The translations under genes and the position numbers were made by a program. 64,000 nt of DNA, from contig NZ_BNCH01000003.1 in assembly GCF_014656375.1 (NCBI RefSeq), positions 248,001 through 312,000 of the forward strand. Reading direction: 5' to 3'. Source of the DNA: Aliiroseovarius zhejiangensis. GTDB taxonomy: Bacteria; Pseudomonadota; Alphaproteobacteria; Rhodobacterales; Rhodobacteraceae. The number at the start of each line of letters is the position of its first letter. Within the stretch, counting starts at the first letter, position 1. Positions 1 through 64,000 of the stretch are shown here, piece after piece. The notes under the pieces are model-generated. The model did no database searches, had not been told where the DNA came from, and saw nothing but the letters and a program-made list of their open reading frames with translations.

Positions 1-393
1 TTTGACCTGGTGTCGCCCGAGCGCAGCCTGGCCTCGCTTCAGGCAACGGCGGTTCAACTGCCGGGGACGGATGGCGATATGACGGCCATGGCGAACCACG
101 CGCCGACCATCACGACGCTGCGCCCCGGTATCGTTCGCGTCGAAGCGCCGGAAGGTAACGCCGAATTCGCCGTGACCGGGGGCTTTGCAGAAGTGACCGC
201 CACGGGCACGTCGGTTCTGGCTGAACGCGCCGTGCCGGTGTCGGAAATGACGCAAGAGATCCTGGATGCCTTCGTCTCGGACGCCGCTGCAGCGTCAGAA
301 AACGCAACGGCTGAAAACCTGGACGAGTTGGCCAAGCGTACGGTGGATATCGCCGCAATGGCTGATGCATTGGGGCTGACCGTCAAGGCCTGA
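1..393 (+). CDS. atpC: ATP synthase F1 epsilon subunit (5' truncated by window)
   Basis: Epsilon subunit of the F1 sector of the proton ATP synthase, linking the rotor stalk to the c-ring at the inner face of the membrane. The reading frame is open from base 1 (FDLVSPERS...), which normally lies a few residues after the start methionine, so only the extreme N-terminus is missing. The beta-sandwich domain covers about residues 1-85 (TMANHAP-type and GFAEV motifs visible as TAMANHAPT and GGFAEV) and the C-terminal helical part ends in LGLTVKA. A strong terminator follows, so this is the last gene of an atp operon lying to the left. Family assignment is secure. Confidence 0.95.
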   Translation, partial: FDLVSPERSLASLQATAVQLPGTDGDMTAMANHAPTITTLRPGIVRVEAPEGNAEFAVTGGFAEVTATGTSVLAERAVPVSEMTQEILDAFVSDAAAASENATAENLDELAKRTVDIAAMADALGLTVKA

Positions 394-416
394 TCGCCCG
401 ACCAACCCGTTTCTTG

Positions 417-446
417 AAAGCCCCGCCTGGACCGGCGGGGCTTTTT
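417..446 (+). terminator. Rho-independent terminator after atpC
   Basis: A 10-bp stem (AAGCCCCGCC / GGCGGGGCTT) with a short loop is followed by a T run. It starts 24 bases after the atpC stop and ends the atp operon. The next gene starts about 40 bases downstream. Confidence 0.85.
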
Positions 447-486
447 GCATTTGCGCCCGACGCAGGAAGTCGTCAGAGATACGCGC

Positions 487-1701
487 ATGACCGAAGCCCG
501 CCCGACACCCAACCGCACCGCCATCTGGTTCATCCTGGCGACGATCCTGCTGGACGCTGTGGGGATCGGCATCGTGTTCCCGATCATGCCGGACCTGATG
601 CTGCGGGTTGGCGCCGACAGCACCGCTGACGGTGCGTTCTGGGGCGGGATTCTGATGGCGTCCTACGCGGCGATGCAGTTTCTGTTCGCGCCGATCATCG
701 GCGGCATTTCCGACAGCCTGGGGCGCCGGCCCGTGCTCTTGCTGGCGCTTGTTGCGTTGACGGTCGACTATGTGGTCATGGCGCTGGTGACGACCTTCTG
801 GTGGCTGCTGGCCGGGCGCATTCTGGCGGGGATCGCCGGGGCGACCTATATCACTGCGACAGCCTATCTGGCCGACATCTCGCGGCCAGAGGACCGGGCT
901 GCCAATTTCGGCCTGATCGGGGCGACCTTCGGGATCGGCTTCGTGATGGGACCGGCCATCGGCGGTTTTGTCGCCAGTTTCCACCTTTCGGCCCCGTTCT
1001 GGCTGGCGGCGGTGTTTGCCGGGCTGAACGTGGCACTGGGCCTGTTCGTCCTGCCCGAAAGCCTGCCCCCCGAGAAACGGCGCGCGTTTCGGCGGCGCGA
1101 CCTGAACCCGTTCGGCTCGATCCTAGATGCGTTCAAACTGCCGGGGCTGGGCCTGCCCCTGGCGCTGATCTTCCTGTTCGAGTTTGCCAATTTGGTCTAT
1201 CCGACGCTTTGGGCTTTCTGGACACGCGAGATGTTCGGATGGAGCACCGCGCTGATCGGCCTGACGCTGGCCGCTTATGGCATCGCGGTGGCGTTTACCC
1301 AGGGCGTTGTCATGCGCCTGATCATCCCGCGTTTGGGCGAGTTTCGGACGCTGATCTTCGCCATCATCTGCGCCATCCTTGCCTTCGCAATTTTTGGCAT
1401 CACGGGCAGCGCCTATGTCATGTTCGCCGCCATCCTGATTGCCGCACTGGCCGATATGGCGCCGCCCACCATGACCGCGATGATGGCCAACATGGTCGAT
1501 GAGGACCGTCAGGGGCTGCTGCAAGGCGTGATTGCCAGCCTGGGTTCAATCGCGGCTGTGATCGGGCCGATGCTGGTCACATGGATCTTTCAGGTTTTCG
1601 CGGCTGCAGAGGGGGCGATCTATCTGCCCGGCGCGCCATTTCTGTTTTCCGGCGCGCTGGTGGTTGTGCTGTTTCCCTTTTTCCTGCGTCTTGGCCGGTA
1701 G
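487..1701 (+). CDS. MFS drug/tetracycline-type exporter (TCR/Tet family)
   Basis: A 404-residue major facilitator superfamily protein, predicted to be an inner-membrane proton antiporter. About twelve hydrophobic segments are visible. The motif A loop between TM2 and TM3 is present as GGISDSLGRRP (about residues 72-82), and the N-terminal TM1 motif DAVGIGIVFPIMPDL is typical of TetA-like proteins. I chose ATG 487 rather than the upstream in-frame codon at 445, because 445 lies inside the atpC terminator. Neighbours are unrelated, so the substrate cannot be inferred. Family membership is sure and drug specificity is not. Confidence 0.85.
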   Translation: MTEARPTPNRTAIWFILATILLDAVGIGIVFPIMPDLMLRVGADSTADGAFWGGILMASYAAMQFLFAPIIGGISDSLGRRPVLLLALVALTVDYVVMALVTTFWWLLAGRILAGIAGATYITATAYLADISRPEDRAANFGLIGATFGIGFVMGPAIGGFVASFHLSAPFWLAAVFAGLNVALGLFVLPESLPPEKRRAFRRRDLNPFGSILDAFKLPGLGLPLALIFLFEFANLVYPTLWAFWTREMFGWSTALIGLTLAAYGIAVAFTQGVVMRLIIPRLGEFRTLIFAIICAILAFAIFGITGSAYVMFAAILIAALADMAPPTMTAMMANMVDEDRQGLLQGVIASLGSIAAVIGPMLVTWIFQVFAAAEGAIYLPGAPFLFSGALVVVLFPFFLRLGR

Positions 1702-1770
1702 CCAACGCTTGTCACCCGGCCACGTTTGGGGTCTGCTGTCGAGACGAAGATATGCACGAGGCCGGCAAAC

Positions 1771-2118
1771 ATGCGCAGGATCCGAACTCACAAGGTCGGG
1801 GTGGACCAAGGCAGCACGATCTTGTTCTCGGATTTTGAACATGATGGGGTCATGTGGACGGGCAGCGGCCCGCGAAAACTGACAACCCGCATCGAGTTTT
1901 CAGAAAGCTACCTGACCCCGCCTTCGGTGCATGTCAGCGTGTCGATGTGGGATTTGGACAATCGCACCAATGCGCGGGCCGACATATCGGCCGAGAACGT
2001 GACAGAGGACGGGTTTCAAATCGTATTCCGCACCTGGGGCGATACACGCGTCGCACGGCTGCGCGTGGACTGGACGGCGATCGGTGAAGTCAGCAGCGAA
2101 GAGGATTGGGACGTCTGA
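1771..2118 (+). CDS. H-type lectin domain protein
   Basis: A small protein of 115 residues from ATG 1771 (MRRIRTHKVGVDQG). The motif run FSDFEHDGVMW, the FSESY...P.VHVS region and the C-terminal IVFRTWGDTRVARLRV segment match the H-type lectin fold (beta-sandwich first known from discoidin and snail agglutinins), which is frequent in Roseobacter genomes. No signal peptide is visible, so it is probably cytoplasmic. An upstream in-frame start at 1726 would add a non-conserved 15-residue tail. The sugar ligand and cellular role are unknown. It lies 69 bases after the MFS gene and may be co-transcribed. Confidence 0.75.
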   Translation: MRRIRTHKVGVDQGSTILFSDFEHDGVMWTGSGPRKLTTRIEFSESYLTPPSVHVSVSMWDLDNRTNARADISAENVTEDGFQIVFRTWGDTRVARLRVDWTAIGEVSSEEDWDV

Positions 2119-2135
2119 CCGACCCTTCGGCCATC

Positions 2136-2159
2136 AAAAAAAGGCCCCGAAGGGCCTTT
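2136..2159 (-). terminator. Terminator of prs
   Basis: An 8-bp stem (AAAGGCCC / GGGCCTTT) around a CGAA loop. On the minus strand it is followed by seven Ts (plus-strand A run 2136-2142). It lies 24 bases past the prs stop and can also stop transcription arriving from the lectin gene. Confidence 0.85.
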
Positions 2160-2183
2160 GATGTCGTTGAGTGTCGAAGGGGA

Positions 2184-3197
2184 TCAGGAATACATCCCTT
2201 CATACAGCGGCTCCAGCGTGTCGTGATCGAACAGCGATGACACCGAGGTGCCGCCCCAGATGTTCAGGATCGCCTGTGCAAACATCGGCGCGGTGGGGAC
2301 AATGCGGATATTGGGGGCGTTCTTCACGGGATCGGTCGGTTGGATCGAATCCGTGATGACAAGCGATTTCATGACGGATTTTGACACCCGCTCGACCGCC
2401 GGGCCGGACATCACGCCGTGGGTGATATAGGAATGCACCTCTTGCGCGCCGTTTTCCATCAGAACCTCTGCGGCCTTGCACAATGTGCCGGCGGTGTCGC
2501 AGATGTCGTCGATGATGATGCAGCGTTTGCCCTCGACATTGCCGATCACGGTCATCTCGGCCACTTCGCCTGCTTTCTCGCGGCGCTTGTCGACGATGGC
2601 CAGCGGGGCGTTGATGCGTTTGGCCAGTTCGCGCGCGCGGGCCACACCGCCCACGTCAGGCGAAATCACCATCACCTCGTCCAGGCAATCCTTGAAATGA
2701 TGTTTGACGTCCAGCGCAAAAATCGGGCTGGCATAGAGGTTGTCCACCGGAATGTCGAAAAAGCCCTGAATCTGGGCCGCGTGCAGGTCCATGGTCAGGA
2801 CCCGTTCAATCCCCGACTGGGCGATCAGGTTGGCCACCAGCTTGGCCGAAATCGGCGTGCGGGCCTTTGTGCGGCGATCCTGCCGTGCGTAACCGAAATA
2901 GGGGATCACGGCGGTGACGCGTGACGCAGACGACCGGCGCAGCGTGTCCGAGATGATCAGAAGCTCCATCAGGTTGTCGTTGGCCGGGTTCGAGGTGGGC
3001 TGGATGATGAACATATCCTCGCCGCGCACATTCTCGTAAATCTCGACAAAGACTTCCTGATCGTTGAAGCGTTCGACCCGCGCATCGACCAGCCCGACCG
3101 AGGATCCGCGGTGCATCGACATGCGCTTGGCAACGGCCTGGGCAAGCGGGCGATTGGCATTGCCCGAGATAAGTTTCGGTTCGGTGGTGGATGGCAT
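2184..3197 (-). CDS. prs: Ribose-phosphate pyrophosphokinase (PRPP synthetase)
   Basis: Makes 5-phosphoribosyl-1-pyrophosphate from ribose-5-phosphate and ATP, the precursor of purines, pyrimidines, histidine, tryptophan and NAD. It has 337 residues from the ATG at 3197 ([12 protein letters not shown]), the normal family length. An in-frame start at 3281 would add a 28-residue tail without family similarity. Diagnostic motifs: [17 protein letters not shown], the ATP flexible loop [17 protein letters not shown], the divalent metal site [12 protein letters not shown], and the ribose-phosphate loop with [13 protein letters not shown]. It is monocistronic with its own terminator, and divergent from the isomerase gene at 3304. 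Confidence 0.96.
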
Positions 3198-3303
3198 GGC
3201 AGCAGTTCCCGGCGTGGTCTGTGTGACAGAATCGTGACGTTGACACCCCTTAGCATCGGGATAGATTCCTTGGAACAGCAATGGGGCAACAGGGGCCGGA
3301 AAA

Positions 3304-3906
3304 ATGACGCAGATCGACTATTATTTCACGGTATTGTCGCCCTGGGCCTATCTGGCCGGATCGCGGCTTGAGGACATGGCCGCGCGGCATGGCGCAGGAG
3401 TCACCTACAAACCGTTGGATATCGGGCAGCTTTTCATGCGCACGGGCGGGACGCTTCCCAAGGACCGTCACCCGTCGCGGATGGACTATCGAATGCAGGA
3501 GTTGAAACGGTGGTCCAAGGCGCTGGACTTGCCGATGAACCACACACCCGCCCACTGGCCCACCAACGGTGCCCCCGCGTCCTATGCGATCATCGCGGCG
3601 CAGTCTGCGGGCGGCGGGGATCTTGGTGCGCTGGTGCACGGCATCATGCGCGCCTGCTGGGTCGACGAAAAGGACATAGCGCAGGACGAGGTGATCAAGG
3701 CCTGCCTGTCGGATGCGGGCTATGATCCCGGCCTTGCCGATCGCGGTCTTCTGGCCGGGGCCGAGGCCTATGGCCGCAATCTGGAAGACGCGGTCAGCGC
3801 GGGGGTATTCGGCTCACCCTTTTACGTTTGCGATGATGGCGAGAAGTTCTGGGGACAGGATCGTCTTGATGCATTGGACAGGCATCTGGGTGATAAAAAC
3901 GGATGA
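3304..3906 (+). CDS. 2-hydroxychromene-2-carboxylate isomerase / DsbA-fold kappa-GST-like protein
   Basis: A 200-residue thioredoxin-fold protein of the DsbA superfamily, close to 2-hydroxychromene-2-carboxylate isomerases, which use glutathione. The N-terminal motif [16 protein letters not shown] carries the Ser (residue 12) that replaces the DsbA active-site cysteine. The C-terminal [21 protein letters not shown] is the GSP(F/T)F...FWGQDRL signature. It overlaps the next gene by 4 bases (ATGA at 3903), so the two are translationally coupled. No naphthalene-degradation genes are nearby, so the true substrate is unknown. Confidence 0.85.
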
Positions 3907-4733
3907 CCCTTCAGACGCTTGCCGGGCACCAGACCTATTGGCATCGGTCAGGAAATGGGTCGCGTTCTGCGCTGATGATCCATTGCTCGCTGGCGCATTC
4001 CGGCGCCTGGCGGGGTGTTGAACGACAGCTTGCCGATCTGCTGACCATGGTGGCGCTTGATCTGCCCGGCCATGGCCGCAGCGCGGATTGGGACGGTGTC
4101 GGGGATTTTCAGGACACGGCAGTAATAATCACCGAAGCCCTGTGGGATCAGGAATGTCCCGGCCCGATTGACCTGATCGGGCACAGTTTCGGGGGCACCA
4201 TTGCCCTGCGGCTGGCGCAGCGCCGCCCGGATCTGGTGCGCAGTCTGACCTTGTTTGAACCTGTCGTGTTTGCGGCTGCGCGCGGCAGCAAAGCCTTTGC
4301 CGACAATCTGGACGTGATGAATGGCCCCTTTGCTGCGGCTCTGGACGCGGGCGACCGGATGAAGGCCGCGCATATTTTCAACACCATGTGGGGGCGTGAT
4401 TCGGCATGGCAGGCGTTGCCCATTTCTCAGCGCGAGGATATGGCAAAACGCATACATCTGATCCCGGCAGCAAACGCGGTTATTTATGCTGATGTTCATG
4501 GCCAAGTCGCGCCGGGCGCGTTGGAGCGGGTGAACATGCCGGTTCTGTTGATGGAGGGCACGCGGTCTCCCGCGTTGGTCGGCGCGGTGCATGATGTGCT
4601 GGAGGCCCGTCTGCCGGATGTTCAGCGTCACGTGATTGACGGGGCAGGGCACATGGCCCCGATCACCCATGCGGGCGAAGTTGCGGGCTTGATGTCAGCC
4701 TTCTTGCGCGAAACCGAAAGTCTGGTGGGTTAA
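3903..4733 (+). CDS. Alpha/beta-fold hydrolase
   Basis: A 276-residue alpha/beta hydrolase. The nucleophile elbow is GHSFGG with Ser95, the oxyanion/Pro-Gly loop is DLPGHGRSA, and the catalytic His is in DGAGHMAP (His250). No signal peptide is seen, so it is cytoplasmic. It is coupled to the HCCA-isomerase-like gene by an ATGA overlap, suggesting a two-step pathway on an unknown, probably aromatic or ester, substrate. Its TAA stop overlaps the stop codon of the convergent threonine aldolase (4730-4733), so no terminator separates them. Confidence 0.8.
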   Translation: MTLQTLAGHQTYWHRSGNGSRSALMIHCSLAHSGAWRGVERQLADLLTMVALDLPGHGRSADWDGVGDFQDTAVIITEALWDQECPGPIDLIGHSFGGTIALRLAQRRPDLVRSLTLFEPVVFAAARGSKAFADNLDVMNGPFAAALDAGDRMKAAHIFNTMWGRDSAWQALPISQREDMAKRIHLIPAANAVIYADVHGQVAPGALERVNMPVLLMEGTRSPALVGAVHDVLEARLPDVQRHVIDGAGHMAPITHAGEVAGLMSAFLRETESLVG

Positions 4734-5779
4734 CCCCGGACCAGATCGACAAACCTGTCGATATTCTCTTCGCTCATCGACCAATCCGCCACCATACGTG
4801 CGGTCAGCAGCTCGTCCGGATCTGCACCGTCCAGCGTACCCTCCCAGATGTAATAGGCCGCCCCGGCATCATGCAGACGCTGATGTCCCGCACGGGTCCA
4901 TCCGGCAAAGCTCATGTTGGCCTCCGGCTCATGCAGGAAGGTCACGCCCTCGATCTGTTTCAACCCACGCACCAACCGCGCGTTGGCCGCGTTGGCCCGG
5001 CGGGCAAGGTCGAGCCAAAGGTCATCCGTCAGATAGGCCAGCATTTGCGCGGACAGGAAACGATGCTTGGAAAACAGATGCGCCCCGCGTTTGCGCCGAA
5101 GCTCGAACTCCCACGCGTGTTTCGGGTCAAAAAAGATTACCGCTTCAACCCCCATGCAACCATTCTTGGTGCCACCGAAACTGACCGCGTCGATCCCGGC
5201 TTTCCATGTCATCTCGGCCGGGGAGCAGCCAAGGGCCACCAGCGCATTCGCGAAACGCGCTCCGTCCAGATGGGTGGGCAGGTTGAAAGACTTGGCCAGG
5301 TCGCACAGGGCGGTCAGTTCGGCAACGGAATAGACCGTGCCGCGTTCAGTCACATTGGTAATCGACACCGGGCCACGTTGCGGGCCGTGTACCCCCCGGC
5401 TTTCCTCGGCCTCGATGGCACGGCGCAGGGCTGCCGGGGTTATCTTGGCGTGATCCGACGGGACAAGCGTCAGCTTGGCGCCGCCTGTATAGAATTCCGG
5501 CGCGTTGCACTCATCTTCCTGGATATGCGCCTGAGTCGCGCAAAAAATGGTGTCCCACGGTTGCGACAGGGTGGCCAAGCTGATCGAGTTTGCTGCCGTG
5601 CCAGTCGCCACCAGATAAACCGCGGCGTCGGGCGCTTCGAAAGTATCGCGGATGCGGGCGCGAACCTCGTCCATTATGGCGTCGGCCCCATAGGGCATCG
5701 CATAGCCGTCATTGGCGCGGGTCAACGCCTCCATCACCTTGGGATGGGCGGGGCCGGTGTTGTCAGAGGCAAAAAACAT
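4730..5779 (-). CDS. Low-specificity threonine aldolase family (PLP, fold type I)
   Basis: A 349-residue PLP enzyme that cleaves L-threonine or beta-hydroxy amino acids to glycine and an aldehyde. Visible: FFASDNTGPAHPKVMEAL at the N-terminus, HIQEDECNAPEF, the LPTHLDGARFANALVALG segment carrying the PLP-ring aspartate, and the Schiff-base lysine in SFGGTKNGCMGVEAVIF. Start at ATG 5779 because it overlaps the upstream stop by one base (TGATG), and residues encoded further upstream are not family-like. Last gene of the ribF operon. Stereospecificity (L- versus L-allo-) cannot be told. Confidence 0.88.
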   Translation of the reverse strand: MFFASDNTGPAHPKVMEALTRANDGYAMPYGADAIMDEVRARIRDTFEAPDAAVYLVATGTAANSISLATLSQPWDTIFCATQAHIQEDECNAPEFYTGGAKLTLVPSDHAKITPAALRRAIEAEESRGVHGPQRGPVSITNVTERGTVYSVAELTALCDLAKSFNLPTHLDGARFANALVALGCSPAEMTWKAGIDAVSFGGTKNGCMGVEAVIFFDPKHAWEFELRRKRGAHLFSKHRFLSAQMLAYLTDDLWLDLARRANAANARLVRGLKQIEGVTFLHEPEANMSFAGWTRAGHQRLHDAGAAYYIWEGTLDGADPDELLTARMVADWSMSEENIDRFVDLVRG

Positions 5780-6231
5780 CAATGCGGCTCCTCGATCAGG
5801 TGATCTTCCCATTCCTCTTCGGGCACTTCAAATTCCGGCACCGTCCAGCCCTGCACGCTGCGCCCGGCGGTGTGCACGCTGTCGGGATCACCTGAAATCA
5901 GCGGATGCCAGTCATAAAGCGGCTTACCTTCGTGGCGCAATCGATAGGCGCAGGAGGCGGGCATGAAATACGCCGTTTCGGCAATGTTTTCAGGCGTCAG
6001 AACGATGCATTCCGGTACGAATTGCAGTCGGATGTCATATTGTGAACAGCGGCAGGTCTCACCGTCCAACAGGCGACAGGCCACGCGGGTGAACACGATC
6101 TCGCCCGTATCAGCATCTTCCAGCTTGTTCAGACAGCACTTGCCGCAACCATCGCACAGGGCCTCCCATTCAGAGGGGGTCAGGCGATCAAGCGGCAGTT
6201 CCCAAAAGGTCTTGCGCAGGCTCTGGGTCAT
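5779..6231 (-). CDS. YcgN/YkgJ-type cysteine-cluster protein (UPF0260)
   Basis: A 150-residue protein of the UPF0260/YcgN family, predicted to bind zinc or an iron-sulfur centre through the cluster CDGCGKCCLNKLED near residues 26-39 and later cysteines in VACRLLDGETCRCSQY and CAYRLRHEGKPL. Its function is not established for the family. It is wedged between the Dabb gene (ATGA overlap) and threonine aldolase (TGATG overlap), so it is clearly part of a translationally coupled operon. Start at ATG 6231 fixed by this overlap and by the conserved start MTQSLRKTFWE. Confidence 0.85.
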   Translation of the reverse strand: MTQSLRKTFWELPLDRLTPSEWEALCDGCGKCCLNKLEDADTGEIVFTRVACRLLDGETCRCSQYDIRLQFVPECIVLTPENIAETAYFMPASCAYRLRHEGKPLYDWHPLISGDPDSVHTAGRSVQGWTVPEFEVPEEEWEDHLIEEPH

Positions 6232-6521
6232 CCGTCCGCCATGAAATCTGCAGCCACTCGCAACTCGCGCAGGGGGCGCACCCGCGCGATGGATTGCTGA
6301 TAGAGCGGATGCGCCTTGTAGGCGGCGAGCTGGGCTTCGTCCTTGAATTCTCCGTACACGACCACATCGGGCGAAGGGCCGGGAATAGGGTCGGTCGCGA
6401 AGTTCTCGGCCACTTCCAGGCGCAAGCAATGCGGAATGTCCTTCAGCAGCTCAAGCCCTGCGCGAATTGTGTCGCGATCCTCGGCTCGTTTGGCGGTGAA
6501 GAATACGATATGGCGGATCAT
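6228..6521 (-). CDS. Dabb (stress-responsive dimeric alpha/beta-barrel) family protein
   Basis: A 97-residue ferredoxin-like alpha+beta barrel protein. The start MIRHIVFFTAK and the central VVVYGEFKDEAQLAAYKAHPLYQ are the Dabb/Stress_dabb signatures. Such proteins form dimers, and the family includes enzymes such as olivetolic-acid-type cyclases as well as proteins without known reaction. It overlaps ribF (ATGA at 6518-6521) and the YcgN gene (ATGA at 6228-6231). The sequence gives no catalytic clue to a substrate. Confidence 0.8.
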   Translation of the reverse strand: MIRHIVFFTAKRAEDRDTIRAGLELLKDIPHCLRLEVAENFATDPIPGPSPDVVVYGEFKDEAQLAAYKAHPLYQQSIARVRPLRELRVAADFMADG

Positions 6522-7468
6522 CCTGCGGCCTCCAACCTCGCCAGAATTTCGCGCGCGCGGGTGCAGTCGTCATCCATCTGTGCGATCAGGGCATCAACCC
6601 CGTCAAACACTTGTTCCGGTCGCAGATATTCGATCAACGCGACCGAGATCTGCTCGCCATAAATGTCGCCCTTGAAATCGAAGATGAAGCTCTCAAGGTT
6701 CGGGCGGTTCTCGCCGAACATGGGTCGCGTGCCCATGGATGCAGCGCCACCGTAGCTGCCCTTGTGCGGCCCGGTCAAAATGTCGACCTCGACGACATAA
6801 ACGCCGAATTTGGGGGGATGCAGCCCTTCGATGGACATGTTCGCGGTGGGGTAACCCAGATCACGCCCGCGCTGGTCGCCGCGAATAACCTCGCCTTCGA
6901 TGCGGTGCCAATGGCCCAACATGCGGGCTGCATCACGCGGGCGGCCTTCGCTCAGCGCGTCGCGGATGGCGGTCGAACTCACCTCGCCCACTTCGTCGGA
7001 CATCAGCGGGGCGATGGTCACGCCGAAACCCATCTGCCGACCCAGTGCGGCCATGTCATCGGCCTTGCCCGCGCGGCCCTTGCCGAAATGGAAATCCGCA
7101 CCGATGACCACGTGGTTCAGGCCCAAACCGTCGACAATCACGCGCCGGGCGAACGCCTCGGGGGGCAGGGCGGACAGGGTGTCGTTGAAGCTCAGTTCAT
7201 ACAGTCGCTCGACGCCCAGCTTTTCCAGCCTGTGTGCGCGGGCGTCCGCACTCATCAATCGAAAGGGGGGGCTTTTCGGGGCAAAGTACTGGCGGGGATG
7301 CGGCTCGAAGGTCATCACGCCCAGCGGGGTCTGGCTGGCCTTGGCCTGCGCACGCGCGATGTCGATCACGTATTGATGGCCAAGGTGGACGCCGTCGAAA
7401 TTTCCAATCGCGGCCGAGGCGCCGCGATCTGCTTTGTCGACAAACTGATAGTCCCGCACGATCCGCAT
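6518..7468 (-). CDS. ribF: Bifunctional riboflavin kinase / FAD synthetase
   Basis: Phosphorylates riboflavin to FMN and adenylates FMN to FAD in the cytoplasm. It has 316 residues, normal for the family. The N-terminal nucleotidyltransferase domain shows AIGNFDGVHLGHQ (about 20-32), TFEPHPRQYF, FHFGKGRAG and the SSTAIRDAL motif. The C-terminal flavokinase domain shows GQV-like GEVIRGDQRGRDLGYPTAN and FIFDFKGDIYG. First gene of a four-gene operon whose members overlap by 1-4 bases. Supply of flavin cofactors may be the common theme, but the other three genes are not known flavoenzymes. Confidence 0.95.
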   Translation of the reverse strand: MRIVRDYQFVDKADRGASAAIGNFDGVHLGHQYVIDIARAQAKASQTPLGVMTFEPHPRQYFAPKSPPFRLMSADARAHRLEKLGVERLYELSFNDTLSALPPEAFARRVIVDGLGLNHVVIGADFHFGKGRAGKADDMAALGRQMGFGVTIAPLMSDEVGEVSSTAIRDALSEGRPRDAARMLGHWHRIEGEVIRGDQRGRDLGYPTANMSIEGLHPPKFGVYVVEVDILTGPHKGSYGGAASMGTRPMFGENRPNLESFIFDFKGDIYGEQISVALIEYLRPEQVFDGVDALIAQMDDDCTRAREILARLEAAG

Positions 7469-7545
7469 GTGCTGGCATTATCGCCCCAAGCGATGGGGTG
7501 CAAGTCCAGCGGTGCAGGGCCGTGAGATTTTGTGTTCTGGTCGGA

Positions 7546-7989
7546 TCAGTCGAACTTGGCCGACGGGGCCAGAACCTTCGCTTCACCCTTCAAAACCGGC
7601 TTTCCATCGACCAGACATTCCGTTTTCAGCGTGACGCGCCGCTTGGCGTGGTCGATGTCCAGAACGGTGACTTCGGCCCGTACGGTATCGCCGGGGCGAA
7701 CGGGGGCCAGGAAGGTCAGGCTTTGCCCCATATAGATGGTGCCATGGCCCGGAAGCTGCTCGCCAATCACGGCCGAGATCAGACCCGCCGTCAGCATCCC
7801 GTGGGCAATCCGTCCTTCGAAGATCGTGTCATTGGCATATTCATCGTCCAGATGCACCGGGTTCCGATCGGTCGAGATTTCGGCGAACATCTCGATATCC
7901 CGGTCCGTCACTTCCTTGGTGACATGCCGCGACATGCCGATTTCCAGCTCTTCAATGCAGATCGTGCCGCGCGGGAAATTGTCCAACAT
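7546..7989 (-). CDS. MaoC-like (R)-specific enoyl-CoA hydratase
   Basis: A 147-residue single hot-dog protein of the MaoC/PhaJ type, hydrating trans-2-enoyl-CoA to (R)-3-hydroxyacyl-CoA. The hydratase-2 motif is seen as TDRNPVHLDDEYA with the catalytic pair Asp41 and His46, followed by FEGRIAHGMLTAGLIS. Start at ATG 7989 (MLDNFPRG). The upstream in-frame extension is not conserved and comes from an AT-rich region that probably holds the promoter. No phaC is in the window, so a role in PHA supply or fatty-acid turnover is open. Confidence 0.85.
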   Translation of the reverse strand: MLDNFPRGTICIEELEIGMSRHVTKEVTDRDIEMFAEISTDRNPVHLDDEYANDTIFEGRIAHGMLTAGLISAVIGEQLPGHGTIYMGQSLTFLAPVRPGDTVRAEVTVLDIDHAKRRVTLKTECLVDGKPVLKGEAKVLAPSAKFD

Positions 7990-8184
7990 CTGGATCCTCC
8001 GGTTACAAAAAGACCAATAGCCTTCTGAATTGGCAATAATATTACTTTGCAACTGCAGAAAAGCAAGGGAAAACATCGGTTGGATGGATCAAAGAGCGAT
8101 GGCTGGACGTATGACGCGCGGCCATCGCGGGGTGGCGACGTCCCCCTGACCTGCCTGTTTTTCAAGGCTGAACGGCTGTGAAGC

Positions 8185-9057
8185 CTAGCGCAGATAGCCG
8201 ATCGCGTATGTGGGTGTGATCATCTCGGCCGCGACAAACCGTTCCAACGCTTCTGCATCCGGCTGTTTGCCGGTGCGGGTTTCTTCCCGCGCCAAACCGC
8301 CTGTGATGAACAGAGAATCAATATCTTCACCCTGCGCGCCCTTGATGTCGGTGCGGATCCCATCGCCAATCGCCAGGATACGGGCGTTGTCCACCGACCG
8401 CCCTTCCGCGATCATGCGACGCCGCGCAAGGTCATAGATCGGGGGGTGGGGCTTGCCGAAATACAGGCTTTCGCCGCCCATTTCGGTGTAGAGCTGGGCC
8501 ACGGCGCCCGCGCACCATTCCCGCTGTTCGCCGCGATCCACCACAATATCGGGGTTCGCACAAAGCAGTTTCAACCCGTACTGCTTGGCCAGCAGCAACT
8601 GGGGGCGCAGCGTGTCGGGGTGAGCGTGCGGGTCGAACGGGCCGCAGCAGACGATGCCCTCGGCATGTTCCAACGCGACTTCTTCGATCTCGACCGGATC
8701 ATCAATGATCGCCATCGGGTCGAAGAAGGACCGATCATGCGCCTCGCCCATGAACCAGACCTTGTTGCCTACAGCGCCGGTAAACATCGCCGCCCGCGCG
8801 CTGTCGCCCGAGGTTGCAATGGTGTCCCAGCAATCGCGCGGCACGCCGATCTGGTCCAACTGGCCTTCGACCGAGGTGCGGTGACGCGGGGCGTTGGTTA
8901 CAAGGACGACAAATCCACCGTTTGCGCGAACCTTGCGCAATGCCTCGACCGCCTCCGGGTAAGGATGCACCCCGTCATGCACGCAGCCCCAGAGGTCGAC
9001 GAAATAGGCGTCGTAGGTGCTGGAAATTTCGCTGAGGCTTTCGATGATGCGGGTCAT
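8185..9057 (-). CDS. HAD-superfamily class IIA phosphatase (NagD/PGP-like)
   Basis: A 290-residue HAD hydrolase with a class IIA cap. Motif I is VDLWGCVHDGVHPYP, where DLWG replaces the usual DxDGT, as in the alphaproteobacterial TIGR01459-type branch. Motif II is VLVTNAPR, the lysine is in YFGKPHPPIYDLA, and motif III/IV is AIGDGIRTDIKGAQ. Probably a cytoplasmic sugar-phosphate or phosphoglycolate-type phosphatase, with no substrate assignable. It is the last core-like gene before the lower-GC arsenic region. Confidence 0.85.
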   Translation of the reverse strand: MTRIIESLSEISSTYDAYFVDLWGCVHDGVHPYPEAVEALRKVRANGGFVVLVTNAPRHRTSVEGQLDQIGVPRDCWDTIATSGDSARAAMFTGAVGNKVWFMGEAHDRSFFDPMAIIDDPVEIEEVALEHAEGIVCCGPFDPHAHPDTLRPQLLLAKQYGLKLLCANPDIVVDRGEQREWCAGAVAQLYTEMGGESLYFGKPHPPIYDLARRRMIAEGRSVDNARILAIGDGIRTDIKGAQGEDIDSLFITGGLAREETRTGKQPDAEALERFVAAEMITPTYAIGYLR

Positions 9058-9294
9058 GGCGCGGCTCCTTGGGTCTCAAGGAAGGTATGGCAGAGGGGGA
9101 CGGAGGTGGCTAGGGGGATATGCCGGGTATGGTCTGCTTCGCGGGACGAACCTGCCATTCAATCCAGATGGATCAATGACTGCTTTGAACCGGTTTGCAT
9201 GACGGTAGGTCGTGCGAGCCACCGCCAACTTCTTAAACAGCCGATCCCTTGTTTAAGCCCAAGCAAGTTCAATCACCCGCATCTGTCGGAGTGT
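9058..9294. other. Intergenic spacer without recognised gene
   Basis: Between the HAD gene start and the broken Cys-rich gene. I see no convincing ORF, RNA gene or repeat. Base composition is less GC-rich than the flanking HAD gene. It marks the left edge of the arsenic region. Confidence 0.4.
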
Positions 9295-9540
9295 TCACGC
9301 GTCTCTGATGGCAGTCAGAATCATCAACTTGGCCGATGACAGCTTGTAGCAAGTTTCGAAGTCTGGACAGCTTAGGCAATCCTCCCACTCTTAGTCCGAT
9401 ACTTCCACATTCCGCTCTCCGCGCGCCCACCCGATATTACTGATCTCAAACGAGAACACTTTCCCAGAATGAATGCCTGTATCAATCGGTGCGATAACGT
9501 TTGGGAACATTGTCCCGTAACATGGTCTGCGTGTTGGCAT
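9295..9540 (-). pseudogene. Small Cys-rich protein gene interrupted by an in-frame TAA
   Basis: Reading the minus strand from ATG 9540 gives MPTRRPCYGTMFPNV... for 49 codons, then TAA at 9391-9393. The same frame then continues without shift as EWEDCLSCPDFETCYKLSSA... to a TGA at 9295. The downstream part has a C-x2-C-x5-C cluster and looks coding. A ribosome binding site (GGAG) lies 12 bases before the ATG. The whole would be an 81-residue cytoplasmic protein with several cysteines. I recall similar small Cys-containing hypothetical proteins in Roseobacter genomes, but cannot verify that here. Most likely a nonsense-mutated gene. The product ending at the TAA (49 residues) would lack the cluster. 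Confidence 0.6.
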
Positions 9541-9609
9541 TTGCTTCGCTCCATCTTTTTCGTCAAAGACTTGACCTACGATAGCAGACTTGCGATCGGC
9601 TGATGTTTC

Positions 9610-10617
9610 TCAAGCGAACTTGGCGCGCGTTCGGTTGGCGAATGCCACAAGGGACAGCATGACCGGCACTTCGACCAGAACGCCAACCACCGTTGCCAAA
9701 GCCGCGCCGGAATTCAGCCCGAAGAGACTGATGGCGACGGCCACAGCAAGTTCGAAGAAATTCGATGTTCCGATCAAGGCGCAGGGTGCCGCGATCCGAT
9801 GCGGAACCCGTAAGGCGTAGGCGGCTGCATATGCCACCGCAAAGATGCCGTAGGATTGGATTAGGATGGGCACGGCAATCAGGGCGATGACCTGTGGGCG
9901 ATCCAGGATCACCTGGCCCTGAAGACCAAAGAGGATCACTACGGTCGCGATCAAGCCGATCACGGACCAGGGTTTGACTCGGCCTTGGAATGTCTCAATA
10001 CGATCTGCGCTGCCGAGTTGCCGACGGGTCAGGAAGCCTGCCACAAACGGCAACAGGACAAAGAGCACGACTGAGAGCACCAAGGTCTCCCAAGGGACCG
10101 TGATTTCCGTTACGCCCAAAAGGAAAGCGACAATCGGGGCAAAGGCAAACACCATCACCACGTCGTTCACCGAAACCTGCAAAAGCGTGTAGCTTTCGTC
10201 GCCGCGTGTGAGCTGAGACCAGACGAAAACCATCGCGGTACATGGCGCGGCCCCGAGCAGTATGAGACCGGCGATGTATTGCTGCGCATCTTCCGGTGCG
10301 ATCAGATCGGCAAAAACTACCTCAAAGAACAGAACCCCGAGCGCGGCCATGGTGAATGGCTTGATAAGCCAGTTCACGATGAGCGTGATAGCAAGGCCTT
10401 TCGGTTGTTTGACGACATCGCGCAGGCTTCCGAGATCAACGCCCACCATCATCGGGTAGACCATTGCCCAGATCAGAACAGCGACGACGAGGTTGACGCT
10501 CGCAACTTCAGCGGCAGCGATGGCGTTCACCAATCCCGGCGCGGCGCTTCCGATTGCAATGCCTGCGATGATCGCCAAAGCAATCCAAACGGACAGATAT
10601 CGTTCAAACAAACTCAT
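9610..10617 (-). CDS. acr3: Arsenite efflux permease Acr3
   Basis: A 335-residue inner-membrane arsenite exporter of the ACR3 (BASS superfamily) type with about ten membrane segments. The conserved cysteine lies in [17 protein letters not shown], followed by [17 protein letters not shown], both diagnostic of Acr3. Last gene of the ars operon. Its ATG overlaps the arsJ stop by 4 bases. It exports As(III) made by the ArsC domain encoded in the same transcript. Confidence 0.93.
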
Positions 10618-11891
10618 ACTTTGATCTCTTCAGAAATTTCGGGATTGAGGCGTGCAGCGGCCAATCCGGCAAGCGCGACCATGAGCGTTGCGGTCCCCAG
10701 CATCATCGGCAGGCCTCCAAGCTGATAGGTTACCCCAGACAGCACCGTACCTAGGAGCCGCCCCCCCGCGTTCGCCATGTAATAGAACCCGACATCCATG
10801 GTGACCCGCTCCGCCTTCGTGAAGGCAAGGATCAGGTAGGAATGGAGGGCAGAGTTAATCGCAAAGATCGCGCCAAAGAGCAGCAGGCCCGCAATCAGTG
10901 TGATGGTCAGCCAGGTCTGAGGACCATCAGAGGCCAGGGCCGCAACTGTCAGAGCGGCAGGGATCGCTGTAAGGGTCCATGCCCAACCCTTTGCGGCATA
11001 CACCAAATCGCTTTCTGACCGTGATGACGCACGCAGAATTCGTGGGGCCGACGCTTGTATGAAGCCGTAGAGGATCACCCAAACCGCCATGAACGTCCCG
11101 ATCATGAAGAAGGCAGTTCGGTTTCCAGCCACGGTCCCGTCAGACAGCACCGCATAGAAGTAGATGGGGATGCCGACCACGAACCAGACGTCGCGCGCCC
11201 CGAACAGAAACACACGAGCCGCCGAGAGCCAGTTCACGTTCGATGACCTGGAAAAGACCTCGGAGAACTTTGCACCTTTCCGACCCTTCGGCAGACCTGG
11301 TGGCATCGCGATCAACACGGCGATCAAAATGACAGCGAGGATTGCTGCCATCCCCAGGACAGCCCAGACAAAACCGAGCGTCGCCAGCAGTGCGGCCCCC
11401 AACAAGAAGCCAAGGCCCTTCACGGCATTCTTGGAACCCGTCAGCAGCGCCACCCACCGGAACAGCCCGCCATCCTCGGACGGAGCCAAGACCTTCACGG
11501 CAGATTTGGACGACATCTTCGCAAGGTCTTTGGCCACCCCGCTCGCGCCCTGGACGACCATCACATAGGCGACTGAGGCGCCAATAGCCCAGGTCGGGTC
11601 GAGCTGCGCCAAAGCCAACAAGCCCAAGACCTGAATGCCGAGGCCGGCATAGAGCGTGGAGGTCAACCCGAAGCGGGCCGCGATCCAACCGGCACAGAGA
11701 TTGGTCACCATACCCGCAATCTCATAGAGCACGAATAGGTAGGCGAGCTGAACGGGGCTGAAACCCAACGTATGGAAGTGCAGTAGCACCAGCATTCTGA
11801 GCGCGCCATCGGTGAGCATGAAGGCCCAATAGGCAGCCGTCACGGCGATATAGGCTGACAGCCCCTCTGGCCGCGCGGATGTGTCGGTCAC
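10614..11891 (-). CDS. arsJ: ArsJ, MFS exporter of 1-arseno-3-phosphoglycerate
   Basis: A 425-residue MFS protein with about twelve membrane segments. ArsJ is known to export 1-arseno-3-phosphoglycerate made from arsenate by a dedicated GAPDH, and its gene lies directly next to such a gapdh, as here (4-base GTGA overlap, arsJ starting with GTG). Visible ArsJ-like stretches include [19 protein letters not shown] and the long cytoplasmic loop [17 protein letters not shown]. The identification rests on sequence plus context. Confidence 0.9.
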
Positions 11892-12886
11892 ACTGACGCT
11901 CCAACCATCAGTGCAACATCGACAAGACGATGAGCATAGCCCATCTCGTTGTCATACCAGGCAAAGACCTTCAGTTGCGTCCCGTTGATGACCATTGTCG
12001 ACGGCGCATCCACGATGCTGGAGCGTGCGTCATTGGTATAATCGGTTGAGACAAGGGGTCTTTCCTCGTAGCCCAGAATACCTTTCAGCTCATCGTCCGC
12101 TGCGGCCTTGAAAAGAGCATTGACCTCTTCAGCCGTGGTTTCACGCTCCACCTCGAACACACAATCGGTCAGTGACGCGTTCAGGAGCGGAACCCTCACT
12201 GCGTGCCCGTTCAGACGCCCTGTCAGCTCCGGATAGATGAGCGTGATCGCGGTCGCGCTGCCTGTCGTCGTTGGGATCAGAGAATTCAGCGCCGAGCGCG
12301 CGCGACGCAAGTCCTTTGCGGGCCGGTCCACGATGGTTTGGGTGTTCGTCACATCGTGGATCGTGGTGATGGAGCCGTGCTTGATGCCGAGGTTTTCGTG
12401 AATGACCTTCACGACCGGCGCGAGGCAGTTTGTCGTGCAGCTCGCCGCCGTGACAATCCGGTGTTTGCCCGCATCATAGATGTCATGGTTCACGCCGTAG
12501 ACGATATTGGCTGCATCGCCATCCTTCACAGGTGCAGAGACGACAACTTTTTTAAAACCCGCTTCGAAGTAAGGGGCGAGCTTCGCCTCGGACTTGAAGA
12601 CCCCGGTGCAGTCGATCACAACATCCACGCCTTCCGATGGAAGGTCGTTGATATTTTTGGTTCCAATGAACGGAAGCCGCGTGCCATTGATCGTCACGCT
12701 ATCCGCATCATGAGAGAAATCGGCTTCCCACCGACCATGCACGGTATCGAACTCCAGAAGATGGGCATGCATCTCAGGATCACCCAAGGCGTCGTTGATC
12801 CAGGCAATCTTGGCTCCGCGGTCCAGCAATGGCTTCAGGGCGAGTTTTCCGATCCGGCCAAGGCCGTTGAGGGCGTAGGTAGTCAA
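11888..12886 (-). CDS. gap: ArsJ-associated glyceraldehyde-3-phosphate dehydrogenase
   Basis: A 332-residue GAPDH. NAD-binding Rossmann start [16 protein letters not shown] (the usual Gly-x-Gly-Arg-Ile-Gly), catalytic Cys150 in SCTTNC, His177 in TIHDVTNTQ, and C-terminal [14 protein letters not shown]. In ars operons this enzyme uses arsenate in place of phosphate to form 1-arseno-3-phosphoglycerate, which ArsJ exports. The start codon is TTG within a TTGA overlap with the ArsR-ArsC stop, so expression is coupled and probably weaker than that of the upstream gene. It is not the housekeeping glycolytic copy, judging by context. Confidence 0.92.
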
Positions 12887-13728
12887 GCAGAGGCTCCTTC
12901 ATTTGTTTGTGCGATGTCGTCCACGGCCTTCTGCAACGCGATCCGGTCAAGAGACGCGATTGGCAAAGCCGTGAAGGCTTTGATCCGGTTCAGCAGCGCA
13001 GCATACGACTGATGAAAGGCCAGGCTCTTTTCAGCGTTCGAGCCTTCGACCTTCACCGGGTCCGGCATACCCCAATGGGCGCTCACCGGCTGGCCTGTCC
13101 AAGCCGGGCATTCCTCATTGGCCGCCTGATTGCAAACTGTGAAAACAAAATCAAAGTGTGGGGCATCGTTGCCTTGGAAGACCGACACGTTCTTCGACTC
13201 CAGGACAGAGATATCATGCCCCTTTTGTTCAAGAACTTCGAGCGCGAACGGGTTCAGCTCTGAGCGTGGCTTTGTCCCCGCCGAGTAAGCAACAAATCTG
13301 TCACCCGCCTCCTTGCGTAGTATCGACTCTGCAAAGATCGAGCGTGCGGAATTGCCGGTGCAGATGAAAAGGACTTTGTACTTGCGATCAGTCATGGGAC
13401 TGTCTCCGTCGAAGCCAACAGACGTAAGGGGTGAACAGATCTCCGGGCGACCGCGGCAGCAGTCGCGCAGCAGATAAACGAACGTCTCGCGAGCCGCATC
13501 CATGTCGATCGCGTAGCGCAGGGAGGTTCCAACACGCTCTTGTGTGACCAGCCCCGCCTGCATCAGCGCGTTCACATAGGTCGAGAGTGTATTTGGCTTA
13601 AGGTCGAGTGCTTGCGCCAACTCGGTCGCAGGCACGCGGTCCGGATAGCGACGCATGAGTAGCCGAAACACGGCCAGCCGCTGCGGGTGACCAAGCGTCG
13701 TGAGGCGATTGGGAATCAATATTTCCAT
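12883..13728 (-). CDS. arsC: ArsR repressor fused to thioredoxin-type arsenate reductase ArsC
   Basis: A 281-residue two-domain protein. Residues 1-100 form an ArsR winged helix ([24 protein letters not shown] recognition region) ending with Cys90, Cys91 and Cys98 in [10 protein letters not shown], plausible As(III) ligands. Residues 113-281 are a low-molecular-weight-phosphatase-type arsenate reductase: P-loop CTGNSAR (Cys123 to Arg129) and a resolving pair Cys199/Cys207 in [11 protein letters not shown], as in thioredoxin-coupled ArsC. The fusion senses arsenite and makes it from arsenate. First gene of the operon. The start codon abuts a palindromic operator, with no Shine-Dalgarno sequence. 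Confidence 0.9.
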
Positions 13729-13747
13729 ATTCCATGAATTATGGAAT
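13729..13747 (-). promoter_or_regulatory. Putative ArsR operator adjoining the start codon
   Basis: A perfect inverted repeat ATTCCAT-GAATT-ATGGAAT lies immediately upstream of the ArsR-ArsC ATG (13728). Its left end touches the codon. On the minus strand a possible -35 TTGCGC and a -10-like ATAATT (16-base spacing) place the repeat over the -10, so repressor binding would block the polymerase. Transcription would then start at or very near the ATG. Confidence 0.6.
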
Positions 13748-13981
13748 TACTTGCGTTTGCGCAATACTTCTTTAGATCGATTAGCGGACATTCGTCGGGC
13801 CGCAGGAATCTGGTAGGTATGGGCTCATTCCGGTCGTTAGCTGCATCTTGTGCCAACGGCTGCGTCGCGGGACATTGCGAGCTTTCGCTGCAACTGCGCC
13901 AATGACAGCTTTCAGAAGCGAAAATTATTTGTTGATGTAATGCGCGCCGCTTTTCGACACAGCACTAGCGCGTAGCCGCTC
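13748..13981. other. Intergenic spacer between ars promoter and unknown gene
   Basis: No ORF or RNA gene recognised. It contains one copy of a degenerate direct repeat (13784-13827) that recurs on the far side of the next gene. Confidence 0.4.
13784..13827. repeat. Degenerate direct repeat, copy 1
   Basis: Begins GCGGACATTCGT, then GCAG about 6 bases later, then TGGGCTCA at the end. The same succession occurs at 15261-15303 in the same orientation, about 1.48 kb away, bracketing the 13982-15163 gene. Short matched blocks separated by diverged bases suggest an old intergenic repeat family and not a recent duplication. Confidence 0.45.
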
Positions 13982-15163
13982 CTAGCAGGGCAGGTTTGGA
14001 AACGCTCCATACAGCGTCATCGGTCGCCCGTCGCTGCTGTTGAGTTCGTATATATATGTCACCGCGTTTTCCTGAAACGCGAGCAACGCGGCACGCTCAT
14101 CAGACCCGCACACCAGTCGGCGGATGTGCTGGTAGAGATGACGATCCGCTCCATCGTTCGACCCATCCCGGATGCGGAACATCTCGGCGGTGTCCTTTGC
14201 CCTGAAGGTGAAAATAATGACACCGTTCTTCCGCTCAACGCCGTCAAACTGTGACGCGCGCGCCGGGACAACCTGATCGAGATTTGCAGCAACATGTGCA
14301 TAGGCCCGCTCTACGGCGGCATCATGGATCTGCAGGTCGGCGAGCCATTCTTGCATCAAGCGATACTGCACCAAGCGCGTGGCGGCGCGCGTTTCAACAG
14401 CCGCCCGTGACCAGCTTTCGCTTGCGCCACCCACTTCGACAATACTGTCTTCGTTCAGCTCGAAAGCGTAAGTCTCGACCTGGTGTGGCTCTTCGCTGAC
14501 GACAAAGACGCAGGCCATGAAACGATCACCCGGCTTGGCGATCTCTGTCGACCAAATGCGCACCTCAGCGACACAACGCTCGCGCGGGTAGTCCATCGGT
14601 TGATGGTTCCGGTTGGCCCAGATCAAGCCGATGACCGCAGGCTTGGCCTGTGTGATGTCATAAGACCGCGGCGCATCTGGACCTTCCTCGTCCAGCACCC
14701 GGCAGACGATGTATTCCTTGTATCCCGTCCGATATCGGAGGCTCGGCGCGAGGTTTTCGCCGTTGATCGTTTGCAGGCAGCTATTGCCGAGGACGGGCGT
14801 CACTTGTGGGTTATTCGCGATATCGGGGCGCAAGTTGGCCAGCCAAAGGGGGCCAAATCCGTCGTGGAATAGGTTGTAATCCGTCGGATAATGAAGGTCG
14901 AAGACTGTCTCAGTACCACCTGCATCGGTGAAGGTGATCGTCGCATCAAGCTGCCCGGCATAGCTGGACCTATCGAGCGCAGCGATGCTTGCCGTCGCCG
15001 TCACGTTGTGGCTGGCCTCAGCCGACCACCCCACGACACCAGACGAAAACCGCTGATAGGCGTCATAAAGACTGTTGGTCGACAGCCCCCCGGTTATCAA
15101 AAGGTATCCGACTGCCAGAAGTGCGAACGAGAAAAGGAACTGGAATACGGTCGAAATGCGCAT
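13982..15163 (-). CDS. Unrecognised membrane-anchored periplasmic protein
   Basis: A 393-residue protein from ATG 15163 (MRISTVFQFLFSFALLAVGYLLITGG), a single N-terminal membrane segment or signal anchor, followed by a large soluble, mostly polar domain that would face the periplasm. Cysteines occur in LGNSCLQTI, EYIVCRVLD, ERCVAEVRIW, FMACVFVVSE and RRLVCGSDER, with a C-terminal NLPC, compatible with disulfides. I do not recognise the family. In-frame starts further upstream (up to 15241) would put non-hydrophobic sequence before the membrane segment. It sits alone between the ars operon and ppaC and is flanked by degenerate repeats. Confidence 0.6.
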   Translation of the reverse strand: MRISTVFQFLFSFALLAVGYLLITGGLSTNSLYDAYQRFSSGVVGWSAEASHNVTATASIAALDRSSYAGQLDATITFTDAGGTETVFDLHYPTDYNLFHDGFGPLWLANLRPDIANNPQVTPVLGNSCLQTINGENLAPSLRYRTGYKEYIVCRVLDEEGPDAPRSYDITQAKPAVIGLIWANRNHQPMDYPRERCVAEVRIWSTEIAKPGDRFMACVFVVSEEPHQVETYAFELNEDSIVEVGGASESWSRAAVETRAATRLVQYRLMQEWLADLQIHDAAVERAYAHVAANLDQVVPARASQFDGVERKNGVIIFTFRAKDTAEMFRIRDGSNDGADRHLYQHIRRLVCGSDERAALLAFQENAVTYIYELNSSDGRPMTLYGAFPNLPC

Positions 15164-15260
15164 GGAGCCCGCTCTAACTAAATGCATTTTACCCAAGAGA
15201 CAGTGCAAGCTAGCCAGAATCAAGGCGCATTTCATCGCCATACCCGCTCAGACGCATAGA

Positions 15261-15303
15261 GCAGACATTCGTGCCCCTTGCAGCATTCGGCAATTTGGGC
15301 TCA
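15261..15303. repeat. Degenerate direct repeat, copy 2
   Basis: Begins GCAGACATTCGT, then GCAG, then TGGGCTCA with nearly the same internal spacing as the copy at 13784-13827. It lies upstream of the unknown gene and before the ppaC terminator. Confidence 0.45.
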
Positions 15304-15325
15304 AAGCAGACCTAACGCCAAAGAA

Positions 15326-15350
15326 AAGCCCGCGCGATTGCGCGGGCCTT
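15326..15350 (-). terminator. Terminator of ppaC
   Basis: An 8-bp stem GCCCGCGC / GCGCGGGC around GATT. On the minus strand it is followed by TTTTCTTT. It lies about 22 bases past the ppaC stop. Confidence 0.8.
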
Positions 15351-15372
15351 CCCGTTCACAACTTGTATCAGC

Positions 15373-16293
15373 CTACACAGCCAAATTCGGAATAATCTGC
15401 TTCTTCCGGCTCATCACACCTGGCAGGACAACCACGTCACCATCCACCTTCGCGCCGAAGCTCTTTTCGGCCACGGTTTTGACCAGATCATTGGGGACCA
15501 GCAGGGTGGCTTCTTCCTTCAGGATGTCCACGACGAACAGCAAAACCTGATCGACGCCGTCCTCGGCCTCGACGGTTTTGAAGGTCTCCATCAGGCTGTC
15601 CTTGCGGCCCAGCGGGATCTCGGGCGCGGTGGTTTCCAGGACACTGACGCGGAATTTCTTACCAGCGACTTCGTATTCCTTTGAATCCATGCGGATCAAT
15701 TCCGCGTCCGAGAAGGCGGATACATCCGACTTGGCAGCGAACATTTCGGCGGCATAGTCGGACACGTTCACGCCCAGATCAGCGGCCAGCGCGGCCACGA
15801 CGTCGCGGTCGCGATCGGTGGTGGTGGGCGAGCGGAATTCCAGCGTGTCTGACAGGATGCAGGTCAGCGCGGCACCTTTGATGTTCTCGGGCATCTTGGC
15901 AGCGTCGTCGCCCATCAGATCGTACATGATGGTCGCGGTGCAGGCCAGCGGACGGATGGTGATGTCGATCGGGCCTTTGGTTTCCAGACCGCCGACCAGC
16001 TTGTGGTGGTCGATGATCGCCTGCACGTCTGCGCCGTTGATGTTGGCGGGCAGCTCGGCCGGGTTGTTGGTGTCGACGACGACGCAAGGCTGGTCGTCAG
16101 CCACATCCTCGATGATCTCGGGCATATCAAAGCCCCAGCGCTTCAGCATGAAGGCGGCTTCGGTGTTGGGTTGACCCAGCAGCACGGGCTTGGCGTCCAC
16201 GCCCTGCACTTCGTTCAGATACCACGCCCAGATCAGGGGCGAGCCGGTCGAGTCAGTGTCAGGGGATTTGTGGCCGAAAACGAGGGTTGTCAT
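15373..16293 (-). CDS. ppaC: Manganese-dependent (family II) inorganic pyrophosphatase
   Basis: Hydrolyses pyrophosphate to two phosphates in the cytoplasm. It has 306 residues, normal for family II (DHH superfamily). The N-terminal metal motif is VFGHKSPDTDSTGS (His8, Asp12, Asp14), the DHH motif is in AIIDHHKLVGGL, a further metal aspartate lies in VVVDTNNP, and the C-terminal substrate-binding SRKKQIIP is intact. There are no CBS or DRTGG regulatory inserts. Monocistronic with its own terminator. Confidence 0.95.
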   Translation of the reverse strand: MTTLVFGHKSPDTDSTGSPLIWAWYLNEVQGVDAKPVLLGQPNTEAAFMLKRWGFDMPEIIEDVADDQPCVVVDTNNPAELPANINGADVQAIIDHHKLVGGLETKGPIDITIRPLACTATIMYDLMGDDAAKMPENIKGAALTCILSDTLEFRSPTTTDRDRDVVAALAADLGVNVSDYAAEMFAAKSDVSAFSDAELIRMDSKEYEVAGKKFRVSVLETTAPEIPLGRKDSLMETFKTVEAEDGVDQVLLFVVDILKEEATLLVPNDLVKTVAEKSFGAKVDGDVVVLPGVMSRKKQIIPNLAV

Positions 16294-16400
16294 CTTGGTA
16301 TGTCCGTCTTGATAGGGTTATGGAATTTGCCAGCCTTATAGGGCGCGCGCCCGCCTTTGTCACGCGCTGCGTTGCAGCATGGGGGCGGGCGCGGCTTTGC

Positions 16401-16928
16401 CTATCGCGTGAATTCCAGCAAGGTGACGCCGCTGGCGTAGTGGGTCACCGATCTGCGTTGCCATTGGGTCGTCAGTTGCCCGCCTGCAAACAGCGGAACG
16501 CCTGCGCCCAATGTCAACGGCGCCAGTTTCAGGATCAGCCGGTCGATCAGCCCTTGCTGCAGAACCCAACCGGCAAACTGACCACCCCCGCACAGATAAA
16601 CCGGCGCCCCGTCTCCGGCACGCAGTTTGTCCAGATGTGACCGCCAGTCAGACCGCACAATTGTTACGTCAGCTTCGTCGGGCAGGCTGAGGGTGGTCGA
16701 GAAGATATGATGATCCATGTGGGGATAGGCACGTGCCCCGGGTTCAAGGCCGAAGCCGTACCCGTATTCGTAGGTGTGTCGCCCCATGATCACGGTGCCA
16801 TATCCGGCCAACCTGTCAAAATAGGGAGCGATGTGGTCGCCTTCGCCGGGGAAAGCCGAGGCATCTCCGCCGGGGCCAGCAATAAAGCCGTCAAGGCTGA
16901 CGGCGGCGTCATAAATGATTTCACGCAT
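16401..16928 (-). CDS. Dihydrofolate reductase-like (RibD C-terminal type) protein
   Basis: A 175-residue protein with the DHFR/RibD-C fold. The start MREIIYDAAVSLDGFIAGPGGD, the VIMGRHTYEYG segment and the C-terminal VYLCGGGQFAGWVLQQGLIDRLIL are typical of the 'dihydrofolate reductase family' proteins, which usually are NADPH-binding reductases of unknown substrate and not true FolA. An AGGA stretch about 10 bases before ATG 16928 supports this start. It is divergent from the DUF2161 gene, with a long inverted repeat between them. Confidence 0.8.
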   Translation of the reverse strand: MREIIYDAAVSLDGFIAGPGGDASAFPGEGDHIAPYFDRLAGYGTVIMGRHTYEYGYGFGLEPGARAYPHMDHHIFSTTLSLPDEADVTIVRSDWRSHLDKLRAGDGAPVYLCGGGQFAGWVLQQGLIDRLILKLAPLTLGAGVPLFAGGQLTTQWQRRSVTHYASGVTLLEFTR

Positions 16929-16995
16929 GGGATATCCTGTCATGTGAATGTAAACCAACCCCGATCGGGGCATCCTTGTCTGAGGCTTACTTGAT

Positions 16996-17030
16996 CACTG
17001 GCAGTGCACTCCTTTTGCAGACTGCCAGTG
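16996..17030. promoter_or_regulatory. Inverted repeat between divergent genes
   Basis: Two perfect 10-base arms, CACTGGCAGT (16996-17005) and ACTGCCAGTG (17021-17030), separated by 15 bases. The position between two divergent starts suits an operator. It could also form an RNA hairpin, but no T run follows on either strand. Function unproven. Confidence 0.4.
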
Positions 17031-17095
17031 TAGCGGAATACAGGCTTTGCGTAAATGGCTTGGTCCTGCGGCGCCGCCGGCGCTAGAAAGGTCGC

Positions 17096-17749
17096 ATGTC
17101 GAAACCGTCCGAAACCGACCTTTATGCCCCCGTAAAATCCTGGCTGGAACAGGCGGGGTATGAAGTGAAATCCGAAGTTGGCCCTGCCGATGTGGTGGCG
17201 CTGCGCGCGGGTCAGCCGCCGTTGATCGTGGAGCTGAAGGCGGGGTTTTCCCTGACCTTGTTGCAGCAGGCCGTTGCACGTCAGGCGATCAGCGATCTGG
17301 TTTACGTGGCGGTGCCGCGTTGGTCGGGCAAATCGGGGTGGCGGGCGTTCAAGGGCAATGTGGGCCTGTGCAAGCGGCTTGGCGTGGGGGTGCTGTCGGT
17401 GCGTCTGAAGGATGGGTTCGTGCAGGTCCACACAGATCCCGGCCCGTTTCAGCCGCGCAAATCCAAGGTGAAATCGGCGCGGCTCTTGTCCGAGTTTACC
17501 CGCCGCGATGGCGACCCAAATACCGGTGGCACGAATGGCAAGGTTGTGACGGCCTATCGGCAGGACGCCGAGAGACTTGCGGCCTGTCTGGCGAAAGAAG
17601 GGCCGATGAAAGGCGCAGCACTTGCCAAAGCCACGGGCGTTAAGACCGCGACGCGGATGATGGCGATCAATCATTATGGCTGGTTCGAGCGGGTGGAACG
17701 CGGCGTCTATGGCCTGACACCCGAGGGACGGTCGGCTTTGAAAGATTAA
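17096..17749 (+). CDS. DUF2161 protein, putative PD-(D/E)XK nuclease fold
   Basis: A 217-residue protein of the DUF2161 family. A PD-(D/E)XK-like core is visible: an acidic residue in EVGPADVVALR and then LIVELKAGFS, which gives the E-x-K pair. The C-terminal 60 residues (GAALAKATGVKTATRMMAINHYGWFERVERGVYGLTPEGRSAL) look like a small winged helix. The biochemical role of the family is not known to me. A restriction- or repair-like nuclease is only an inference. It stands alone and ends just before the FNR box of the peroxidase gene. Confidence 0.8.
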   Translation: MSKPSETDLYAPVKSWLEQAGYEVKSEVGPADVVALRAGQPPLIVELKAGFSLTLLQQAVARQAISDLVYVAVPRWSGKSGWRAFKGNVGLCKRLGVGVLSVRLKDGFVQVHTDPGPFQPRKSKVKSARLLSEFTRRDGDPNTGGTNGKVVTAYRQDAERLAACLAKEGPMKGAALAKATGVKTATRMMAINHYGWFERVERGVYGLTPEGRSALKD

Positions 17750-17759
17750 TCCGACCTTT

Positions 17760-17773
17760 TTGATCGGGATCAA
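17760..17773 (+). promoter_or_regulatory. FNR/FnrL box upstream of cytochrome c peroxidase
   Basis: A perfect TTGAT-N4-ATCAA palindrome (spacer CGGG) whose centre is 63 bases before the peroxidase ATG. It predicts activation of the peroxidase under oxygen limitation by FnrL, which is encoded at 26677. Confidence 0.85.
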
Positions 17774-17829
17774 TTCCCTTTGTCGCGATTCTCGATTAAC
17801 AGCGGGTGAGATTGATCAGGAGCTTTCCC

Positions 17830-18963
17830 ATGCGTGTGTGTCTTGCCTCGGTACTGGTGGTTGGTCTGGCCTCTCCTGTTGCTGCGTTCGACAGCCTTGA
17901 GGAACTGGGCGAGGCGCTGTTCTTTGACGTAAACCTGTCCAAGAACCGCACACAATCCTGCGCTACCTGTCACGATCCGGAACACGGTTTTGTTGATCCG
18001 CGCGAAACAGAAGTCGGGCGCGCGGTGTCGCTGGGCGATGACGGGGTCAGCCTTGGCGACCGCACCGCACCCACGGCGGCTTATGCAAAGTTCACGCCGG
18101 ATTTCGAACAGTTGGACAAGAAGGCATGGCGCGGAGGGATGTTCTGGGACGGTCGCGCCGCCGGATTGGCGGGGCAGGCGGGCGGGCCGCCCCTGAACCC
18201 GATTGAAATGGGAATGCCTGACGAAGCGTCGGTTGTCGCGCGACTGGCGGAAAACAACGACTACGTCGCGGCTTTCAAGGCGCTGTTTGGCGACGCGATC
18301 TGGGACGATGACGCTGCCGCCTATGATGCGATGACGGAGGCAATTGCCGCGTTCGAAAGCACCGATCTGTTTTCGCCCTTCGACAGCAAATACGACCGTT
18401 TCCTGCGCGGGGAGGTCAAGCTGACGGACGAGGAAGAACTGGGTCGCGTGTTGTTCTTCTCGGAGCAGTTCACCAATTGCAACCTGTGTCACCAACTGCG
18501 TCCCTCACCCATCGCTGGGGACGAGACATTCACCAACTACGAATATCACAACATCGGAACGCCGATGAATGAAGCGGTGCGCGCCGCCAATGGGGTGAAG
18601 GGTCCGGATCTTGGCCTGCTGGGAAACCCGGAAATTGACACTGCCGATGCGGGCGGACGCTACAAGGTCCCGACTTTGCGAAATGTGGCGGTGACCGGAC
18701 CTTACATGCATAACGGGGTGTTCAAAGACCTGCGCACCGTCGTGTTGTTTTACAACAAATACAACACTCTGGACAAAGATCGGCAGATCAATCCCGAAAC
18801 AGGCAAGCCCTGGGCCATGCCGGAAATCCCGCAAAATCTGGCGGTGACGGAGTTGATCCACGGGCCCGCACTGGATGACAAGCGCATCGACGCTCTGGTC
18901 GCGTTCATGAAGACGCTGACAGATGCGCGGTATGAGCATTTGCTGGAAGATCAAGCCAATTGA
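17830..18963 (+). CDS. ccp: Di-haem cytochrome c peroxidase
   Basis: A periplasmic enzyme reducing hydrogen peroxide to water with electrons from c-type cytochromes. It has 377 residues with signal peptide MRVCLASVLVVGLASPVAAF. Two haem c sites are visible: CATCH followed by DPEHGF in the N-terminal domain, and CNLCH (residues about 218-222) in the second. The C-terminal half has the family segments YKVPTLRNVAVTGPYMHNG and FKDLRTVV. AGGAG lies 7-8 bases before ATG 17830. A GTG at 17806 is in frame but would precede the signal peptide. Likely under FnrL control. Confidence 0.93.
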   Translation: MRVCLASVLVVGLASPVAAFDSLEELGEALFFDVNLSKNRTQSCATCHDPEHGFVDPRETEVGRAVSLGDDGVSLGDRTAPTAAYAKFTPDFEQLDKKAWRGGMFWDGRAAGLAGQAGGPPLNPIEMGMPDEASVVARLAENNDYVAAFKALFGDAIWDDDAAAYDAMTEAIAAFESTDLFSPFDSKYDRFLRGEVKLTDEEELGRVLFFSEQFTNCNLCHQLRPSPIAGDETFTNYEYHNIGTPMNEAVRAANGVKGPDLGLLGNPEIDTADAGGRYKVPTLRNVAVTGPYMHNGVFKDLRTVVLFYNKYNTLDKDRQINPETGKPWAMPEIPQNLAVTELIHGPALDDKRIDALVAFMKTLTDARYEHLLEDQAN

Positions 18964-19030
18964 AGCCGGTCAACTGGTTGCCCGGGCTGGCGGGTTGTGC
19001 CATGCCGGTCCAGAAATCTTTTTCGATTGC

Positions 19031-19059
19031 TTGACACCCTTCAAATGACTCCCTAACTC
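19031..19059 (+). promoter_or_regulatory. groESL promoter
   Basis: TTGACA (19031-19036), 17 bases, then TAACTC (19054-19059), a good housekeeping sigma promoter. The predicted start falls at about 19066, right at the edge of the CIRCE element. Confidence 0.75.
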
Positions 19060-19066
19060 TGCGCCG

Positions 19067-19093
19067 TTAGCACTCGCACCCGGTGAGTGCTAA
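19067..19093 (+). promoter_or_regulatory. CIRCE element (HrcA operator)
   Basis: An exact TTAGCACTC-N9-GAGTGCTAA inverted repeat between the promoter and groES. This is the classical binding site of the heat-shock repressor HrcA, so groESL is HrcA-controlled. hrcA is not in the window. Confidence 0.97.
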
Positions 19094-19127
19094 GAGAACT
19101 GAAACTGAGCTTAGGGAGTCTCAGCAA

Positions 19128-19415
19128 ATGGCATTTACACCACTGCATGACCGTGTGTTGGTCCGCCGCGTCGAAAGCGACGAGAAAACGGCAGGCGGCC
19201 TGATCATTCCGGAAAGCGCCAAGGAAAAACCGGCCGAAGGTCTGGTTGTTGCCGTGGGCGCCGGTGCGAAAGACGACGACGGTGATCGTATCGCCATGGA
19301 CGTCAAAGAAGGCGACAAGATCCTTTTCGGCAAATGGTCCGGCACAGAAGTCACCATCGACGGTGAAGAGCTGCTGATCATGAAAGAATCCGACATCATG
19401 GGCATCATTGCCTGA
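19128..19415 (+). CDS. groES: Co-chaperonin GroES
   Basis: A 95-residue lid of the chaperonin, which closes the GroEL cavity. The start [21 protein letters not shown], the mobile loop [15 protein letters not shown] and the C-terminal [20 protein letters not shown] are canonical. ATG 19128 was chosen over an upstream in-frame start at 19083 that would overlap CIRCE. First gene of the groESL operon, 40 bases before groEL. Confidence 0.97.
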
Positions 19416-19455
19416 TCGTCTGACCGATTTACACGAATTTTCAGGAGTAAGCTAA

Positions 19456-21096
<1,641 letters not shown>

Positions 21097-21199
21097 ATCG
21101 AATTCCGTCAGGAATTCGATTGCGACAGGCGATTGGCCGTCAGGCCAATCTGCCGAGAGCTGCCCGGCGACAGGCGATTGGCCGTCAGGCCAATCTGCC
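21097..21199 (+). repeat. Three tandem hairpins with identical GTCA loops after groEL
   Basis: Hairpin 1: 21097-21120, perfect 10-bp stem ATCGAATTCC / GGAATTCGAT, beginning right after the groEL stop. Hairpins 2 and 3: 21131-21150 and 21176-21195, 8-bp stem GATTGGCC / GGCCAATC. All three close on GTCA. Hairpins 2 and 3 sit in 33-base identical direct repeats (21122-21154 and 21167-21199) with a 45-base period. No T run follows them, so they look like mRNA 3'-end stabilisers or a repetitive element and not terminators. Confidence 0.75.
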
Positions 21200-21221
21200 A
21201 ATAGCCAAGACAAAATATCTG

Positions 21222-21249
21222 AAGGGCGTTCGGTTCGGGCGCCCTTTTA
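21222..21249 (+). terminator. groESL terminator
   Basis: Stem AAGGGCG / CGCCCTT followed by TTT, about 125 bases after the groEL stop and downstream of the three hairpins. Confidence 0.75.
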
Positions 21250-21342
21250 CTTTGTGGTGGAAAATTCATCCACCCCCCTTACAAAAAGTTGTGACACCGT
21301 TTATGTTAATAAGTGTAACATAACCCTTTGGCGGAGGCTGCC

Positions 21343-22479
21343 ATGCTTCGATCCCTTATTCTGCTTTTCGTCACGCTTCTGGCGGTGCCAGCCACCGCGC
21401 AAGAGGTCTATCGTTTCGGAGATGATGCCTATATGGCCGGTGACAACGTGACCCTGACGGGTGAAGCGGTGGATGATGCATTCATTGCGGGCAACACGGT
21501 GGTGCTGTCGGCTTCGGTCAATGGCAGCGCCCATGCCGGTGGTCGCTCGGTGTCCATCTCTGGTCCGGTGGGCAAAAGCCTCTATGCGGCCGGACTGAAC
21601 GTCAATATGTCCGGTGGAGTCGGCGATGATGCGCATCTGATCGGCGATACGGTCCTTGTAAACAACGATGTGGGCGGTGACCTGCGCGCCGCGGCCCAAC
21701 GGATCGAGATCAACGGCGCCGTTGGTGACAGCGCGCTGGTGGCTGCCGAAAACATCCTGCTGACCGGTGCGATTGCGGGCGATGCCAGCTTCTCGGTGGA
21801 TAACCTCAGCTTCGGGGATAACGCCCGGATCGAGGGGACGTTGTATCTTTATGCCGAGGATCCAAACGATATCGACATTCCCGACAGCGTTGTGCCGCAG
21901 GACCGGATCTCGCGTCATGATATTGACGACTTCGACGCCTCCGCCGATCCCGAGGGGGGCGCGACGCTTGACCGCTCTCGCCCGGGCATTGTCGCCTGGC
22001 TGGTCGGGACGATCACGTCGATCCTGATCCTGACCGCGATTGCCACCCTGATTTCAGCACTTGCGCCCTCCTTCCTTCTGGCGCTGCGCCTGCGCACGCT
22101 GGAAACCCCGGCGCGCGCCCTTTGGATGGGCTTTCTGACCATCTCGGCACTGGCCGGGTCGCTGTTCCTGTTTGCGCTGACCGGGTTCGGCATTCTGCTG
22201 ATCCCCGTATCCATCGTGCTGGCCGTGCTTCTGGGCATCGCGGGATATGTTATCGGCACCTATATCCTTGGCGTCGGCTTACTGGGCGCCACCAATCGCC
22301 CGCTGCCGGAAACCCTCAGCGAACGCGCGATTGCCGCACTGGTGGGCGCGGTGGCAATCACGGTGTTGGCGATGATCCCGTTCATCGGATGGATCGCCAC
22401 ATTGGCGATTGCACTCGCCGGCGCCGGGGCGCTGGTCATCCGCTGGTTCGCGCCGGGGTTCTATACCGAGGTGCGCTGA
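21343..22479 (+). CDS. Polymer-forming (bactofilin-like) domain protein with C-terminal membrane segments
   Basis: A 378-residue protein. Signal peptide MLRSLILLFVTLLAVPATAQ, then about 150 residues of short beta-repeats rich in G-D/N-x-V (AGDNVTLTGEAVDDAF, AGNTVVLSASVNGSAH, IGDTVLVNNDVGGDL), the right-handed beta-helix pattern of polymer-forming proteins. Three to four membrane helices follow from about residue 205 (IVAWLVGTITSILILT..., LFLFALTGFGILLIPVSIVL..., MIPFIGWIATLAIALAGAGALVI). Probably an exported inner-membrane protein with a periplasmic beta-helix. SD GGAGG precedes ATG 21343. Function unknown. Confidence 0.75.
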   Translation: MLRSLILLFVTLLAVPATAQEVYRFGDDAYMAGDNVTLTGEAVDDAFIAGNTVVLSASVNGSAHAGGRSVSISGPVGKSLYAAGLNVNMSGGVGDDAHLIGDTVLVNNDVGGDLRAAAQRIEINGAVGDSALVAAENILLTGAIAGDASFSVDNLSFGDNARIEGTLYLYAEDPNDIDIPDSVVPQDRISRHDIDDFDASADPEGGATLDRSRPGIVAWLVGTITSILILTAIATLISALAPSFLLALRLRTLETPARALWMGFLTISALAGSLFLFALTGFGILLIPVSIVLAVLLGIAGYVIGTYILGVGLLGATNRPLPETLSERAIAALVGAVAITVLAMIPFIGWIATLAIALAGAGALVIRWFAPGFYTEVR

Positions 22480-22518
22480 CAGGCTGCAACTGCAACACGG
22501 GCATGCCTGCGGCAGCCG

Positions 22519-22546
22519 GAAAGCCCTGGATAGGTCCGGGGCTTTC
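22519..22546 (+). terminator. Possible terminator hairpin
   Basis: GAAAGCCC / GGGCTTTC stem with a longer loop about 40 bases after the preceding gene. The T stretch is short, so termination is uncertain. Confidence 0.45.
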
Positions 22547-22617
22547 TGACGTTTGGATGAAGCAAAATCTCATTTGTGCTATGAACTCTGGACCAAGCAT
22601 TTGTTTCGGAGGCATTC

Positions 22618-23903
22618 ATGTTCGATTTTTCAGCACGGTTTGTCATTGCACCCATGTGCGTCTTCTTGATGTTTTCGGGGCAGGTCATGGCGCAACAGGA
22701 AAAGAGCCTGGACTTTGTGCAACAGTCGATCGCCGCAACGATGGCGGGTGATCGTGACCGGGCCATTGCGCTGGCCTTGCGCGCGCTTCCCGATGCGCCG
22801 ACCGAGGCCGATCTGGATAACTATCCCGATGCGTACAGGGCCTTGCTGCGCGCTGCGGCGGCGCGCATCACGCAGGTCGACCGGTCTGGGTTTCAGCACT
22901 ACGCCGTCAATTGGCGCGGCGACCGTGCCGTTGTGGGGGCTGCCAACGGTCCGCAGGACGGGACACAGGACGCGCCGCCCTATGCGCTTTTCGATCCGCG
23001 CAGCAATGAATGGATTTCCGACCTGGTGGCATGGGATGTGCCGATCAGCATGGTATACGGCCCCGGTCTGCCGCCCGCGTTTTCGCCTGACGGCGATCTG
23101 GTGGCCATCTGGGCAATGGATGAAGGGCAGGTGCTGCTGTTCGATACGATGGACGGAACGGCTCACGCCCCGCTCGATCTTGGTGGCGCACCGGGGTGGA
23201 TCGCCGGATTTTCTCCGGATGGCAAGCATTTGGCGGCTGTTGCGGGGGGGCGTGTTGCGGTCTGGGATCTGGAAAGCCGTGCGCGTGTTACCGGGTTCTG
23301 GCCCGACCAGATCGAGGCTTTTGACGTGGTTGCCTGGGCGGCAGATAGCAGCTTTATCGTGGCGCAGGGCGAGGTCGCGAATTACGAGATCGCGGCGGTC
23401 ACCCTTCAACGCCATATGCCAGACGGGCTTTCCGGGTCTGTGCGGATCGACGTGACGGGCCCGTCGATATATCTGACGCAGTCACCGGTTGGCGCCACAA
23501 TGCTTGTCGCTGTCGGAGATAATCAGTTCATCGCTGACCCTGTCATGGAAACCGTGACCCGATTGGCAGGGACCGGGGATGCAGCCTGGCAGTTGTCCGG
23601 GACGGGGCGGCGGTCGCAACGCTTGTAGCGACGGGATTCGACGACAACTACATGCCCACCGGATTCGAATTGTTGGTGACAGACCTCGAGGGCGTCATGC
23701 TTGAGGCCAGCCCCCATGACTGGATCACATTTGACCAGTATCCCGTGACCAAAGATGCATCCATTCTCGGCATGGGCAGCACGCGGGCACTCAGCTATGC
23801 GGGTCAAGACCTTCCATCAGGCATCGCGCTTTACGAGATGCTGTGGTCGGGGTTGTCAGAGGCTGAACGGCAAGCCATCGCCGCCGAAAGTGCGTCGCGC
23901 TGA
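22618..23903 (+). pseudogene. Exported WD40-like beta-propeller protein, frameshifted
   Basis: The N-terminal part (22618-23628) has a signal peptide MFDFSARFVIAPMCVFLMFSGQVMAQ and WD40/YVTN-like repeats such as AFSPDGDLVAIWAMDEGQVL and GFSPDGKHLAAVAGGRVAVW. At about 23592-23600 the reading frame breaks. Before this point frame 1 reads GDAAWQL, and after it frame 3 reads VRDGAAVATLVATGFDDNYM and continues smoothly to the TGA at 23901-23903. A single missing base (near GTTGTCC) explains it. Restored length would be about 428 residues. It is either a real pseudogene or a sequencing error. Function unknown. Confidence 0.7.
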
Positions 23904-23918
23904 GCAAGCGGGGGCAGA

Positions 23919-24380
23919 CTATCTCACTATCTCTTCCAGCGCGTCATAGGTCGGGGCGTTTTGGTTATTTCCCCACGCCAGGTCCGGCAATGAGAGAGGG
24001 CGAAAGTGCAAGTCTGCGATGTCTTGCTGCCTGACCCAGCGCCGATCGGTCACGATGGTTTCCGGGTCTTGCCATGCCGGATCCAGATGTCCGCCCAGGA
24101 AATCGCAGCGAAAGATGATCTCGACCTGATGGAAGCCGGTGTCGGGGTCATGAAATTCGTTCACCAGGGCCGGGGCACCGACTGCGATGGTCAGGCCAGT
24201 CTCTTCGTGCACCTCACGGATCAGGTTGTCCGGCAGGCTTGCCCCCGGTTCGACCCCGCCACCGGGCAGGCAAAGCAGATCGGACAGGCCGCCGCCATAG
24301 GCATTGACCATCAACAGGCGGTTGTGGTGCAGGATCAGGCCGCGCACCGCCAGCCGGGGTGTTTTGAATCTCATCGACAT
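23919..24380 (-). CDS. Nudix hydrolase
   Basis: A 153-residue protein with a complete Nudix box: [24 protein letters not shown] spans about residues 42-65 with the REVHEETG catalytic helix intact. It hydrolyses a nucleoside diphosphate linked to some group X, with substrate not deducible. A second in-frame ATG two codons later (24374) is equally possible. It is divergent from the lipase-like gene at 24459 and convergent with the broken WD40 gene. Confidence 0.88.
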
Positions 24381-24458
24381 GCGCCAAGATTTGCTTATCG
24401 GCGGATCAGGGGCAAGCTGCCTCTCGCATCTGGTGGGCGGTATGCGTATCTATCCCAT

Positions 24459-25229
24459 ATGATCAGAGTGTTGACCCTTGCCCTTGGCGTCCTGACCGCC
24501 CTTGGCGCACCCGCGCGCGCGGATTGCGTCATCCTGTTGCACGGGCTTGCCCGTACGCCATCCTCGCTCTGGGTGATGGAGGAAAGCCTGCGCGCCACGG
24601 GGTATGACGTGGTGAATATGGGCTATCCGTCGACCAAGGCCCCGATTGGCGTGCTGGTCGAGGCCGCGATCCCGCCTGCCCTGAGCGCCTGCGGCGATCA
24701 GAAAGTGCATTTCGTCACCCATTCCATGGGCGGCATTCTGGCGCGGGTCTGGCTTCAGGATCATCAACCGAAGAATATGGGGCGCGTGGTGATGATGGCT
24801 CCGCCCAACAAAGGCTCGCAACTGGTGGATGCGTTTGGTGATCTCGAGCCGTTCGAATGGCTGAACGGCCCTGCCGGGCTGCAACTGGGAACGGATGAGG
24901 ATTCGGTTCCTAACCAGGCGGGGCGCGCCGCGTTTGAACTGGGGGTGATCGCAGGCAACCGCTCGCTCAACCCGATCTATTCAGCCGTGATCGAAGGCGA
25001 GGATGATGGCAAGGTCGCGGTGGACAACACCCGCATTGCCGGCATGAACGACCACATCGTTCTGCCCGTGACGCACACATTCATGATGGTGAACCCGCTG
25101 GTCATCGCGCAGGTCACGGAATTCTTGCAAAACGGCAAGTTCGATCACGATCTGACATTGGCAAAGGTGCTGGACGACATCGCCACCGAAGCGGGGTATC
25201 GCAACCGCTTCCTGCGCCGCGACCGATAG
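24459..25229 (+). CDS. Exported alpha/beta hydrolase (lipase/acyltransferase-like)
   Basis: A 256-residue protein with signal peptide [21 protein letters not shown], so periplasmic or secreted. The oxyanion loop is [18 protein letters not shown], the nucleophile elbow is VTHSMGGIL (Ser89), and the C-terminal His is likely in VTHTFMM. The family resembles PGAP1/LipA-like lipases and esterases. The long upstream in-frame extension (to 24006) overlaps the Nudix gene and is not coding on this strand. Substrate unknown. Convergent with hemN. Confidence 0.8.
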
Positions 25230-25242
25230 CGCGCAGGCGGGA

Positions 25243-26604
25243 TCACACCGCCTGGCTGTGGCCGCTTTCGTTCATCTCGTAATCATCGAAATGCCGCGCG
25301 ATCATGCGGGCGACCGGTCGGGCCGAGGGCCGAATGGTCAACACGGTGCCGTCAAGATCGGTGGTATCGGGCATCGCGGCGTCCAGCCCGACCACCATCG
25401 CCAGAAAGTCGTCGACCGGGCGCGTGAACTCATCCGCCAGCTTGGCAAAATCAACGCGGAAATAGCACAGAAGCTCTTCGATCACGCGGCCTCGGGCAAG
25501 GTCTTCGTCGCTGAAGACATGACCCTTGGCTCCTGCCAGCCGACCATCGCGCACCGCAGCCTGGTATTTCGACGTGGCCGGTTCGTTTTGCGCATAGCCT
25601 TGCGGGTAGCGGGCGATCGAACTGGCGCCAACGCCGATCATCACCTTCGAAGCGTCTTCGGTATACCCCTGGAAATTCCGCTTCATCGTGCCGGCCTTGT
25701 GGGCTTTGGCCAGACCGTCCGAGGGCAGGGCGAAATGGTCGATGCCGATTTCGTCATAACCTGCGGCGATGAACAGATCACGCGCGGTGTTGTAAAGGTC
25801 CAGCCGCTCCTCGGCCGAGGGCAGCGCCTCGGTCGGGATCAGGGTTTGACGACGCGCCACCCATGGCACATGGGCATAGCCAAACAGCGCCACCCGGTCA
25901 GGACCAAGGCTGATCAGCTTTTCGACCGAATCGGTGATTCGCGCCGTGTTCTGGTGCGGAAGGCCGTAAAGGATATCCATGTTCAGGCTGTTGATGCCGC
26001 GCGCGCGCAGACCGTCCACGGCCTGTTTGGTGATTTCATAGCTTTGCGGGCGGCCGATGACCTCTTGAATCATCGGGTCGAAATCCTGCACCCCGATGGA
26101 CGCACGGTTCATCCCTGCCGCCGCAAGCGCATCCAGCCTTGCATCGTCAATCTCGGACGGGTCGATCTCGACCGAAAACTGCGCATCGGGCGCCAGTGGC
26201 GTGGTGGACAGAATCGCATCGGTCAGATCAGCGATCATCTCGGGCTGCAGCAGGGTCGGTGTCCCGCCACCCCAATGCAGGTGTTCCAGCTTGATCCCGT
26301 CGGCCAGCAGGGTTTTGATCGTCGAAAGCTCTTGTTTCAGACTGTTCACATAGGCCACGACGGGTTCTGCGGTGGACGTGCCCTGGGTGCGACACGCGCA
26401 GAACCAGCACAACCGGCGACAGAACGGTATATGCACGTATAGCGATACTGCATCATCCGCCGGGATCGCGCTGATCCAGTCGGACAGGTTGGCGGACCCG
26501 ACGCCCGCCTTGAAATGCGGGGCGGTCGGATAGCTGGTATAGCGGGGCACGCGCGCGTCAAAAAGACCGAGGCGTTTGAGTTGCGAAGTGGTCTGCATTC
26601 GCAT
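25243..26604 (-). CDS. hemN: Oxygen-independent coproporphyrinogen III oxidase
   Basis: Radical-SAM enzyme that decarboxylates coproporphyrinogen III to protoporphyrinogen IX without oxygen. It has about 453 residues. Cluster motif CRRLCWFCAC (C-x3-C-x2-C with the extra Cys of true HemN), then HWGGGTPTLL and the N-terminal VPRYTSYPTAPHF, all typical of bona fide HemN and not of HemW. Start is ATG 26604 or 26598. Neither has a clear SD. An FNR box lies 30 bases upstream and is shared with the divergent fnrL, as expected for a gene needed at low oxygen. Confidence 0.93.
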   Translation of the reverse strand: MRMQTTSQLKRLGLFDARVPRYTSYPTAPHFKAGVGSANLSDWISAIPADDAVSLYVHIPFCRRLCWFCACRTQGTSTAEPVVAYVNSLKQELSTIKTLLADGIKLEHLHWGGGTPTLLQPEMIADLTDAILSTTPLAPDAQFSVEIDPSEIDDARLDALAAAGMNRASIGVQDFDPMIQEVIGRPQSYEITKQAVDGLRARGINSLNMDILYGLPHQNTARITDSVEKLISLGPDRVALFGYAHVPWVARRQTLIPTEALPSAEERLDLYNTARDLFIAAGYDEIGIDHFALPSDGLAKAHKAGTMKRNFQGYTEDASKVMIGVGASSIARYPQGYAQNEPATSKYQAAVRDGRLAGAKGHVFSDEDLARGRVIEELLCYFRVDFAKLADEFTRPVDDFLAMVVGLDAAMPDTTDLDGTVLTIRPSARPVARMIARHFDDYEMNESGHSQAV

Positions 26605-26633
26605 AGGTTTGGCGAACAAACGCGCGCTCAACT

Positions 26634-26647
26634 TTGATCAGGATCAA
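26634..26647. promoter_or_regulatory. FNR/FnrL box between hemN and fnrL
   Basis: A perfect TTGAT-CAGG-ATCAA, 30 bases from the start codon on either side. It could control hemN and autoregulate fnrL. Confidence 0.88.
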
Positions 26648-26676
26648 ACAAGACACAGCTCTTGTTAAAAAAAACC

Positions 26677-27417
26677 ATGAACGACATCAGCTTCAATACC
26701 CGTGATTGTGGCAGCTGCCCAATTCGCCACCGTGCCGTGTGTGCCCGTTGCCAGCCCGACGAGTTGGAGCAACTGGATGCGATCAAGTATTACCGCACCT
26801 TTGAAGCAGGGCAGCCGGTGATCTGGTCCGGCGACCCGATGGAGTTTGTCTCGAGTGTCGTCAGCGGCATTGCGACGCTGAGCCAGACCATGGAAGATGG
26901 CCGCACCCAGATGGTGGGGCTGTTGTTGCCGTCTGATTTCATTGGGCGCCCCGGGCGCGATGCCGCCCCGTTCGATGTGGTGGCGGTGACGGATTTGACC
27001 CTGTGCTGTTTCCGCAAGAAACCGTTTGAAGACATGATGGAAAAGACACCCGCCATCGGCACACGGCTGTTGCAGATGACCTTGGACGAACTGGACAGCG
27101 CGCGCGAATGGATGCTGGTTCTGGGCCGCAAGACAGCACGCGAGAAAATTGCCAGTTTGCTGGCCATTCTGGCGCGCCGGGATGCGTCCCTGCATAAAAA
27201 ACCACCGCGCGACGGGATGAGCTTCGAGCTGCCGCTGACGCGCGAGGCGATGGCCGACTATCTGGGTCTGACGCTGGAAACTGTGAGCCGTCAGGTCTCG
27301 GCCTTGAAGAAAACCGGCGTGGTCGAGCTTCAGGGCAAGCGCCGCGTGACCATCCCCGATCTTCAGGCTCTGATCACCGAAACCGGTGACGATGTGGATG
27401 GCGCCCCGATTGTCTGA
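26677..27417 (+). CDS. fnrL: FnrL, oxygen-sensing CRP/FNR-family regulator
   Basis: A 246-residue transcription factor whose 4Fe-4S cluster senses oxygen. N-terminal cysteines Cys11, Cys14, Cys22 and Cys25 (DCGSCPIRHRAVCARC) and central Cys110/Cys111 provide the ligands. The cyclic-nucleotide-type beta-roll follows, and the C-terminal winged helix has the recognition helix LTLETVSRQVSAL with the E..SR motif that reads TTGAT half-sites. Start at ATG 26677, because the in-frame codon at 26662 adds only LKKT. A terminator hairpin follows at 27463. Neighbouring promoters carry matching boxes. Confidence 0.95.
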   Translation: MNDISFNTRDCGSCPIRHRAVCARCQPDELEQLDAIKYYRTFEAGQPVIWSGDPMEFVSSVVSGIATLSQTMEDGRTQMVGLLLPSDFIGRPGRDAAPFDVVAVTDLTLCCFRKKPFEDMMEKTPAIGTRLLQMTLDELDSAREWMLVLGRKTAREKIASLLAILARRDASLHKKPPRDGMSFELPLTREAMADYLGLTLETVSRQVSALKKTGVVELQGKRRVTIPDLQALITETGDDVDGAPIV

Positions 27418-27462
27418 GACAACGGGTTCTGATCCGCGATGATATGGCCAAAAAGATTACGC

Positions 27463-27486
27463 AAGGGCGCCGATTGCGGCGCCCTT
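27463..27486. terminator. Bidirectional hairpin between fnrL and uspA
   Basis: A 9-bp stem AAGGGCGCC / GGCGCCCTT with a GATTGC loop, placed between the convergent fnrL and universal-stress genes. Confidence 0.7.
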
Positions 27487-27523
27487 CATGTGTATTCAGC
27501 TGTGTCCGGTGATGGTTCCGCGT

Positions 27524-28363
27524 TCAGTGCGCCAGCACGATGGGCACTTCGGCCACTTCCAGCATATGCCGGGTAGCTCCCCCCAGAATTGATTCGCGGA
27601 ACCGTGAATGCCCGTAGGCGCCCATCACGATCATATCCGCATCCTTGTCGAGCGCGTGGCGGTTCAAAACGTCCGAGATGCGCGGCATTGTCTTGGCCAG
27701 GACGCAAACCTCGGCGCGCACTCCGTGTCGGGCCAGCATCTGGCTGAGCGCCCCGCCGGGGTCGGACCGTTCCGGCCCATGCTGGGGCGGGTCGATGATG
27801 GCAATTGACACCGTATCCGCCTGCTTCAGGAATGGCATCGCCTGACGCACGGCCCGCAGCGCCTCGGGGCTTTCGTTCCAGGCGACAACGATATTGCCGA
27901 CAGATTGCGGAAACGCGGCCCCGTCCGGCATTACAAGGACCGGAACGTTGCCGTCGAACAGGGCGGCTTCGACGATGGCCTCGGCGTCATGCCCGCGCCC
28001 TTCACCATAGGGGCGCGGCATCACGACCAGATCGGCAAACCGGGTGCGATGGGCGACAACGCCATTCAGGGCAACCATCTGTGCCGTCAGCGCATCGCTT
28101 GACCATGGCAGGGCATGCGCTGTCAGTGCTTTTCGGGCAAAGGCCTCGAGGTCCATCGCGTCTTCACGCGCCTGTGCCAGATTGTCCTGCACCACCATTG
28201 CCGACGCCCCTGCGTAATAAAATCCCTGCTGAGACCGGTCGATTCCCAAGCACAGCACCTCAAGATGGGCGTCGTGCTGGTTGGCGACCGCCTTGGCCGC
28301 TTCAAGCGCGCCCTTGCAATGCGTGGTGTCGGTGACGATTGTGTTAACGGTGCGGTATGTCAT
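27524..28363 (-). CDS. Tandem universal stress protein (UspA family)
   Basis: A 279-residue cytoplasmic protein with two Usp-like halves. The first starts MTYRTVNTIVTDTTH and the second around residue 150 with VGNIVVAWNESPEALRAV. The ATP-binding motif at the C-terminus is IVMGAYGHSRFRESILGGATRHML (G-x2-G-x9-G-(S/T)-like, here GA.GHS..RE..LGGAT), so nucleotide binding is likely. GGAGG lies 9 bases before ATG 28363. An FNR-like box (28422) lies about 60 bases upstream, so induction at low oxygen is expected. Confidence 0.85.
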   Translation of the reverse strand: MTYRTVNTIVTDTTHCKGALEAAKAVANQHDAHLEVLCLGIDRSQQGFYYAGASAMVVQDNLAQAREDAMDLEAFARKALTAHALPWSSDALTAQMVALNGVVAHRTRFADLVVMPRPYGEGRGHDAEAIVEAALFDGNVPVLVMPDGAAFPQSVGNIVVAWNESPEALRAVRQAMPFLKQADTVSIAIIDPPQHGPERSDPGGALSQMLARHGVRAEVCVLAKTMPRISDVLNRHALDKDADMIVMGAYGHSRFRESILGGATRHMLEVAEVPIVLAH

Positions 28364-28421
28364 CAGTTTGCCCTCCGATTTGGCCTGATTGACAGCGTGC
28401 CCCCGCCGCGCGTGCGACGCT

Positions 28422-28435
28422 TTGACATGGGTCAA
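28422..28435. promoter_or_regulatory. FNR-like box near uspA
   Basis: TTGAC-ATGG-GTCAA, a symmetrical variant of the FNR box, about 59 bases upstream of the Usp gene and 44 bases (centre to centre) from the next FNR box. Confidence 0.7.
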
Positions 28436-28465
28436 TCGGGCTTATTCGGCCACCTGCGACAGTTT

Positions 28466-28479
28466 TTGATATGGATCAA
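28466..28479. promoter_or_regulatory. FNR/FnrL box upstream of ccoN
   Basis: A perfect TTGAT-ATGG-ATCAA. The centre is 106 bases before the ccoN ATG. It shares the ATGG spacer with the neighbouring box at 28422. Confidence 0.85.
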
Positions 28480-28578
28480 AGCAGTCTTGAAGGGATAGGT
28501 CCAAACCCACACAAGTCGAATAGTGCCCCCTTCCGGTCGTGGGAGGGGGGCGTATGACATAAGACGAAGGGACGCAAA

Positions 28579-30180
28579 ATGTGGGATTACCTCAAATTGG
28601 CGATCTACGGCCTCATCGCAGTGCTGGCCGCAATCGCTGCAAGTTATGCCCGCGACATCGCCTATCAGGTTCATGCAATCCTGGTGGTGTTGATCGCGGC
28701 AGGCCTGTTTGTCTTTTCACTCCGCACCGTGGGTGAAAAGAAGGCGGTCGCAACCGGCTATATGGATGGCCCCGTGCGCGTAGGGGTCGCCCTGACGGCC
28801 TTCTGGGGCGCGGTTGGCTTCCTTGTTGGGACGTTCATCGCGTTTCAGCTGGCCTTTCCAAACCTCAATTTCGCCTGGGCCGACGGGTATCTGAACTTCG
28901 GACGCCTGCGTCCGCTGCACACCTCGGCGGTGATCTTCGCATTCGGCGGCACCGCCCTGATCACGTCCTCGTTTTATGTCGTACAACGCACATCCGGCGC
29001 GCGCCTTTGGGGCGGTAATCTGGCGTGGTTCGTGTTCTGGGGATACCAGATCGTGATCCTGCTGGCCGCCACCGGCTATCTGCTGGGCGCCACCCAATCG
29101 AAAGAATATGCTGAACCCGAATGGTACACCGACCTGTGGCTGACCGTGGTCTGGGTTGCCTATCTTCTGGCGTTCATGGGCACGCTGATGAAGCGGAAAG
29201 AGCCGCATATCTATGTGGCCAACTGGTTCTATCTGTCGTTCATCATCACCATTGCCATGCTGCATGTGGTGAACAACCTGGCCATGCCGGTGTCGATCTT
29301 CGGATCTAAATCGGTTCAGCTTTTTGCTGGTGTTCAGGATGCGATGACGCAGTGGTGGTACGGTCACAACGCCGTGGGCTTCTTCCTGACCGCAGGCTTC
29401 CTTGGCATGATGTACTACTTCGTGCCGAAACAGGCCGAACGCCCCGTCTTCAGCTATAAACTGTCGATCATTCACTTCTGGGCCCTGATCTTCCTGTATA
29501 TCTGGGCCGGTCCGCACCACCTGCACTATACCGCGCTGCCGGACTGGGCTTCGACCCTTGGCATGGTGTTCTCGGTCATCCTGTGGATGCCGTCGTGGGG
29601 TGGCATGATCAACGGCCTGATGACCCTGTCGGGCGCCTGGGACAAGCTGCGCACCGACCCGGTCATCCGGATGATGGTTGTGTCGATCGGTTTCTATGGC
29701 ATGTCGACCTTTGAAGGTCCGATGATGTCGATCCGCGCCGTGAACTCGCTGTCGCACTATACGGACTGGACGATTGGTCACGTGCACTCGGGTGCGCTGG
29801 GCTGGAACGGGATGATCACCTTCGGGATGCTCTATTTCCTTGTCCCCAAACTGTGGAACCGTGCAGGCCTTTACAGCCTGAAACTGGTCAGCTGGCACTT
29901 CTGGCTCGCCACCATCGGCATCGTGCTCTACGCCGCGTCGATGTGGGTGACCGGTATCATGGAAGGCCTGATGTGGCGTGAAGTTGACGCGCAAGGCTTC
30001 CTGGTGAACTCGTTCGCCGACACCGTGGCCGCCAAGTTCCCGATGTATGTGGTGCGCGGTATGGGTGGGGTTCTGTTCCTCACGGGTGCCCTGATCATGT
30101 GCTACAACCTTTGGATGACCGTGACGCGTTCGCCGGTGGCCGAGACCGCCGATGACGCCCAAACGGCTCCGGCAGAATAA
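28579..30180 (+). CDS. ccoN: cbb3 cytochrome c oxidase subunit I
   Basis: Catalytic subunit of the high-affinity cbb3 oxidase, inner membrane, reducing oxygen to water with haem b, haem b3 and CuB. It has 533 residues with at least twelve membrane helices. Haem/CuB ligand regions are visible: [32 protein letters not shown], the CuB pair in AGPHHLHYT, and [19 protein letters not shown]. First gene of ccoNOQP, 14 bases before ccoO, with FNR boxes upstream. Confidence 0.97.
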
Positions 30181-30194
30181 GGAGGGAAGGACCA

Positions 30195-30920
30195 ATGGGA
30201 ATTCTCGACAAACACGTTGTTCTTGAAAAGAACGCAACGCTTCTTCTGGTCGGTAGCCTTCTGGTTGTCACCGTGGGTGGCATCGTGGAGATCGCACCGC
30301 TCTTCTACCTCGAAAACACCATCGAGGATGTGGACGGCATGCGCCCCTACTCGCCGCTCGAGCTTGAGGGTCGGAACATCTATGTGCGCGAAGGCTGCTA
30401 TGTCTGCCACAGCCAGATGATCCGCCCGATGCGCGATGAGGTTGAGCGTTACGGCCACTATTCACTGGCGGCGGAAAGTCAGTATGACCACCCGTTCCAG
30501 TGGGGATCGAAGCGGACCGGGCCGGACCTGGCCCGCGTCGGTGGCCGGTATTCTGACGAATGGCATGTGGATCACCTGAAAGATCCGCAATCGGTCGTGC
30601 CGGAATCGGTGATGCCGAAATATGCCTTCCTGGCGGATCGCCTGATCGAGCCGACCTATATCCAGGACCTGATGAAGGCCAATCAGATCGTGGGTGTGCC
30701 TTACACCGACGAGCAGATGGAAAACGCCGAAGCCGACTGGTTGGCTCAGGCGGATCCTGACAGCGACTATGATGGGCTTCTGGCACGCTATCCGAAGGCG
30801 CAGGTGCGCAACTTCGACGGTGCGCCCGGTGTTTCGGAAATGGACGCCTTGATCGCCTATATGCAGATGTTGGGCACGTTGGTCGATTTCTCGACCTTCA
30901 CACCTGACGCAAGCCGGTAA
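30195..30920 (+). CDS. ccoO: cbb3 oxidase subunit II (mono-haem cytochrome c)
   Basis: A 241-residue membrane-anchored c-type cytochrome that passes electrons from CcoP to CcoN. One N-terminal membrane helix ([19 protein letters not shown]) precedes the haem site CYVCH in [13 protein letters not shown], and a distal methionine is expected in the [11 protein letters not shown] region. A strong SD (GGAGGGAAGG) precedes the ATG. Length and order are standard for the operon. Confidence 0.97.
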
Positions 30921-30929
30921 GGAGCTGGG

Positions 30930-31145
30930 ATGATGGACACCTATTCTCTGCTCCGCGAAATCGCTGACAGTTGGGTGCTTCTGGCGATGTTCGTCTTTTT
31001 CCTTGGCGTTGTTGCCTGGGCGTTTCGCCCGGGCAGCCGCAAGGTCCACGACGACACCGCCAACATCCCCTTCCGCCACGAAGACAAACCTGCCGGTGAC
31101 CGGGACGAACCCGGGCGCTCAGCTCAAAGGGAGTTGCGGCAATGA
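30930..31145 (+). CDS. ccoQ: cbb3 oxidase subunit CcoQ (FixQ)
   Basis: A 71-residue protein with one membrane helix ([18 protein letters not shown]) followed by a charged cytoplasmic tail, as in CcoQ/FixQ, which stabilises the cbb3 complex. It lies 9 bases after ccoO and overlaps ccoP by 4 bases (ATGA). It could start at the second Met codon (30933). Confidence 0.93.
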
Positions 31146-32014
31146 GTAAAAAACCTGTTGAAAAGAAAGAGCCCGAAACGACCGGCCATGAATGGGACGG
31201 TATCAAAGAGTTCAACAACCCGCTGCCACGCTGGTGGGTCTGGGTCTTCTACCTGACCATCATCTGGGGCGTCTGGTACACCATCGCCTATCCGGCCTGG
31301 CCGATGATCAAGGGGGCGACCGCTGGTTATCTGGGCTATTCCACCCGTGCCGAAGTGGCCGCCGAAATCGATCGCTTCAGCGCGATGAACAGCGAGCTGG
31401 AAGCCCAGCTTGCCTCGGCCGATCTGACGGCTCTGGAACCGGGCAGCGACCTGCACAACTATGCAATCCAGTCGGGCCGCGCGACCTTTGCAACCTTCTG
31501 TTCGCAATGTCACGGGTCTGGGGCGGCGGGCAACGTCGGCTATCCCAACCTTCTGGACAATGACTGGCTGTGGGGCGGCACCATCGAGGATATTCAATAC
31601 ACGCTGCGGCACGGCATCCGGTCCGAGGATGACGACGACACCCGGTATTCCGAGATGCCCGCCTTTGGCGACGATTATCTGAGCGACGAAGAGATTGCAC
31701 AGGTCGTCCATTATGTTATGTCGCTGTCCCCTGTCACCCAGGCGGATGCCGACATGGCGCTGGCGGCTGACGGGGAAACCGTGTTCGCTGACAACTGCAC
31801 CTCGTGCCATATGGAAGACGGCACCGGTGATCGCAGCCAGGGCGCGCCCAACCTGACCGATGCCATCTGGCTTTACGGCGACAGCGAAGAGGCCATCACC
31901 CAAATCGTGGCCACCGGCCCGTTCGGCGTGATGCCGGCCTGGAGCGGCAAACTGACCGACAGCCAGATTAACGCCGTGTCAGCCTATGTTCACCAGTTGG
32001 GCGGCGGCGAATAA
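31142..32014 (+). CDS. ccoP: cbb3 oxidase subunit III (di-haem cytochrome c)
   Basis: A 290-residue electron-entry subunit. One membrane helix near residues 32-55 ([19 protein letters not shown]), then two cytochrome c domains with CSQCH ([13 protein letters not shown]) and CTSCH ([13 protein letters not shown]), each followed by a Met-containing distal ligand loop ([19 protein letters not shown]). Last gene of ccoNOQP. The intergenic region after it holds several stem-loops and the ccoG promoter. Confidence 0.97.
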
Positions 32015-32039
32015 GCCATCGGCCAACCAACCACGAGTT

Positions 32040-32110
32040 CCGGGGCCTCACTCCCCGGTCAACGGCACCGACCCCTGATCCTGTTCGCGCGTTTCTCCGG
32101 GGTCGGTGCC
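32040..32110 (+). other. Stem-loops downstream of ccoP
   Basis: A short CCGGGG / CCCCGG hairpin (32040-32058) is followed by a perfect 12-bp inverted repeat GGCACCGACCCC (32064-32075) / GGGGTCGGTGCC (32099-32110) with a 23-base loop. There is no T run after it. It may protect the 3' end of the ccoNOQP mRNA. Part of the 376-base gene-free stretch 32015-32390, whose remaining recognisable contents are a terminator and two FNR boxes. Confidence 0.55.
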
Positions 32111-32120
32111 ACCTAACTCA

Positions 32121-32154
32121 AAAGCCCGGTTGCCAGACAGCGACCGGGCTTTGT
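32121..32154 (+). terminator. Terminator of ccoNOQP
   Basis: A 10-bp stem AAAGCCCGGT / ACCGGGCTTT with a 12-base loop. The T run is just the TTT of the stem followed by GT, so efficiency is uncertain. Confidence 0.7.
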
Positions 32155-32259
32155 CACAGACGCGGTGCTGTTTCCTGTTTCGCGAATGACTTGACAGGTG
32201 ATCAGGGGTGCGGCCATTTGCCCGACTGCGACGGGATGGCGCTGTGACAATATGGAAAC

Positions 32260-32273
32260 TTGATAATAATCAA
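32260..32273 (+). promoter_or_regulatory. FNR/FnrL box 1 upstream of ccoG
   Basis: A perfect TTGAT-AATA-ATCAA, 54 bases centre-to-centre upstream of a second box. Confidence 0.83.
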
Positions 32274-32313
32274 GGACTAATCACATATCCCGTGAATGGC
32301 GCGGCCAAAATCT

Positions 32314-32327
32314 TTGATCCACATCAA
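32314..32327 (+). promoter_or_regulatory. FNR/FnrL box 2 upstream of ccoG
   Basis: A perfect TTGAT-CCAC-ATCAA. A -10-like TAATTC begins at 32350, which would place the box at about -41.5, the class II activation position. ccoG starts at 32391. Confidence 0.85.
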
Positions 32328-32390
32328 GGCTGCACTGTAGAATAATTCTTAATTCCCGGTTCAACCGAAAAGCAGGATTGGAATCTGTCC

Positions 32391-33803
32391 ATGTCTGACG
32401 CCCCCGAACAGCTGTACGCCCCGCGCGAACCCGTTTTCCCCAAACGGGTGAAAGGCACGTTTCGCAGCCTGAAATGGTGGATCATGGGGATCACGCTGGG
32501 CATCTATTATCTTGCCCCGTGGATCCGCTGGGACCGCGGCCCCAACCTGCCCAACCAGGCCATCCTGGTCGACATGGCCAACCGCCGGTTCTACTTCTTC
32601 TGGATCGAAATCTGGCCGCATGAATTCTATTTCATTGCGGGGCTTCTGATCATGGCGGGGCTCGGGTTGTTCCTGTTCACTTCGGCGGCGGGACGTGTCT
32701 GGTGCGGATATGCCTGTCCGCAGACCGTCTGGACCGACCTGTTCATCCTGGTCGAACGCTGGGTTGAAGGTGACCGGAACGCACGTCTGCGCCTGCACCG
32801 TCAAAGCTGGAACGCAGAGAAGATCCGCAAGCGCCTGATCAAGTTTGCGCTCTGGATCATCATCGCGGTCGCCACGGGCGGCGCCTGGGTGTTCTATTTC
32901 GCCGATGCGCCGACGCTTCTGGTCGACCTGGTCACGGGGAACGCGCATCCGCTGGCCTATTCGACGGTCCTGGTGCTGACCCTGACAACGTTCATTTTCG
33001 GGGGCATCGCACGCGAACAGATCTGTATCTATGCCTGCCCATGGCCGCGCATTCAGGCGGCGATGATGGACGAGGACACGATCACCATCGCCTATCGCGA
33101 CTGGCGGGGCGAACCGCGTGGCAAGGGCAAGGTGCGGGACGATCTGGGCGACTGTATCGACTGCAACGCCTGCGTGAACGTCTGCCCGATGGGCATCGAC
33201 ATCCGCGACGGGCAACAGATGGAGTGCATCACCTGTGGCCTCTGCATCGACGCCTGCGACGAGATGATGGACAAGGTTGGCAAACCGCGCGGCCTGATCG
33301 ATTATCTGGCGCTGAAAGACGAGGCCTATGAACGCGCCGGGAACGAGAAAATTCCTGTCATCAAGCACCTTCTGCGCCCGCGTACGATCCTTTACACCAC
33401 GCTTTGGGCTCTGGTCGGGGTCGCGCTGACCGTCGCCCTGTTCATCCGGCCGGACGTGGATGTGACCGTGCATCCGGTGCGCAACCCGACCTATGTCACA
33501 CTGTCGGACGGCTCCATCCGCAATACGTATGACGTGGGCGTACGCAACCGGCACGGCGAAGAATGGCCATACTACTTCTCGCTGTCCGAGGGCAGTGATA
33601 TGGTAATCGAACTGGAAGGCAGCGAGGAACTTGTGCTGGTGGCGCCGCCCGATACGGAAGCCAAGCAGCGGGTCTATGTCATCGCGCCTCCGGGGTCCGA
33701 AGCCGCCCGCGACGCGCGGACCGAATTGCGCCTTTGGATCATTGACGGCATCACGGGCGACCGGGTGCATGTGGACACCGTGTTCAACGGCAGGGGGCGC
33801 TAG
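32391..33803 (+). CDS. ccoG: cbb3 oxidase assembly ferredoxin CcoG (RdxB/FixG)
   Basis: A 470-residue membrane protein with five membrane helices and cytoplasmic cluster-binding motifs. RVWCGYACPQTVW and QICIYACPWPR are the paired CxxxCP motifs of this family. Two 4Fe-4S ferredoxin motifs follow as CIDCNACVNVCPMGIDI and CITCGLCIDACDEMM. A periplasmic Ig-like domain (IG_CcoG) occupies the C-terminus. CcoG is a cupric reductase needed for copper delivery to CcoN. First gene of ccoGHIS, with two FNR boxes upstream. Confidence 0.96.
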   Translation: MSDAPEQLYAPREPVFPKRVKGTFRSLKWWIMGITLGIYYLAPWIRWDRGPNLPNQAILVDMANRRFYFFWIEIWPHEFYFIAGLLIMAGLGLFLFTSAAGRVWCGYACPQTVWTDLFILVERWVEGDRNARLRLHRQSWNAEKIRKRLIKFALWIIIAVATGGAWVFYFADAPTLLVDLVTGNAHPLAYSTVLVLTLTTFIFGGIAREQICIYACPWPRIQAAMMDEDTITIAYRDWRGEPRGKGKVRDDLGDCIDCNACVNVCPMGIDIRDGQQMECITCGLCIDACDEMMDKVGKPRGLIDYLALKDEAYERAGNEKIPVIKHLLRPRTILYTTLWALVGVALTVALFIRPDVDVTVHPVRNPTYVTLSDGSIRNTYDVGVRNRHGEEWPYYFSLSEGSDMVIELEGSEELVLVAPPDTEAKQRVYVIAPPGSEAARDARTELRLWIIDGITGDRVHVDTVFNGRGR

Positions 33804-33805
33804 GA

Positions 33806-34291
33806 ATGGCCAATCCGAGTGAGAAAAAAGAGTTCGAGCTGACCGGCAAGCATGTTCTGGCCATCGTCGTGTCGGCCTTCACGGTGATCATCGGCGTGAA
33901 CATCTTCATGGCTTATTCCGCCATCGGCACGTTTCCGGGGTTGGAAACCAGGAACTCCTATGTCGCCAGCCAGCAATTCGACGCGCAGAAAGCCGCGCAA
34001 GAGGCGCTGGGCTGGGACGTCAGAGTCGATGTGGATGGCGAAACGCTGGTGCTTGATATCAGCGACAAGGCTGGTGATCCCGTTACCGTCAAATCCATCT
34101 ATGGCCTTCTTGGGCGCGCAACCCATGTGAAAGAGGATCAGGAGCCTGCGTTCAGCCAGGGGTCCAACGGTGTCTATCTGGCGCAGGTCGGACCGCTGGG
34201 CGAAGGCAACTGGAACCTGCGCCTGAATGTGATTGCCGAAGATGGCACCAGTTTTCAGCGTCGCATTCCCATCTTCATCTCGGGCAAATAG
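33806..34291 (+). CDS. ccoH: cbb3 oxidase assembly protein CcoH (FixH)
   Basis: A 161-residue FixH-family protein. The N-terminus is FELTGKHVLAIVVSAFTVIIGVNIFMAYSA (one membrane helix), then a periplasmic FixH domain with GLGWDV-like EALGWDVRVDV. Required for stable cbb3 assembly. It starts 2 bases after the ccoG stop, so it is coupled. Confidence 0.93.
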   Translation: MANPSEKKEFELTGKHVLAIVVSAFTVIIGVNIFMAYSAIGTFPGLETRNSYVASQQFDAQKAAQEALGWDVRVDVDGETLVLDISDKAGDPVTVKSIYGLLGRATHVKEDQEPAFSQGSNGVYLAQVGPLGEGNWNLRLNVIAEDGTSFQRRIPIFISGK

Positions 34292-34324
34292 CGCCACATC
34301 GAACGCAGACAAGGAACCGCAGTC

Positions 34325-36520
34325 ATGGCCACCCCGATCTCTGCCTGTCCCGCCTGTGACGCGGCCCCGCTTGCCGAAGCGCAAGCCGGCAAGGGCTATC
34401 ACGGCAACGGGATGGAGGCGCAGCGCATCATGCTGTCCTTGCCTCAGATCTACTGCGCCGCCTGTATCGCCGGGGTCGAGCGCGGTCTTGCCGCGCAGCC
34501 CGGTGTGCGGGACGCCCGTGTGAACCTGACGCTGAAACGCGCAACCGTTGATGTCGATCCGGGGGTCGAGGCGCAGTCGCTGGCGGACTACCTGACCGGA
34601 ATCGGTTTCGAGGCCTATGAGTTGGATCCGGGGCAGCTCACCTCGACCGCGACGGACAAGCAGGGCAAGGACCTGCTGATGCGTCTGGGTGTGGCGGGCT
34701 TTGCCATGATGAACGTGATGCTGCTGAGCGTGGCGGTCTGGTCGGGCGCCACCGACGCCACCCGTGACCTGTTCCATTGGATCAGCGCGGCGATTGCCAT
34801 TCCGACCATCGGGTTTTCCAGTCAGGTGTTCTTCCGCTCGGCCTGGTCGGCACTACGGGTGGGGCGTCTGAACATGGACGTGCCGATCTCGTTGGCGATT
34901 ATTCTGGCCTTGGGCATGTCGATTTACGAGACGATGCATTCGGGCGAACATGCCTATTTCGATGCGGCCTTGTCGCTGACGTTCTTCCTGCTGGCCGGGC
35001 GGTATCTGGATTATCGCACCCGCGCCGTGGCACGTTCAGCGGCCGAGGAACTGGCCGCCCTTGAAGTCCCCCGCGCGGCCCGCGTGGTCGACGGACAAGC
35101 GGATGAGCAGGTCGCTGTGTCCGACCTGTCGCCAGGCGATGTCGTGCGCGTTGTGCCGGGGGCTCGTGTGCCTGTGGACGGGATCGTCCTGACCGGCGAA
35201 AGCGAATTGGACCGCTCGCTTCTGACCGGGGAAAGCCTTCCGGTCGCCGCCGCGCCTGAAACCATCGTGTCGGCAGGCGAGGTGAACCTGACCGGCCCTC
35301 TGACCGTGCGGGTAACGGCGGCGGGTCGTGACAGTTCTCTGCACCGGATGGCGGATCTTGTTGCGATCGCGGAAACCGCGCGCAACCGATATACCTCGCT
35401 CGCCGACAAGGCGGCGGCGGTCTATGCGCCGGTGGTGCATCTGCTGGCACTGGCCGCGTTTCTGTTCTGGCTATGGTATTCCGGCGATTGGCGCATGGCG
35501 ATGAACATCGCGGTCGCGACCCTGATCATCACCTGCCCCTGTGCGCTAGGCTTGGCTGTGCCCGCTGTGACCACGGCGGCGTCAGGGCGGTTGTTCAAGC
35601 AAGGCATGTTGTTGAAATCCGCCACCGCGATGGAGCGGCTGGCCGAGGTTGATCACGTCGTGTTCGACAAAACCGGCACGCTGACCGAGGGCAAGCCTGC
35701 CCTGGGTGATCTGTCACGCCACAAACCCCGCGATCTGGAAATCGCATTGGCGCTGGCGGAAGGCTCCAGCCACCCGTTGGCCCAATCGCTTGTGCAGGCG
35801 GTGCGCGCCGCAGGGGTTCAGCCTGCCGATGTGACACAGGTGCATGAGGTGCCGGGCAAAGGGATCGAGGGCAAATGGCAGGGCAAGATCGTGCGTCTGG
35901 GCCGTGCCGAATGGCTGGGCGCCAACGCCGTTGGTCAGACCGCGACCTATCTGGCAGTGTCCGGCGCGAAACCCGTGGCCTTCACCTTTACCGACGCGCT
36001 GCGCCCCGGAGTAGAGGCCGCGATCACCGCGTTGAAATCAAAAGGGATGGGCATCACCTTGATTTCGGGCGATGTGCCCGCTGCCGTGGCCGACATCGCC
36101 GGACGTGTGGGGATCGAGGATTGGAAAGCCGATACCCTGCCCGAGGACAAGGCCGAGTATGTCGCGCGACTTGGCAAGGCGGGCAAGAAGGTTCTGATGG
36201 TCGGCGACGGGTTGAACGACACCGCGGCGCTGGCGGCGGCGCATGTCTCGATCTCGCCTGCATCCGCGCTTGAAGCGGCGCGCGTCGTGTCCGACATCGT
36301 GCTTCTGGGCAAGTCGATGGAGCCGTTGGCAGACGCGATTGATCTGTCCAAATCCGCCACCCGAAGGATCAAGGAAAACTTCGCCATCGCAGCGGGTTAT
36401 AACGCCATTGCCATTCCGATTGCGCTGATCGGGCTGGCGACGCCGCTGGCAGCCGCGCTTGCCATGTCGACCTCGTCCGTGACAGTGTCGCTGAATGCGC
36501 TGCGACTGAGAAAGGGCTAA
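34325..36520 (+). CDS. ccoI: Copper-translocating P-type ATPase CcoI (FixI)
   Basis: A 731-residue P1B-type ATPase for copper delivery during cbb3 assembly. N-terminal extra Cys pair (CPAC, residues 8-11), then a heavy-metal domain with CAAC (44-47). Eight membrane helices are expected. TGE loop in LLTGESLPV, ion-path motif CPC in IITCPCALGLAV, phosphorylation site DKTGTLTEG, and hinge MVGDGLNDTAAL. The sequence is complete. The next gene ccoS starts 3 bases after its stop. Confidence 0.96.
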   Translation: MATPISACPACDAAPLAEAQAGKGYHGNGMEAQRIMLSLPQIYCAACIAGVERGLAAQPGVRDARVNLTLKRATVDVDPGVEAQSLADYLTGIGFEAYELDPGQLTSTATDKQGKDLLMRLGVAGFAMMNVMLLSVAVWSGATDATRDLFHWISAAIAIPTIGFSSQVFFRSAWSALRVGRLNMDVPISLAIILALGMSIYETMHSGEHAYFDAALSLTFFLLAGRYLDYRTRAVARSAAEELAALEVPRAARVVDGQADEQVAVSDLSPGDVVRVVPGARVPVDGIVLTGESELDRSLLTGESLPVAAAPETIVSAGEVNLTGPLTVRVTAAGRDSSLHRMADLVAIAETARNRYTSLADKAAAVYAPVVHLLALAAFLFWLWYSGDWRMAMNIAVATLIITCPCALGLAVPAVTTAASGRLFKQGMLLKSATAMERLAEVDHVVFDKTGTLTEGKPALGDLSRHKPRDLEIALALAEGSSHPLAQSLVQAVRAAGVQPADVTQVHEVPGKGIEGKWQGKIVRLGRAEWLGANAVGQTATYLAVSGAKPVAFTFTDALRPGVEAAITALKSKGMGITLISGDVPAAVADIAGRVGIEDWKADTLPEDKAEYVARLGKAGKKVLMVGDGLNDTAALAAAHVSISPASALEAARVVSDIVLLGKSMEPLADAIDLSKSATRRIKENFAIAAGYNAIAIPIALIGLATPLAAALAMSTSSVTVSLNALRLRKG

Positions 36521-36523
36521 TCC

Positions 36524-36685
36524 ATGAACGTGCTGGTCTATCTGATCCCTGTCTCGCTTTTGCTGGGCGGTCTTGGTCTGGCCGCGTTCTTCTGGACCCT
36601 GAAAAGCGAGCAATATGAAGACCCGGAAGGCGACAGCCACCGCATTCTCAGCGATCGCTGGGACGACGCCCCGCCCAAGGACTGA
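36524..36685 (+). CDS. ccoS: cbb3 oxidase maturation protein CcoS (FixS)
   Basis: A 53-residue single-span membrane protein (MNVLVYLIPVSLLLGGLGLA...) with the typical short charged tail QYEDPEGDSHRIL. CcoS is required for cofactor insertion into CcoN. It lies 3 bases after ccoI and closes the ccoGHIS operon. It stops 6 bases before the end of the convergent response-regulator gene. Confidence 0.93.
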   Translation: MNVLVYLIPVSLLLGGLGLAAFFWTLKSEQYEDPEGDSHRILSDRWDDAPPKD

Positions 36686-36691
36686 CCAAGA

Positions 36692-37312
36692 TCAGACCAA
36701 ACCGCGATTCCGCGCGATCATCGCCGCATGGGTGCGGTTGCGCGCGCCCAGTTTGCGGATCACCGACCGCATATGCATTTTCACAGTCACTTCCTGAATG
36801 CCGAAAGTATGGGCAATTTCCTTGTTCTGCTGCCCGTCACACAAAAGCGCCAGGATCTGTGCTTCGCGGCGCGACAACAGGTTTTCCGCGCCAGCAGGGG
36901 TCAGGCTGCCGTGAGGCAGCACGATCAGGTCGCTCTGGCCTTTCGCCAGGTGAAGGGCGGCTTTCAGGTCCGCGTTCGTCAGAGCCGCCGGAATGCAGGC
37001 CGTCACACCAAGGCGCAGAGCCTGGCGGGCGACGGTCAGCGACGGGGTGTGCATCAACAACACCACCGGCACATCCGAACGGGCTTTTGACAGCCGGGTG
37101 ATCGCCCGCAGTCCACCCAGCCCCGGTGTGCCGAAATCTATGACCAGCATGTGCAGGCCCGGCTGGCTGCGCAGAAGGGTTTCCGCCTCTTGCACGGTTG
37201 CACAGGCGTGCAACCGAACGTCACCGCCCGGCTTCAAAACAGATGTGAACCTGCGCTGGATCGCATGGTCCTCTGTCACCAACAGGATTGTCACAGCGGT
37301 GCTCCGCTTCAC
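36692..37312 (-). CDS. Two-component response regulator, NarL/LuxR type
   Basis: A 206-residue protein with a receiver domain: acidic pocket TED near residues 13-15, phospho-accepting Asp59 in MLVIDFGTPGLGG and the Thr/Ser-Lys region. The Lys motif seems altered, because the expected K in the PAALTNADL region is missing. The C-terminal LuxR HTH is LSRREAQILALLCDGQQNKEIAHTFGIQEVTVKMHMRSVIRKLG. The start is a GTG at 37312. No sensor kinase is adjacent, so it is an orphan. Its position beside the cco genes suggests, but does not show, a role in respiration. Confidence 0.85.
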   Translation of the reverse strand: MKRSTAVTILLVTEDHAIQRRFTSVLKPGGDVRLHACATVQEAETLLRSQPGLHMLVIDFGTPGLGGLRAITRLSKARSDVPVVLLMHTPSLTVARQALRLGVTACIPAALTNADLKAALHLAKGQSDLIVLPHGSLTPAGAENLLSRREAQILALLCDGQQNKEIAHTFGIQEVTVKMHMRSVIRKLGARNRTHAAMIARNRGLV

Positions 37313-37503
37313 GATTTGTGGCCGTTTTGGCCAAGGCCGGTTTCAGGCGCGCAACAATCGCACAGCGAGGGAAGGGCGAATAGGTGTCACTAGGGATAGG
37401 TTTAAGGCCCGAAACCTGTCTGAAAGTGAGGTCTGGACGCCGAAGGTCCATGATGCGCCGTGTTTCCCGGTGCATCAGTTGACCTTGGCAGTGCGCCCAT
37501 CGC

Positions 37504-38160
37504 CTAGGGCAGCACCGTCACCACCGCCGGTCCCAGCGCATCCACGATCAGCGTCACGCCTTCGGCGGTCGGGTGCAGCCCGTCGGACTGCAAATATCGT
37601 AACGCATCATTGGCCGATCCCGCGGCATCCGTGAGACCGGCCAGGAAGCTGGGGTATAGCGGCACATCATGCTGCTGCGCCAGTCGCTCGAACACCCCTT
37701 CGAACGCGGCCTTGTAATCGGGGCCAAAATTGGCGGGACCGGGCATGCCGATCAGCAAGCCGGGCAGGTCACGCGCTGCCAGTTCGGACAGGATCGTATC
37801 AAGATTGGTATATGTCGTTTCCGGGTCGATGCCGCGCAGCATGTCATTGGCGCCAAGGGCAACCAGCACCATGTCGATCTCATCGGTCAGCACCCAGTCC
37901 AGCCGCGCGGCCCCACCTGCCGAGGTGTCCCCGGACACGCCCCCGTTGACCACCTTTGCGTCGATGCCATGATCTGTCAGCCAGCTCTCGAGTTGCGGCA
38001 CGAACCCGTCCTGCTGCGGCAACCCGTATCCGGCGGTCAGACTGTCACCAAGCGCCAGGATGGTGACGGTGTCGGCCCGCGCCGCCCCTGACAGAAACAT
38101 GATTGCAACCAAGCACTTGAGAAACCCGGCCCAAACCCCATATCCACGTGATATCTTCAT
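37504..38160 (-). CDS. tesA: SGNH/GDSL arylesterase, TesA type
   Basis: A 218-residue exported esterase/lysophospholipase. The signal peptide covers about residues 1-29. The four SGNH blocks are visible: ILALGDSLTAGYGLPQ (Ser), VVNGGVSGDTSAGG (Gly), LVALGANDMLRG (Asn) and SDGLHPTAEG (Asp/His). It is divergent from an ABC ATPase gene with 24 bases between start codons, the same tesA-ybbA-ybbP order as in Escherichia coli. Confidence 0.9.
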   Translation of the reverse strand: MKISRGYGVWAGFLKCLVAIMFLSGAARADTVTILALGDSLTAGYGLPQQDGFVPQLESWLTDHGIDAKVVNGGVSGDTSAGGAARLDWVLTDEIDMVLVALGANDMLRGIDPETTYTNLDTILSELAARDLPGLLIGMPGPANFGPDYKAAFEGVFERLAQQHDVPLYPSFLAGLTDAAGSANDALRYLQSDGLHPTAEGVTLIVDALGPAVVTVLP

Positions 38161-38184
38161 GCCTTGCCCCTTACAGGAAATTCC

Positions 38185-38853
38185 ATGTCCAAGCCGATCA
38201 TCGCCCTGACCGACGCCCGCCTGACGCTTGGACATAATGCCGGACGGACCGAGATCCTCAAGGGGATCGACATGCGTGTGATGGCGGGCGAAACGCTGGG
38301 GCTGACAGGGCCGTCGGGGTCGGGCAAATCATCTCTCCTCATGGTGCTGGGCGGGCTTGAGCAAGCCAGCAGTGGCAGCGTGACCGTGTTGGGTCAGAAC
38401 CTGAGCGCGATGGGCGAAGACGATCTTGCCCGGTTCCGCAGGGATCATATGGGGGTGGTGTTCCAATCTTTCCACCTGATCCCCACCATGACGGCGCTGG
38501 AGAATGTGGCAACACCCCTGGAACTGGCCGGTGTGCGGGACGCGTTCGAACGGGCCGAGGAAGAACTGACTGCGGTCGGCCTGTCGCATCGGCTGGATCA
38601 TTATCCAAGCCAGATGTCGGGCGGGGAACAACAGCGCGTGGCACTGGCGCGAGCCGCCGCACCGCGTCCCGAAATTCTGCTGGCGGATGAGCCAACCGGT
38701 AATCTGGACGGCAAGACCGGTGCGGCGATCATGGACCTGCTGTTCGGCCTGCGCGACCGCTATGGTGCCACCCTGGTCCTTGTCACCCATGCGCCGGAAC
38801 TGGCCGAACGCTGCGACCGGATCCTTCAGATCCAGGACGGGGTGCTGGTATGA
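38185..38853 (+). CDS. ABC transporter ATPase, YbbA/LolD type
   Basis: A 222-residue ATPase of the MacB/LolD-like group. Walker [11 protein letters not shown]-loop in [10 protein letters not shown], signature [14 protein letters not shown], Walker [13 protein letters not shown], and H-loop LVTHAPE. AGGA lies upstream of ATG 38185. It overlaps the permease by 4 bases (ATGA), so the pair forms one transporter. Partner type and synteny with tesA point to YbbA-YbbP, whose substrate is not known. Confidence 0.92.
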
Positions 38854-41375
38854 TGCAGTCGCTGAGCATGGCGCTGCGTCTGGCCCGGCGCGAGATGCGC
38901 GGCGGCACGCGCGGGTTTCGCATCTTCCTTGCCTGTCTGGTGCTGGGCGTCGCCGCGATTGCCGGTGTGGGCAGTGTGCGCGAAGGGCTTCGGGCAGGGT
39001 TGGCTGCGCAAGGGGCGGTTCTGCTGGGGGGCGATGCGTCTGTGTCGTTCACCTATCGGTTCGCCGACACTGCCGAGCTTGCGGTTCTGACGTCCGAAAG
39101 CGCCCAGATGACCGTGATGGCTGATTTTCGATCCATGGCCGTGGTGGGGGATGAGCGTGGGCTGACACAGATCAAGGCCGTCGATGACGCTTATCCGCTG
39201 GTCGGGGAGGTGGAACTGGACCCACCGATCAACCTGTCCACGGCGCTGGATGGTCAGAACGGGCAGTCCGGAGCGGTGATGGATGATCTTCTGATCGACC
39301 GGCTGGGCCTGTCCTTGGGAGATAGGTTCCAACTGGGCGAGACCGAGTTTGTCCTGATGGCCGAGTTGGTGAAAGAGCCGGACAATGCCAGCGGCGGATT
39401 CAGCCTTGGCCCGCGCACCATCGTGCGGCGGTCGGCGTTGGACGGATCGGGTTTGCTGACCGAAGGCACATTGTTCAACAGCCAGTACAAGATGCGACTG
39501 GCGTCGGGTCAAAGCCTTGATCAGCTTTATGCCGCAACCATGCCGACGCTCGAACCAAATGGCGCGCGGTGGCAGGATGCCCGCAATGGCGCGCCCGGTA
39601 TGCGGCGTCTGGTCGACCGGCTGGGCGCGTTTCTTGTGCTGGTCGGATTGGCCGGGCTGACCGTCGGCGGGGTCGGGATTTCGGCCGCTGTGCGTGCCTA
39701 TCTGGACGGCAAAACCAGCACAATAGCGATCTTACGCGCGCTAGGCGCCGACAAACAGACGATCTTTCTTACATATTTCCTGCAAATCGGCGTTTTGACC
39801 CTGATTGGCCTTTCCCTGGGTTTGTTTTTGGGGGCCGTGGTGCCTTTGGCGCTGGCGCCCCTGATCGAAGACGTGTTGCCCATCACGGCCGAGATCAAGA
39901 TCTATGCCCGCCCTCTGGCCGAGGCGGCGCTTTATGGCGTGCTGGCGGCGCTGCTGTTCACCCTGTGGCCGCTTGCCCGAACCGAGGATGTGAAGGCCGC
40001 GGCGCTTTTTCGCGATGCTGCCCTTGGTGGCAATCGCCTGCCACGCCCCTTGTTCATCGGGATCTGCCTGGCCTTGCTGGCGCTGCTGATCTGGTCGGCG
40101 GCGACCTTGTCCGGGATGCCACGCCTGGCGATGTGGAGCTTCATCGGTCTGGCCGGTGCTTTCGCTGCGCTGGTGCTGACCGGGCTTGGGGTGCGCTGGG
40201 TGTCGCGCTGGGTCGGGCACCGCAAAGCCATGCGCGGGTGGCCCACTCTGCGGATGGCCCTTGGCGCGGTTGGCGGTCCGGGTGGTGAGGCCGGCGCGGT
40301 TGTGCTGTCACTGGGGCTTGGCCTGGCGGTGCTGGCCGCGGTGGGGCAGATCGACAACAATCTGCGCGGTGCCATTGCGCGCGACCTGCCAGACGTGGCG
40401 CCCAGCTTTTTCGTGGTCGATATCCAACCCGACCAGATTGACGGTGTGACGACCCGGCTTGAAGGCGACCCGTTGGTCAGTCGCATCGACACCGCCCCCA
40501 TGCTGCGTGGCATGATCACCCGGATCAACGACCGCCCGGCGCGCGAGGTGGCCGGTGGCCATTGGGTGGTGCGCGGGGATCGGGGCCTGACCTATTCCGA
40601 TACGCCGACCCGCACCAACGTCGTCGAAGGTGAGTGGTGGCCCACAGATTACCAAGGCCCGCCGCAGATCAGCTTTGCCGCGGAAGAGGCCGAAGAGATG
40701 GGCATCGGCCTTGGCGACAGCCTGACCGTGAACATTTTGGGGCGCGACATCACCGGCACGATCACCAGCTTGCGTGAGGTTGATTTCAGCCAGGCCGGGA
40801 TGGGGTTTGTGATGACCATGAACCCTTCGGCGCTGTCGGGCGCCCCGCACAGCTATATTGCGACGATCTATTCCGACGCGGACGGCGAGGCGGCAATCCT
40901 CCGCGACTTGGGCCGGACCTATCCGAATATCACGTTGATCTCGGTGCGGGATGCGATCACGCAGGTGACGGGGATCATGGGGCAGGTGGCCGCCGCGATT
41001 ACCTATGGTGCGCTGGCGACCCTGTTGACCGGTTTTGTCGTCCTGATGGGGGCGGCGGCGGCGGGGGAGCGTGCGCGCACCTATGAAGCGGCGGTGCTGA
41101 AAACCCTTGGGGCAACGCGCCCTGCGATCCTGACAAATTTCGCCATCCGCTCGGCGGTGCTGGGGGCGGCTGCGGGGGCTGTGGCGGTGCTGGCGGGTGG
41201 GCTGGCCGGATGGGCGGTCACCCATTACATCATGGAAGAACGGTTCGTCTTTGACGCCGCGAATGCCATCGCCATCGTGTCAGGCGGGGTGGTTGCCACC
41301 GTACTGGCCGGACTTGTCTATGCCTGGCGTCCGCTGTCTGCGCGACCGGCACGGGTGCTGCGCGCGCCTGAATGA
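38850..41375 (+). CDS. ABC transporter permease, FtsX-domain (YbbP type)
   Basis: An 841-residue inner-membrane permease with two FtsX core domains, the first around residues 260-400 (LGAFLVLVGLAGLTVGGVGISAAV, DGKTSTIAILRALGADKQTI) and the second at the C-terminus (ATLLTGFVVLMGAAAAGERARTYEAAVLKTLGATRPAIL). Large periplasmic segments lie between. A second start two codons into the ORF is possible. Its last 58 bases overlap the 3' end of the convergent DUF3052-like gene. Confidence 0.9.
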   Translation: MMQSLSMALRLARREMRGGTRGFRIFLACLVLGVAAIAGVGSVREGLRAGLAAQGAVLLGGDASVSFTYRFADTAELAVLTSESAQMTVMADFRSMAVVGDERGLTQIKAVDDAYPLVGEVELDPPINLSTALDGQNGQSGAVMDDLLIDRLGLSLGDRFQLGETEFVLMAELVKEPDNASGGFSLGPRTIVRRSALDGSGLLTEGTLFNSQYKMRLASGQSLDQLYAATMPTLEPNGARWQDARNGAPGMRRLVDRLGAFLVLVGLAGLTVGGVGISAAVRAYLDGKTSTIAILRALGADKQTIFLTYFLQIGVLTLIGLSLGLFLGAVVPLALAPLIEDVLPITAEIKIYARPLAEAALYGVLAALLFTLWPLARTEDVKAAALFRDAALGGNRLPRPLFIGICLALLALLIWSAATLSGMPRLAMWSFIGLAGAFAALVLTGLGVRWVSRWVGHRKAMRGWPTLRMALGAVGGPGGEAGAVVLSLGLGLAVLAAVGQIDNNLRGAIARDLPDVAPSFFVVDIQPDQIDGVTTRLEGDPLVSRIDTAPMLRGMITRINDRPAREVAGGHWVVRGDRGLTYSDTPTRTNVVEGEWWPTDYQGPPQISFAAEEAEEMGIGLGDSLTVNILGRDITGTITSLREVDFSQAGMGFVMTMNPSALSGAPHSYIATIYSDADGEAAILRDLGRTYPNITLISVRDAITQVTGIMGQVAAAITYGALATLLTGFVVLMGAAAAGERARTYEAAVLKTLGATRPAILTNFAIRSAVLGAAAGAVAVLAGGLAGWAVTHYIMEERFVFDAANAIAIVSGGVVATVLAGLVYAWRPLSARPARVLRAPE

Positions 41376-41815
41376 CCCCGTCCATGGTTCTGGCCATGTG
41401 CGGCGCGATGCACCTTGCGGATGACCAGTTTCAAACCCGACCAGATGTCGTCCACGGCGCAGACCTTTACGTCGACAAGTGTCGTGCACAGCGCGAGATC
41501 GCGGATCACATCTTCGGTCATATCCGTCGGCTGTTTTGATGCTTTCTTGGGCCACGAAATCCAGATCATGCCGTCCTTTTGCAACGCTGCGCGCAGGCTT
41601 GGCAGCGCCGCCTCGAAAGCGGCTCGACTATCGGTAAACATGTGGATCAGATCATAGGGCCCGCGCAGGGTGCCTGTGGTGCAGTCCTCGACCGTGGCAA
41701 AGGCGCGGCTTTTCACGAGGTGGTCCAGCGCCGCAGGGCGGTTCAGCCACGCCACCCGCTGGCCGTCTTTCAAGCCGAGCTTTTTTGCCAAAGATGTGCC
41801 GGAATACGCTGTCAT
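41318..41815 (-). CDS. DUF3052-like protein
   Basis: A 165-residue protein beginning MTAYSGTSLAKKLGLKDGQRVAWLNRP, with SLRAALQKDGMIWISWPKKAS in the middle, features of DUF3052-type proteins (a Rossmann-like fold of unknown function). The last 25-30 residues (GQNHGRGHSGARSTRAGRADSG...) are low-complexity and lie over the end of the convergent ABC permease gene. They may be a recent extension after loss of an earlier stop. The ATG overlaps the ZIP gene stop by 4 bases. Confidence 0.65.
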   Translation of the reverse strand: MTAYSGTSLAKKLGLKDGQRVAWLNRPAALDHLVKSRAFATVEDCTTGTLRGPYDLIHMFTDSRAAFEAALPSLRAALQKDGMIWISWPKKASKQPTDMTEDVIRDLALCTTLVDVKVCAVDDIWSGLKLVIRKVHRAAHGQNHGRGHSGARSTRAGRADSGRQA

Positions 41816-42525
41816 AGGGTCAGGATATGCCCACCCAGCCCGAAGGCAAATCCCAGTATCGCCCCAAGTGGCGGGGACCAGTGTCGGTCAACCGGCACTT
41901 GCGGCGCGATGTCCTGGAACATCAGATAGAGGATACCGCCTGCCGAAAACAGCATCAGCCCGCCCAATACTGTCGGAAGGCTTGAGAACAGCGTGATGCC
42001 CATCACCGCGGCTAACGGTCCCACAGGCACAAGGGCAAGAAACAACAACAGGCGTGTCTTGCGCGAAGTACCTGCGGATGCTGCAAGTTCCCGATCCGCA
42101 TTGAACCCTTCTGGCATGTTCTGCGCCCCGATCAGGACCGCCAGCAAGACCGCAAGGTTGGGATCGGCGGTCAGGATCGCGCCCATGGCGATGGCTTCAG
42201 GGATGAAATCCATCAGCATCGCCATGAATTGCGCCTTGGACCCGCCCCGACGTGACAAGGCAACATCCGCCGCCAGTGCCGCCACGGCCCCAAGGATCAG
42301 CGGCAGCAGGGCAACAAGACCCGGCACCCGCTCGATCCCTTCGGGGATCAGCACAAGTGTGACGGCGGACAGAAGCGCGCCCGCACCAAATGCCATGATC
42401 CAGTGATTGGCTTCGTTGCGCAACGTGCCGGGCAAAAGGCGGTCGAACCCTGCAAGCCACGCCCCAAATGGAATGGCCGCCCCGGCAAGGGCGGCCAACA
42501 GAATTGCATGAAGGATGTCGCCCAT
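41812..42525 (-). CDS. ZIP-family metal transporter
   Basis: A 237-residue inner-membrane protein with about seven to eight helices. The zinc-binding helix motifs are seen as FIPEAIAMGAIL (HxPEG-like, His replaced here by Phe-Ile) and NMPEGFNADREL. GFNADRE resembles the metal-site helix of bacterial ZIP proteins. The variable histidine-rich loop is absent. Its start overlaps the sdhB stop by one base (TGATG), so it is probably co-transcribed with the sdh operon. Metal specificity is unknown. Confidence 0.8.
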   Translation of the reverse strand: MGDILHAILLAALAGAAIPFGAWLAGFDRLLPGTLRNEANHWIMAFGAGALLSAVTLVLIPEGIERVPGLVALLPLILGAVAALAADVALSRRGGSKAQFMAMLMDFIPEAIAMGAILTADPNLAVLLAVLIGAQNMPEGFNADRELAASAGTSRKTRLLLFLALVPVGPLAAVMGITLFSSLPTVLGGLMLFSAGGILYLMFQDIAPQVPVDRHWSPPLGAILGFAFGLGGHILTL

Positions 42526-43304
42526 CACAGCGTGCGTTCGACCATCATTTTCTTGATCGACGCGATGGCCTTGGCCGGGTTCAATCCCTTCGGGCAAGTC
42601 TTGGCGCAGTTCATGATCGTGTGGCAGCGATAGAGCTTGAAGGGGTCTTCAAGCTCGTCCAGCCGTTCGCCGGTCGCCTCGTCGCGGCTGTCGATGATCC
42701 AGCGATACGCATGAAGCAGCGCGGCCGGCCCAAGATACCGGTCCCCGTTCCACCAATAGCTGGGGCACGAGGTCGAGCAACTGGCGCACATGACGCATTC
42801 ATAGAGCCCATCCAGCTTCTTGCGGTCCTCGATGGACTGCTTCCACTCTTTCGCCGGGCGATTGGTCTTGGTTTCCAGCCACGGCATGATCGAAGCGTGC
42901 TGCGCATAGAAATGCGTCAGGTCCGGGATCAGGTCGCGCACGACCGGCATGTGGGGCAGAGGATAGATTTTCACATCGCCCTTCACCTCATCCATCCCAT
43001 AGATACAGGCCAGCGTGTTGATCCCGTCGATGTTCATTGCGCAGGACCCACAGATGCCTTCGCGGCAGGACCGGCGGAAGGTCAGGGTGGGATCAATCTC
43101 GTTCTTGATCTTGATCAGCGCGTCCAGAACCATCGGGCCGCATGTGTCCATGTCGACAAAATAGGTGTCGACGCGGGGGTTTTCGCCATCATCCGGGGTC
43201 CAGCGGTAAATCTGGAACTTGCGGATATTGGTCGCGCCTGCGGGCTTTGGCCATGTCTTGCCGGTGCGGATGGTCGAGTTCTTTGGAAGTCTGAATTGAA
43301 CCAT
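42525..43304 (-). CDS. sdhB: Succinate dehydrogenase iron-sulfur subunit
   Basis: A 259-residue iron-sulfur subunit of complex II. The 2Fe-2S site is [15 protein letters not shown]. The 4Fe-4S and 3Fe-4S sites are in [17 protein letters not shown] and [21 protein letters not shown], the latter including the quinone-site region. It lies 12 bases after sdhA with an SD GGAGGA. Operon order sdhC-sdhD-sdhA-sdhB on the minus strand. Confidence 0.97.
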
Positions 43305-43316
43305 GTCGTGTCCTCC

Positions 43317-45122
43317 TTAGAACGTCCGCGCTTTGGGCGCGATTTTCTTCAAGGCAATGCCACCTTCGTTCTCGGTGGTCAGCGGGTCTGTGATGACGGG
43401 GCGATAGCTCAGATCAACCTTGGTGCCGTCGACGCGGCTGACGGTGTGCACGCGCCATTTCTTGTCGTCACGCTCGGGGTAATCCTCGTGCGCGTGGGCG
43501 CCACGGCTTTCGTGGCGGGCTTCGGCGCCGTGGATGGTGGCCAGCGCGTTAGGCATCAGGTTGGTCAGTTCCAGCGTCTCCATCAGGTCCGAGTTCCAGA
43601 CCAGTGACCGGTCGGTGACGGCAAGATCGTCCAACTTGGCAGCCACCTTGGTCATCTTCTCGACGCCTTCCTTGAGGGTCTTGGCAGTGCGGAAAACGGC
43701 GGCGTCGGCCTGCATGGTTTTCTGCATCTCAAGACGCAGCTCGGCGGTCGGAACCGCGCCGCTTGCATTGCGCAAACCGTCAAAACGGTCGAAGGCCTTG
43801 TCAACGGACGCCTGGTTCAGAACCGGGTTCGACGCTTCTGCATCCACCACCTTGCCTGCGCGGATCGCGGCGGCGCGGCCAAAGACCACGAGGTCAATGA
43901 GAGAGTTTGACCCAAGACGGTTGGCCCCATGGACCGAGGCACAGCCCGCTTCACCCACAGCCATCAGGCCGGGCACGACAGCGGTCGGGTCGTCCTTCGT
44001 GGGGTTCAACACCTCGCCCCAATAGTTCGTGGGAATGCCGCCCATGTTGTAATGCACGGTCGGCAGAACCGGGATCGGTTCCTTGGTCACGTCGACACCC
44101 GCAAAGATCTTCGCACTTTCCGAAATACCGGGCAGGCGTTCAGCCAGCGCCTCGGCGGGCAGGTGATCGAGGTGCAGATAGATGTGATCTTTCTCGGCGC
44201 CCACACCACGGCCTTCGCGGATTTCCATGGTCATCGAGCGGGAGACGTAGTCACGCGGGGCAAGGTCTTTATACTGGGGCGCGTACCGCTCCATAAACCG
44301 TTCGCCTTCGCTGTTGACCAGATAGCCGCCTTCGCCACGCGCACCTTCGGTGATCAGGCAACCCGAACCATAAATGCCGGTCGGGTGGAACTGCACGAAC
44401 TCCATATCTTGCAAGGCAAGGCCCGCACGAGCCACCATGCCGCCACCGTCGCCGGTGCAGGTGTGGGCCGAGGTGGCCGAGAAGAAGGCACGCCCATAGC
44501 CGCCCGTGGCCAGGACGACCATCTTGGCGTTGAAAACGTGCATCGTGCCATCGTCGAGCTTCCAGCAGACAACGCCCTGACATTGCCCGTCTTCGGACAT
44601 GATCAGGTCGATGGCGAAGTATTCGACATAGAACTCCGCGTTGTTCTTCAGCGATTGGCCGTAAAGCGTATGCAGGATTGCGTGGCCGGTCCGGTCGGCG
44701 GCCGCACAGGTCCGTTGCACGGGTGGGCCGTCGCCAAATTCTGTGGTGTGGCCGCCGAAGGGACGTTGATAGATCTTGCCTTCTTCGGTGCGCGAGAAGG
44801 GGACGCCGTAATGCTCAAGCTCGTAAACCGCCTTGGGGGCTTCACGGGCCAGGTATTCCATCGCGTCCGTGTCGCCCAACCAGTCCGAGCCTTTCACCGT
44901 GTCGTACATGTGCCACTGCCAGTTGTCCGGGCCCATGTTGGACAGGGACGCGGCGATGCCACCCTGGGCTGCGACAGTGTGTGAGCGGGTCGGGAAGACC
45001 TTGGTCACGCAAGCGGTGCGCAGACCCTGTTCGGCCATGCCAAGCGTGGCGCGCAGACCAGCGCCGCCGGCACCGACCACGACCACGTCATATTCGTGCG
45101 TTTCGTATTCGTAAGCTGCCAT
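43317..45122 (-). CDS. sdhA: Succinate dehydrogenase flavoprotein subunit
   Basis: A 601-residue FAD subunit oxidising succinate to fumarate. FAD-binding [17 protein letters not shown], the covalent flavin His48 in [12 protein letters not shown], and the active-site segment [21 protein letters not shown]. The C-terminal domain ends in [23 protein letters not shown]. Full length, no anomalies. It is expressed from the promoter upstream of sdhC that carries two TGTGATCACA sites. Confidence 0.98.
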
Positions 45123-45140
45123 TTGGGGTGCTCTCCGGTC

Positions 45141-45512
45141 TTAAAAGGCGATGCGGGCCAGGCCGTAAAGGCCAACCGCAAGTGTTGTATAGGCCAGCGC
45201 CGTGCTGAGGATCACGAGCGCCTTCTTGGTCACGCCGCGCGAATAATCCTCGATCACGACCTGAATGCCGTGACGGAAGTGCACCATCGCGGTCACAAGC
45301 GTCATGGCGGCGATGATGGCGGGGAAGGGGCGGTGGTAATAGGCCACGGCCTCTTCATACGGCAGTCCAAGCGCGCTGCCGAAGGTCAGCGCGAACAGCG
45401 GCATCAGGATCAGAAGGCCAACGGCAGAAATGGCCTGGCCCCAGAAATGTTCGGTGCCAGAGCCGGAAGCCCCTTTGCCCTCGGCACGTTTGCGGTCGGT
45501 CAGGTAATGCAT
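45141..45512 (-). CDS. sdhD: Succinate dehydrogenase membrane anchor subunit
   Basis: A 123-residue membrane anchor with three helices (FWGQAISAVGLLILMPLFALTF, IIAAMTLVTAMVHFRHGIQVVIEDY, ALVILSTALAYTTLAVGLYGLA). The HFRHGIQVVIEDY motif carries the haem b ligand and the quinone-site Asp/Tyr. Start at ATG 45512, 10 bases after the sdhC stop. Confidence 0.93.
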   Translation of the reverse strand: MHYLTDRKRAEGKGASGSGTEHFWGQAISAVGLLILMPLFALTFGSALGLPYEEAVAYYHRPFPAIIAAMTLVTAMVHFRHGIQVVIEDYSRGVTKKALVILSTALAYTTLAVGLYGLARIAF

Positions 45513-45522
45513 GTCTGCCCCC

Positions 45523-45906
45523 TTACACGATGATGGCGACAATGATCGCCAGAATGACGGAGCCGAAGATGACGCCAAGGCCCATCTTCTCGGCGGTGTC
45601 GACCTCTAGCCCGATGCCGATGTCCCAGATCAGGTGTCGCAGGCCGGACAGGGCGTGGTAGCACAAGGCCCAGAGCGCCAGGAACATAATCACATCCCCG
45701 ATGAACGAGGTCATGAGCCCGTTCACAAAGTCATAATATCCGGGGCCCATCGCCGCCGCGAAAAACCACCACACGACCAGGATCGCTGCCCCCAAAAGGG
45801 CGACGCCGGTGATCCGGGCGAAGATCGAGGTCATGGAGGTCAGCTGCGGGCGGTAAATCTGCAGATGCGGGGAAAGGGGGCGGTTGCCCCTATTCACGTC
45901 GGCCAT
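45523..45906 (-). CDS. sdhC: Succinate dehydrogenase cytochrome b556 subunit
   Basis: A 127-residue membrane anchor, with family start NRPLSPHLQIYRPQLTSMTSIFARITGVAL (the conserved SPHLxIY and SIxHRxTG-like region) and haem His in SGLRHLIWDIG. Three helices. First gene of the sdh operon. ATG 45906 chosen because the upstream in-frame sequence is not conserved and lies in the promoter region. Two palindromes lie 124-155 bases upstream. Confidence 0.94.
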   Translation of the reverse strand: MADVNRGNRPLSPHLQIYRPQLTSMTSIFARITGVALLGAAILVVWWFFAAAMGPGYYDFVNGLMTSFIGDVIMFLALWALCYHALSGLRHLIWDIGIGLEVDTAEKMGLGVIFGSVILAIIVAIIV

Positions 45907-46029
45907 GGCGGCCTCCTTCTGTCTGTTGCGACTGTTGAGACAGGAATAGCGCCATTTGCGGTGCAGAGTCACGCTTTAAGGATGGCAAAACGCGCCGAAT
46001 TTGCGCTAACACGCCTGAAATTTGCACCT

Positions 46030-46039
46030 TGTGATCACA
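46030..46039. promoter_or_regulatory. TGTGATCACA operator 1 of the sdh promoter
   Basis: A perfect 10-bp palindrome (12 bp with flanking T/A: TTGTGATCACAA). It is paired with 46051-46060 at 21-bp centre spacing. The same pair occurs at sucC and a single site at the GntR gene. The GT-N4-AC core fits GntR-family operators. Confidence 0.7.
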
Positions 46040-46050
46040 AAAATTAATCT

Positions 46051-46060
46051 TGTGATCACA
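46051..46060. promoter_or_regulatory. TGTGATCACA operator 2 of the sdh promoter
   Basis: A perfect palindrome, again within TTGTGATCACAA. The 21-bp centre spacing to operator 1 puts both sites on the same DNA face. The surrounding 45907-46157 spacer holds no gene that I can support. Confidence 0.7.
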
Positions 46061-46157
46061 ACAGGGGTAGCCGTATATCCGACCGAAAATATAGGGCAAT
46101 CCGGCGACAAATGCTGCAAAGCGGCATACGCGCCGGGCTGGTTTCGCGATGCGTTCC

Positions 46158-47192
46158 CTATTTCGGCATCAAGGCCCAGTAATCAAGGTCCAGCATGACG
46201 TCCGGGTGGTATTTGCCATCCTCGCCCTTCAGCGAGAACGCCGGCGCACCGTGCTTTGCCGCCACCAACCGAAGCCGCACGGCCCCTACGCCCGGCGCGT
46301 CGGTGTCGGCCTTGTCCAGAACTTCGGACCAGGCGCGGATCGTGTCGCCCGCGAAGCAGGGGTTCGCGTGTGCCCCGCCATTCAATCCGACGATCATCTG
46401 CGCATTCGCCAACCCGTTGAAGGACAAGGCCCGCGCCATCGAGATCACGTGGCCGCCATAGATAAGCCGCTTCCCGTCTGGCCGGAAGGTGGCGTCGAAA
46501 TGGACCTTGGCCGTGTTCTGCCACAGGCGCGTGGCCAGCATGTGTTCCGCTTCTTCGACGGTCACGCCGTCCACGTGGTCGATCTTTTCGCCAACGTCGT
46601 AATCGCCCCAACGATGCGGCTCACCGGCCAGCGTGAAGTCATAATCTTCGAAAGACAGCCCGGCGGGGATCACCAGATCGTCAGCGTCCAGCGAAGGTTT
46701 CAGGTCAGGGATCACCGTGTCGGGCGCAGGCGCATCCAGGTCGCCCTTGCGCACCATCACCCAGCGCACATAGTCCAGCACGGGCTCGTCCATCTGGTTC
46801 ACACCGCGCGTGCGCACCCAGACCACGCCCGATTTACCGTTTGAGTTCTGTTTCAGCCCGATCACCTCGGATGACGACCGCAGCGTGTCACCCGGATAAA
46901 CCGGCTTCAGCCACCGGCCTTCGGCATAGCCAAGGTTCGCCACGGCGTTCAGAGAAATGTCGGGGACGGTCTTACCGAACACGATGTGAAACGCGATCAG
47001 GTCGTCGATGGGCGACCCGTCCAGCCCGCAATTGCCCGCGAACTCGTCCGAGGAATAGAGCGCATGACGGGCCGGATACAGCGCGTGATACAGCGCACGT
47101 TCCCCTTCGGCCACGGTGCGCGGCACCGCGTGGTGGATCACGTCGCCCAGCTTGTAATCTTCAAAAAAGCGGCCGGGGTTGGTTTTTGCCAT
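46158..47192 (-). CDS. mch: Mesaconyl-CoA hydratase (ethylmalonyl-CoA pathway)
   Basis: A 344-residue double hot-dog hydratase converting mesaconyl-CoA to beta-methylmalyl-CoA in the ethylmalonyl-CoA pathway of acetate assimilation. The start TNPGRFFEDYKLGDVIHHAVPRTV and the segment FAGNCGLDGSPIDDLIAFHIVFGKTVPDISLNA are typical. A MaoC-like site occurs in the YPGDTLRSSSEV and GGHVISMARALSFNGLANAQ regions. It follows DUF1737 with a 1-base overlap. Several neighbours to the right belong to the same metabolism. The catalytic assignment is by similarity. Confidence 0.9.
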   Translation of the reverse strand: MAKTNPGRFFEDYKLGDVIHHAVPRTVAEGERALYHALYPARHALYSSDEFAGNCGLDGSPIDDLIAFHIVFGKTVPDISLNAVANLGYAEGRWLKPVYPGDTLRSSSEVIGLKQNSNGKSGVVWVRTRGVNQMDEPVLDYVRWVMVRKGDLDAPAPDTVIPDLKPSLDADDLVIPAGLSFEDYDFTLAGEPHRWGDYDVGEKIDHVDGVTVEEAEHMLATRLWQNTAKVHFDATFRPDGKRLIYGGHVISMARALSFNGLANAQMIVGLNGGAHANPCFAGDTIRAWSEVLDKADTDAPGVGAVRLRLVAAKHGAPAFSLKGEDGKYHPDVMLDLDYWALMPK

Positions 47193-47395
47193 CAGTAATC
47201 TCCCAGTTTCGTGTCGGGCGTGTAGTCGCCGGGAACGACCTTCACCACCGCTTGCGCGCAGCGCATCTTGCCGGTCGCGGCATCATGGGCATAGGCGGGG
47301 TCGCCATGCAGTTCCCACCCCTTGTTCAGGGCAGCGGTGACTTTGTGACAGAAGGCCGATGTGTCATCTTCGGTCAGCAGGCGATAGAGTTTCAT
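47192..47395 (-). CDS. DUF1737 small protein
   Basis: A 67-residue protein of the DUF1737 family, pattern YRLLTEDDTSAFCHKVTAALNKGWELHGDP with a conserved GW and a charged tail. No known function. Embedded between nnrU and mch with 1-3 base gaps or overlaps, so it belongs to the mcl2-nnrU-DUF1737-mch operon. Confidence 0.85.
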   Translation of the reverse strand: MKLYRLLTEDDTSAFCHKVTAALNKGWELHGDPAYAHDAATGKMRCAQAVVKVVPGDYTPDTKLGDY

Positions 47396-47398
47396 GGC

Positions 47399-47947
47399 TC
47401 ACATTCCAAAGGGCGATGGGCCGATCAGCCCGTGGATGAATCCAATAACCAGTGTCAAAACCACGGACGCGCCAAGGAACATTCCATCCTTCGCGATGGT
47501 GCCCTTGGTGTTGGGTGTCCATTCCGGCTCGGCCCGGTTGATCACAATGATCTCGGCCACCGCCCAGATCGTCAGCGCGCCGAACAGGATGATCGAGGCC
47601 GGGTCCGGGTTCACCACGATATGCGCCACGCTCCAGATGATGAAACCGGTCAGCATCGGGTGGCGCATCCGGTAAAACAGCGCGCCTTTCGACGGGCCGG
47701 GGCTCATGAAATAGATCGCGACGAGGATGGCAAGGTTGTTGATATGTTTCAGGAAGGCCGGATAGGCAAACAGGTCATAGCTTTCGATGCTGCGATAGCC
47801 GATCACCATCAACACGATTCCAACAACCAGAATCAGGGCCGAGACACCCTTGGCCTTGTCCCCCATCGCGGCGTGGCGGGCGGGCAGGGCGCGTTTCCAG
47901 AAATGCCCTGCATACCACAGGGCGATGCCGATGATCATCGTTGCCAT
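47399..47947 (-). CDS. NnrU-family membrane protein
   Basis: A 182-residue protein with about five to six membrane helices and the NnrU-like stretch GALFYRMRHPMLTGFIIWSVAHIVVNPD. NnrU was first linked to nitric-oxide reductase expression, but many homologues sit in loci without denitrification genes, as here. No nor or nir genes are in this window, so I would not infer nitrogen-oxide metabolism. Confidence 0.85.
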   Translation of the reverse strand: MATMIIGIALWYAGHFWKRALPARHAAMGDKAKGVSALILVVGIVLMVIGYRSIESYDLFAYPAFLKHINNLAILVAIYFMSPGPSKGALFYRMRHPMLTGFIIWSVAHIVVNPDPASIILFGALTIWAVAEIIVINRAEPEWTPNTKGTIAKDGMFLGASVVLTLVIGFIHGLIGPSPFGM

Positions 47948-47961
47948 GAACAGTCTCCGCG

Positions 47962-48810
47962 TTAGTCGGCCATTTTGGCGATGGCGTCCGCCTTGGCCAG
48001 AAGTCCCTTTGCCGTCACAACATGCAGGTTTTCGACGATTTTACCATCCACAACCGCGACGCCCTGGCCCGAGGCCTCGGCTTCTTCAAACGCAGCGATC
48101 TGGCGGCGGGCCAGGTCGATCTCGGCGTCCGAGGGCGCAAAGGCGGTGTTCGCGATCTCAAGTTGCGCAGGGTGGATCAGGGTCTTGCCGTCCATCCCCA
48201 TGTCGCGCCCCTGATCGCATTCGGCCCGTAGCCCCTCATCGTCTTTGAAGGCGTTATAGACGCCATCCACGATCACCACACCATGCGCCTTGGCTGCCAG
48301 CAGACACAGATGCAGCCCGCCCATCATCGGCAGACGGTCGGCGCGGAAGCGGGTGTTGAGTTCCTTGGCAAGGTCGTTCGTGCCCATCACGAACCCCTTC
48401 AGGCGCGGGTGGGCGGCGATCTGGGCGGCGTTCAGCATGCCCAGCGGTGTTTCCATCATCGCCCACAGATCGACATCCGGGATCAGGGCCGCCAGTTCGT
48501 CAAGTTGCGCCGCTGACCCAACCTTGGGCATCAGGATTGCATCTATGTCGGCGCCGACGAAAGCCGCCACATCATCCTTGCCCCAATTCGTATCAAAGCC
48601 GTTGATCCGGACGATCTTCGCCCGATTGCCAAAGCCGCCCTTGTCCAGTTCTGCCTTCAGGATCGCGCGGGCCTCGACCTTGGCATCCGGGGCGACGGCG
48701 TCCTCGAGGTCGAAGATGATCGCATCGGTGGGCAGGGTGCGCGCTTTCTCCAGCGCGCGCTCTTTCGAGCCGGGGATATACAGGACGGAACGATAGGGAC
48801 GAGTGGACAT
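47962..48810 (-). CDS. mcl2: CitE-like (3S)-malyl-CoA thioesterase (Mcl2 type)
   Basis: A 282-residue TIM-barrel protein of the CitE/malyl-CoA lyase superfamily. Start RPYRSVLYIPGSKERALEKAR, metal/CoA site DAIIFDLEDAVAPDAK, and WAMMETPLGMLNAA with the catalytic glutamate. The YIPGSKERA start resembles the Rhodobacter sphaeroides (3S)-malyl-CoA thioesterase (Mcl2) more than the larger bifunctional lyase Mcl1. It would release malate in the ethylmalonyl-CoA pathway. An alternative is malyl-CoA/citramalyl-CoA lyase activity. ATG 48810 chosen over non-conserved upstream sequence. Confidence 0.85.
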   Translation of the reverse strand: MSTRPYRSVLYIPGSKERALEKARTLPTDAIIFDLEDAVAPDAKVEARAILKAELDKGGFGNRAKIVRINGFDTNWGKDDVAAFVGADIDAILMPKVGSAAQLDELAALIPDVDLWAMMETPLGMLNAAQIAAHPRLKGFVMGTNDLAKELNTRFRADRLPMMGGLHLCLLAAKAHGVVIVDGVYNAFKDDEGLRAECDQGRDMGMDGKTLIHPAQLEIANTAFAPSDAEIDLARRQIAAFEEAEASGQGVAVVDGKIVENLHVVTAKGLLAKADAIAKMAD

Positions 48811-48921
48811 GATTCTGAGCCTCCGCAATATTGTTGCGCAAGGGACCACATCTGCGCACCATTCCGCAAGGGTGGATTTGCCGCATCGCAGAAATTTCTT
48901 GGTGCCGCGCACCGCTGAAGG

Positions 48922-49680
48922 TCATGTCAGACCATCCCAGATCAGCTTCGTGCCGGTGATGATCAGGAACAGATAGGTGAAGGCAAAGAAGCCCCGCTCG
49001 GACAGGCGGTGGTGCATGTGAACGCCGATCCAGACACCGAGTATGGCAAAGGGGATCAGGAACAGATTGGCCTTGGCCGTCTGCCAGGTAAATATCCCCA
49101 ACGCGAAGTAGGGCACGAATTTCATAAGGTTTATCGCCCAGAAACTGATCACGGTCGTCGCCTGAAACGTGGTTTTGTCCAACCGTCGCGACAACAGGAA
49201 CACCGCCGCAGGGGGGCCGCCCGCATGGCTGATGAAACTGGTAAACCCGGCGATCACCCCCCAGAACCCGCCAAGACCGATCGACATCGGGTGGGATGCG
49301 GGCGTGATCAGACCCCGCGCGCGGGCGGCCTGAAACGCGACGAAGCCGACTGCGATCAGGCCAATCAACAGGCGGAACACATCCGGGTCCGCGATGGAAT
49401 ACACGAGCGCGCCGATGGCCACACCCGGCACGGCGCCCAAGACCAACGCCTTGGCCGATGGCATGTCCCACTTGCGCCAATAGGGTTTCAGCGCAGTTAC
49501 ATCCATCAGCATCAACAGCGGCAACATCAGCCCGATCGCCGCACCCGGTTCCAGAATCAGAGCCAGCAACGGCGTCGCCGCGAAGGCCGCGCCAGAACCG
49601 AAACCGCCCTTGGAAATCCCCGCAAAGATCACTGCGGGGATCGCAAAGACAAAGAAGGTGAGGTCCAGTACCTCGGGCAT
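48922..49680 (-). CDS. TauE/SafE (TSUP) family anion exporter
   Basis: A 252-residue inner-membrane protein with about eight helices and the TSUP signature ISKGGFGSGAAFAATPLLAL near residues 22-42, with a repeat in the second half (LGGFWGVIAGFTSFISHAGGPPAAVFLL). Homologues export sulfite, sulfoacetate or other organic anions. Substrate not predictable. ATG 49680 follows no strong SD. It is divergent from mdh. Confidence 0.85.
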   Translation of the reverse strand: MPEVLDLTFFVFAIPAVIFAGISKGGFGSGAAFAATPLLALILEPGAAIGLMLPLLMLMDVTALKPYWRKWDMPSAKALVLGAVPGVAIGALVYSIADPDVFRLLIGLIAVGFVAFQAARARGLITPASHPMSIGLGGFWGVIAGFTSFISHAGGPPAAVFLLSRRLDKTTFQATTVISFWAINLMKFVPYFALGIFTWQTAKANLFLIPFAILGVWIGVHMHHRLSERGFFAFTYLFLIITGTKLIWDGLT

Positions 49681-49823
49681 GGCGCGTCCCTCAAGCCGCT
49701 GGAAAACGAGTGTTTTAGCGCTATCGCGAATGACGCATTGGGGCAAGCGCAGCCTTATGCCGCAACGCGGCACCCTTGCGCGGACGCAGGATAAGGACTA
49801 CCCATGCGCCCGAAAACAACTGA

Positions 49824-50801
<978 letters not shown>

Positions 50802-50823
50802 TCTGACTTGCGAAACCGTGCCG

Positions 50824-50853
50824 GGGCGTTCCGTTCAGGGACGCCCTTTTTTT
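50824..50853 (+). terminator. Terminator of mdh
   Basis: A 9-bp stem (GGGCGTTCC / GGGACGCCC, one G-T pair) with a five-base loop, followed by seven Ts. One of the strongest terminators in the window. Confidence 0.92.
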
Positions 50854-50913
50854 GTTTTCCCGACACGCCTTTAGAATCAGTTGTTTCGGCGGTTGTAAGC
50901 AGGTGAAGTGTTT

Positions 50914-50923
50914 TGTGATCACA
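50914..50923. promoter_or_regulatory. TGTGATCACA operator 1 of the suc promoter
   Basis: A perfect palindrome upstream of sucC, paired with the site at 50935-50944 at exactly 21 bp centre to centre, the same geometry as at sdhC. Confidence 0.7.
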
Positions 50924-50934
50924 GCATTTTAGCG

Positions 50935-50944
50935 TGTGATCACA
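50935..50944. promoter_or_regulatory. TGTGATCACA operator 2 of the suc promoter
   Basis: A perfect palindrome, 114 bases upstream of the sucC ATG. Same element as upstream of sdhC and of the GntR gene at 63890. Confidence 0.7.
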
Positions 50945-51057
50945 AAAAAGCAGGTTTAGCGCAAAAAACCCCTGTTTCCGCAGAAAGTGTTTTTGAACGA
51001 CCAGTCAGTTGTGCATGGTGTCGGCGACCAAATGGACCAACTGGATAGGATGATTTC

Positions 51058-52251
51058 ATGAACATTCATGAATACCAGGCGAAGGCCCTTCTGAAATCCT
51101 ATGGTGCTCCCGTCTCTGAGGGGCGCGCCGTATTGAAAGCAGAAGATGCCAAGACCGCCGCAGGTGAACTCGACGGCCCCCTTTGGGTGGTGAAAGCGCA
51201 AATCCACGCAGGTGGCCGGGGCAAGGGGTCCTTCAAGGAAGCTGACGCCGGTGAAAAAGGCGGTGTCCGCCTGACCAAGTCGGTGGAAGAAGCCGCCGAA
51301 GAAGCCAAGAAGATGCTGGGCCGCACGCTGGTCACGCACCAGACCGGACCGGCAGGCAAGCAAGTCAACCGCATCTATATCGAGGCCGGCTCCGGCATCG
51401 AGCGTGAGCTTTACCTCGCTCTGTTGGTTGACCGGCAAACCTCGCGCATTTCGTTCGTCTGCTCGACCGAAGGCGGCATGGACATTGAAGAGGTCGCCGC
51501 CGCGACCCCGGAAAAAATCCTGAGCTTCTCGGTCGATCCCGCGACGGGGTATCAAGGCTTCCACGGTCGCCGCATCGCCTTTGCGCTGGGCCTGGAAGGC
51601 GCGCAGGTCAAGCAATGCGTCAAACTGATGGGCCAGCTCTACAAAGCCTTCACCGAAAAGGACATGGAGATGCTGGAGATCAACCCGCTGATCGTATCTG
51701 ACAGTGGTGATCTGAAAGTGCTGGACGCCAAGGTCGGTTTTGACGGCAACGCCGTTTACCGCCACCCGGATATCGCTGAGCTGCGCGACACCACCGAAGA
51801 AGACCCGAAAGAGCTGGAAGCGTCTAAATACGACCTGAACTACATCGCTCTGGACGGTGAAATCGGCTGCATGGTGAACGGTGCGGGCCTTGCGATGGCC
51901 ACGATGGACATCATCAAGCTTTACGGTGCTGAGCCTGCCAACTTCCTTGACGTGGGTGGCGGCGCCACCAAAGAGAAAGTCACTGAGGCCTTCAAGATCA
52001 TCACCTCGGACCCCAACGTGAAGGGCATCCTTGTGAACATCTTCGGCGGCATCATGCGTTGTGACGTGATCGCCGAGGGCGTGGTTGCAGCCGTGAAAGA
52101 AGTGGGCCTGCAGGTTCCGCTGGTCGTGCGTCTGGAAGGCACCAACGTGGAAGCCGGCAAAGACATCATCAACAACTCCGACGTTGATGTGATCGCTGCC
52201 GACAACCTGTCGGACGGCGCAGAGAAAATCGTGAAAGCGGTGAAGGGCTGA
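51058..52251 (+). CDS. sucC: Succinyl-CoA synthetase beta subunit
   Basis: A 397-residue ADP-forming ligase subunit with an ATP-grasp domain at the N-terminus ([41 protein letters not shown]) and a C-terminal CoA-ligase domain ([42 protein letters not shown]). Full length. First gene of the suc operon under the paired TGTGATCACA sites. The stop overlaps by one base with the start of an unrelated AT-richer ORF that separates it from sucD. Confidence 0.97.
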
Positions 52252-52814
52252 TGGGCGTGGTCTTTCGTCTACCAATGCTATTGCTGGTTTCAACAACTCA
52301 CGCTGTGTCAGAACCAGCGTCTGTCGGAGAGTCCATGCGCAGTGTTGAGCCGAAAGACTTCATCTCTGCATTTCTCGGGAATTGTGCTCAGAACCCTGGG
52401 CGATTGGACAAGGTTGGAGCGATCGCATCTACGCTGGGATACGCTGAACTGCCCAAGGAGTATGAGTTGCTGTTAGCCCCCCAAGATCCCCAAGCTCCTT
52501 TCCAAGGTTGGATCGCAACGGACGGACCAGGAGCACCATTTCTCATTGGGATCAGTGAAGGTAAACTTCGAGGTGTCACATATCAATTTTGCGCTGTTTC
52601 TAATCCTTTTTTGGATGCAGAGCGCGCGATGGATATCCTTGAGCAGCATATTCAGCTTTCGCAGCCCTACGTAGATGAATCGACTGCTGGGCAACGCTAC
52701 AGAGCATGGTTGGTAGACGAAGTGCTCAGCGGTGCTTTCTTGTCCACTACAGATATCGGCGGCATGGGATACAGAGGACTCACCCTCTCTATTGCAGCCC
52801 CTAAACAGTATTAA
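52251..52814 (+). CDS. Unknown exported protein inserted between sucC and sucD
   Basis: A 187-residue protein with a putative signal peptide ([20 protein letters not shown]) and a soluble domain with no family I recognise (segments [54 protein letters not shown]). Two cysteines (GNC, QFC) could pair in the periplasm. Its codon use is clearly AT-richer than that of sucC and sucD (many TTG, CAA, GTA codons), a sign of a later arrival. ATG overlaps the sucC TGA by one base, and its stop is 13 bases before sucD, so the operon remains readable. Confidence 0.65.
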
Positions 52815-52827
52815 AGGAGAACGCCAA

Positions 52828-53712
52828 ATGGCAGTCCTTATCGACGAAAACACCAAGGTGATCTGTCAGGGCTTCACCGGCTCGCAGGGGACCTTTCACT
52901 CGGAACAGGCCATTGCGTATGGCACCAAGATGGTCGGCGGTGTGACGCCGGGCAAAGGGGGGCAGACGCATCTGGACCTTCCGGTCTTCAACTCGGTCCA
53001 CGAGGCGAAAGCCAAGACCGAAGCCAATGCATCGGTGATCTATGTGCCGCCGCCCTTCGCAGCGGACTCGATCCTTGAGGCGATTGATGCCGAGATGGAA
53101 CTGATCGTCTGCATCACCGAAGGCATTCCGGTGCTGGACATGATGAAGGTGCAGCGCGCGCTGGACGGCTCGAAATCGCGCCTGATTGGCCCGAACTGCC
53201 CCGGTGTCATCACGCCCGACGCCTGCAAGATCGGCATCATGCCCGGCCACATCCACAAGCGTGGCTCGGTTGGCGTCGTATCGCGCTCCGGCACGCTGAC
53301 CTATGAGGCTGTGAAGCAGACCTCGGACATCGGTCTGGGCCAGTCGACCGCGGTCGGCATCGGCGGTGACCCGATCAAGGGCACCGAGCATATCGACGTG
53401 CTGGACATGTTCCTGGACGATGACGAGACCCAGTCGATCATCATGATCGGTGAAATCGGTGGCTCGGCAGAAGAAGAAGCCGCTGAATTCCTGGCGGACC
53501 AGAAGAAGAAAGGCCGCTGGAAGCCGGTTGCCGGTTTCATCGCTGGCCGTACGGCACCTCCGGGTCGCCGCATGGGCCACGCGGGTGCCATCGTTGCCGG
53601 TGGCAAGGGTGGAGCCGAGGACAAGATCGAAGCCATGCGTTCGGCTGGCATCGTCGTTGCCGACAGCCCCGCCACGCTGGGCGAGGCCGTGCTGGAAGCG
53701 ATCGGCAAGTAA
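52828..53712 (+). CDS. sucD: Succinyl-CoA synthetase alpha subunit
   Basis: A 294-residue subunit carrying the CoA-binding Rossmann domain ([29 protein letters not shown]) and the phosphohistidine, visible in [13 protein letters not shown] near residue 246. AAGGAGA precedes ATG 52828. The operon partner of sucC despite the inserted ORF. A stem-loop lies between it and sucA. Confidence 0.97.
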
Positions 53713-53723
53713 ATATCAAGGCG

Positions 53724-53762
53724 CGCGCCCCTGGACGCAGGGGCGCGTGTTCTCTCATTTTT
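53724..53762 (+). other. Stem-loop between sucD and sucA
   Basis: A perfect 10-bp stem CGCGCCCCTG / CAGGGGCGCG with a GACG loop, followed by a T-rich stretch (TGTTCTCTCATTTTT). It could be a partial terminator or an RNA-processing site adjusting SucA/SucB relative to SucCD. It ends just before the sucA ribosome binding site. Confidence 0.6.
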
Positions 53763-53773
53763 CAGGTGAACCC

Positions 53774-56752
53774 ATGACGGATCAAAGCCCCAACGACCTT
53801 TTCCATGCGTCAAGCTTCATGCAAGGTCACAACGCTGAGTATCTTGAACAGCTCTACGCCCAGTATGCGAAGGACCCGAACGCGGTGGACGCCGCGTGGC
53901 AGGCGTTTTTTGCCGAGCTTGGGGATGATGGCGGCGACGTGACCGCCGAGGCGGCCGGGCCGTCCTGGGCGCGCACCGACTGGCCGCCAATGCCAACGGG
54001 CGACCGGGTTCACGGGTTGGACGGCCAATGGCCGGAAGAGCCGGTGGCCGAAGCGAAATCGGCAGGCAAGAAGATCGAAGCGAAGGCGGCTGAAAAGGGC
54101 GTCCAACTGTCTGACGATCAGGTCAGGCGCGCCGTGCTGGACAGTATCCGCGCCCTGATGATCATCCGCGCCTATCGGATCCGGGGGCATCTGGTGGCGG
54201 ATCTTGACCCGCTGGGCATGCGCGAGACGACACCGCACCCCGAACTTGATCCCGCGTCCTATGGGTTCACCGAGGCGGATATGGACCGCCCGATTTTCAT
54301 CGACAACGTGCTGGGGCTGGAAGTCGCCTCGATGCGGCAGATCCTGGCGATTGTGAAAAGCACCTATTGCGGCACATTTGCGCTGCAATACATGCATATT
54401 TCCGATCCCGCCCAATCGGCTTGGCTGAAAGAACGGATCGAAGGGTTTGACCGCGAGATCAAGTTCACCCGCGAAGGCCGCCGCGCCATCCTGAACAAGC
54501 TGGTCGAGGCCGAAGGGTTCGAGAAATTCCTGCACGTGAAATACATGGGCACCAAGCGGTTCGGTCTGGATGGGGGCGAAGCCCTGATCCCCGCGATGGA
54601 ACAGATCATCAAACGCGGCGGTGCGCTGGGCCTGAAAGAGATCGTGATCGGCATGCCGCACCGGGGCCGTCTGTCGGTTCTGGCGAATGTGCTGCAAAAA
54701 CCTTACCGCGCGATTTTCAACGAGTTTCAGGGCGGCAGTTTCAAACCGGAAGAGGTCGATGGCTCTGGCGATGTGAAGTACCATCTTGGCGCCAGCTCGG
54801 ATCGCGAGTTCGACGGCAACATCGTGCACCTCAGCTTGACCGCGAACCCGTCCCACCTTGAGGCCGTGAACCCGGTCGTGTTGGGTAAGGTGCGCGCCAA
54901 GCAAGAACAGATGAACGACAAGGACCGCGATCAGGTGTTGCCGATCCTGCTGCATGGTGATGCGGCGTTTGCCGGTCAGGGTGTCGTGGCCGAGGGGTTT
55001 GGCCTGTCTGGTCTGGTCGGTCACAAGACCGGGGGCACAATGCATGTCATTGTGAACAACCAGATCGGGTTTACCACCGCGCCGCATTTCAGCCGCTCGT
55101 CGCCCTACCCCACGGATATCGCGCTGATGGTGGAAGCGCCGATTTTCCACGTGAATGGTGACGATCCCGAGGCCGTGGTTCACGCCGCCCGCGTCGCGAC
55201 CGAGTTCCGCCAGAAGTTCCACAAGGACGTGGTTCTGGACATTTTCTGCTATCGCCGTTTTGGTCACAACGAAGGCGACGAGCCGATGTTCACCAACCCG
55301 CTCATGTACAAGCGGATCAAGAAGCACCAGACCACGCTTCAGATCTATACCGATCGGCTGGTCAAGGATGGTTTGATCCCGGCGGGCGAGATCGAGGACA
55401 TGAAAGCCGCCTTCCAGGCCAAGATGAACGAAGAGTTCGAGGCCGGGAAGGAATACAAGCCCAACAAGGCCGACTGGCTGGATGGGCGCTGGTCGCATCT
55501 GGAACGCGAAAGCGATGAATACCAGCGCGGCAAGACCGATATTTCCACGGACACGCTGGCCGAGGTCGGCAAGGCCCTGACAACGGTCCCCGAAGGCTTT
55601 CCGCTGCACAAAACCGTGGGCCGGCTGCTGGAAGCCAAGAAAGAGATGTTTGAAACCGGCACCGGCTTTGACTGGGCAACCGGCGAGGCGATTGCCTTCG
55701 GATCTCTCTTGACCGAAGGTTTCCCGGTTCGCCTGTCGGGTCAGGATGCCACGCGCGGCACGTTCAGCCAGCGCCATTCCGGCCTGATCAACCAGGACAC
55801 GGAAGAACGCTATTATCCCCTGAACCACATCCGCGAGGGTCAATCGCGGTATGAGGTGATCGACTCGATGCTGTCGGAATACGCGGTGCTGGGCTTCGAA
55901 TACGGCTATTCGCTGGCCGAACCCAACGCGTTGGTGATGTGGGAAGCGCAGTTCGGCGATTTTGCCAACGGTGCGCAGATCATGTTCGACCAGTTCATCT
56001 CGTCCGGCGAGTCGAAATGGCTGCGCATGTCCGGCCTGACCGTCCTTTTGCCGCATGGCTATGAAGGGCAGGGGCCAGAACACAGTTCGGCCCGTCTGGA
56101 ACGCTTCCTGCAAATGTGCGGCGGTGACAACTGGATCGTGGCCAACTGCACCACGCCTGCCAACTATTTCCACATTCTGCGCCGCCAGCTTCATCGCGGC
56201 TATCGCAAGCCGCTGATCCTGATGACGCCGAAATCGCTTCTGCGTCACAAGTTGGCGGTGTCGGATGCCAAGGACTTCACCGAAGGCTCCAGCTTCCACC
56301 GCGTATTGTGGGACGACGGTGATCGTGACAATGGCACCGGCCGGTCCGAGGCCAAGCTGGTCACGGACAAGAAGATCAAGCGCGTCGTGATGTGTTCGGG
56401 CAAGGTCTATTACGACCTCTTGGAAGAACGCGACCGCCGCGGCATCACCGACATCTATCTGCTGCGGCTTGAACAGTTCTATCCCTTCCCCGCCATGTCG
56501 GTGGTCAAGGAACTGGAACGCTTCAAGCAGGCCGAGATCGTCTGGTGTCAGGAAGAACCCAAGAACCAGGGCGCCTGGTTCTTCGTCGAACCGAATATCG
56601 AATGGGTGCTGACCCGGATCGGGGCCAAGCATACGCGGCCCGTCTATGCCGGGCGTCCGGCATCGGCGTCCCCCGCCACCGGTCTGGCATCACAGCACAA
56701 AGCACAACAAGAGGCGCTCGTCGACGCGGCGCTGAACATGGAAGGAAATTAA
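53774..56752 (+). CDS. sucA: 2-oxoglutarate dehydrogenase E1 component
   Basis: A 992-residue thiamine-diphosphate decarboxylase of the 2-oxoglutarate dehydrogenase complex. The N-terminus DLFHASSFMQGHNAEYLEQLYAQY is the E2/E3-binding part. Family blocks: MPHRGRLSVLANVLQKP, LHGDAAFAGQGVVAEGFGLSGL (ThDP/Mg region), NNQIGFTT, and LLPHGYEGQGPEHSSARLERFLQ in the transketolase-like domain. ATG 53774 chosen. The long in-frame region upstream overlaps sucD in another frame. It lies 3 bases before sucB. Confidence 0.97.
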   Translation: MTDQSPNDLFHASSFMQGHNAEYLEQLYAQYAKDPNAVDAAWQAFFAELGDDGGDVTAEAAGPSWARTDWPPMPTGDRVHGLDGQWPEEPVAEAKSAGKKIEAKAAEKGVQLSDDQVRRAVLDSIRALMIIRAYRIRGHLVADLDPLGMRETTPHPELDPASYGFTEADMDRPIFIDNVLGLEVASMRQILAIVKSTYCGTFALQYMHISDPAQSAWLKERIEGFDREIKFTREGRRAILNKLVEAEGFEKFLHVKYMGTKRFGLDGGEALIPAMEQIIKRGGALGLKEIVIGMPHRGRLSVLANVLQKPYRAIFNEFQGGSFKPEEVDGSGDVKYHLGASSDREFDGNIVHLSLTANPSHLEAVNPVVLGKVRAKQEQMNDKDRDQVLPILLHGDAAFAGQGVVAEGFGLSGLVGHKTGGTMHVIVNNQIGFTTAPHFSRSSPYPTDIALMVEAPIFHVNGDDPEAVVHAARVATEFRQKFHKDVVLDIFCYRRFGHNEGDEPMFTNPLMYKRIKKHQTTLQIYTDRLVKDGLIPAGEIEDMKAAFQAKMNEEFEAGKEYKPNKADWLDGRWSHLERESDEYQRGKTDISTDTLAEVGKALTTVPEGFPLHKTVGRLLEAKKEMFETGTGFDWATGEAIAFGSLLTEGFPVRLSGQDATRGTFSQRHSGLINQDTEERYYPLNHIREGQSRYEVIDSMLSEYAVLGFEYGYSLAEPNALVMWEAQFGDFANGAQIMFDQFISSGESKWLRMSGLTVLLPHGYEGQGPEHSSARLERFLQMCGGDNWIVANCTTPANYFHILRRQLHRGYRKPLILMTPKSLLRHKLAVSDAKDFTEGSSFHRVLWDDGDRDNGTGRSEAKLVTDKKIKRVVMCSGKVYYDLLEERDRRGITDIYLLRLEQFYPFPAMSVVKELERFKQAEIVWCQEEPKNQGAWFFVEPNIEWVLTRIGAKHTRPVYAGRPASASPATGLASQHKAQQEALVDAALNMEGN

Positions 56753-56755
56753 GCC

Positions 56756-58246
56756 ATGAGCATTGAAGTAAGGGTCCCGACACTGGGCGAAAGCGTCACC
56801 GAAGCAACCGTCGCAACCTGGTTCAAGAAACCCGGTGATGTGGTGGCCGTGGACGAAATGCTCTGCGAGCTTGAAACCGACAAGGTGACGGTCGAGGTCC
56901 CGTCCCCCGCCGCCGGTGTGATGGGCGAAATCGTCGCGGCCGAAGGGGAAACGGTGGGTGTCGACGCGCTTCTGGCCACGATCAGCGAAGGCGAAGGGGC
57001 CGCCCCTGCGCCTGCTCAGGACGCCAAAGCCGACAGCAAACCCGCAAGCTCTGACGCGCAGGCCGTCGACGTGATGGTGCCCAGTCTGGGTGAAAGCGTG
57101 ACCGAAGCGACCGTGTCCAGCTGGTTCAAGCAGGTTGGCGATACCGTCGCGCAGGATGAAATGCTGTGCGAGCTGGAAACCGACAAAGTATCGGTCGAGG
57201 TCCCGGCCCCGACAGGAGGTGTTTTGGCCGAGATCCTCGCCCCCGAAGGCACAACCGTCGACGCGTCGGCGAAACTGGCCGTGATCAGCGGCAGCGCGGA
57301 TGGGGCCGTGGAACCCGCCCCCAAACCCGCATCGGCACAGGCGTCGGCAACGACCGGCAAGGATGTCGAAGACGCCCCCTCCGCCAAGAAAGCCATGGCC
57401 GAGGCCGGTCTGAAACCGGGCGATGTGCAGGGTACGGGCCGTGATGGTCGCGTGATGAAACATGATGTGGCCGCTGCTGTTGCCGCACCGAAGGCTGCGC
57501 CTGCCCCGGCAGCCGCGCCTGCCGCCCCGCGCCCTGCTGGCGACGCCGCGCGCGAGGAACGCGTGAAGATGACGCGCCTGCGTCAGACCATCGCGCGCCG
57601 TCTGAAAGACAGCCAGAACACCGCCGCCATGCTGACCACCTATAACGAGGTGGACATGACCGAGGTGATGGCGCTGCGCAACGAATACAAAGCCGAGTTC
57701 GAAAAGAAACACGGCGTGCGTCTGGGCTTCATGTCTTTCTTCACCAAGGCCTGCTGCCACGCGCTGAAGGAAGTGCCGGAAGTGAATGCCGAAATTGACG
57801 GCACCGACATTGTTTACAAGAACTACGTGAACATGGGTGTCGCTGCTGGCACGCCCACGGGTCTTGTGGTGCCGGTGATCAATGATGCTGATGCCATGTC
57901 CTTTGCCGCGATCGAAAAAGCGATTGCCGAAAAGGGCCGCAAAGCCCGTGATGGCAAGCTGTCGATGGAGGAAATGCAGGGCGGCACCTTCACCATCTCG
58001 AACGGTGGCGTCTATGGCTCGCTCATGTCCTCGCCGATCCTGAACCCGCCGCAATCGGGTATCCTTGGCATGCACAAAATCCAGGACCGCCCGATGGCGA
58101 TCAACGGAGAGGTCGTCATCCGCCCGATGATGTATCTGGCGCTGAGCTATGACCACCGGATCGTGGACGGCAAAGGCGCTGTGACCTTCCTTGTGCGCGT
58201 GAAAGAGGCGCTGGAAGATCCACGTCGGTTGTTGATGGATTTGTGA
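56756..58246 (+). CDS. sucB: 2-oxoglutarate dehydrogenase E2 (dihydrolipoyl succinyltransferase), two lipoyl domains
   Basis: A 496-residue core acyltransferase of the complex. Two lipoyl domains are clearly present: residues about 1-78 and 103-178, each with the lipoylated lysine in an ELETDKV motif (Lys43 and Lys144). A peripheral subunit-binding domain follows ([20 protein letters not shown]) with an Ala/Pro linker. The catalytic domain ends with [13 protein letters not shown] (His467, Asp471). Most E. coli-type SucB proteins have one lipoyl domain. Start 3 bases after sucA. Confidence 0.96.
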
Positions 58247-58265
58247 AGGAAGAGAAGTATCTCAG

Positions 58266-58574
58266 ATGGTTCTAATTGTTACGTGTATAGTGATCGCGGT
58301 GATAATCAAAACCATTTGGGATCTACTTTTTCGCAAAATCGAGCGAGAGAAGCTGTTAGCGTCATATGCTGAGAGTCCTCTGTCCCATTTGTTTACAATG
58401 GTTTGGGCGGTATTCTTTGTGATGTTCTTCGTGGGAATATTCGTTCCTATGTTTGGAAATATCCAAGTGACTGTGTCAGGCTGGAAGGTTTGGCAGATCG
58501 GTTTTTTCGGTAACTTTGGTATGTGGCTGATCACCTGGTTCATAGACGTCGATGAATTAGACGAAAGCAGGTAG
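58266..58574 (+). CDS. Small membrane protein of unknown function
   Basis: A 102-residue hydrophobic protein with three likely helices (VLIVTCIVIAVIIKTIW, MVWAVFFVMFFVGIFVPMF, IGFFGNFGMWLITWFI) and a charged loop FRKIEREKLLASYAESPL. I recognise no family. Its codon use is strikingly AT-rich (ATA, TTA, AAA codons) against the GC-rich sucB before and lpd after it, suggesting horizontal acquisition. It follows sucB by 19 bases, so it is probably co-transcribed. Confidence 0.6.
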   Translation: MVLIVTCIVIAVIIKTIWDLLFRKIEREKLLASYAESPLSHLFTMVWAVFFVMFFVGIFVPMFGNIQVTVSGWKVWQIGFFGNFGMWLITWFIDVDELDESR

Positions 58575-58593
58575 GGCCAAGGAGAAACATGAA

Positions 58594-58686
58594 ATGATCG
58601 AGTGCGAATTAGGCTACAGCAGTTTCACCGACGTTTACGTTGAAAGTTGCGGAAGACATGAGCAAGCTGGGGCTAAGCACACATGA
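58594..58686 (+). CDS. Possible 30-residue micro-protein
   Basis: A short ORF starting MIECELGYSSFTDVYVESC, preceded by AAGGAG nine bases upstream, and ending in a TGA that overlaps the ATG of the MAPEG gene (ATGA at 58683). The SD and the coupling make translation plausible, even if only to deliver ribosomes to the next gene. Two cysteines, hydrophilic. It could equally be chance. Confidence 0.35.
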   Translation: MIECELGYSSFTDVYVESCGRHEQAGAKHT

Positions 58687-59072
58687 CCCCCGAACTCACC
58701 ATCCTCGCCCTCGCAGGCCTGCTGCAAGTGGTCCAGTTCTGCATCTACTCCGTTCTGGCGCAGATGCAGGTCGGGTCGAAATACGCGGCCTCTCCGCGCG
58801 ATACGCCGCGCGAGTTGACGGGCAAGGCGGGGCGCGCGCAGCGGGCGTTGAACAACCATTTCGAAGGGCTGATCCTGTTCACCGCCGCCGTGGTGGTGGT
58901 CACCGTATCGGGGCAATCCACCGCGACGAGCCAAACATGCGCCTATGTCTATCTGGCCGCGCGGCTTTTGTATCTGCCCGCCTATCTTTTTGGCTGGTCG
59001 CCCTGGCGATCGCTGATCTGGGCCGTGGGGCTGATCGCGACGGCGGTGATGTTGATCTCGGCGCTCATATGA
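58683..59072 (+). CDS. MAPEG-family membrane protein
   Basis: A 129-residue protein with four membrane helices of the MAPEG superfamily (eicosanoid/glutathione-type membrane proteins), with conserved region ALNNHFEGLILFTAAVVVV (the E-x-L-x-F of helix II) and AARLLYLPAYLFG near the end. Function in bacteria is largely unknown. GC-rich codon use like the core genes. It lies between the suc genes and lpd. Confidence 0.8.
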   Translation: MTPELTILALAGLLQVVQFCIYSVLAQMQVGSKYAASPRDTPRELTGKAGRAQRALNNHFEGLILFTAAVVVVTVSGQSTATSQTCAYVYLAARLLYLPAYLFGWSPWRSLIWAVGLIATAVMLISALI

Positions 59073-59160
59073 ATATCACTAGGTAAAAACATGCTCCGGG
59101 GCGCGCCGGGCGAGGGCTGACAGAGGCCACGCCCGGACCCCAAACGAAAGGACAAGACAC

Positions 59161-60546
59161 ATGGCAGACTATGACGTAATTATCATCGGCGGCGGCCCGG
59201 GCGGCTATGTCTGCGCGATCCGTTGTGCCCAGCTGGGTCTGAAAACCGCCTGTGTCGAAGGGCGCGAGACCCTGGGCGGCACCTGCCTGAACGTCGGCTG
59301 CATCCCGTCCAAGGCGCTGCTGCACGCGTCCCACAGCCTGCACGAGGCCGAACACAACTTCGCCAAGATGGGCCTGAAGGGCAAAAGCCCCTCGGTCGAT
59401 TGGAAGCAGATGTTGGCTTACAAGGATGACGTCATTGGCCAGAACACCAAGGGCATCGAGTTCCTGTTCAAGAAGAACAAGGTCGATTGGCTGAAAGGCT
59501 GGGGCTCGATCCCCGCCGCCGGTCAGGTGAAGGTTGGTGACGAGGTGCACAAGGCCAAGCATATCGTGATTGCTTCCGGATCCGAGCCGTCCAGCCTGCC
59601 TGGGGTCGAGGTGGACGAAAAAGTCGTCGTGACCTCGACCGGGGCGCTCGAGCTGCCGAAGGTTCCCAAGAAGATGGTGGTGATCGGGGCCGGTGTGATC
59701 GGGCTGGAAATGGGGTCTGTCTATGCCCGTTTGGGGGCCGAGGTGACGGTGGTCGAATACCTCGACATGATCACGCCGGGGATGGACAAGGATCTGGCCA
59801 AAACGTTCCAGCGTGCGCTGAAAAAGCAGGGTCTGAGCTTTGTCATGGGCGCGGCTGTTCAAAGTGTGGACGCCAAGAAAACCAAGGCCACGGTGAACTA
59901 CAAGCTGCGCAAGGATGACAGCGATCATACGATTGACGCCGATGTGGTGCTGGTCGCCACCGGGCGTCGTCCCTATGTCGACGGTCTGGGGCTGGACGCG
60001 CTGGGCGTGAAGATGACCGAGCGCGGGCAGATCGCCACGGATCATTGGAAAACCTCGGTCGATGGGATCTGGGCCATTGGCGATGTCATCGAAGGTCCGA
60101 TGCTGGCGCACAAGGCCGAGGATGAAGGCATGGCGGTCGCCGAAGCCATCGCCGGTCAGGCGGGCCATGTGAATTACGACGTCATCCCGGGCGTCGTTTA
60201 TACCGCACCCGAGGTGGCGTCCGTCGGCAAGACCGAAGAGCAGTTGAAGGAAGACGGCCGCGCCTACAAGGTCGGCAAGTTCAGCTTCATGGGCAATGGC
60301 CGCGCCAAGGCTGTGTTCCAGGGTGACGGTTTCGTGAAAATTCTGGCCGACAAAGACACCGACCGCGTGTTGGGCGTTCACATCATGGGCCCCGCAGCGG
60401 GGGAGTTGATCCACGAAGCGTGCGTGTTGATGGAGTTCGGCGGGTCAGCCGAGGATCTGGCCCGCACCTGCCACGCCCACCCGACTTTCTCGGAAGCGGT
60501 GCGCGAGGCGGCGCTGGCCTGTGGGGACGGCGCGATCCACGCCTGA
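59161..60546 (+). CDS. lpdA: Dihydrolipoamide dehydrogenase (E3)
   Basis: A 461-residue flavoprotein disulfide reductase that reoxidises lipoamide on SucB. FAD motif [18 protein letters not shown], redox-active pair Cys42/Cys47 in [19 protein letters not shown] motif [20 protein letters not shown] and catalytic His/Glu in [14 protein letters not shown]. Its place in the suc locus fits a role in the 2-oxoglutarate dehydrogenase complex. A strong terminator follows. Confidence 0.96.
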
Positions 60547-60566
60547 ACCCACCCCCACCCCAAAGA

Positions 60567-60605
60567 GAAAGCCACCGGATCGCTCCGGTGGCTTTCGTGT
60601 TTTTG
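60567..60605 (+). terminator. Terminator after lpdA
   Basis: A perfect 13-bp stem GAAAGCCACCGGA / TCCGGTGGCTTTC with a TCGC loop, then GTGTTTTT. It closes the suc-lpd transcription unit and is 20 bases from the convergent symporter stop. Confidence 0.93.
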
Positions 60606-60623
60606 GCTCTTACGAGTGTCAGA

Positions 60624-62168
60624 TCAGTGGAACTTGCGAATTTCCCCTGACTTGAGGCGTGACAGATAGCTGTTCAGCTCGGTCTTCACGATCGGCATCA
60701 GGCAATACAGCGCCACGATGTTTACGACCGCCATGGCAAAGATCGCCGCGTCCGAGAAGTCGATCACCGGGCCAAGGTTGGCCGAGGCGCCGATCACCAC
60801 GAAGATGCAGAAGATCACTTTGAACACGATCTCTTTCGTGTGTCCTTCGCCAAACAGGAAGGTCCAAGCCTTCAGCCCGTAATAGGACCAGCTGATCATG
60901 GTCGAGAAGGCGAACAGGATCACCGCGATCGCCAGCACGTATTTGAACCAGCCGAAGGTCGACGAGAAAGCCGCCGAGGTCAGCGCCACGCCCTTGTTGC
61001 CGTCGATGGTCTGGATCGTCGATGCGCCTTCGTCCAGCAGGTACATGCCCGTGGCCGGGTCGCTGACCAACTGACCGGTGATGATGATCACAAGCGCAGT
61101 CATCGTGCAGATGACGACAGTGTCGATGAACGGCTCCAACAGGGACACGAACCCTTCGGTGATTGGTTCTTTGGTGCGCACGGCCGAGTGGGCAATGGCG
61201 GCCGAGCCAACGCCAGCCTCGTTCGAAAACGCGGCCCGCTTGAAGCCCTGGATCAGCGCGCCGACCATACCGCCCGCGACACCAAGACCGGTGAAGGCCC
61301 CTGCAAAGATCTGTCCGAAGGCCCAGCCGATCATGTCGGCATTCATCAACAGGATGACCAGCGCGGTCAGAACATACATGACGCCCATGAACGGCACGAC
61401 TTTCTCGGTCACGCTGGCGATGGATTTCAGGCCGCCGATGATGACCGCGAACACGATTGTGGCAAACACGATGCCGGTAATCCAGCCGGGGAAGTCACCG
61501 ACCACATTGGCGATCTGCGCGTGGGCCTGGTTGGCCTGGAACATGTTGCCGCCACCCAACGCGCCGAGGATACAGAAGACCGAAAACAGGATCGCCATAA
61601 ATTTGCCCGCAGGCAACCCACGTTCGGCAAAGCCCTTGGTCATGTAATACATCGGGCCGCCGGACACGGTGCCGTCTTCGTATTCATTGCGATATTTTAC
61701 ACCCAAGGTGCATTCGGTGAATTTTGACGCCATGCCCATCAGACCCGCAAGGATCATCCAGAACGTAGCCCCCGGCCCACCGATGCCCACTGCGACCGCA
61801 ACGCCCGCGATGTTGCCAAGCCCCACGGTGCCCGACAGGGCAGTGGCGAGCGCCTGGAAGTGGCTGACCTCGCCCGCGTCATCGGGGTCGGAATAGTCCC
61901 CTTTCACAAGCGAGATCGAATGCGGAAATGCTCTAAACTGGATCAGGCCGAAGTAGATCGTGAAGATTGTTGCCGCGATCACCAGCCAGGCCACGATCCA
62001 AGGAAAGGACGTGCCCGGGAAGGGGCTGAAGATGAAGCTGACAAACCAACCGGTCGAGCTGGCAAACATGTCGTTGATTTTTTGGTCCATGGATTGGGCC
62101 ATCGCGGGCGCCGTCGCTGCCAGCATGACCGGTGCGGCCCATGCCGCTTTTTTGAAACTGTTTCTCAT
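60624..62168 (-). CDS. Sodium:alanine symporter family (AGCS) permease
   Basis: A 514-residue inner-membrane transporter of small neutral amino acids driven by sodium. The AGCS signature region is seen in GPGATFWMILAGLMGMASKFTECTLGVKYRNE. The N-terminus (KKAAWAAPVMLAATAPAMAQ) looks like a cleavable signal peptide, an uncommon but recurring trait in alphaproteobacterial members. About eleven membrane helices. It is followed upstream on the same strand by a UspA gene with only 24 bases between, so the two may form an operon. Confidence 0.9.
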   Translation of the reverse strand: MRNSFKKAAWAAPVMLAATAPAMAQSMDQKINDMFASSTGWFVSFIFSPFPGTSFPWIVAWLVIAATIFTIYFGLIQFRAFPHSISLVKGDYSDPDDAGEVSHFQALATALSGTVGLGNIAGVAVAVGIGGPGATFWMILAGLMGMASKFTECTLGVKYRNEYEDGTVSGGPMYYMTKGFAERGLPAGKFMAILFSVFCILGALGGGNMFQANQAHAQIANVVGDFPGWITGIVFATIVFAVIIGGLKSIASVTEKVVPFMGVMYVLTALVILLMNADMIGWAFGQIFAGAFTGLGVAGGMVGALIQGFKRAAFSNEAGVGSAAIAHSAVRTKEPITEGFVSLLEPFIDTVVICTMTALVIIITGQLVSDPATGMYLLDEGASTIQTIDGNKGVALTSAAFSSTFGWFKYVLAIAVILFAFSTMISWSYYGLKAWTFLFGEGHTKEIVFKVIFCIFVVIGASANLGPVIDFSDAAIFAMAVVNIVALYCLMPIVKTELNSYLSRLKSGEIRKFH

Positions 62169-62192
62169 GACTATCCCTGTTCGCATTGTTAT

Positions 62193-62627
62193 TTAAGGAA
62201 CGATGGTGACCGGCACCGGCGAGATTTGCGCCAGCGTGCCCGCGACCGAGCCGAAGATGCGCGATGACAGACCTGAATGGCCGGTGCGCCCGACCACCAC
62301 CTGCGTGGCGCCCTCGGCTTCGACGATGTCACATAGCGTGTCGGCAATGCCGCCATATTTCAGCGCGGTTGTCACCGTGACGCCGCTGTCAGCCAGCCCT
62401 TTGACGACCGGGGCCAGCACGGCGGTTTCGGCGCGCTCCAGCTCCTCGGCCCGCCGCTTGTGGCGTTCCTCGAGTTCGTTGGGTGTCAGGAACGAATAGG
62501 GCGACCATTCCAGAACATGGGCCACCACGATGGCCGCGCCCTGCGATTTGGCCAGCCCGACGGCGAAATCCAGCGTCGCTTTCGAACTGTCGCTGCCATC
62601 GTATCCGACGACGATCTTGTTGGACAT
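62193..62627 (-). CDS. Universal stress protein, single UspA domain
   Basis: A 144-residue cytoplasmic protein. Start SNKIVVGYDGSDSSKATLDFAV. The ATP-binding motif VVVGRTGHSGLSSRIFGSVA fits G-x2-G-x9-G-S exactly, so it should bind ATP. SD GGGAGGAAG is before the ATG. It is divergent from the Lrp regulator with a 146-base AT-rich gap in between, and upstream of the symporter gene. Confidence 0.9.
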   Translation of the reverse strand: MSNKIVVGYDGSDSSKATLDFAVGLAKSQGAAIVVAHVLEWSPYSFLTPNELEERHKRRAEELERAETAVLAPVVKGLADSGVTVTTALKYGGIADTLCDIVEAEGATQVVVGRTGHSGLSSRIFGSVAGTLAQISPVPVTIVP

Positions 62628-62773
62628 TTTCTTCCTCCCTTGTGTGAACGTGTCACGTGTTAAGCAACTTCAGCCTAGCAGTGGTTGGCTTGAAAAGGTT
62701 CCTTATTTTCTTGCGTGAAAGGATAATTTACGTAAAAACTACGAACCAGAACAGAATCTTCGGAAAATATACG
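62628..62773. other. Divergent promoter region of uspA and lrp
   Basis: An AT-rich 146-base spacer between divergent starts, with TTGCGTGAAAGGATAATTTA and other A/T-rich stretches that suit Lrp-type binding. I cannot define single boxes. Confidence 0.4.
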
Positions 62774-63229
62774 ATGGATAAGCTAGACACTAGAATACTT
62801 TCCATCCTGCAAAAGGATGGCGCGATCTCGATGTCGAATCTGTCTGACCAGGTGGGGCTGTCCATTTCCGCCTGTCACCGGCGGGTCAAGATGCTTGAGG
62901 CAGACGGGCTGATCACCAACTACGCGGCGCGCCTGAACCGCAAGGCGATCGGCTTCGAAATCCAGGTGTTCATCGAAGCGAAGCTGGTCAGTCAGCGGCG
63001 GGAAGATATTCAGGCCTTCGAAGCAGCGATTCTGGACATGCCGGAAGTGCTGGAATGCCACCTGATTTCGGGTGATTTCGATTATCTGCTGCGGGTGGCG
63101 GCGCGCAATACTGAGGATTACGAGAAGCTGTATCGCGAACGACTGTCCTCGATCCCATCCTTTGCGCAGATGAAAACGCTGCTCAGCCTGTCAACGGTGA
63201 AAGAGTTCCGGGGCTTCCATCTGGGTTAG
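62774..63229 (+). CDS. Lrp/AsnC-family transcriptional regulator
   Basis: A 151-residue regulator. The N-terminal winged helix KLDTRILSILQKDGAISMSNLSDQVGLSISACHRRVKMLE is typical (LD..IL..LQ.DGR), and the C-terminal RAM ligand-binding domain contains LECHLISGDFDYLLRVAARNTEDYEKLYRERLSSIPS. Start at ATG 62774. An upstream in-frame start at 62657 would add sequence from the AT-rich promoter. Because it is divergent from uspA and the alanine symporter, amino-acid-responsive control of these is a reasonable inference. Confidence 0.9.
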   Translation: MDKLDTRILSILQKDGAISMSNLSDQVGLSISACHRRVKMLEADGLITNYAARLNRKAIGFEIQVFIEAKLVSQRREDIQAFEAAILDMPEVLECHLISGDFDYLLRVAARNTEDYEKLYRERLSSIPSFAQMKTLLSLSTVKEFRGFHLG

Positions 63230-63236
63230 TCGGGCG

Positions 63237-63890
63237 TCAGTCTGCCACCAGCATTTTCAGGCCCTGCGTGACGTCCGTGCGCACGGCAAGTCGCAGGGCA
63301 GGCTCATCCCCCGCGGCCAGAGCCGACAGGATCATCCGGTGATGTCGTTGCAGATCGGTGCGCTGACGCCGGGCATAAAGGGCGCGCATGGTCGGGCCAA
63401 GTTGCAGCCAGACGGTTTCGGCCACCGCAAGGATCGCCGGGGCCTGCGCGCGCAGATAGAGCGTGCGGTGAAACTCCAGATTGGTGCGCAGATACCCGAC
63501 CGCATCCTGTTTGGTCACGCATTCCGACACCCGCACATTGATCGCCCGCAGCCGGTCGATCAGCGCCATATGGGCGCGGGGCAGGGCGCGCGCAGCCAAT
63601 TCCGGTTCCAGCAAGGACCGCAACGCGGCCAGTTCCTCGATCCGCTCCGCCGTCAGGTCGGGGGCCGATACGCGGCCCGAACTGGACAGGGTCAGCGCGC
63701 CTTCGGCGGCCAATCGGCGCACCGCTTCGCGGGCCGGGGTCATCGAGACCTCGTATTCCGTGCCGATCCCCCGGATGGTCAGGCTTTGCCCCGGATCCAG
63801 TTCGCCATGCATGATGCGCGCGCGCAGGCTGCGATACACGCGTTCATGGGCGCTGGAGGTGTCGGATTGTGGACGGGTCTGGGCCTGCAT
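63237..63890 (-). CDS. GntR-family transcriptional regulator with FCD domain
   Basis: A 217-residue regulator. The GntR winged helix occupies about residues 12-80 (YRSLRARIMHGELDPGQSLTIRGI, VSMTPAREAVRRLAAEGAL). The C-terminal all-helical FCD domain has the likely metal ligands in LRTNLEFHRTLY and the HHRMILSALAAGD helix, where small carboxylates usually bind. Start at ATG 63890 (MQAQTRPQ). A TGTGATCACA palindrome lies 9 bases upstream of the ATG, pointing to autoregulation. The same palindromes occur before sdhC and sucC, so I infer these as targets. Convergent with lrp. Confidence 0.9.
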   Translation of the reverse strand: MQAQTRPQSDTSSAHERVYRSLRARIMHGELDPGQSLTIRGIGTEYEVSMTPAREAVRRLAAEGALTLSSSGRVSAPDLTAERIEELAALRSLLEPELAARALPRAHMALIDRLRAINVRVSECVTKQDAVGYLRTNLEFHRTLYLRAQAPAILAVAETVWLQLGPTMRALYARRQRTDLQRHHRMILSALAAGDEPALRLAVRTDVTQGLKMLVAD

Positions 63891-63898
63891 GATGAGAC

Positions 63899-63908
63899 TG
63901 TGATCACA
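63899..63908. promoter_or_regulatory. TGTGATCACA site upstream of the GntR gene
   Basis: The same perfect palindrome as the four sites at sdhC and sucC, located 9 bases before the start codon. A weaker AGTGATCAGT lies 34 bp further (centre spacing) at 63933-63942. Confidence 0.65.
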
Positions 63909-63937
63909 AATGCACGCGGCGTCAACTGCCCCAGTGA

Positions 63938-64000
63938 TCAGTCGCGAAAACGATAGCGTTGCAGGTCGCCACCATGCTCGCGCAGCCATTTGCGCGGAGC
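63938..64000 (-). CDS. C-terminal end of an unidentified gene (truncated by window)
   Basis: The minus strand is open from base 64000 to a TGA at 63938-63940 and reads PRKWLREHGGDLQRYRFRD at the end, a protein-like sequence. The rest of the gene lies outside the window. I cannot name the family. It would be transcribed toward the GntR gene, whose ATG lies 48 bases downstream. Confidence 0.4.
   Translation of the reverse strand, partial: APRKWLREHGGDLQRYRFRD

Follow-up and report, generated by a model that had tools for sequence, protein, structure and literature searches.

The palindrome TGTGATCACA, which recurs before the sdh and suc operons and before a GntR/FCD gene in the window (the whole stretch of DNA analysed here, 64,000 nucleotides), almost certainly marks binding sites of AkgR, a regulator described before, as judged by sequence comparison. 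Sequence identity and map position alike make the GntR/FCD gene an orthologue of Rhodobacter sphaeroides RSP_0981, which we take to be AkgR. Control of the same operons has already been predicted for RSP_0981, and the regulator itself is therefore known. The initial annotation knew of no described regulator with exactly this arrangement, but a description exists: RSP_0981 is a predicted controller of sdh, sucCD and sucAB-lpd in R. sphaeroides (PMC4344238), and AkgR is named as an activator of transcription whose sites include GTGATCAC (PMC6365646). The explanation as a whole, in which paired AkgR dimers would activate sdh and suc and a single dimer would repress akgR, appears very likely to us.

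The window regulator combines a GntR domain (PF00392, 1.2e-14) with an FCD domain (PF07729, 1.3e-17). Genome G118 presumably represents R. sphaeroides, its PufL being 100% identical to the sequence of that species. The G118 gene standing where RSP_0981 must lie encodes a protein 74% identical to the window regulator, from which AkgR itself would be expected to have an FCD domain. The surrounding order, lpd-sucB-sucA-sucD-sucC-mdh-mch-sdhC-sdhA-sdhB-gntR, fits the locus numbers in PMC4344238, and the RSP_0981 tag of this gene is deduced from that numbering. Both systems share the targets sdh and suc, the core motif GTGATCAC and a matching map position. They differ in that the window gene is located past lpd, whereas the R. 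sphaeroides gene lies past sdhB, and in that an operator overlaps the predicted -10 region of the window gene and is missing in G118. Other known regulators fit less closely. NCBIfam models of GntR equivalogs and subfamilies (PRK11414, PdhR, LldR, NanR, CsiR and others) reached 76.1 bits at most, where the cut-off is 225, and a search of solved structures returned distant GntR relatives only, the best being 4p9f (McbR, E 4e-16). PS417_07240, a Pseudomonas GntR-like regulator 32% identical to AkgR, has GTGATCAC close to its own start but governs another pathway, a deoxyribonate oxidation cluster, and one conserved site is described for it (PMC6365646). SdhR belongs to the HutC subfamily and uses the operator TCTTATGTCTTATATAAGACATAAGA (PMC4494728), whereas the window has TGTGATCACA and an FCD ligand domain, which places its regulator outside that group.

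The window holds five copies of TGTGATCACA, arranged as two pairs, each 21 bp centre to centre, and one single site, exactly as first annotated; allowing one mismatch adds none. Dinucleotide shuffles of the window contain 0.11 exact copies on average and none of 100 reached five, which bears out the earlier view that chance is an improbable source of the shared element and spacing. The genome-wide count, also suggested there, gave nine exact copies in 3.42 Mb, with exact 21-bp pairs upstream of sdhC and sucC only; at three mismatches just two additional pairs appear, both weak. With nine sites placed at random, the expected number of neighbours exactly 21 bp apart is about 2e-5. Shuffles, this neighbour expectation and counts in family genomes (below) together rule out a chance origin of the window sites. 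The four copies outside the window are within the chance number (0.11 per 64 kb, or about 6 per genome). Three of them, on contig 5, fall inside long reading frames, and we treated them as chance occurrences; the fourth lies on contig 11 between folC and zapE and is conserved.

Features of the window that bear on the AkgR reading (coordinates in the window)
Feature	Position	Strand	Basis
sdhB	42525..43304	-	Pfam Fer2_3
sdhA	43317..45122	-	Pfam Succ_DH_flav_C
sdhC, sdh operon gene 1	45523..45906	-	Pfam Sdh_cyt 2e-32; ATG at 45906
sdhC -10 CTATTC (predicted)	45944..45949	-	17 bp past -35; genus alignment
sdhC -35 GTGACT (predicted)	45967..45972	-	conserved across genus alignment
GTTAGCGCAA box, between sdhC operator pair and promoter	46001..46010	-	genus alignment; putative CceR half-site
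proximal AkgR-type operator (predicted), sdhC	46030..46039		exact TGTGATCACA; centre 128.5 bp before ATG
distal AkgR-type operator (predicted), sdhC	46051..46060		exact TGTGATCACA; centre 149.5 bp before ATG
distal AkgR-type operator (predicted), sucC	50914..50923		exact TGTGATCACA
proximal AkgR-type operator (predicted), sucC	50935..50944		exact TGTGATCACA
TTAGCGCAA box, downstream of sucC pair	50956..50964	+	CceR-like, putative
sucC, suc operon gene 1	51058..52251	+	Pfam ATP-grasp_2 and Ligase_CoA
sucA, 2-oxoglutarate dehydrogenase E1	53801..56752	+	Pfam
sucB, E2 subunit	56756..58246	+	Pfam
akgR orthologue, GntR wHTH + FCD domain, 217 aa	63237..63890	-	Pfam; orthology to RSP_0981
single operator (predicted), akgR promoter	63899..63908		exact TGTGATCACA; A of akgR ATG at 63890
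akgR -35 TTGACG (predicted)	63920..63925	-	inferred

Sites, spacing, conservation, co-occurrence and orthology come from the present analysis, and on them we build a model whose promoter elements, activation geometry and self-repression we infer. Each TGTGATCACA would be bound by one AkgR dimer, so that two dimers would sit on one DNA face, two helical turns apart, at sdhC and at sucC. At sdhC they would be centred at about -118 and -97 relative to the predicted transcription start, and the pair would activate both operons from upstream. The GTGATCAC core is preserved in all 18 aligned sdhC promoters of the genus, our own included, and the predicted -10 element shows small changes among some members. 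A core promoter for sucC was looked for in the promoter sequence and could not be placed. Many FCD regulators are repressors, and the window protein might likewise repress sdh and suc until a carboxylate relieves the repression. We regard this as improbable, however, since the proximal operator stops 57 bp short of the predicted sdhC -35, badly placed for a steric block, and AkgR is termed an activator in PMC6365646.

For akgR itself the AkgR model proposes the opposite sign. Its predicted -10 at 63897-63902 (17-bp spacer) shares four bases with the single operator, and because of this overlap a single dimer would cover part of the -10 region and block transcription, probably making AkgR its own repressor in a negative feedback loop. 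TTGAC recurs at roughly the -35 place in many rows of the orthologue promoter comparison. All 20 genus orthologues examined, that of the source genome among them, have the exact operator, and among 61 distinct orthologues from outside the genus it is exact in 42, has one mismatch in five and is missing in 14, R. sphaeroides (G118) among these; shuffled promoters retain it in about 0.2 of 62. Autoregulation, as first proposed, is likely, and the original alternative of repression or activation divides into activation of the targets, following the literature, and probable repression of akgR.

A second factor perhaps helps at the GTTAGCGC box, which lies between the operators and the promoter. 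AkgR reportedly works with CceR, which we assume to be RSP_1663, and CceR is the candidate here. In R. sphaeroides, sdh and mdh are predicted targets of RSP_1663, and the GTTAGCGC box fits only one half of the published RSP_1663 motif (PMC4344238). A box resembling a CceR half-site stands at both window promoters; the one at sdhC is altered in a single genus member of 18 (L303), and the TTAGCGCAA box at sucC is retained by part of the genus only. CceR, a LacI-family protein, differs from the window regulator in protein family and in motif.

Across the family, the pair and the gene travel together. The exact pair is present in 237 of 394 family genomes, with at most two per genome, and reversed-pattern control pairs number 0 in the same set. 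Eighty named loci hold 81 exact pairs: 65 before sucC, 14 before sdhC and two at the locus edge, near mdh. An akgR orthologue was found in all 40 exact-pair genomes sampled from the 237 and in 22 of 23 named ones searched, the genome behind L036 being the exception. From 107 listed near-complete genomes without the exact pair we sampled 80, of which 66 bear the orthologue, 56 of these being read at sucC. Of the resulting 70 sucC promoters, 55 of the 56 from orthologue-bearing genomes have a near-pair (at most three mismatches over both sites), as does 1 of the 14 others (Fisher p ~4e-12, not corrected for shared ancestry). The near-pairs accompanying the orthologue are spaced at 21 bp in 42 cases, at 20 in 12 and at 22 in one, and the two-turn spacing is kept widely across the family. 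G244 has the orthologue and no near-pair, the single exception among 56; G181, with a near-pair, has just a 37% relative. These counts support that gene, two promoters and motif belong together, as the initial annotation had it, and the Rhodobacteraceae comparison proposed there came out in its favour.

Another GntR paralogue or an unrelated factor could read the pairs, the window gene merely sharing the motif. The source genome has a paralogue about 39% identical (G000:C1:704237), paralogues of 33-44% identity are common in the family, and the 32% Pseudomonas relative is proposed to use GTGATCAC (PMC6365646). Against this, the pair follows the akgR orthologue across genomes, which rules out the paralogue as sole reader, and the 9-kb stretch around the source-genome paralogue (L204) has no copy at up to one mismatch. 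In addition, a second GntR match at E<=1e-30 is absent from 24 of the 55 genomes that combine near-pair and orthologue, a count for which only 37 candidates were scored in a few genomes, so that a 33-44% paralogue is not needed; we consider such a reader very improbable. CRP/FNR- or Rex-type sites, which look like TGTGA-N6-TCACA, have TGTGA/TCACA halves in common with the palindrome, but in the window the two halves adjoin directly, with no 6-bp spacer, and presence of the pair goes with presence of the GntR gene, making such a factor a most implausible owner.

The copy between folC and zapE was first set aside as chance, a verdict overturned by its conservation and by a two-operator element. 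In the genus, this region has two predicted operators 255-260 bp apart that bracket a TTGACA-type promoter-like sequence at nearly fixed distances, together with a covarying 5' stem-loop (structured leader). In two genomes the promoter-like sequence would drive a long frame that matches rhodanese; eight other translated genomes have a short frame only, with operators, promoter and leader still there. An Rfam search gave nothing credible, its two matches lying far below gathering scores, and a covariance model of the leader, run with strict filters on 394 family genomes, matched only the two genomes of the same genus. Tentatively, AkgR may hold this fourth locus by a long-range pair, the promoter being subject to looping or to a roadblock and producing a small regulatory RNA. 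No relevant paper came up in literature searches with the motif strings, and the literature searched contained neither the 20-22 bp phasing of paired operators, nor an operator overlapping the -10 of the regulator's own gene, nor the folC-zapE locus.

If the folC-zapE proposal is true, its small RNA would tie TCA flux to other genes. If the self-operator is truly missing in R. sphaeroides, the species in which AkgR has been studied, the best-known species would be one without part of the AkgR circuit. The strict geometry opens both a helical-phase requirement and the feedback loop to test by a few promoter fusions. In the Rhodobacteraceae, a major marine family, the TCA cycle is apparently governed by a single dedicated regulator whose regulon is small and whose operator geometry is unusually strict.

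The palindrome TGTGATCACA, an AkgR-type operator, occurs exactly five times in the window against an expectation of 0.11, a count reached in none of 100 shuffles. The copies stand in pairs before sdhC and sucC and singly before a GntR/FCD gene, as the initial annotation had described, and its 21-bp spacing, centre to centre, holds for both pairs. The genome-wide count that it had called for gave nine exact copies on 19 contigs (3.42 Mb), with exact pairs at sdhC and sucC only; two weak pairs appear elsewhere once up to three mismatches are permitted.

Operators and associated elements (window coordinates unless a contig of the own genome, G000, or a locus, L011, is named)
Feature	Position	Gene start or remark
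Operator pair before sdhC	46030, 46051	sdhC on minus strand, ATG 45906
Operator pair before sucC	50914, 50935	sucC ATG 51058
Single operator before GntR/FCD gene	63899	ATG 63890
sdhC elements, starts relative to ATG	operators -154, -133; box -104; -35 at -66; -10 at -43	
sucC elements, starts relative to ATG	operators -144, -123; TTAGCGCAA box -102	
Boxes of the GTTAGCGCAA type, lying between operator pair and promoter	46001-46010, 50956-50964	
folC-zapE element	G000:C11:56494-56966 (L011:6495-6967)	two operators, promoter-like sequence, covarying 5' stem-loop, short frame

The pair is a widespread feature of the family. Exact pairs were found in 237 of 394 family genomes (393 genera), at most two per genome, and the reversed pattern used as a control in none of the 394. 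A scan of named genomes gave at least 119 stretches, and the 80 loci examined among them are nearly all labelled Rhodobacteraceae or Rhodobacterales, apart from L033 (Maritalea), L036 (a Robiginitomaculum MAG) and L064 (unclassified Alphaproteobacteria). These 80 loci contain 81 pairs: 65 precede sucC, 14 precede sdhC, and two lie at a locus edge near mdh (L024, L080), where the script gave no target gene.

The pair also travels with the regulator gene. An orthologue with at least 67% identity was present in all 40 exact-pair genomes sampled from the 237 and in 22 of 23 named exact-pair genomes searched. Among 107 pairless genomes with completeness of at least 97%, the first 80 were searched; 66 carry an orthologue (at least 57% identity) and 14 lack one, three of them scored so despite a 34-40% relative. 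The sucC promoter was read in 70 of these 80, the ten left out all bearing the orthologue. Comparing genomes with and without the GntR gene, as had been suggested, bore out the link: a near-pair (three mismatches or fewer) precedes sucC in 55 of 56 genomes with the orthologue versus 1 of 14 without (Fisher's test, p about 4e-12, uncorrected for shared ancestry). The spacing in the 55 is 21 bp (42), 20 bp (12) or 22 bp (1), and the best pairs in shuffled sucC promoters mostly have 7-9 mismatches. Exceptions are G244 (orthologue, no near-pair at sucC), G181 (near-pair, just a 37% relative, in an assembly of 320 contigs) and the L036 genome (exact pair, no match).

We take genome G118 to be R. 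sphaeroides, its PufL being 100% identical to the R. sphaeroides sequence. The genes there run lpd, sucB, sucA, sucD (placed from a reading-frame list), sucC, mdh, an mcl1 relative, mch, sdhC, sdhA, sdhB, gntR; the last of these encodes a protein with 74% identity to the GntR protein of the window. By locus number this gntR stands at the expected place of RSP_0981, the GntR protein known as AkgR; place and identity together identify the window gene as the AkgR orthologue (akgR). Between sdhC and mdh, window 46158-48912 holds mesaconyl-CoA hydratase-like and HpcH/HpaI-aldolase (malyl-CoA lyase-like) genes, in a gene order matching G118. The predicted targets of RSP_0981 in PMC4344238 are sucCD (RSP_0967-6), sdh (RSP_0974-6) and the genes for 2-oxoglutarate dehydrogenase (RSP_0965-62). 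AkgR is described in PMC6365646 as an activator of transcription whose sites include GTGATCAC, and PMC11323563 cites the paper on AkgR itself (mBio 6:e02461-14). The operator code proposed in the initial annotation is real and strongly conserved, its logic well guessed, but the regulator and main targets had already been described in R. sphaeroides. Among 32 orthologue stretches of other genomes, lpd is also present in 13; the other 19 show no lpd or other searched TCA gene within about 10 kb, except a 42% lpd relative in L189. A GntR paralogue, 39% identical to the window protein and with relatives in many family genomes, lies at G000:C1:704237-704833; the 9-kb stretch read around it has no TGTGATCACA-like site.

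Eighteen sdhC promoters of the genus, own included, align as operator pair, GTTAGCGCAA box (altered in L303), predicted GTGACT -35, 17-bp spacer and predicted CTATTC-like -10. If transcription starts about 7 bp after the -10, the centres of the two operators would lie near -118 and -97. At sucC, part of the genus has 20-bp operator spacing and has lost the box; the core promoter there could not be located. The boxes are a lead as candidate half-sites of CceR, the R. sphaeroides regulator RSP_1663. They resemble one half of the RSP_1663 motif stated in PMC4344238.

The predicted akgR promoter consists of a TTGACG -35, 17 bp and a -10 sharing four bases with the operator, so that a bound AkgR dimer should block it; transcription would begin near the ATG. 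All 20 orthologues examined in the genus, a set without the split gene of G007, carry this operator exactly. Beyond the genus, 62 orthologues were compared, and the 61 distinct ones comprise 42 with an exact site, 5 with one mismatch and 14 without; it is missing in G118. Between lpd and akgR (window 60624-63229) lie genes for a sodium:alanine symporter, a universal stress protein and an Lrp/AsnC protein; none was found in 10 of 17 genus stretches, and in one further stretch (L303) the AsnC gene alone was not found.

The genes folC and zapE flank the remaining site of the own genome (C11:56748-56761), and a second operator lies 256 bp away at C11:56494. Of the 20 genomes of the genus examined here, own included, 19 carry both operators, the first of them with an extra mismatch in L358. 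In L380, the exception, no folC adjoins zapE and there is no site. As 14 of the 20 were found via the second operator itself, the fairer figure is five of the six fetched by zapE alone (L376-L381). The operators are 255-260 bp apart (18 measured), and a TTGAC-type -35 lies at 119-121 bp from the first operator and at 135-139 bp from the second. Behind it a stem-loop of 13 pairs is predicted; among 16 sequences three of the pairs vary on both sides, and some are broken in one to three sequences. L347 and L375 have a long frame behind the promoter, extending beyond the stretch read, and 138 residues of it gave a rhodanese match (1.4e-05, residues 95-125); in the eight other relatives translated the frame left is just 37-43 residues long, with the operator still inside. 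The leader had no match in other genera among 394 genomes under strict filters, and 23 genomes of other genera (L382-L404) showed no operator with one mismatch or fewer beyond zapE, though several of them have a very short folC gap. The boldest reading would be a looped promoter for an RNA.

The 20-22 bp geometry, the self-operator and this fourth locus are details that were not found in print in a literature search that did not include the original AkgR paper.
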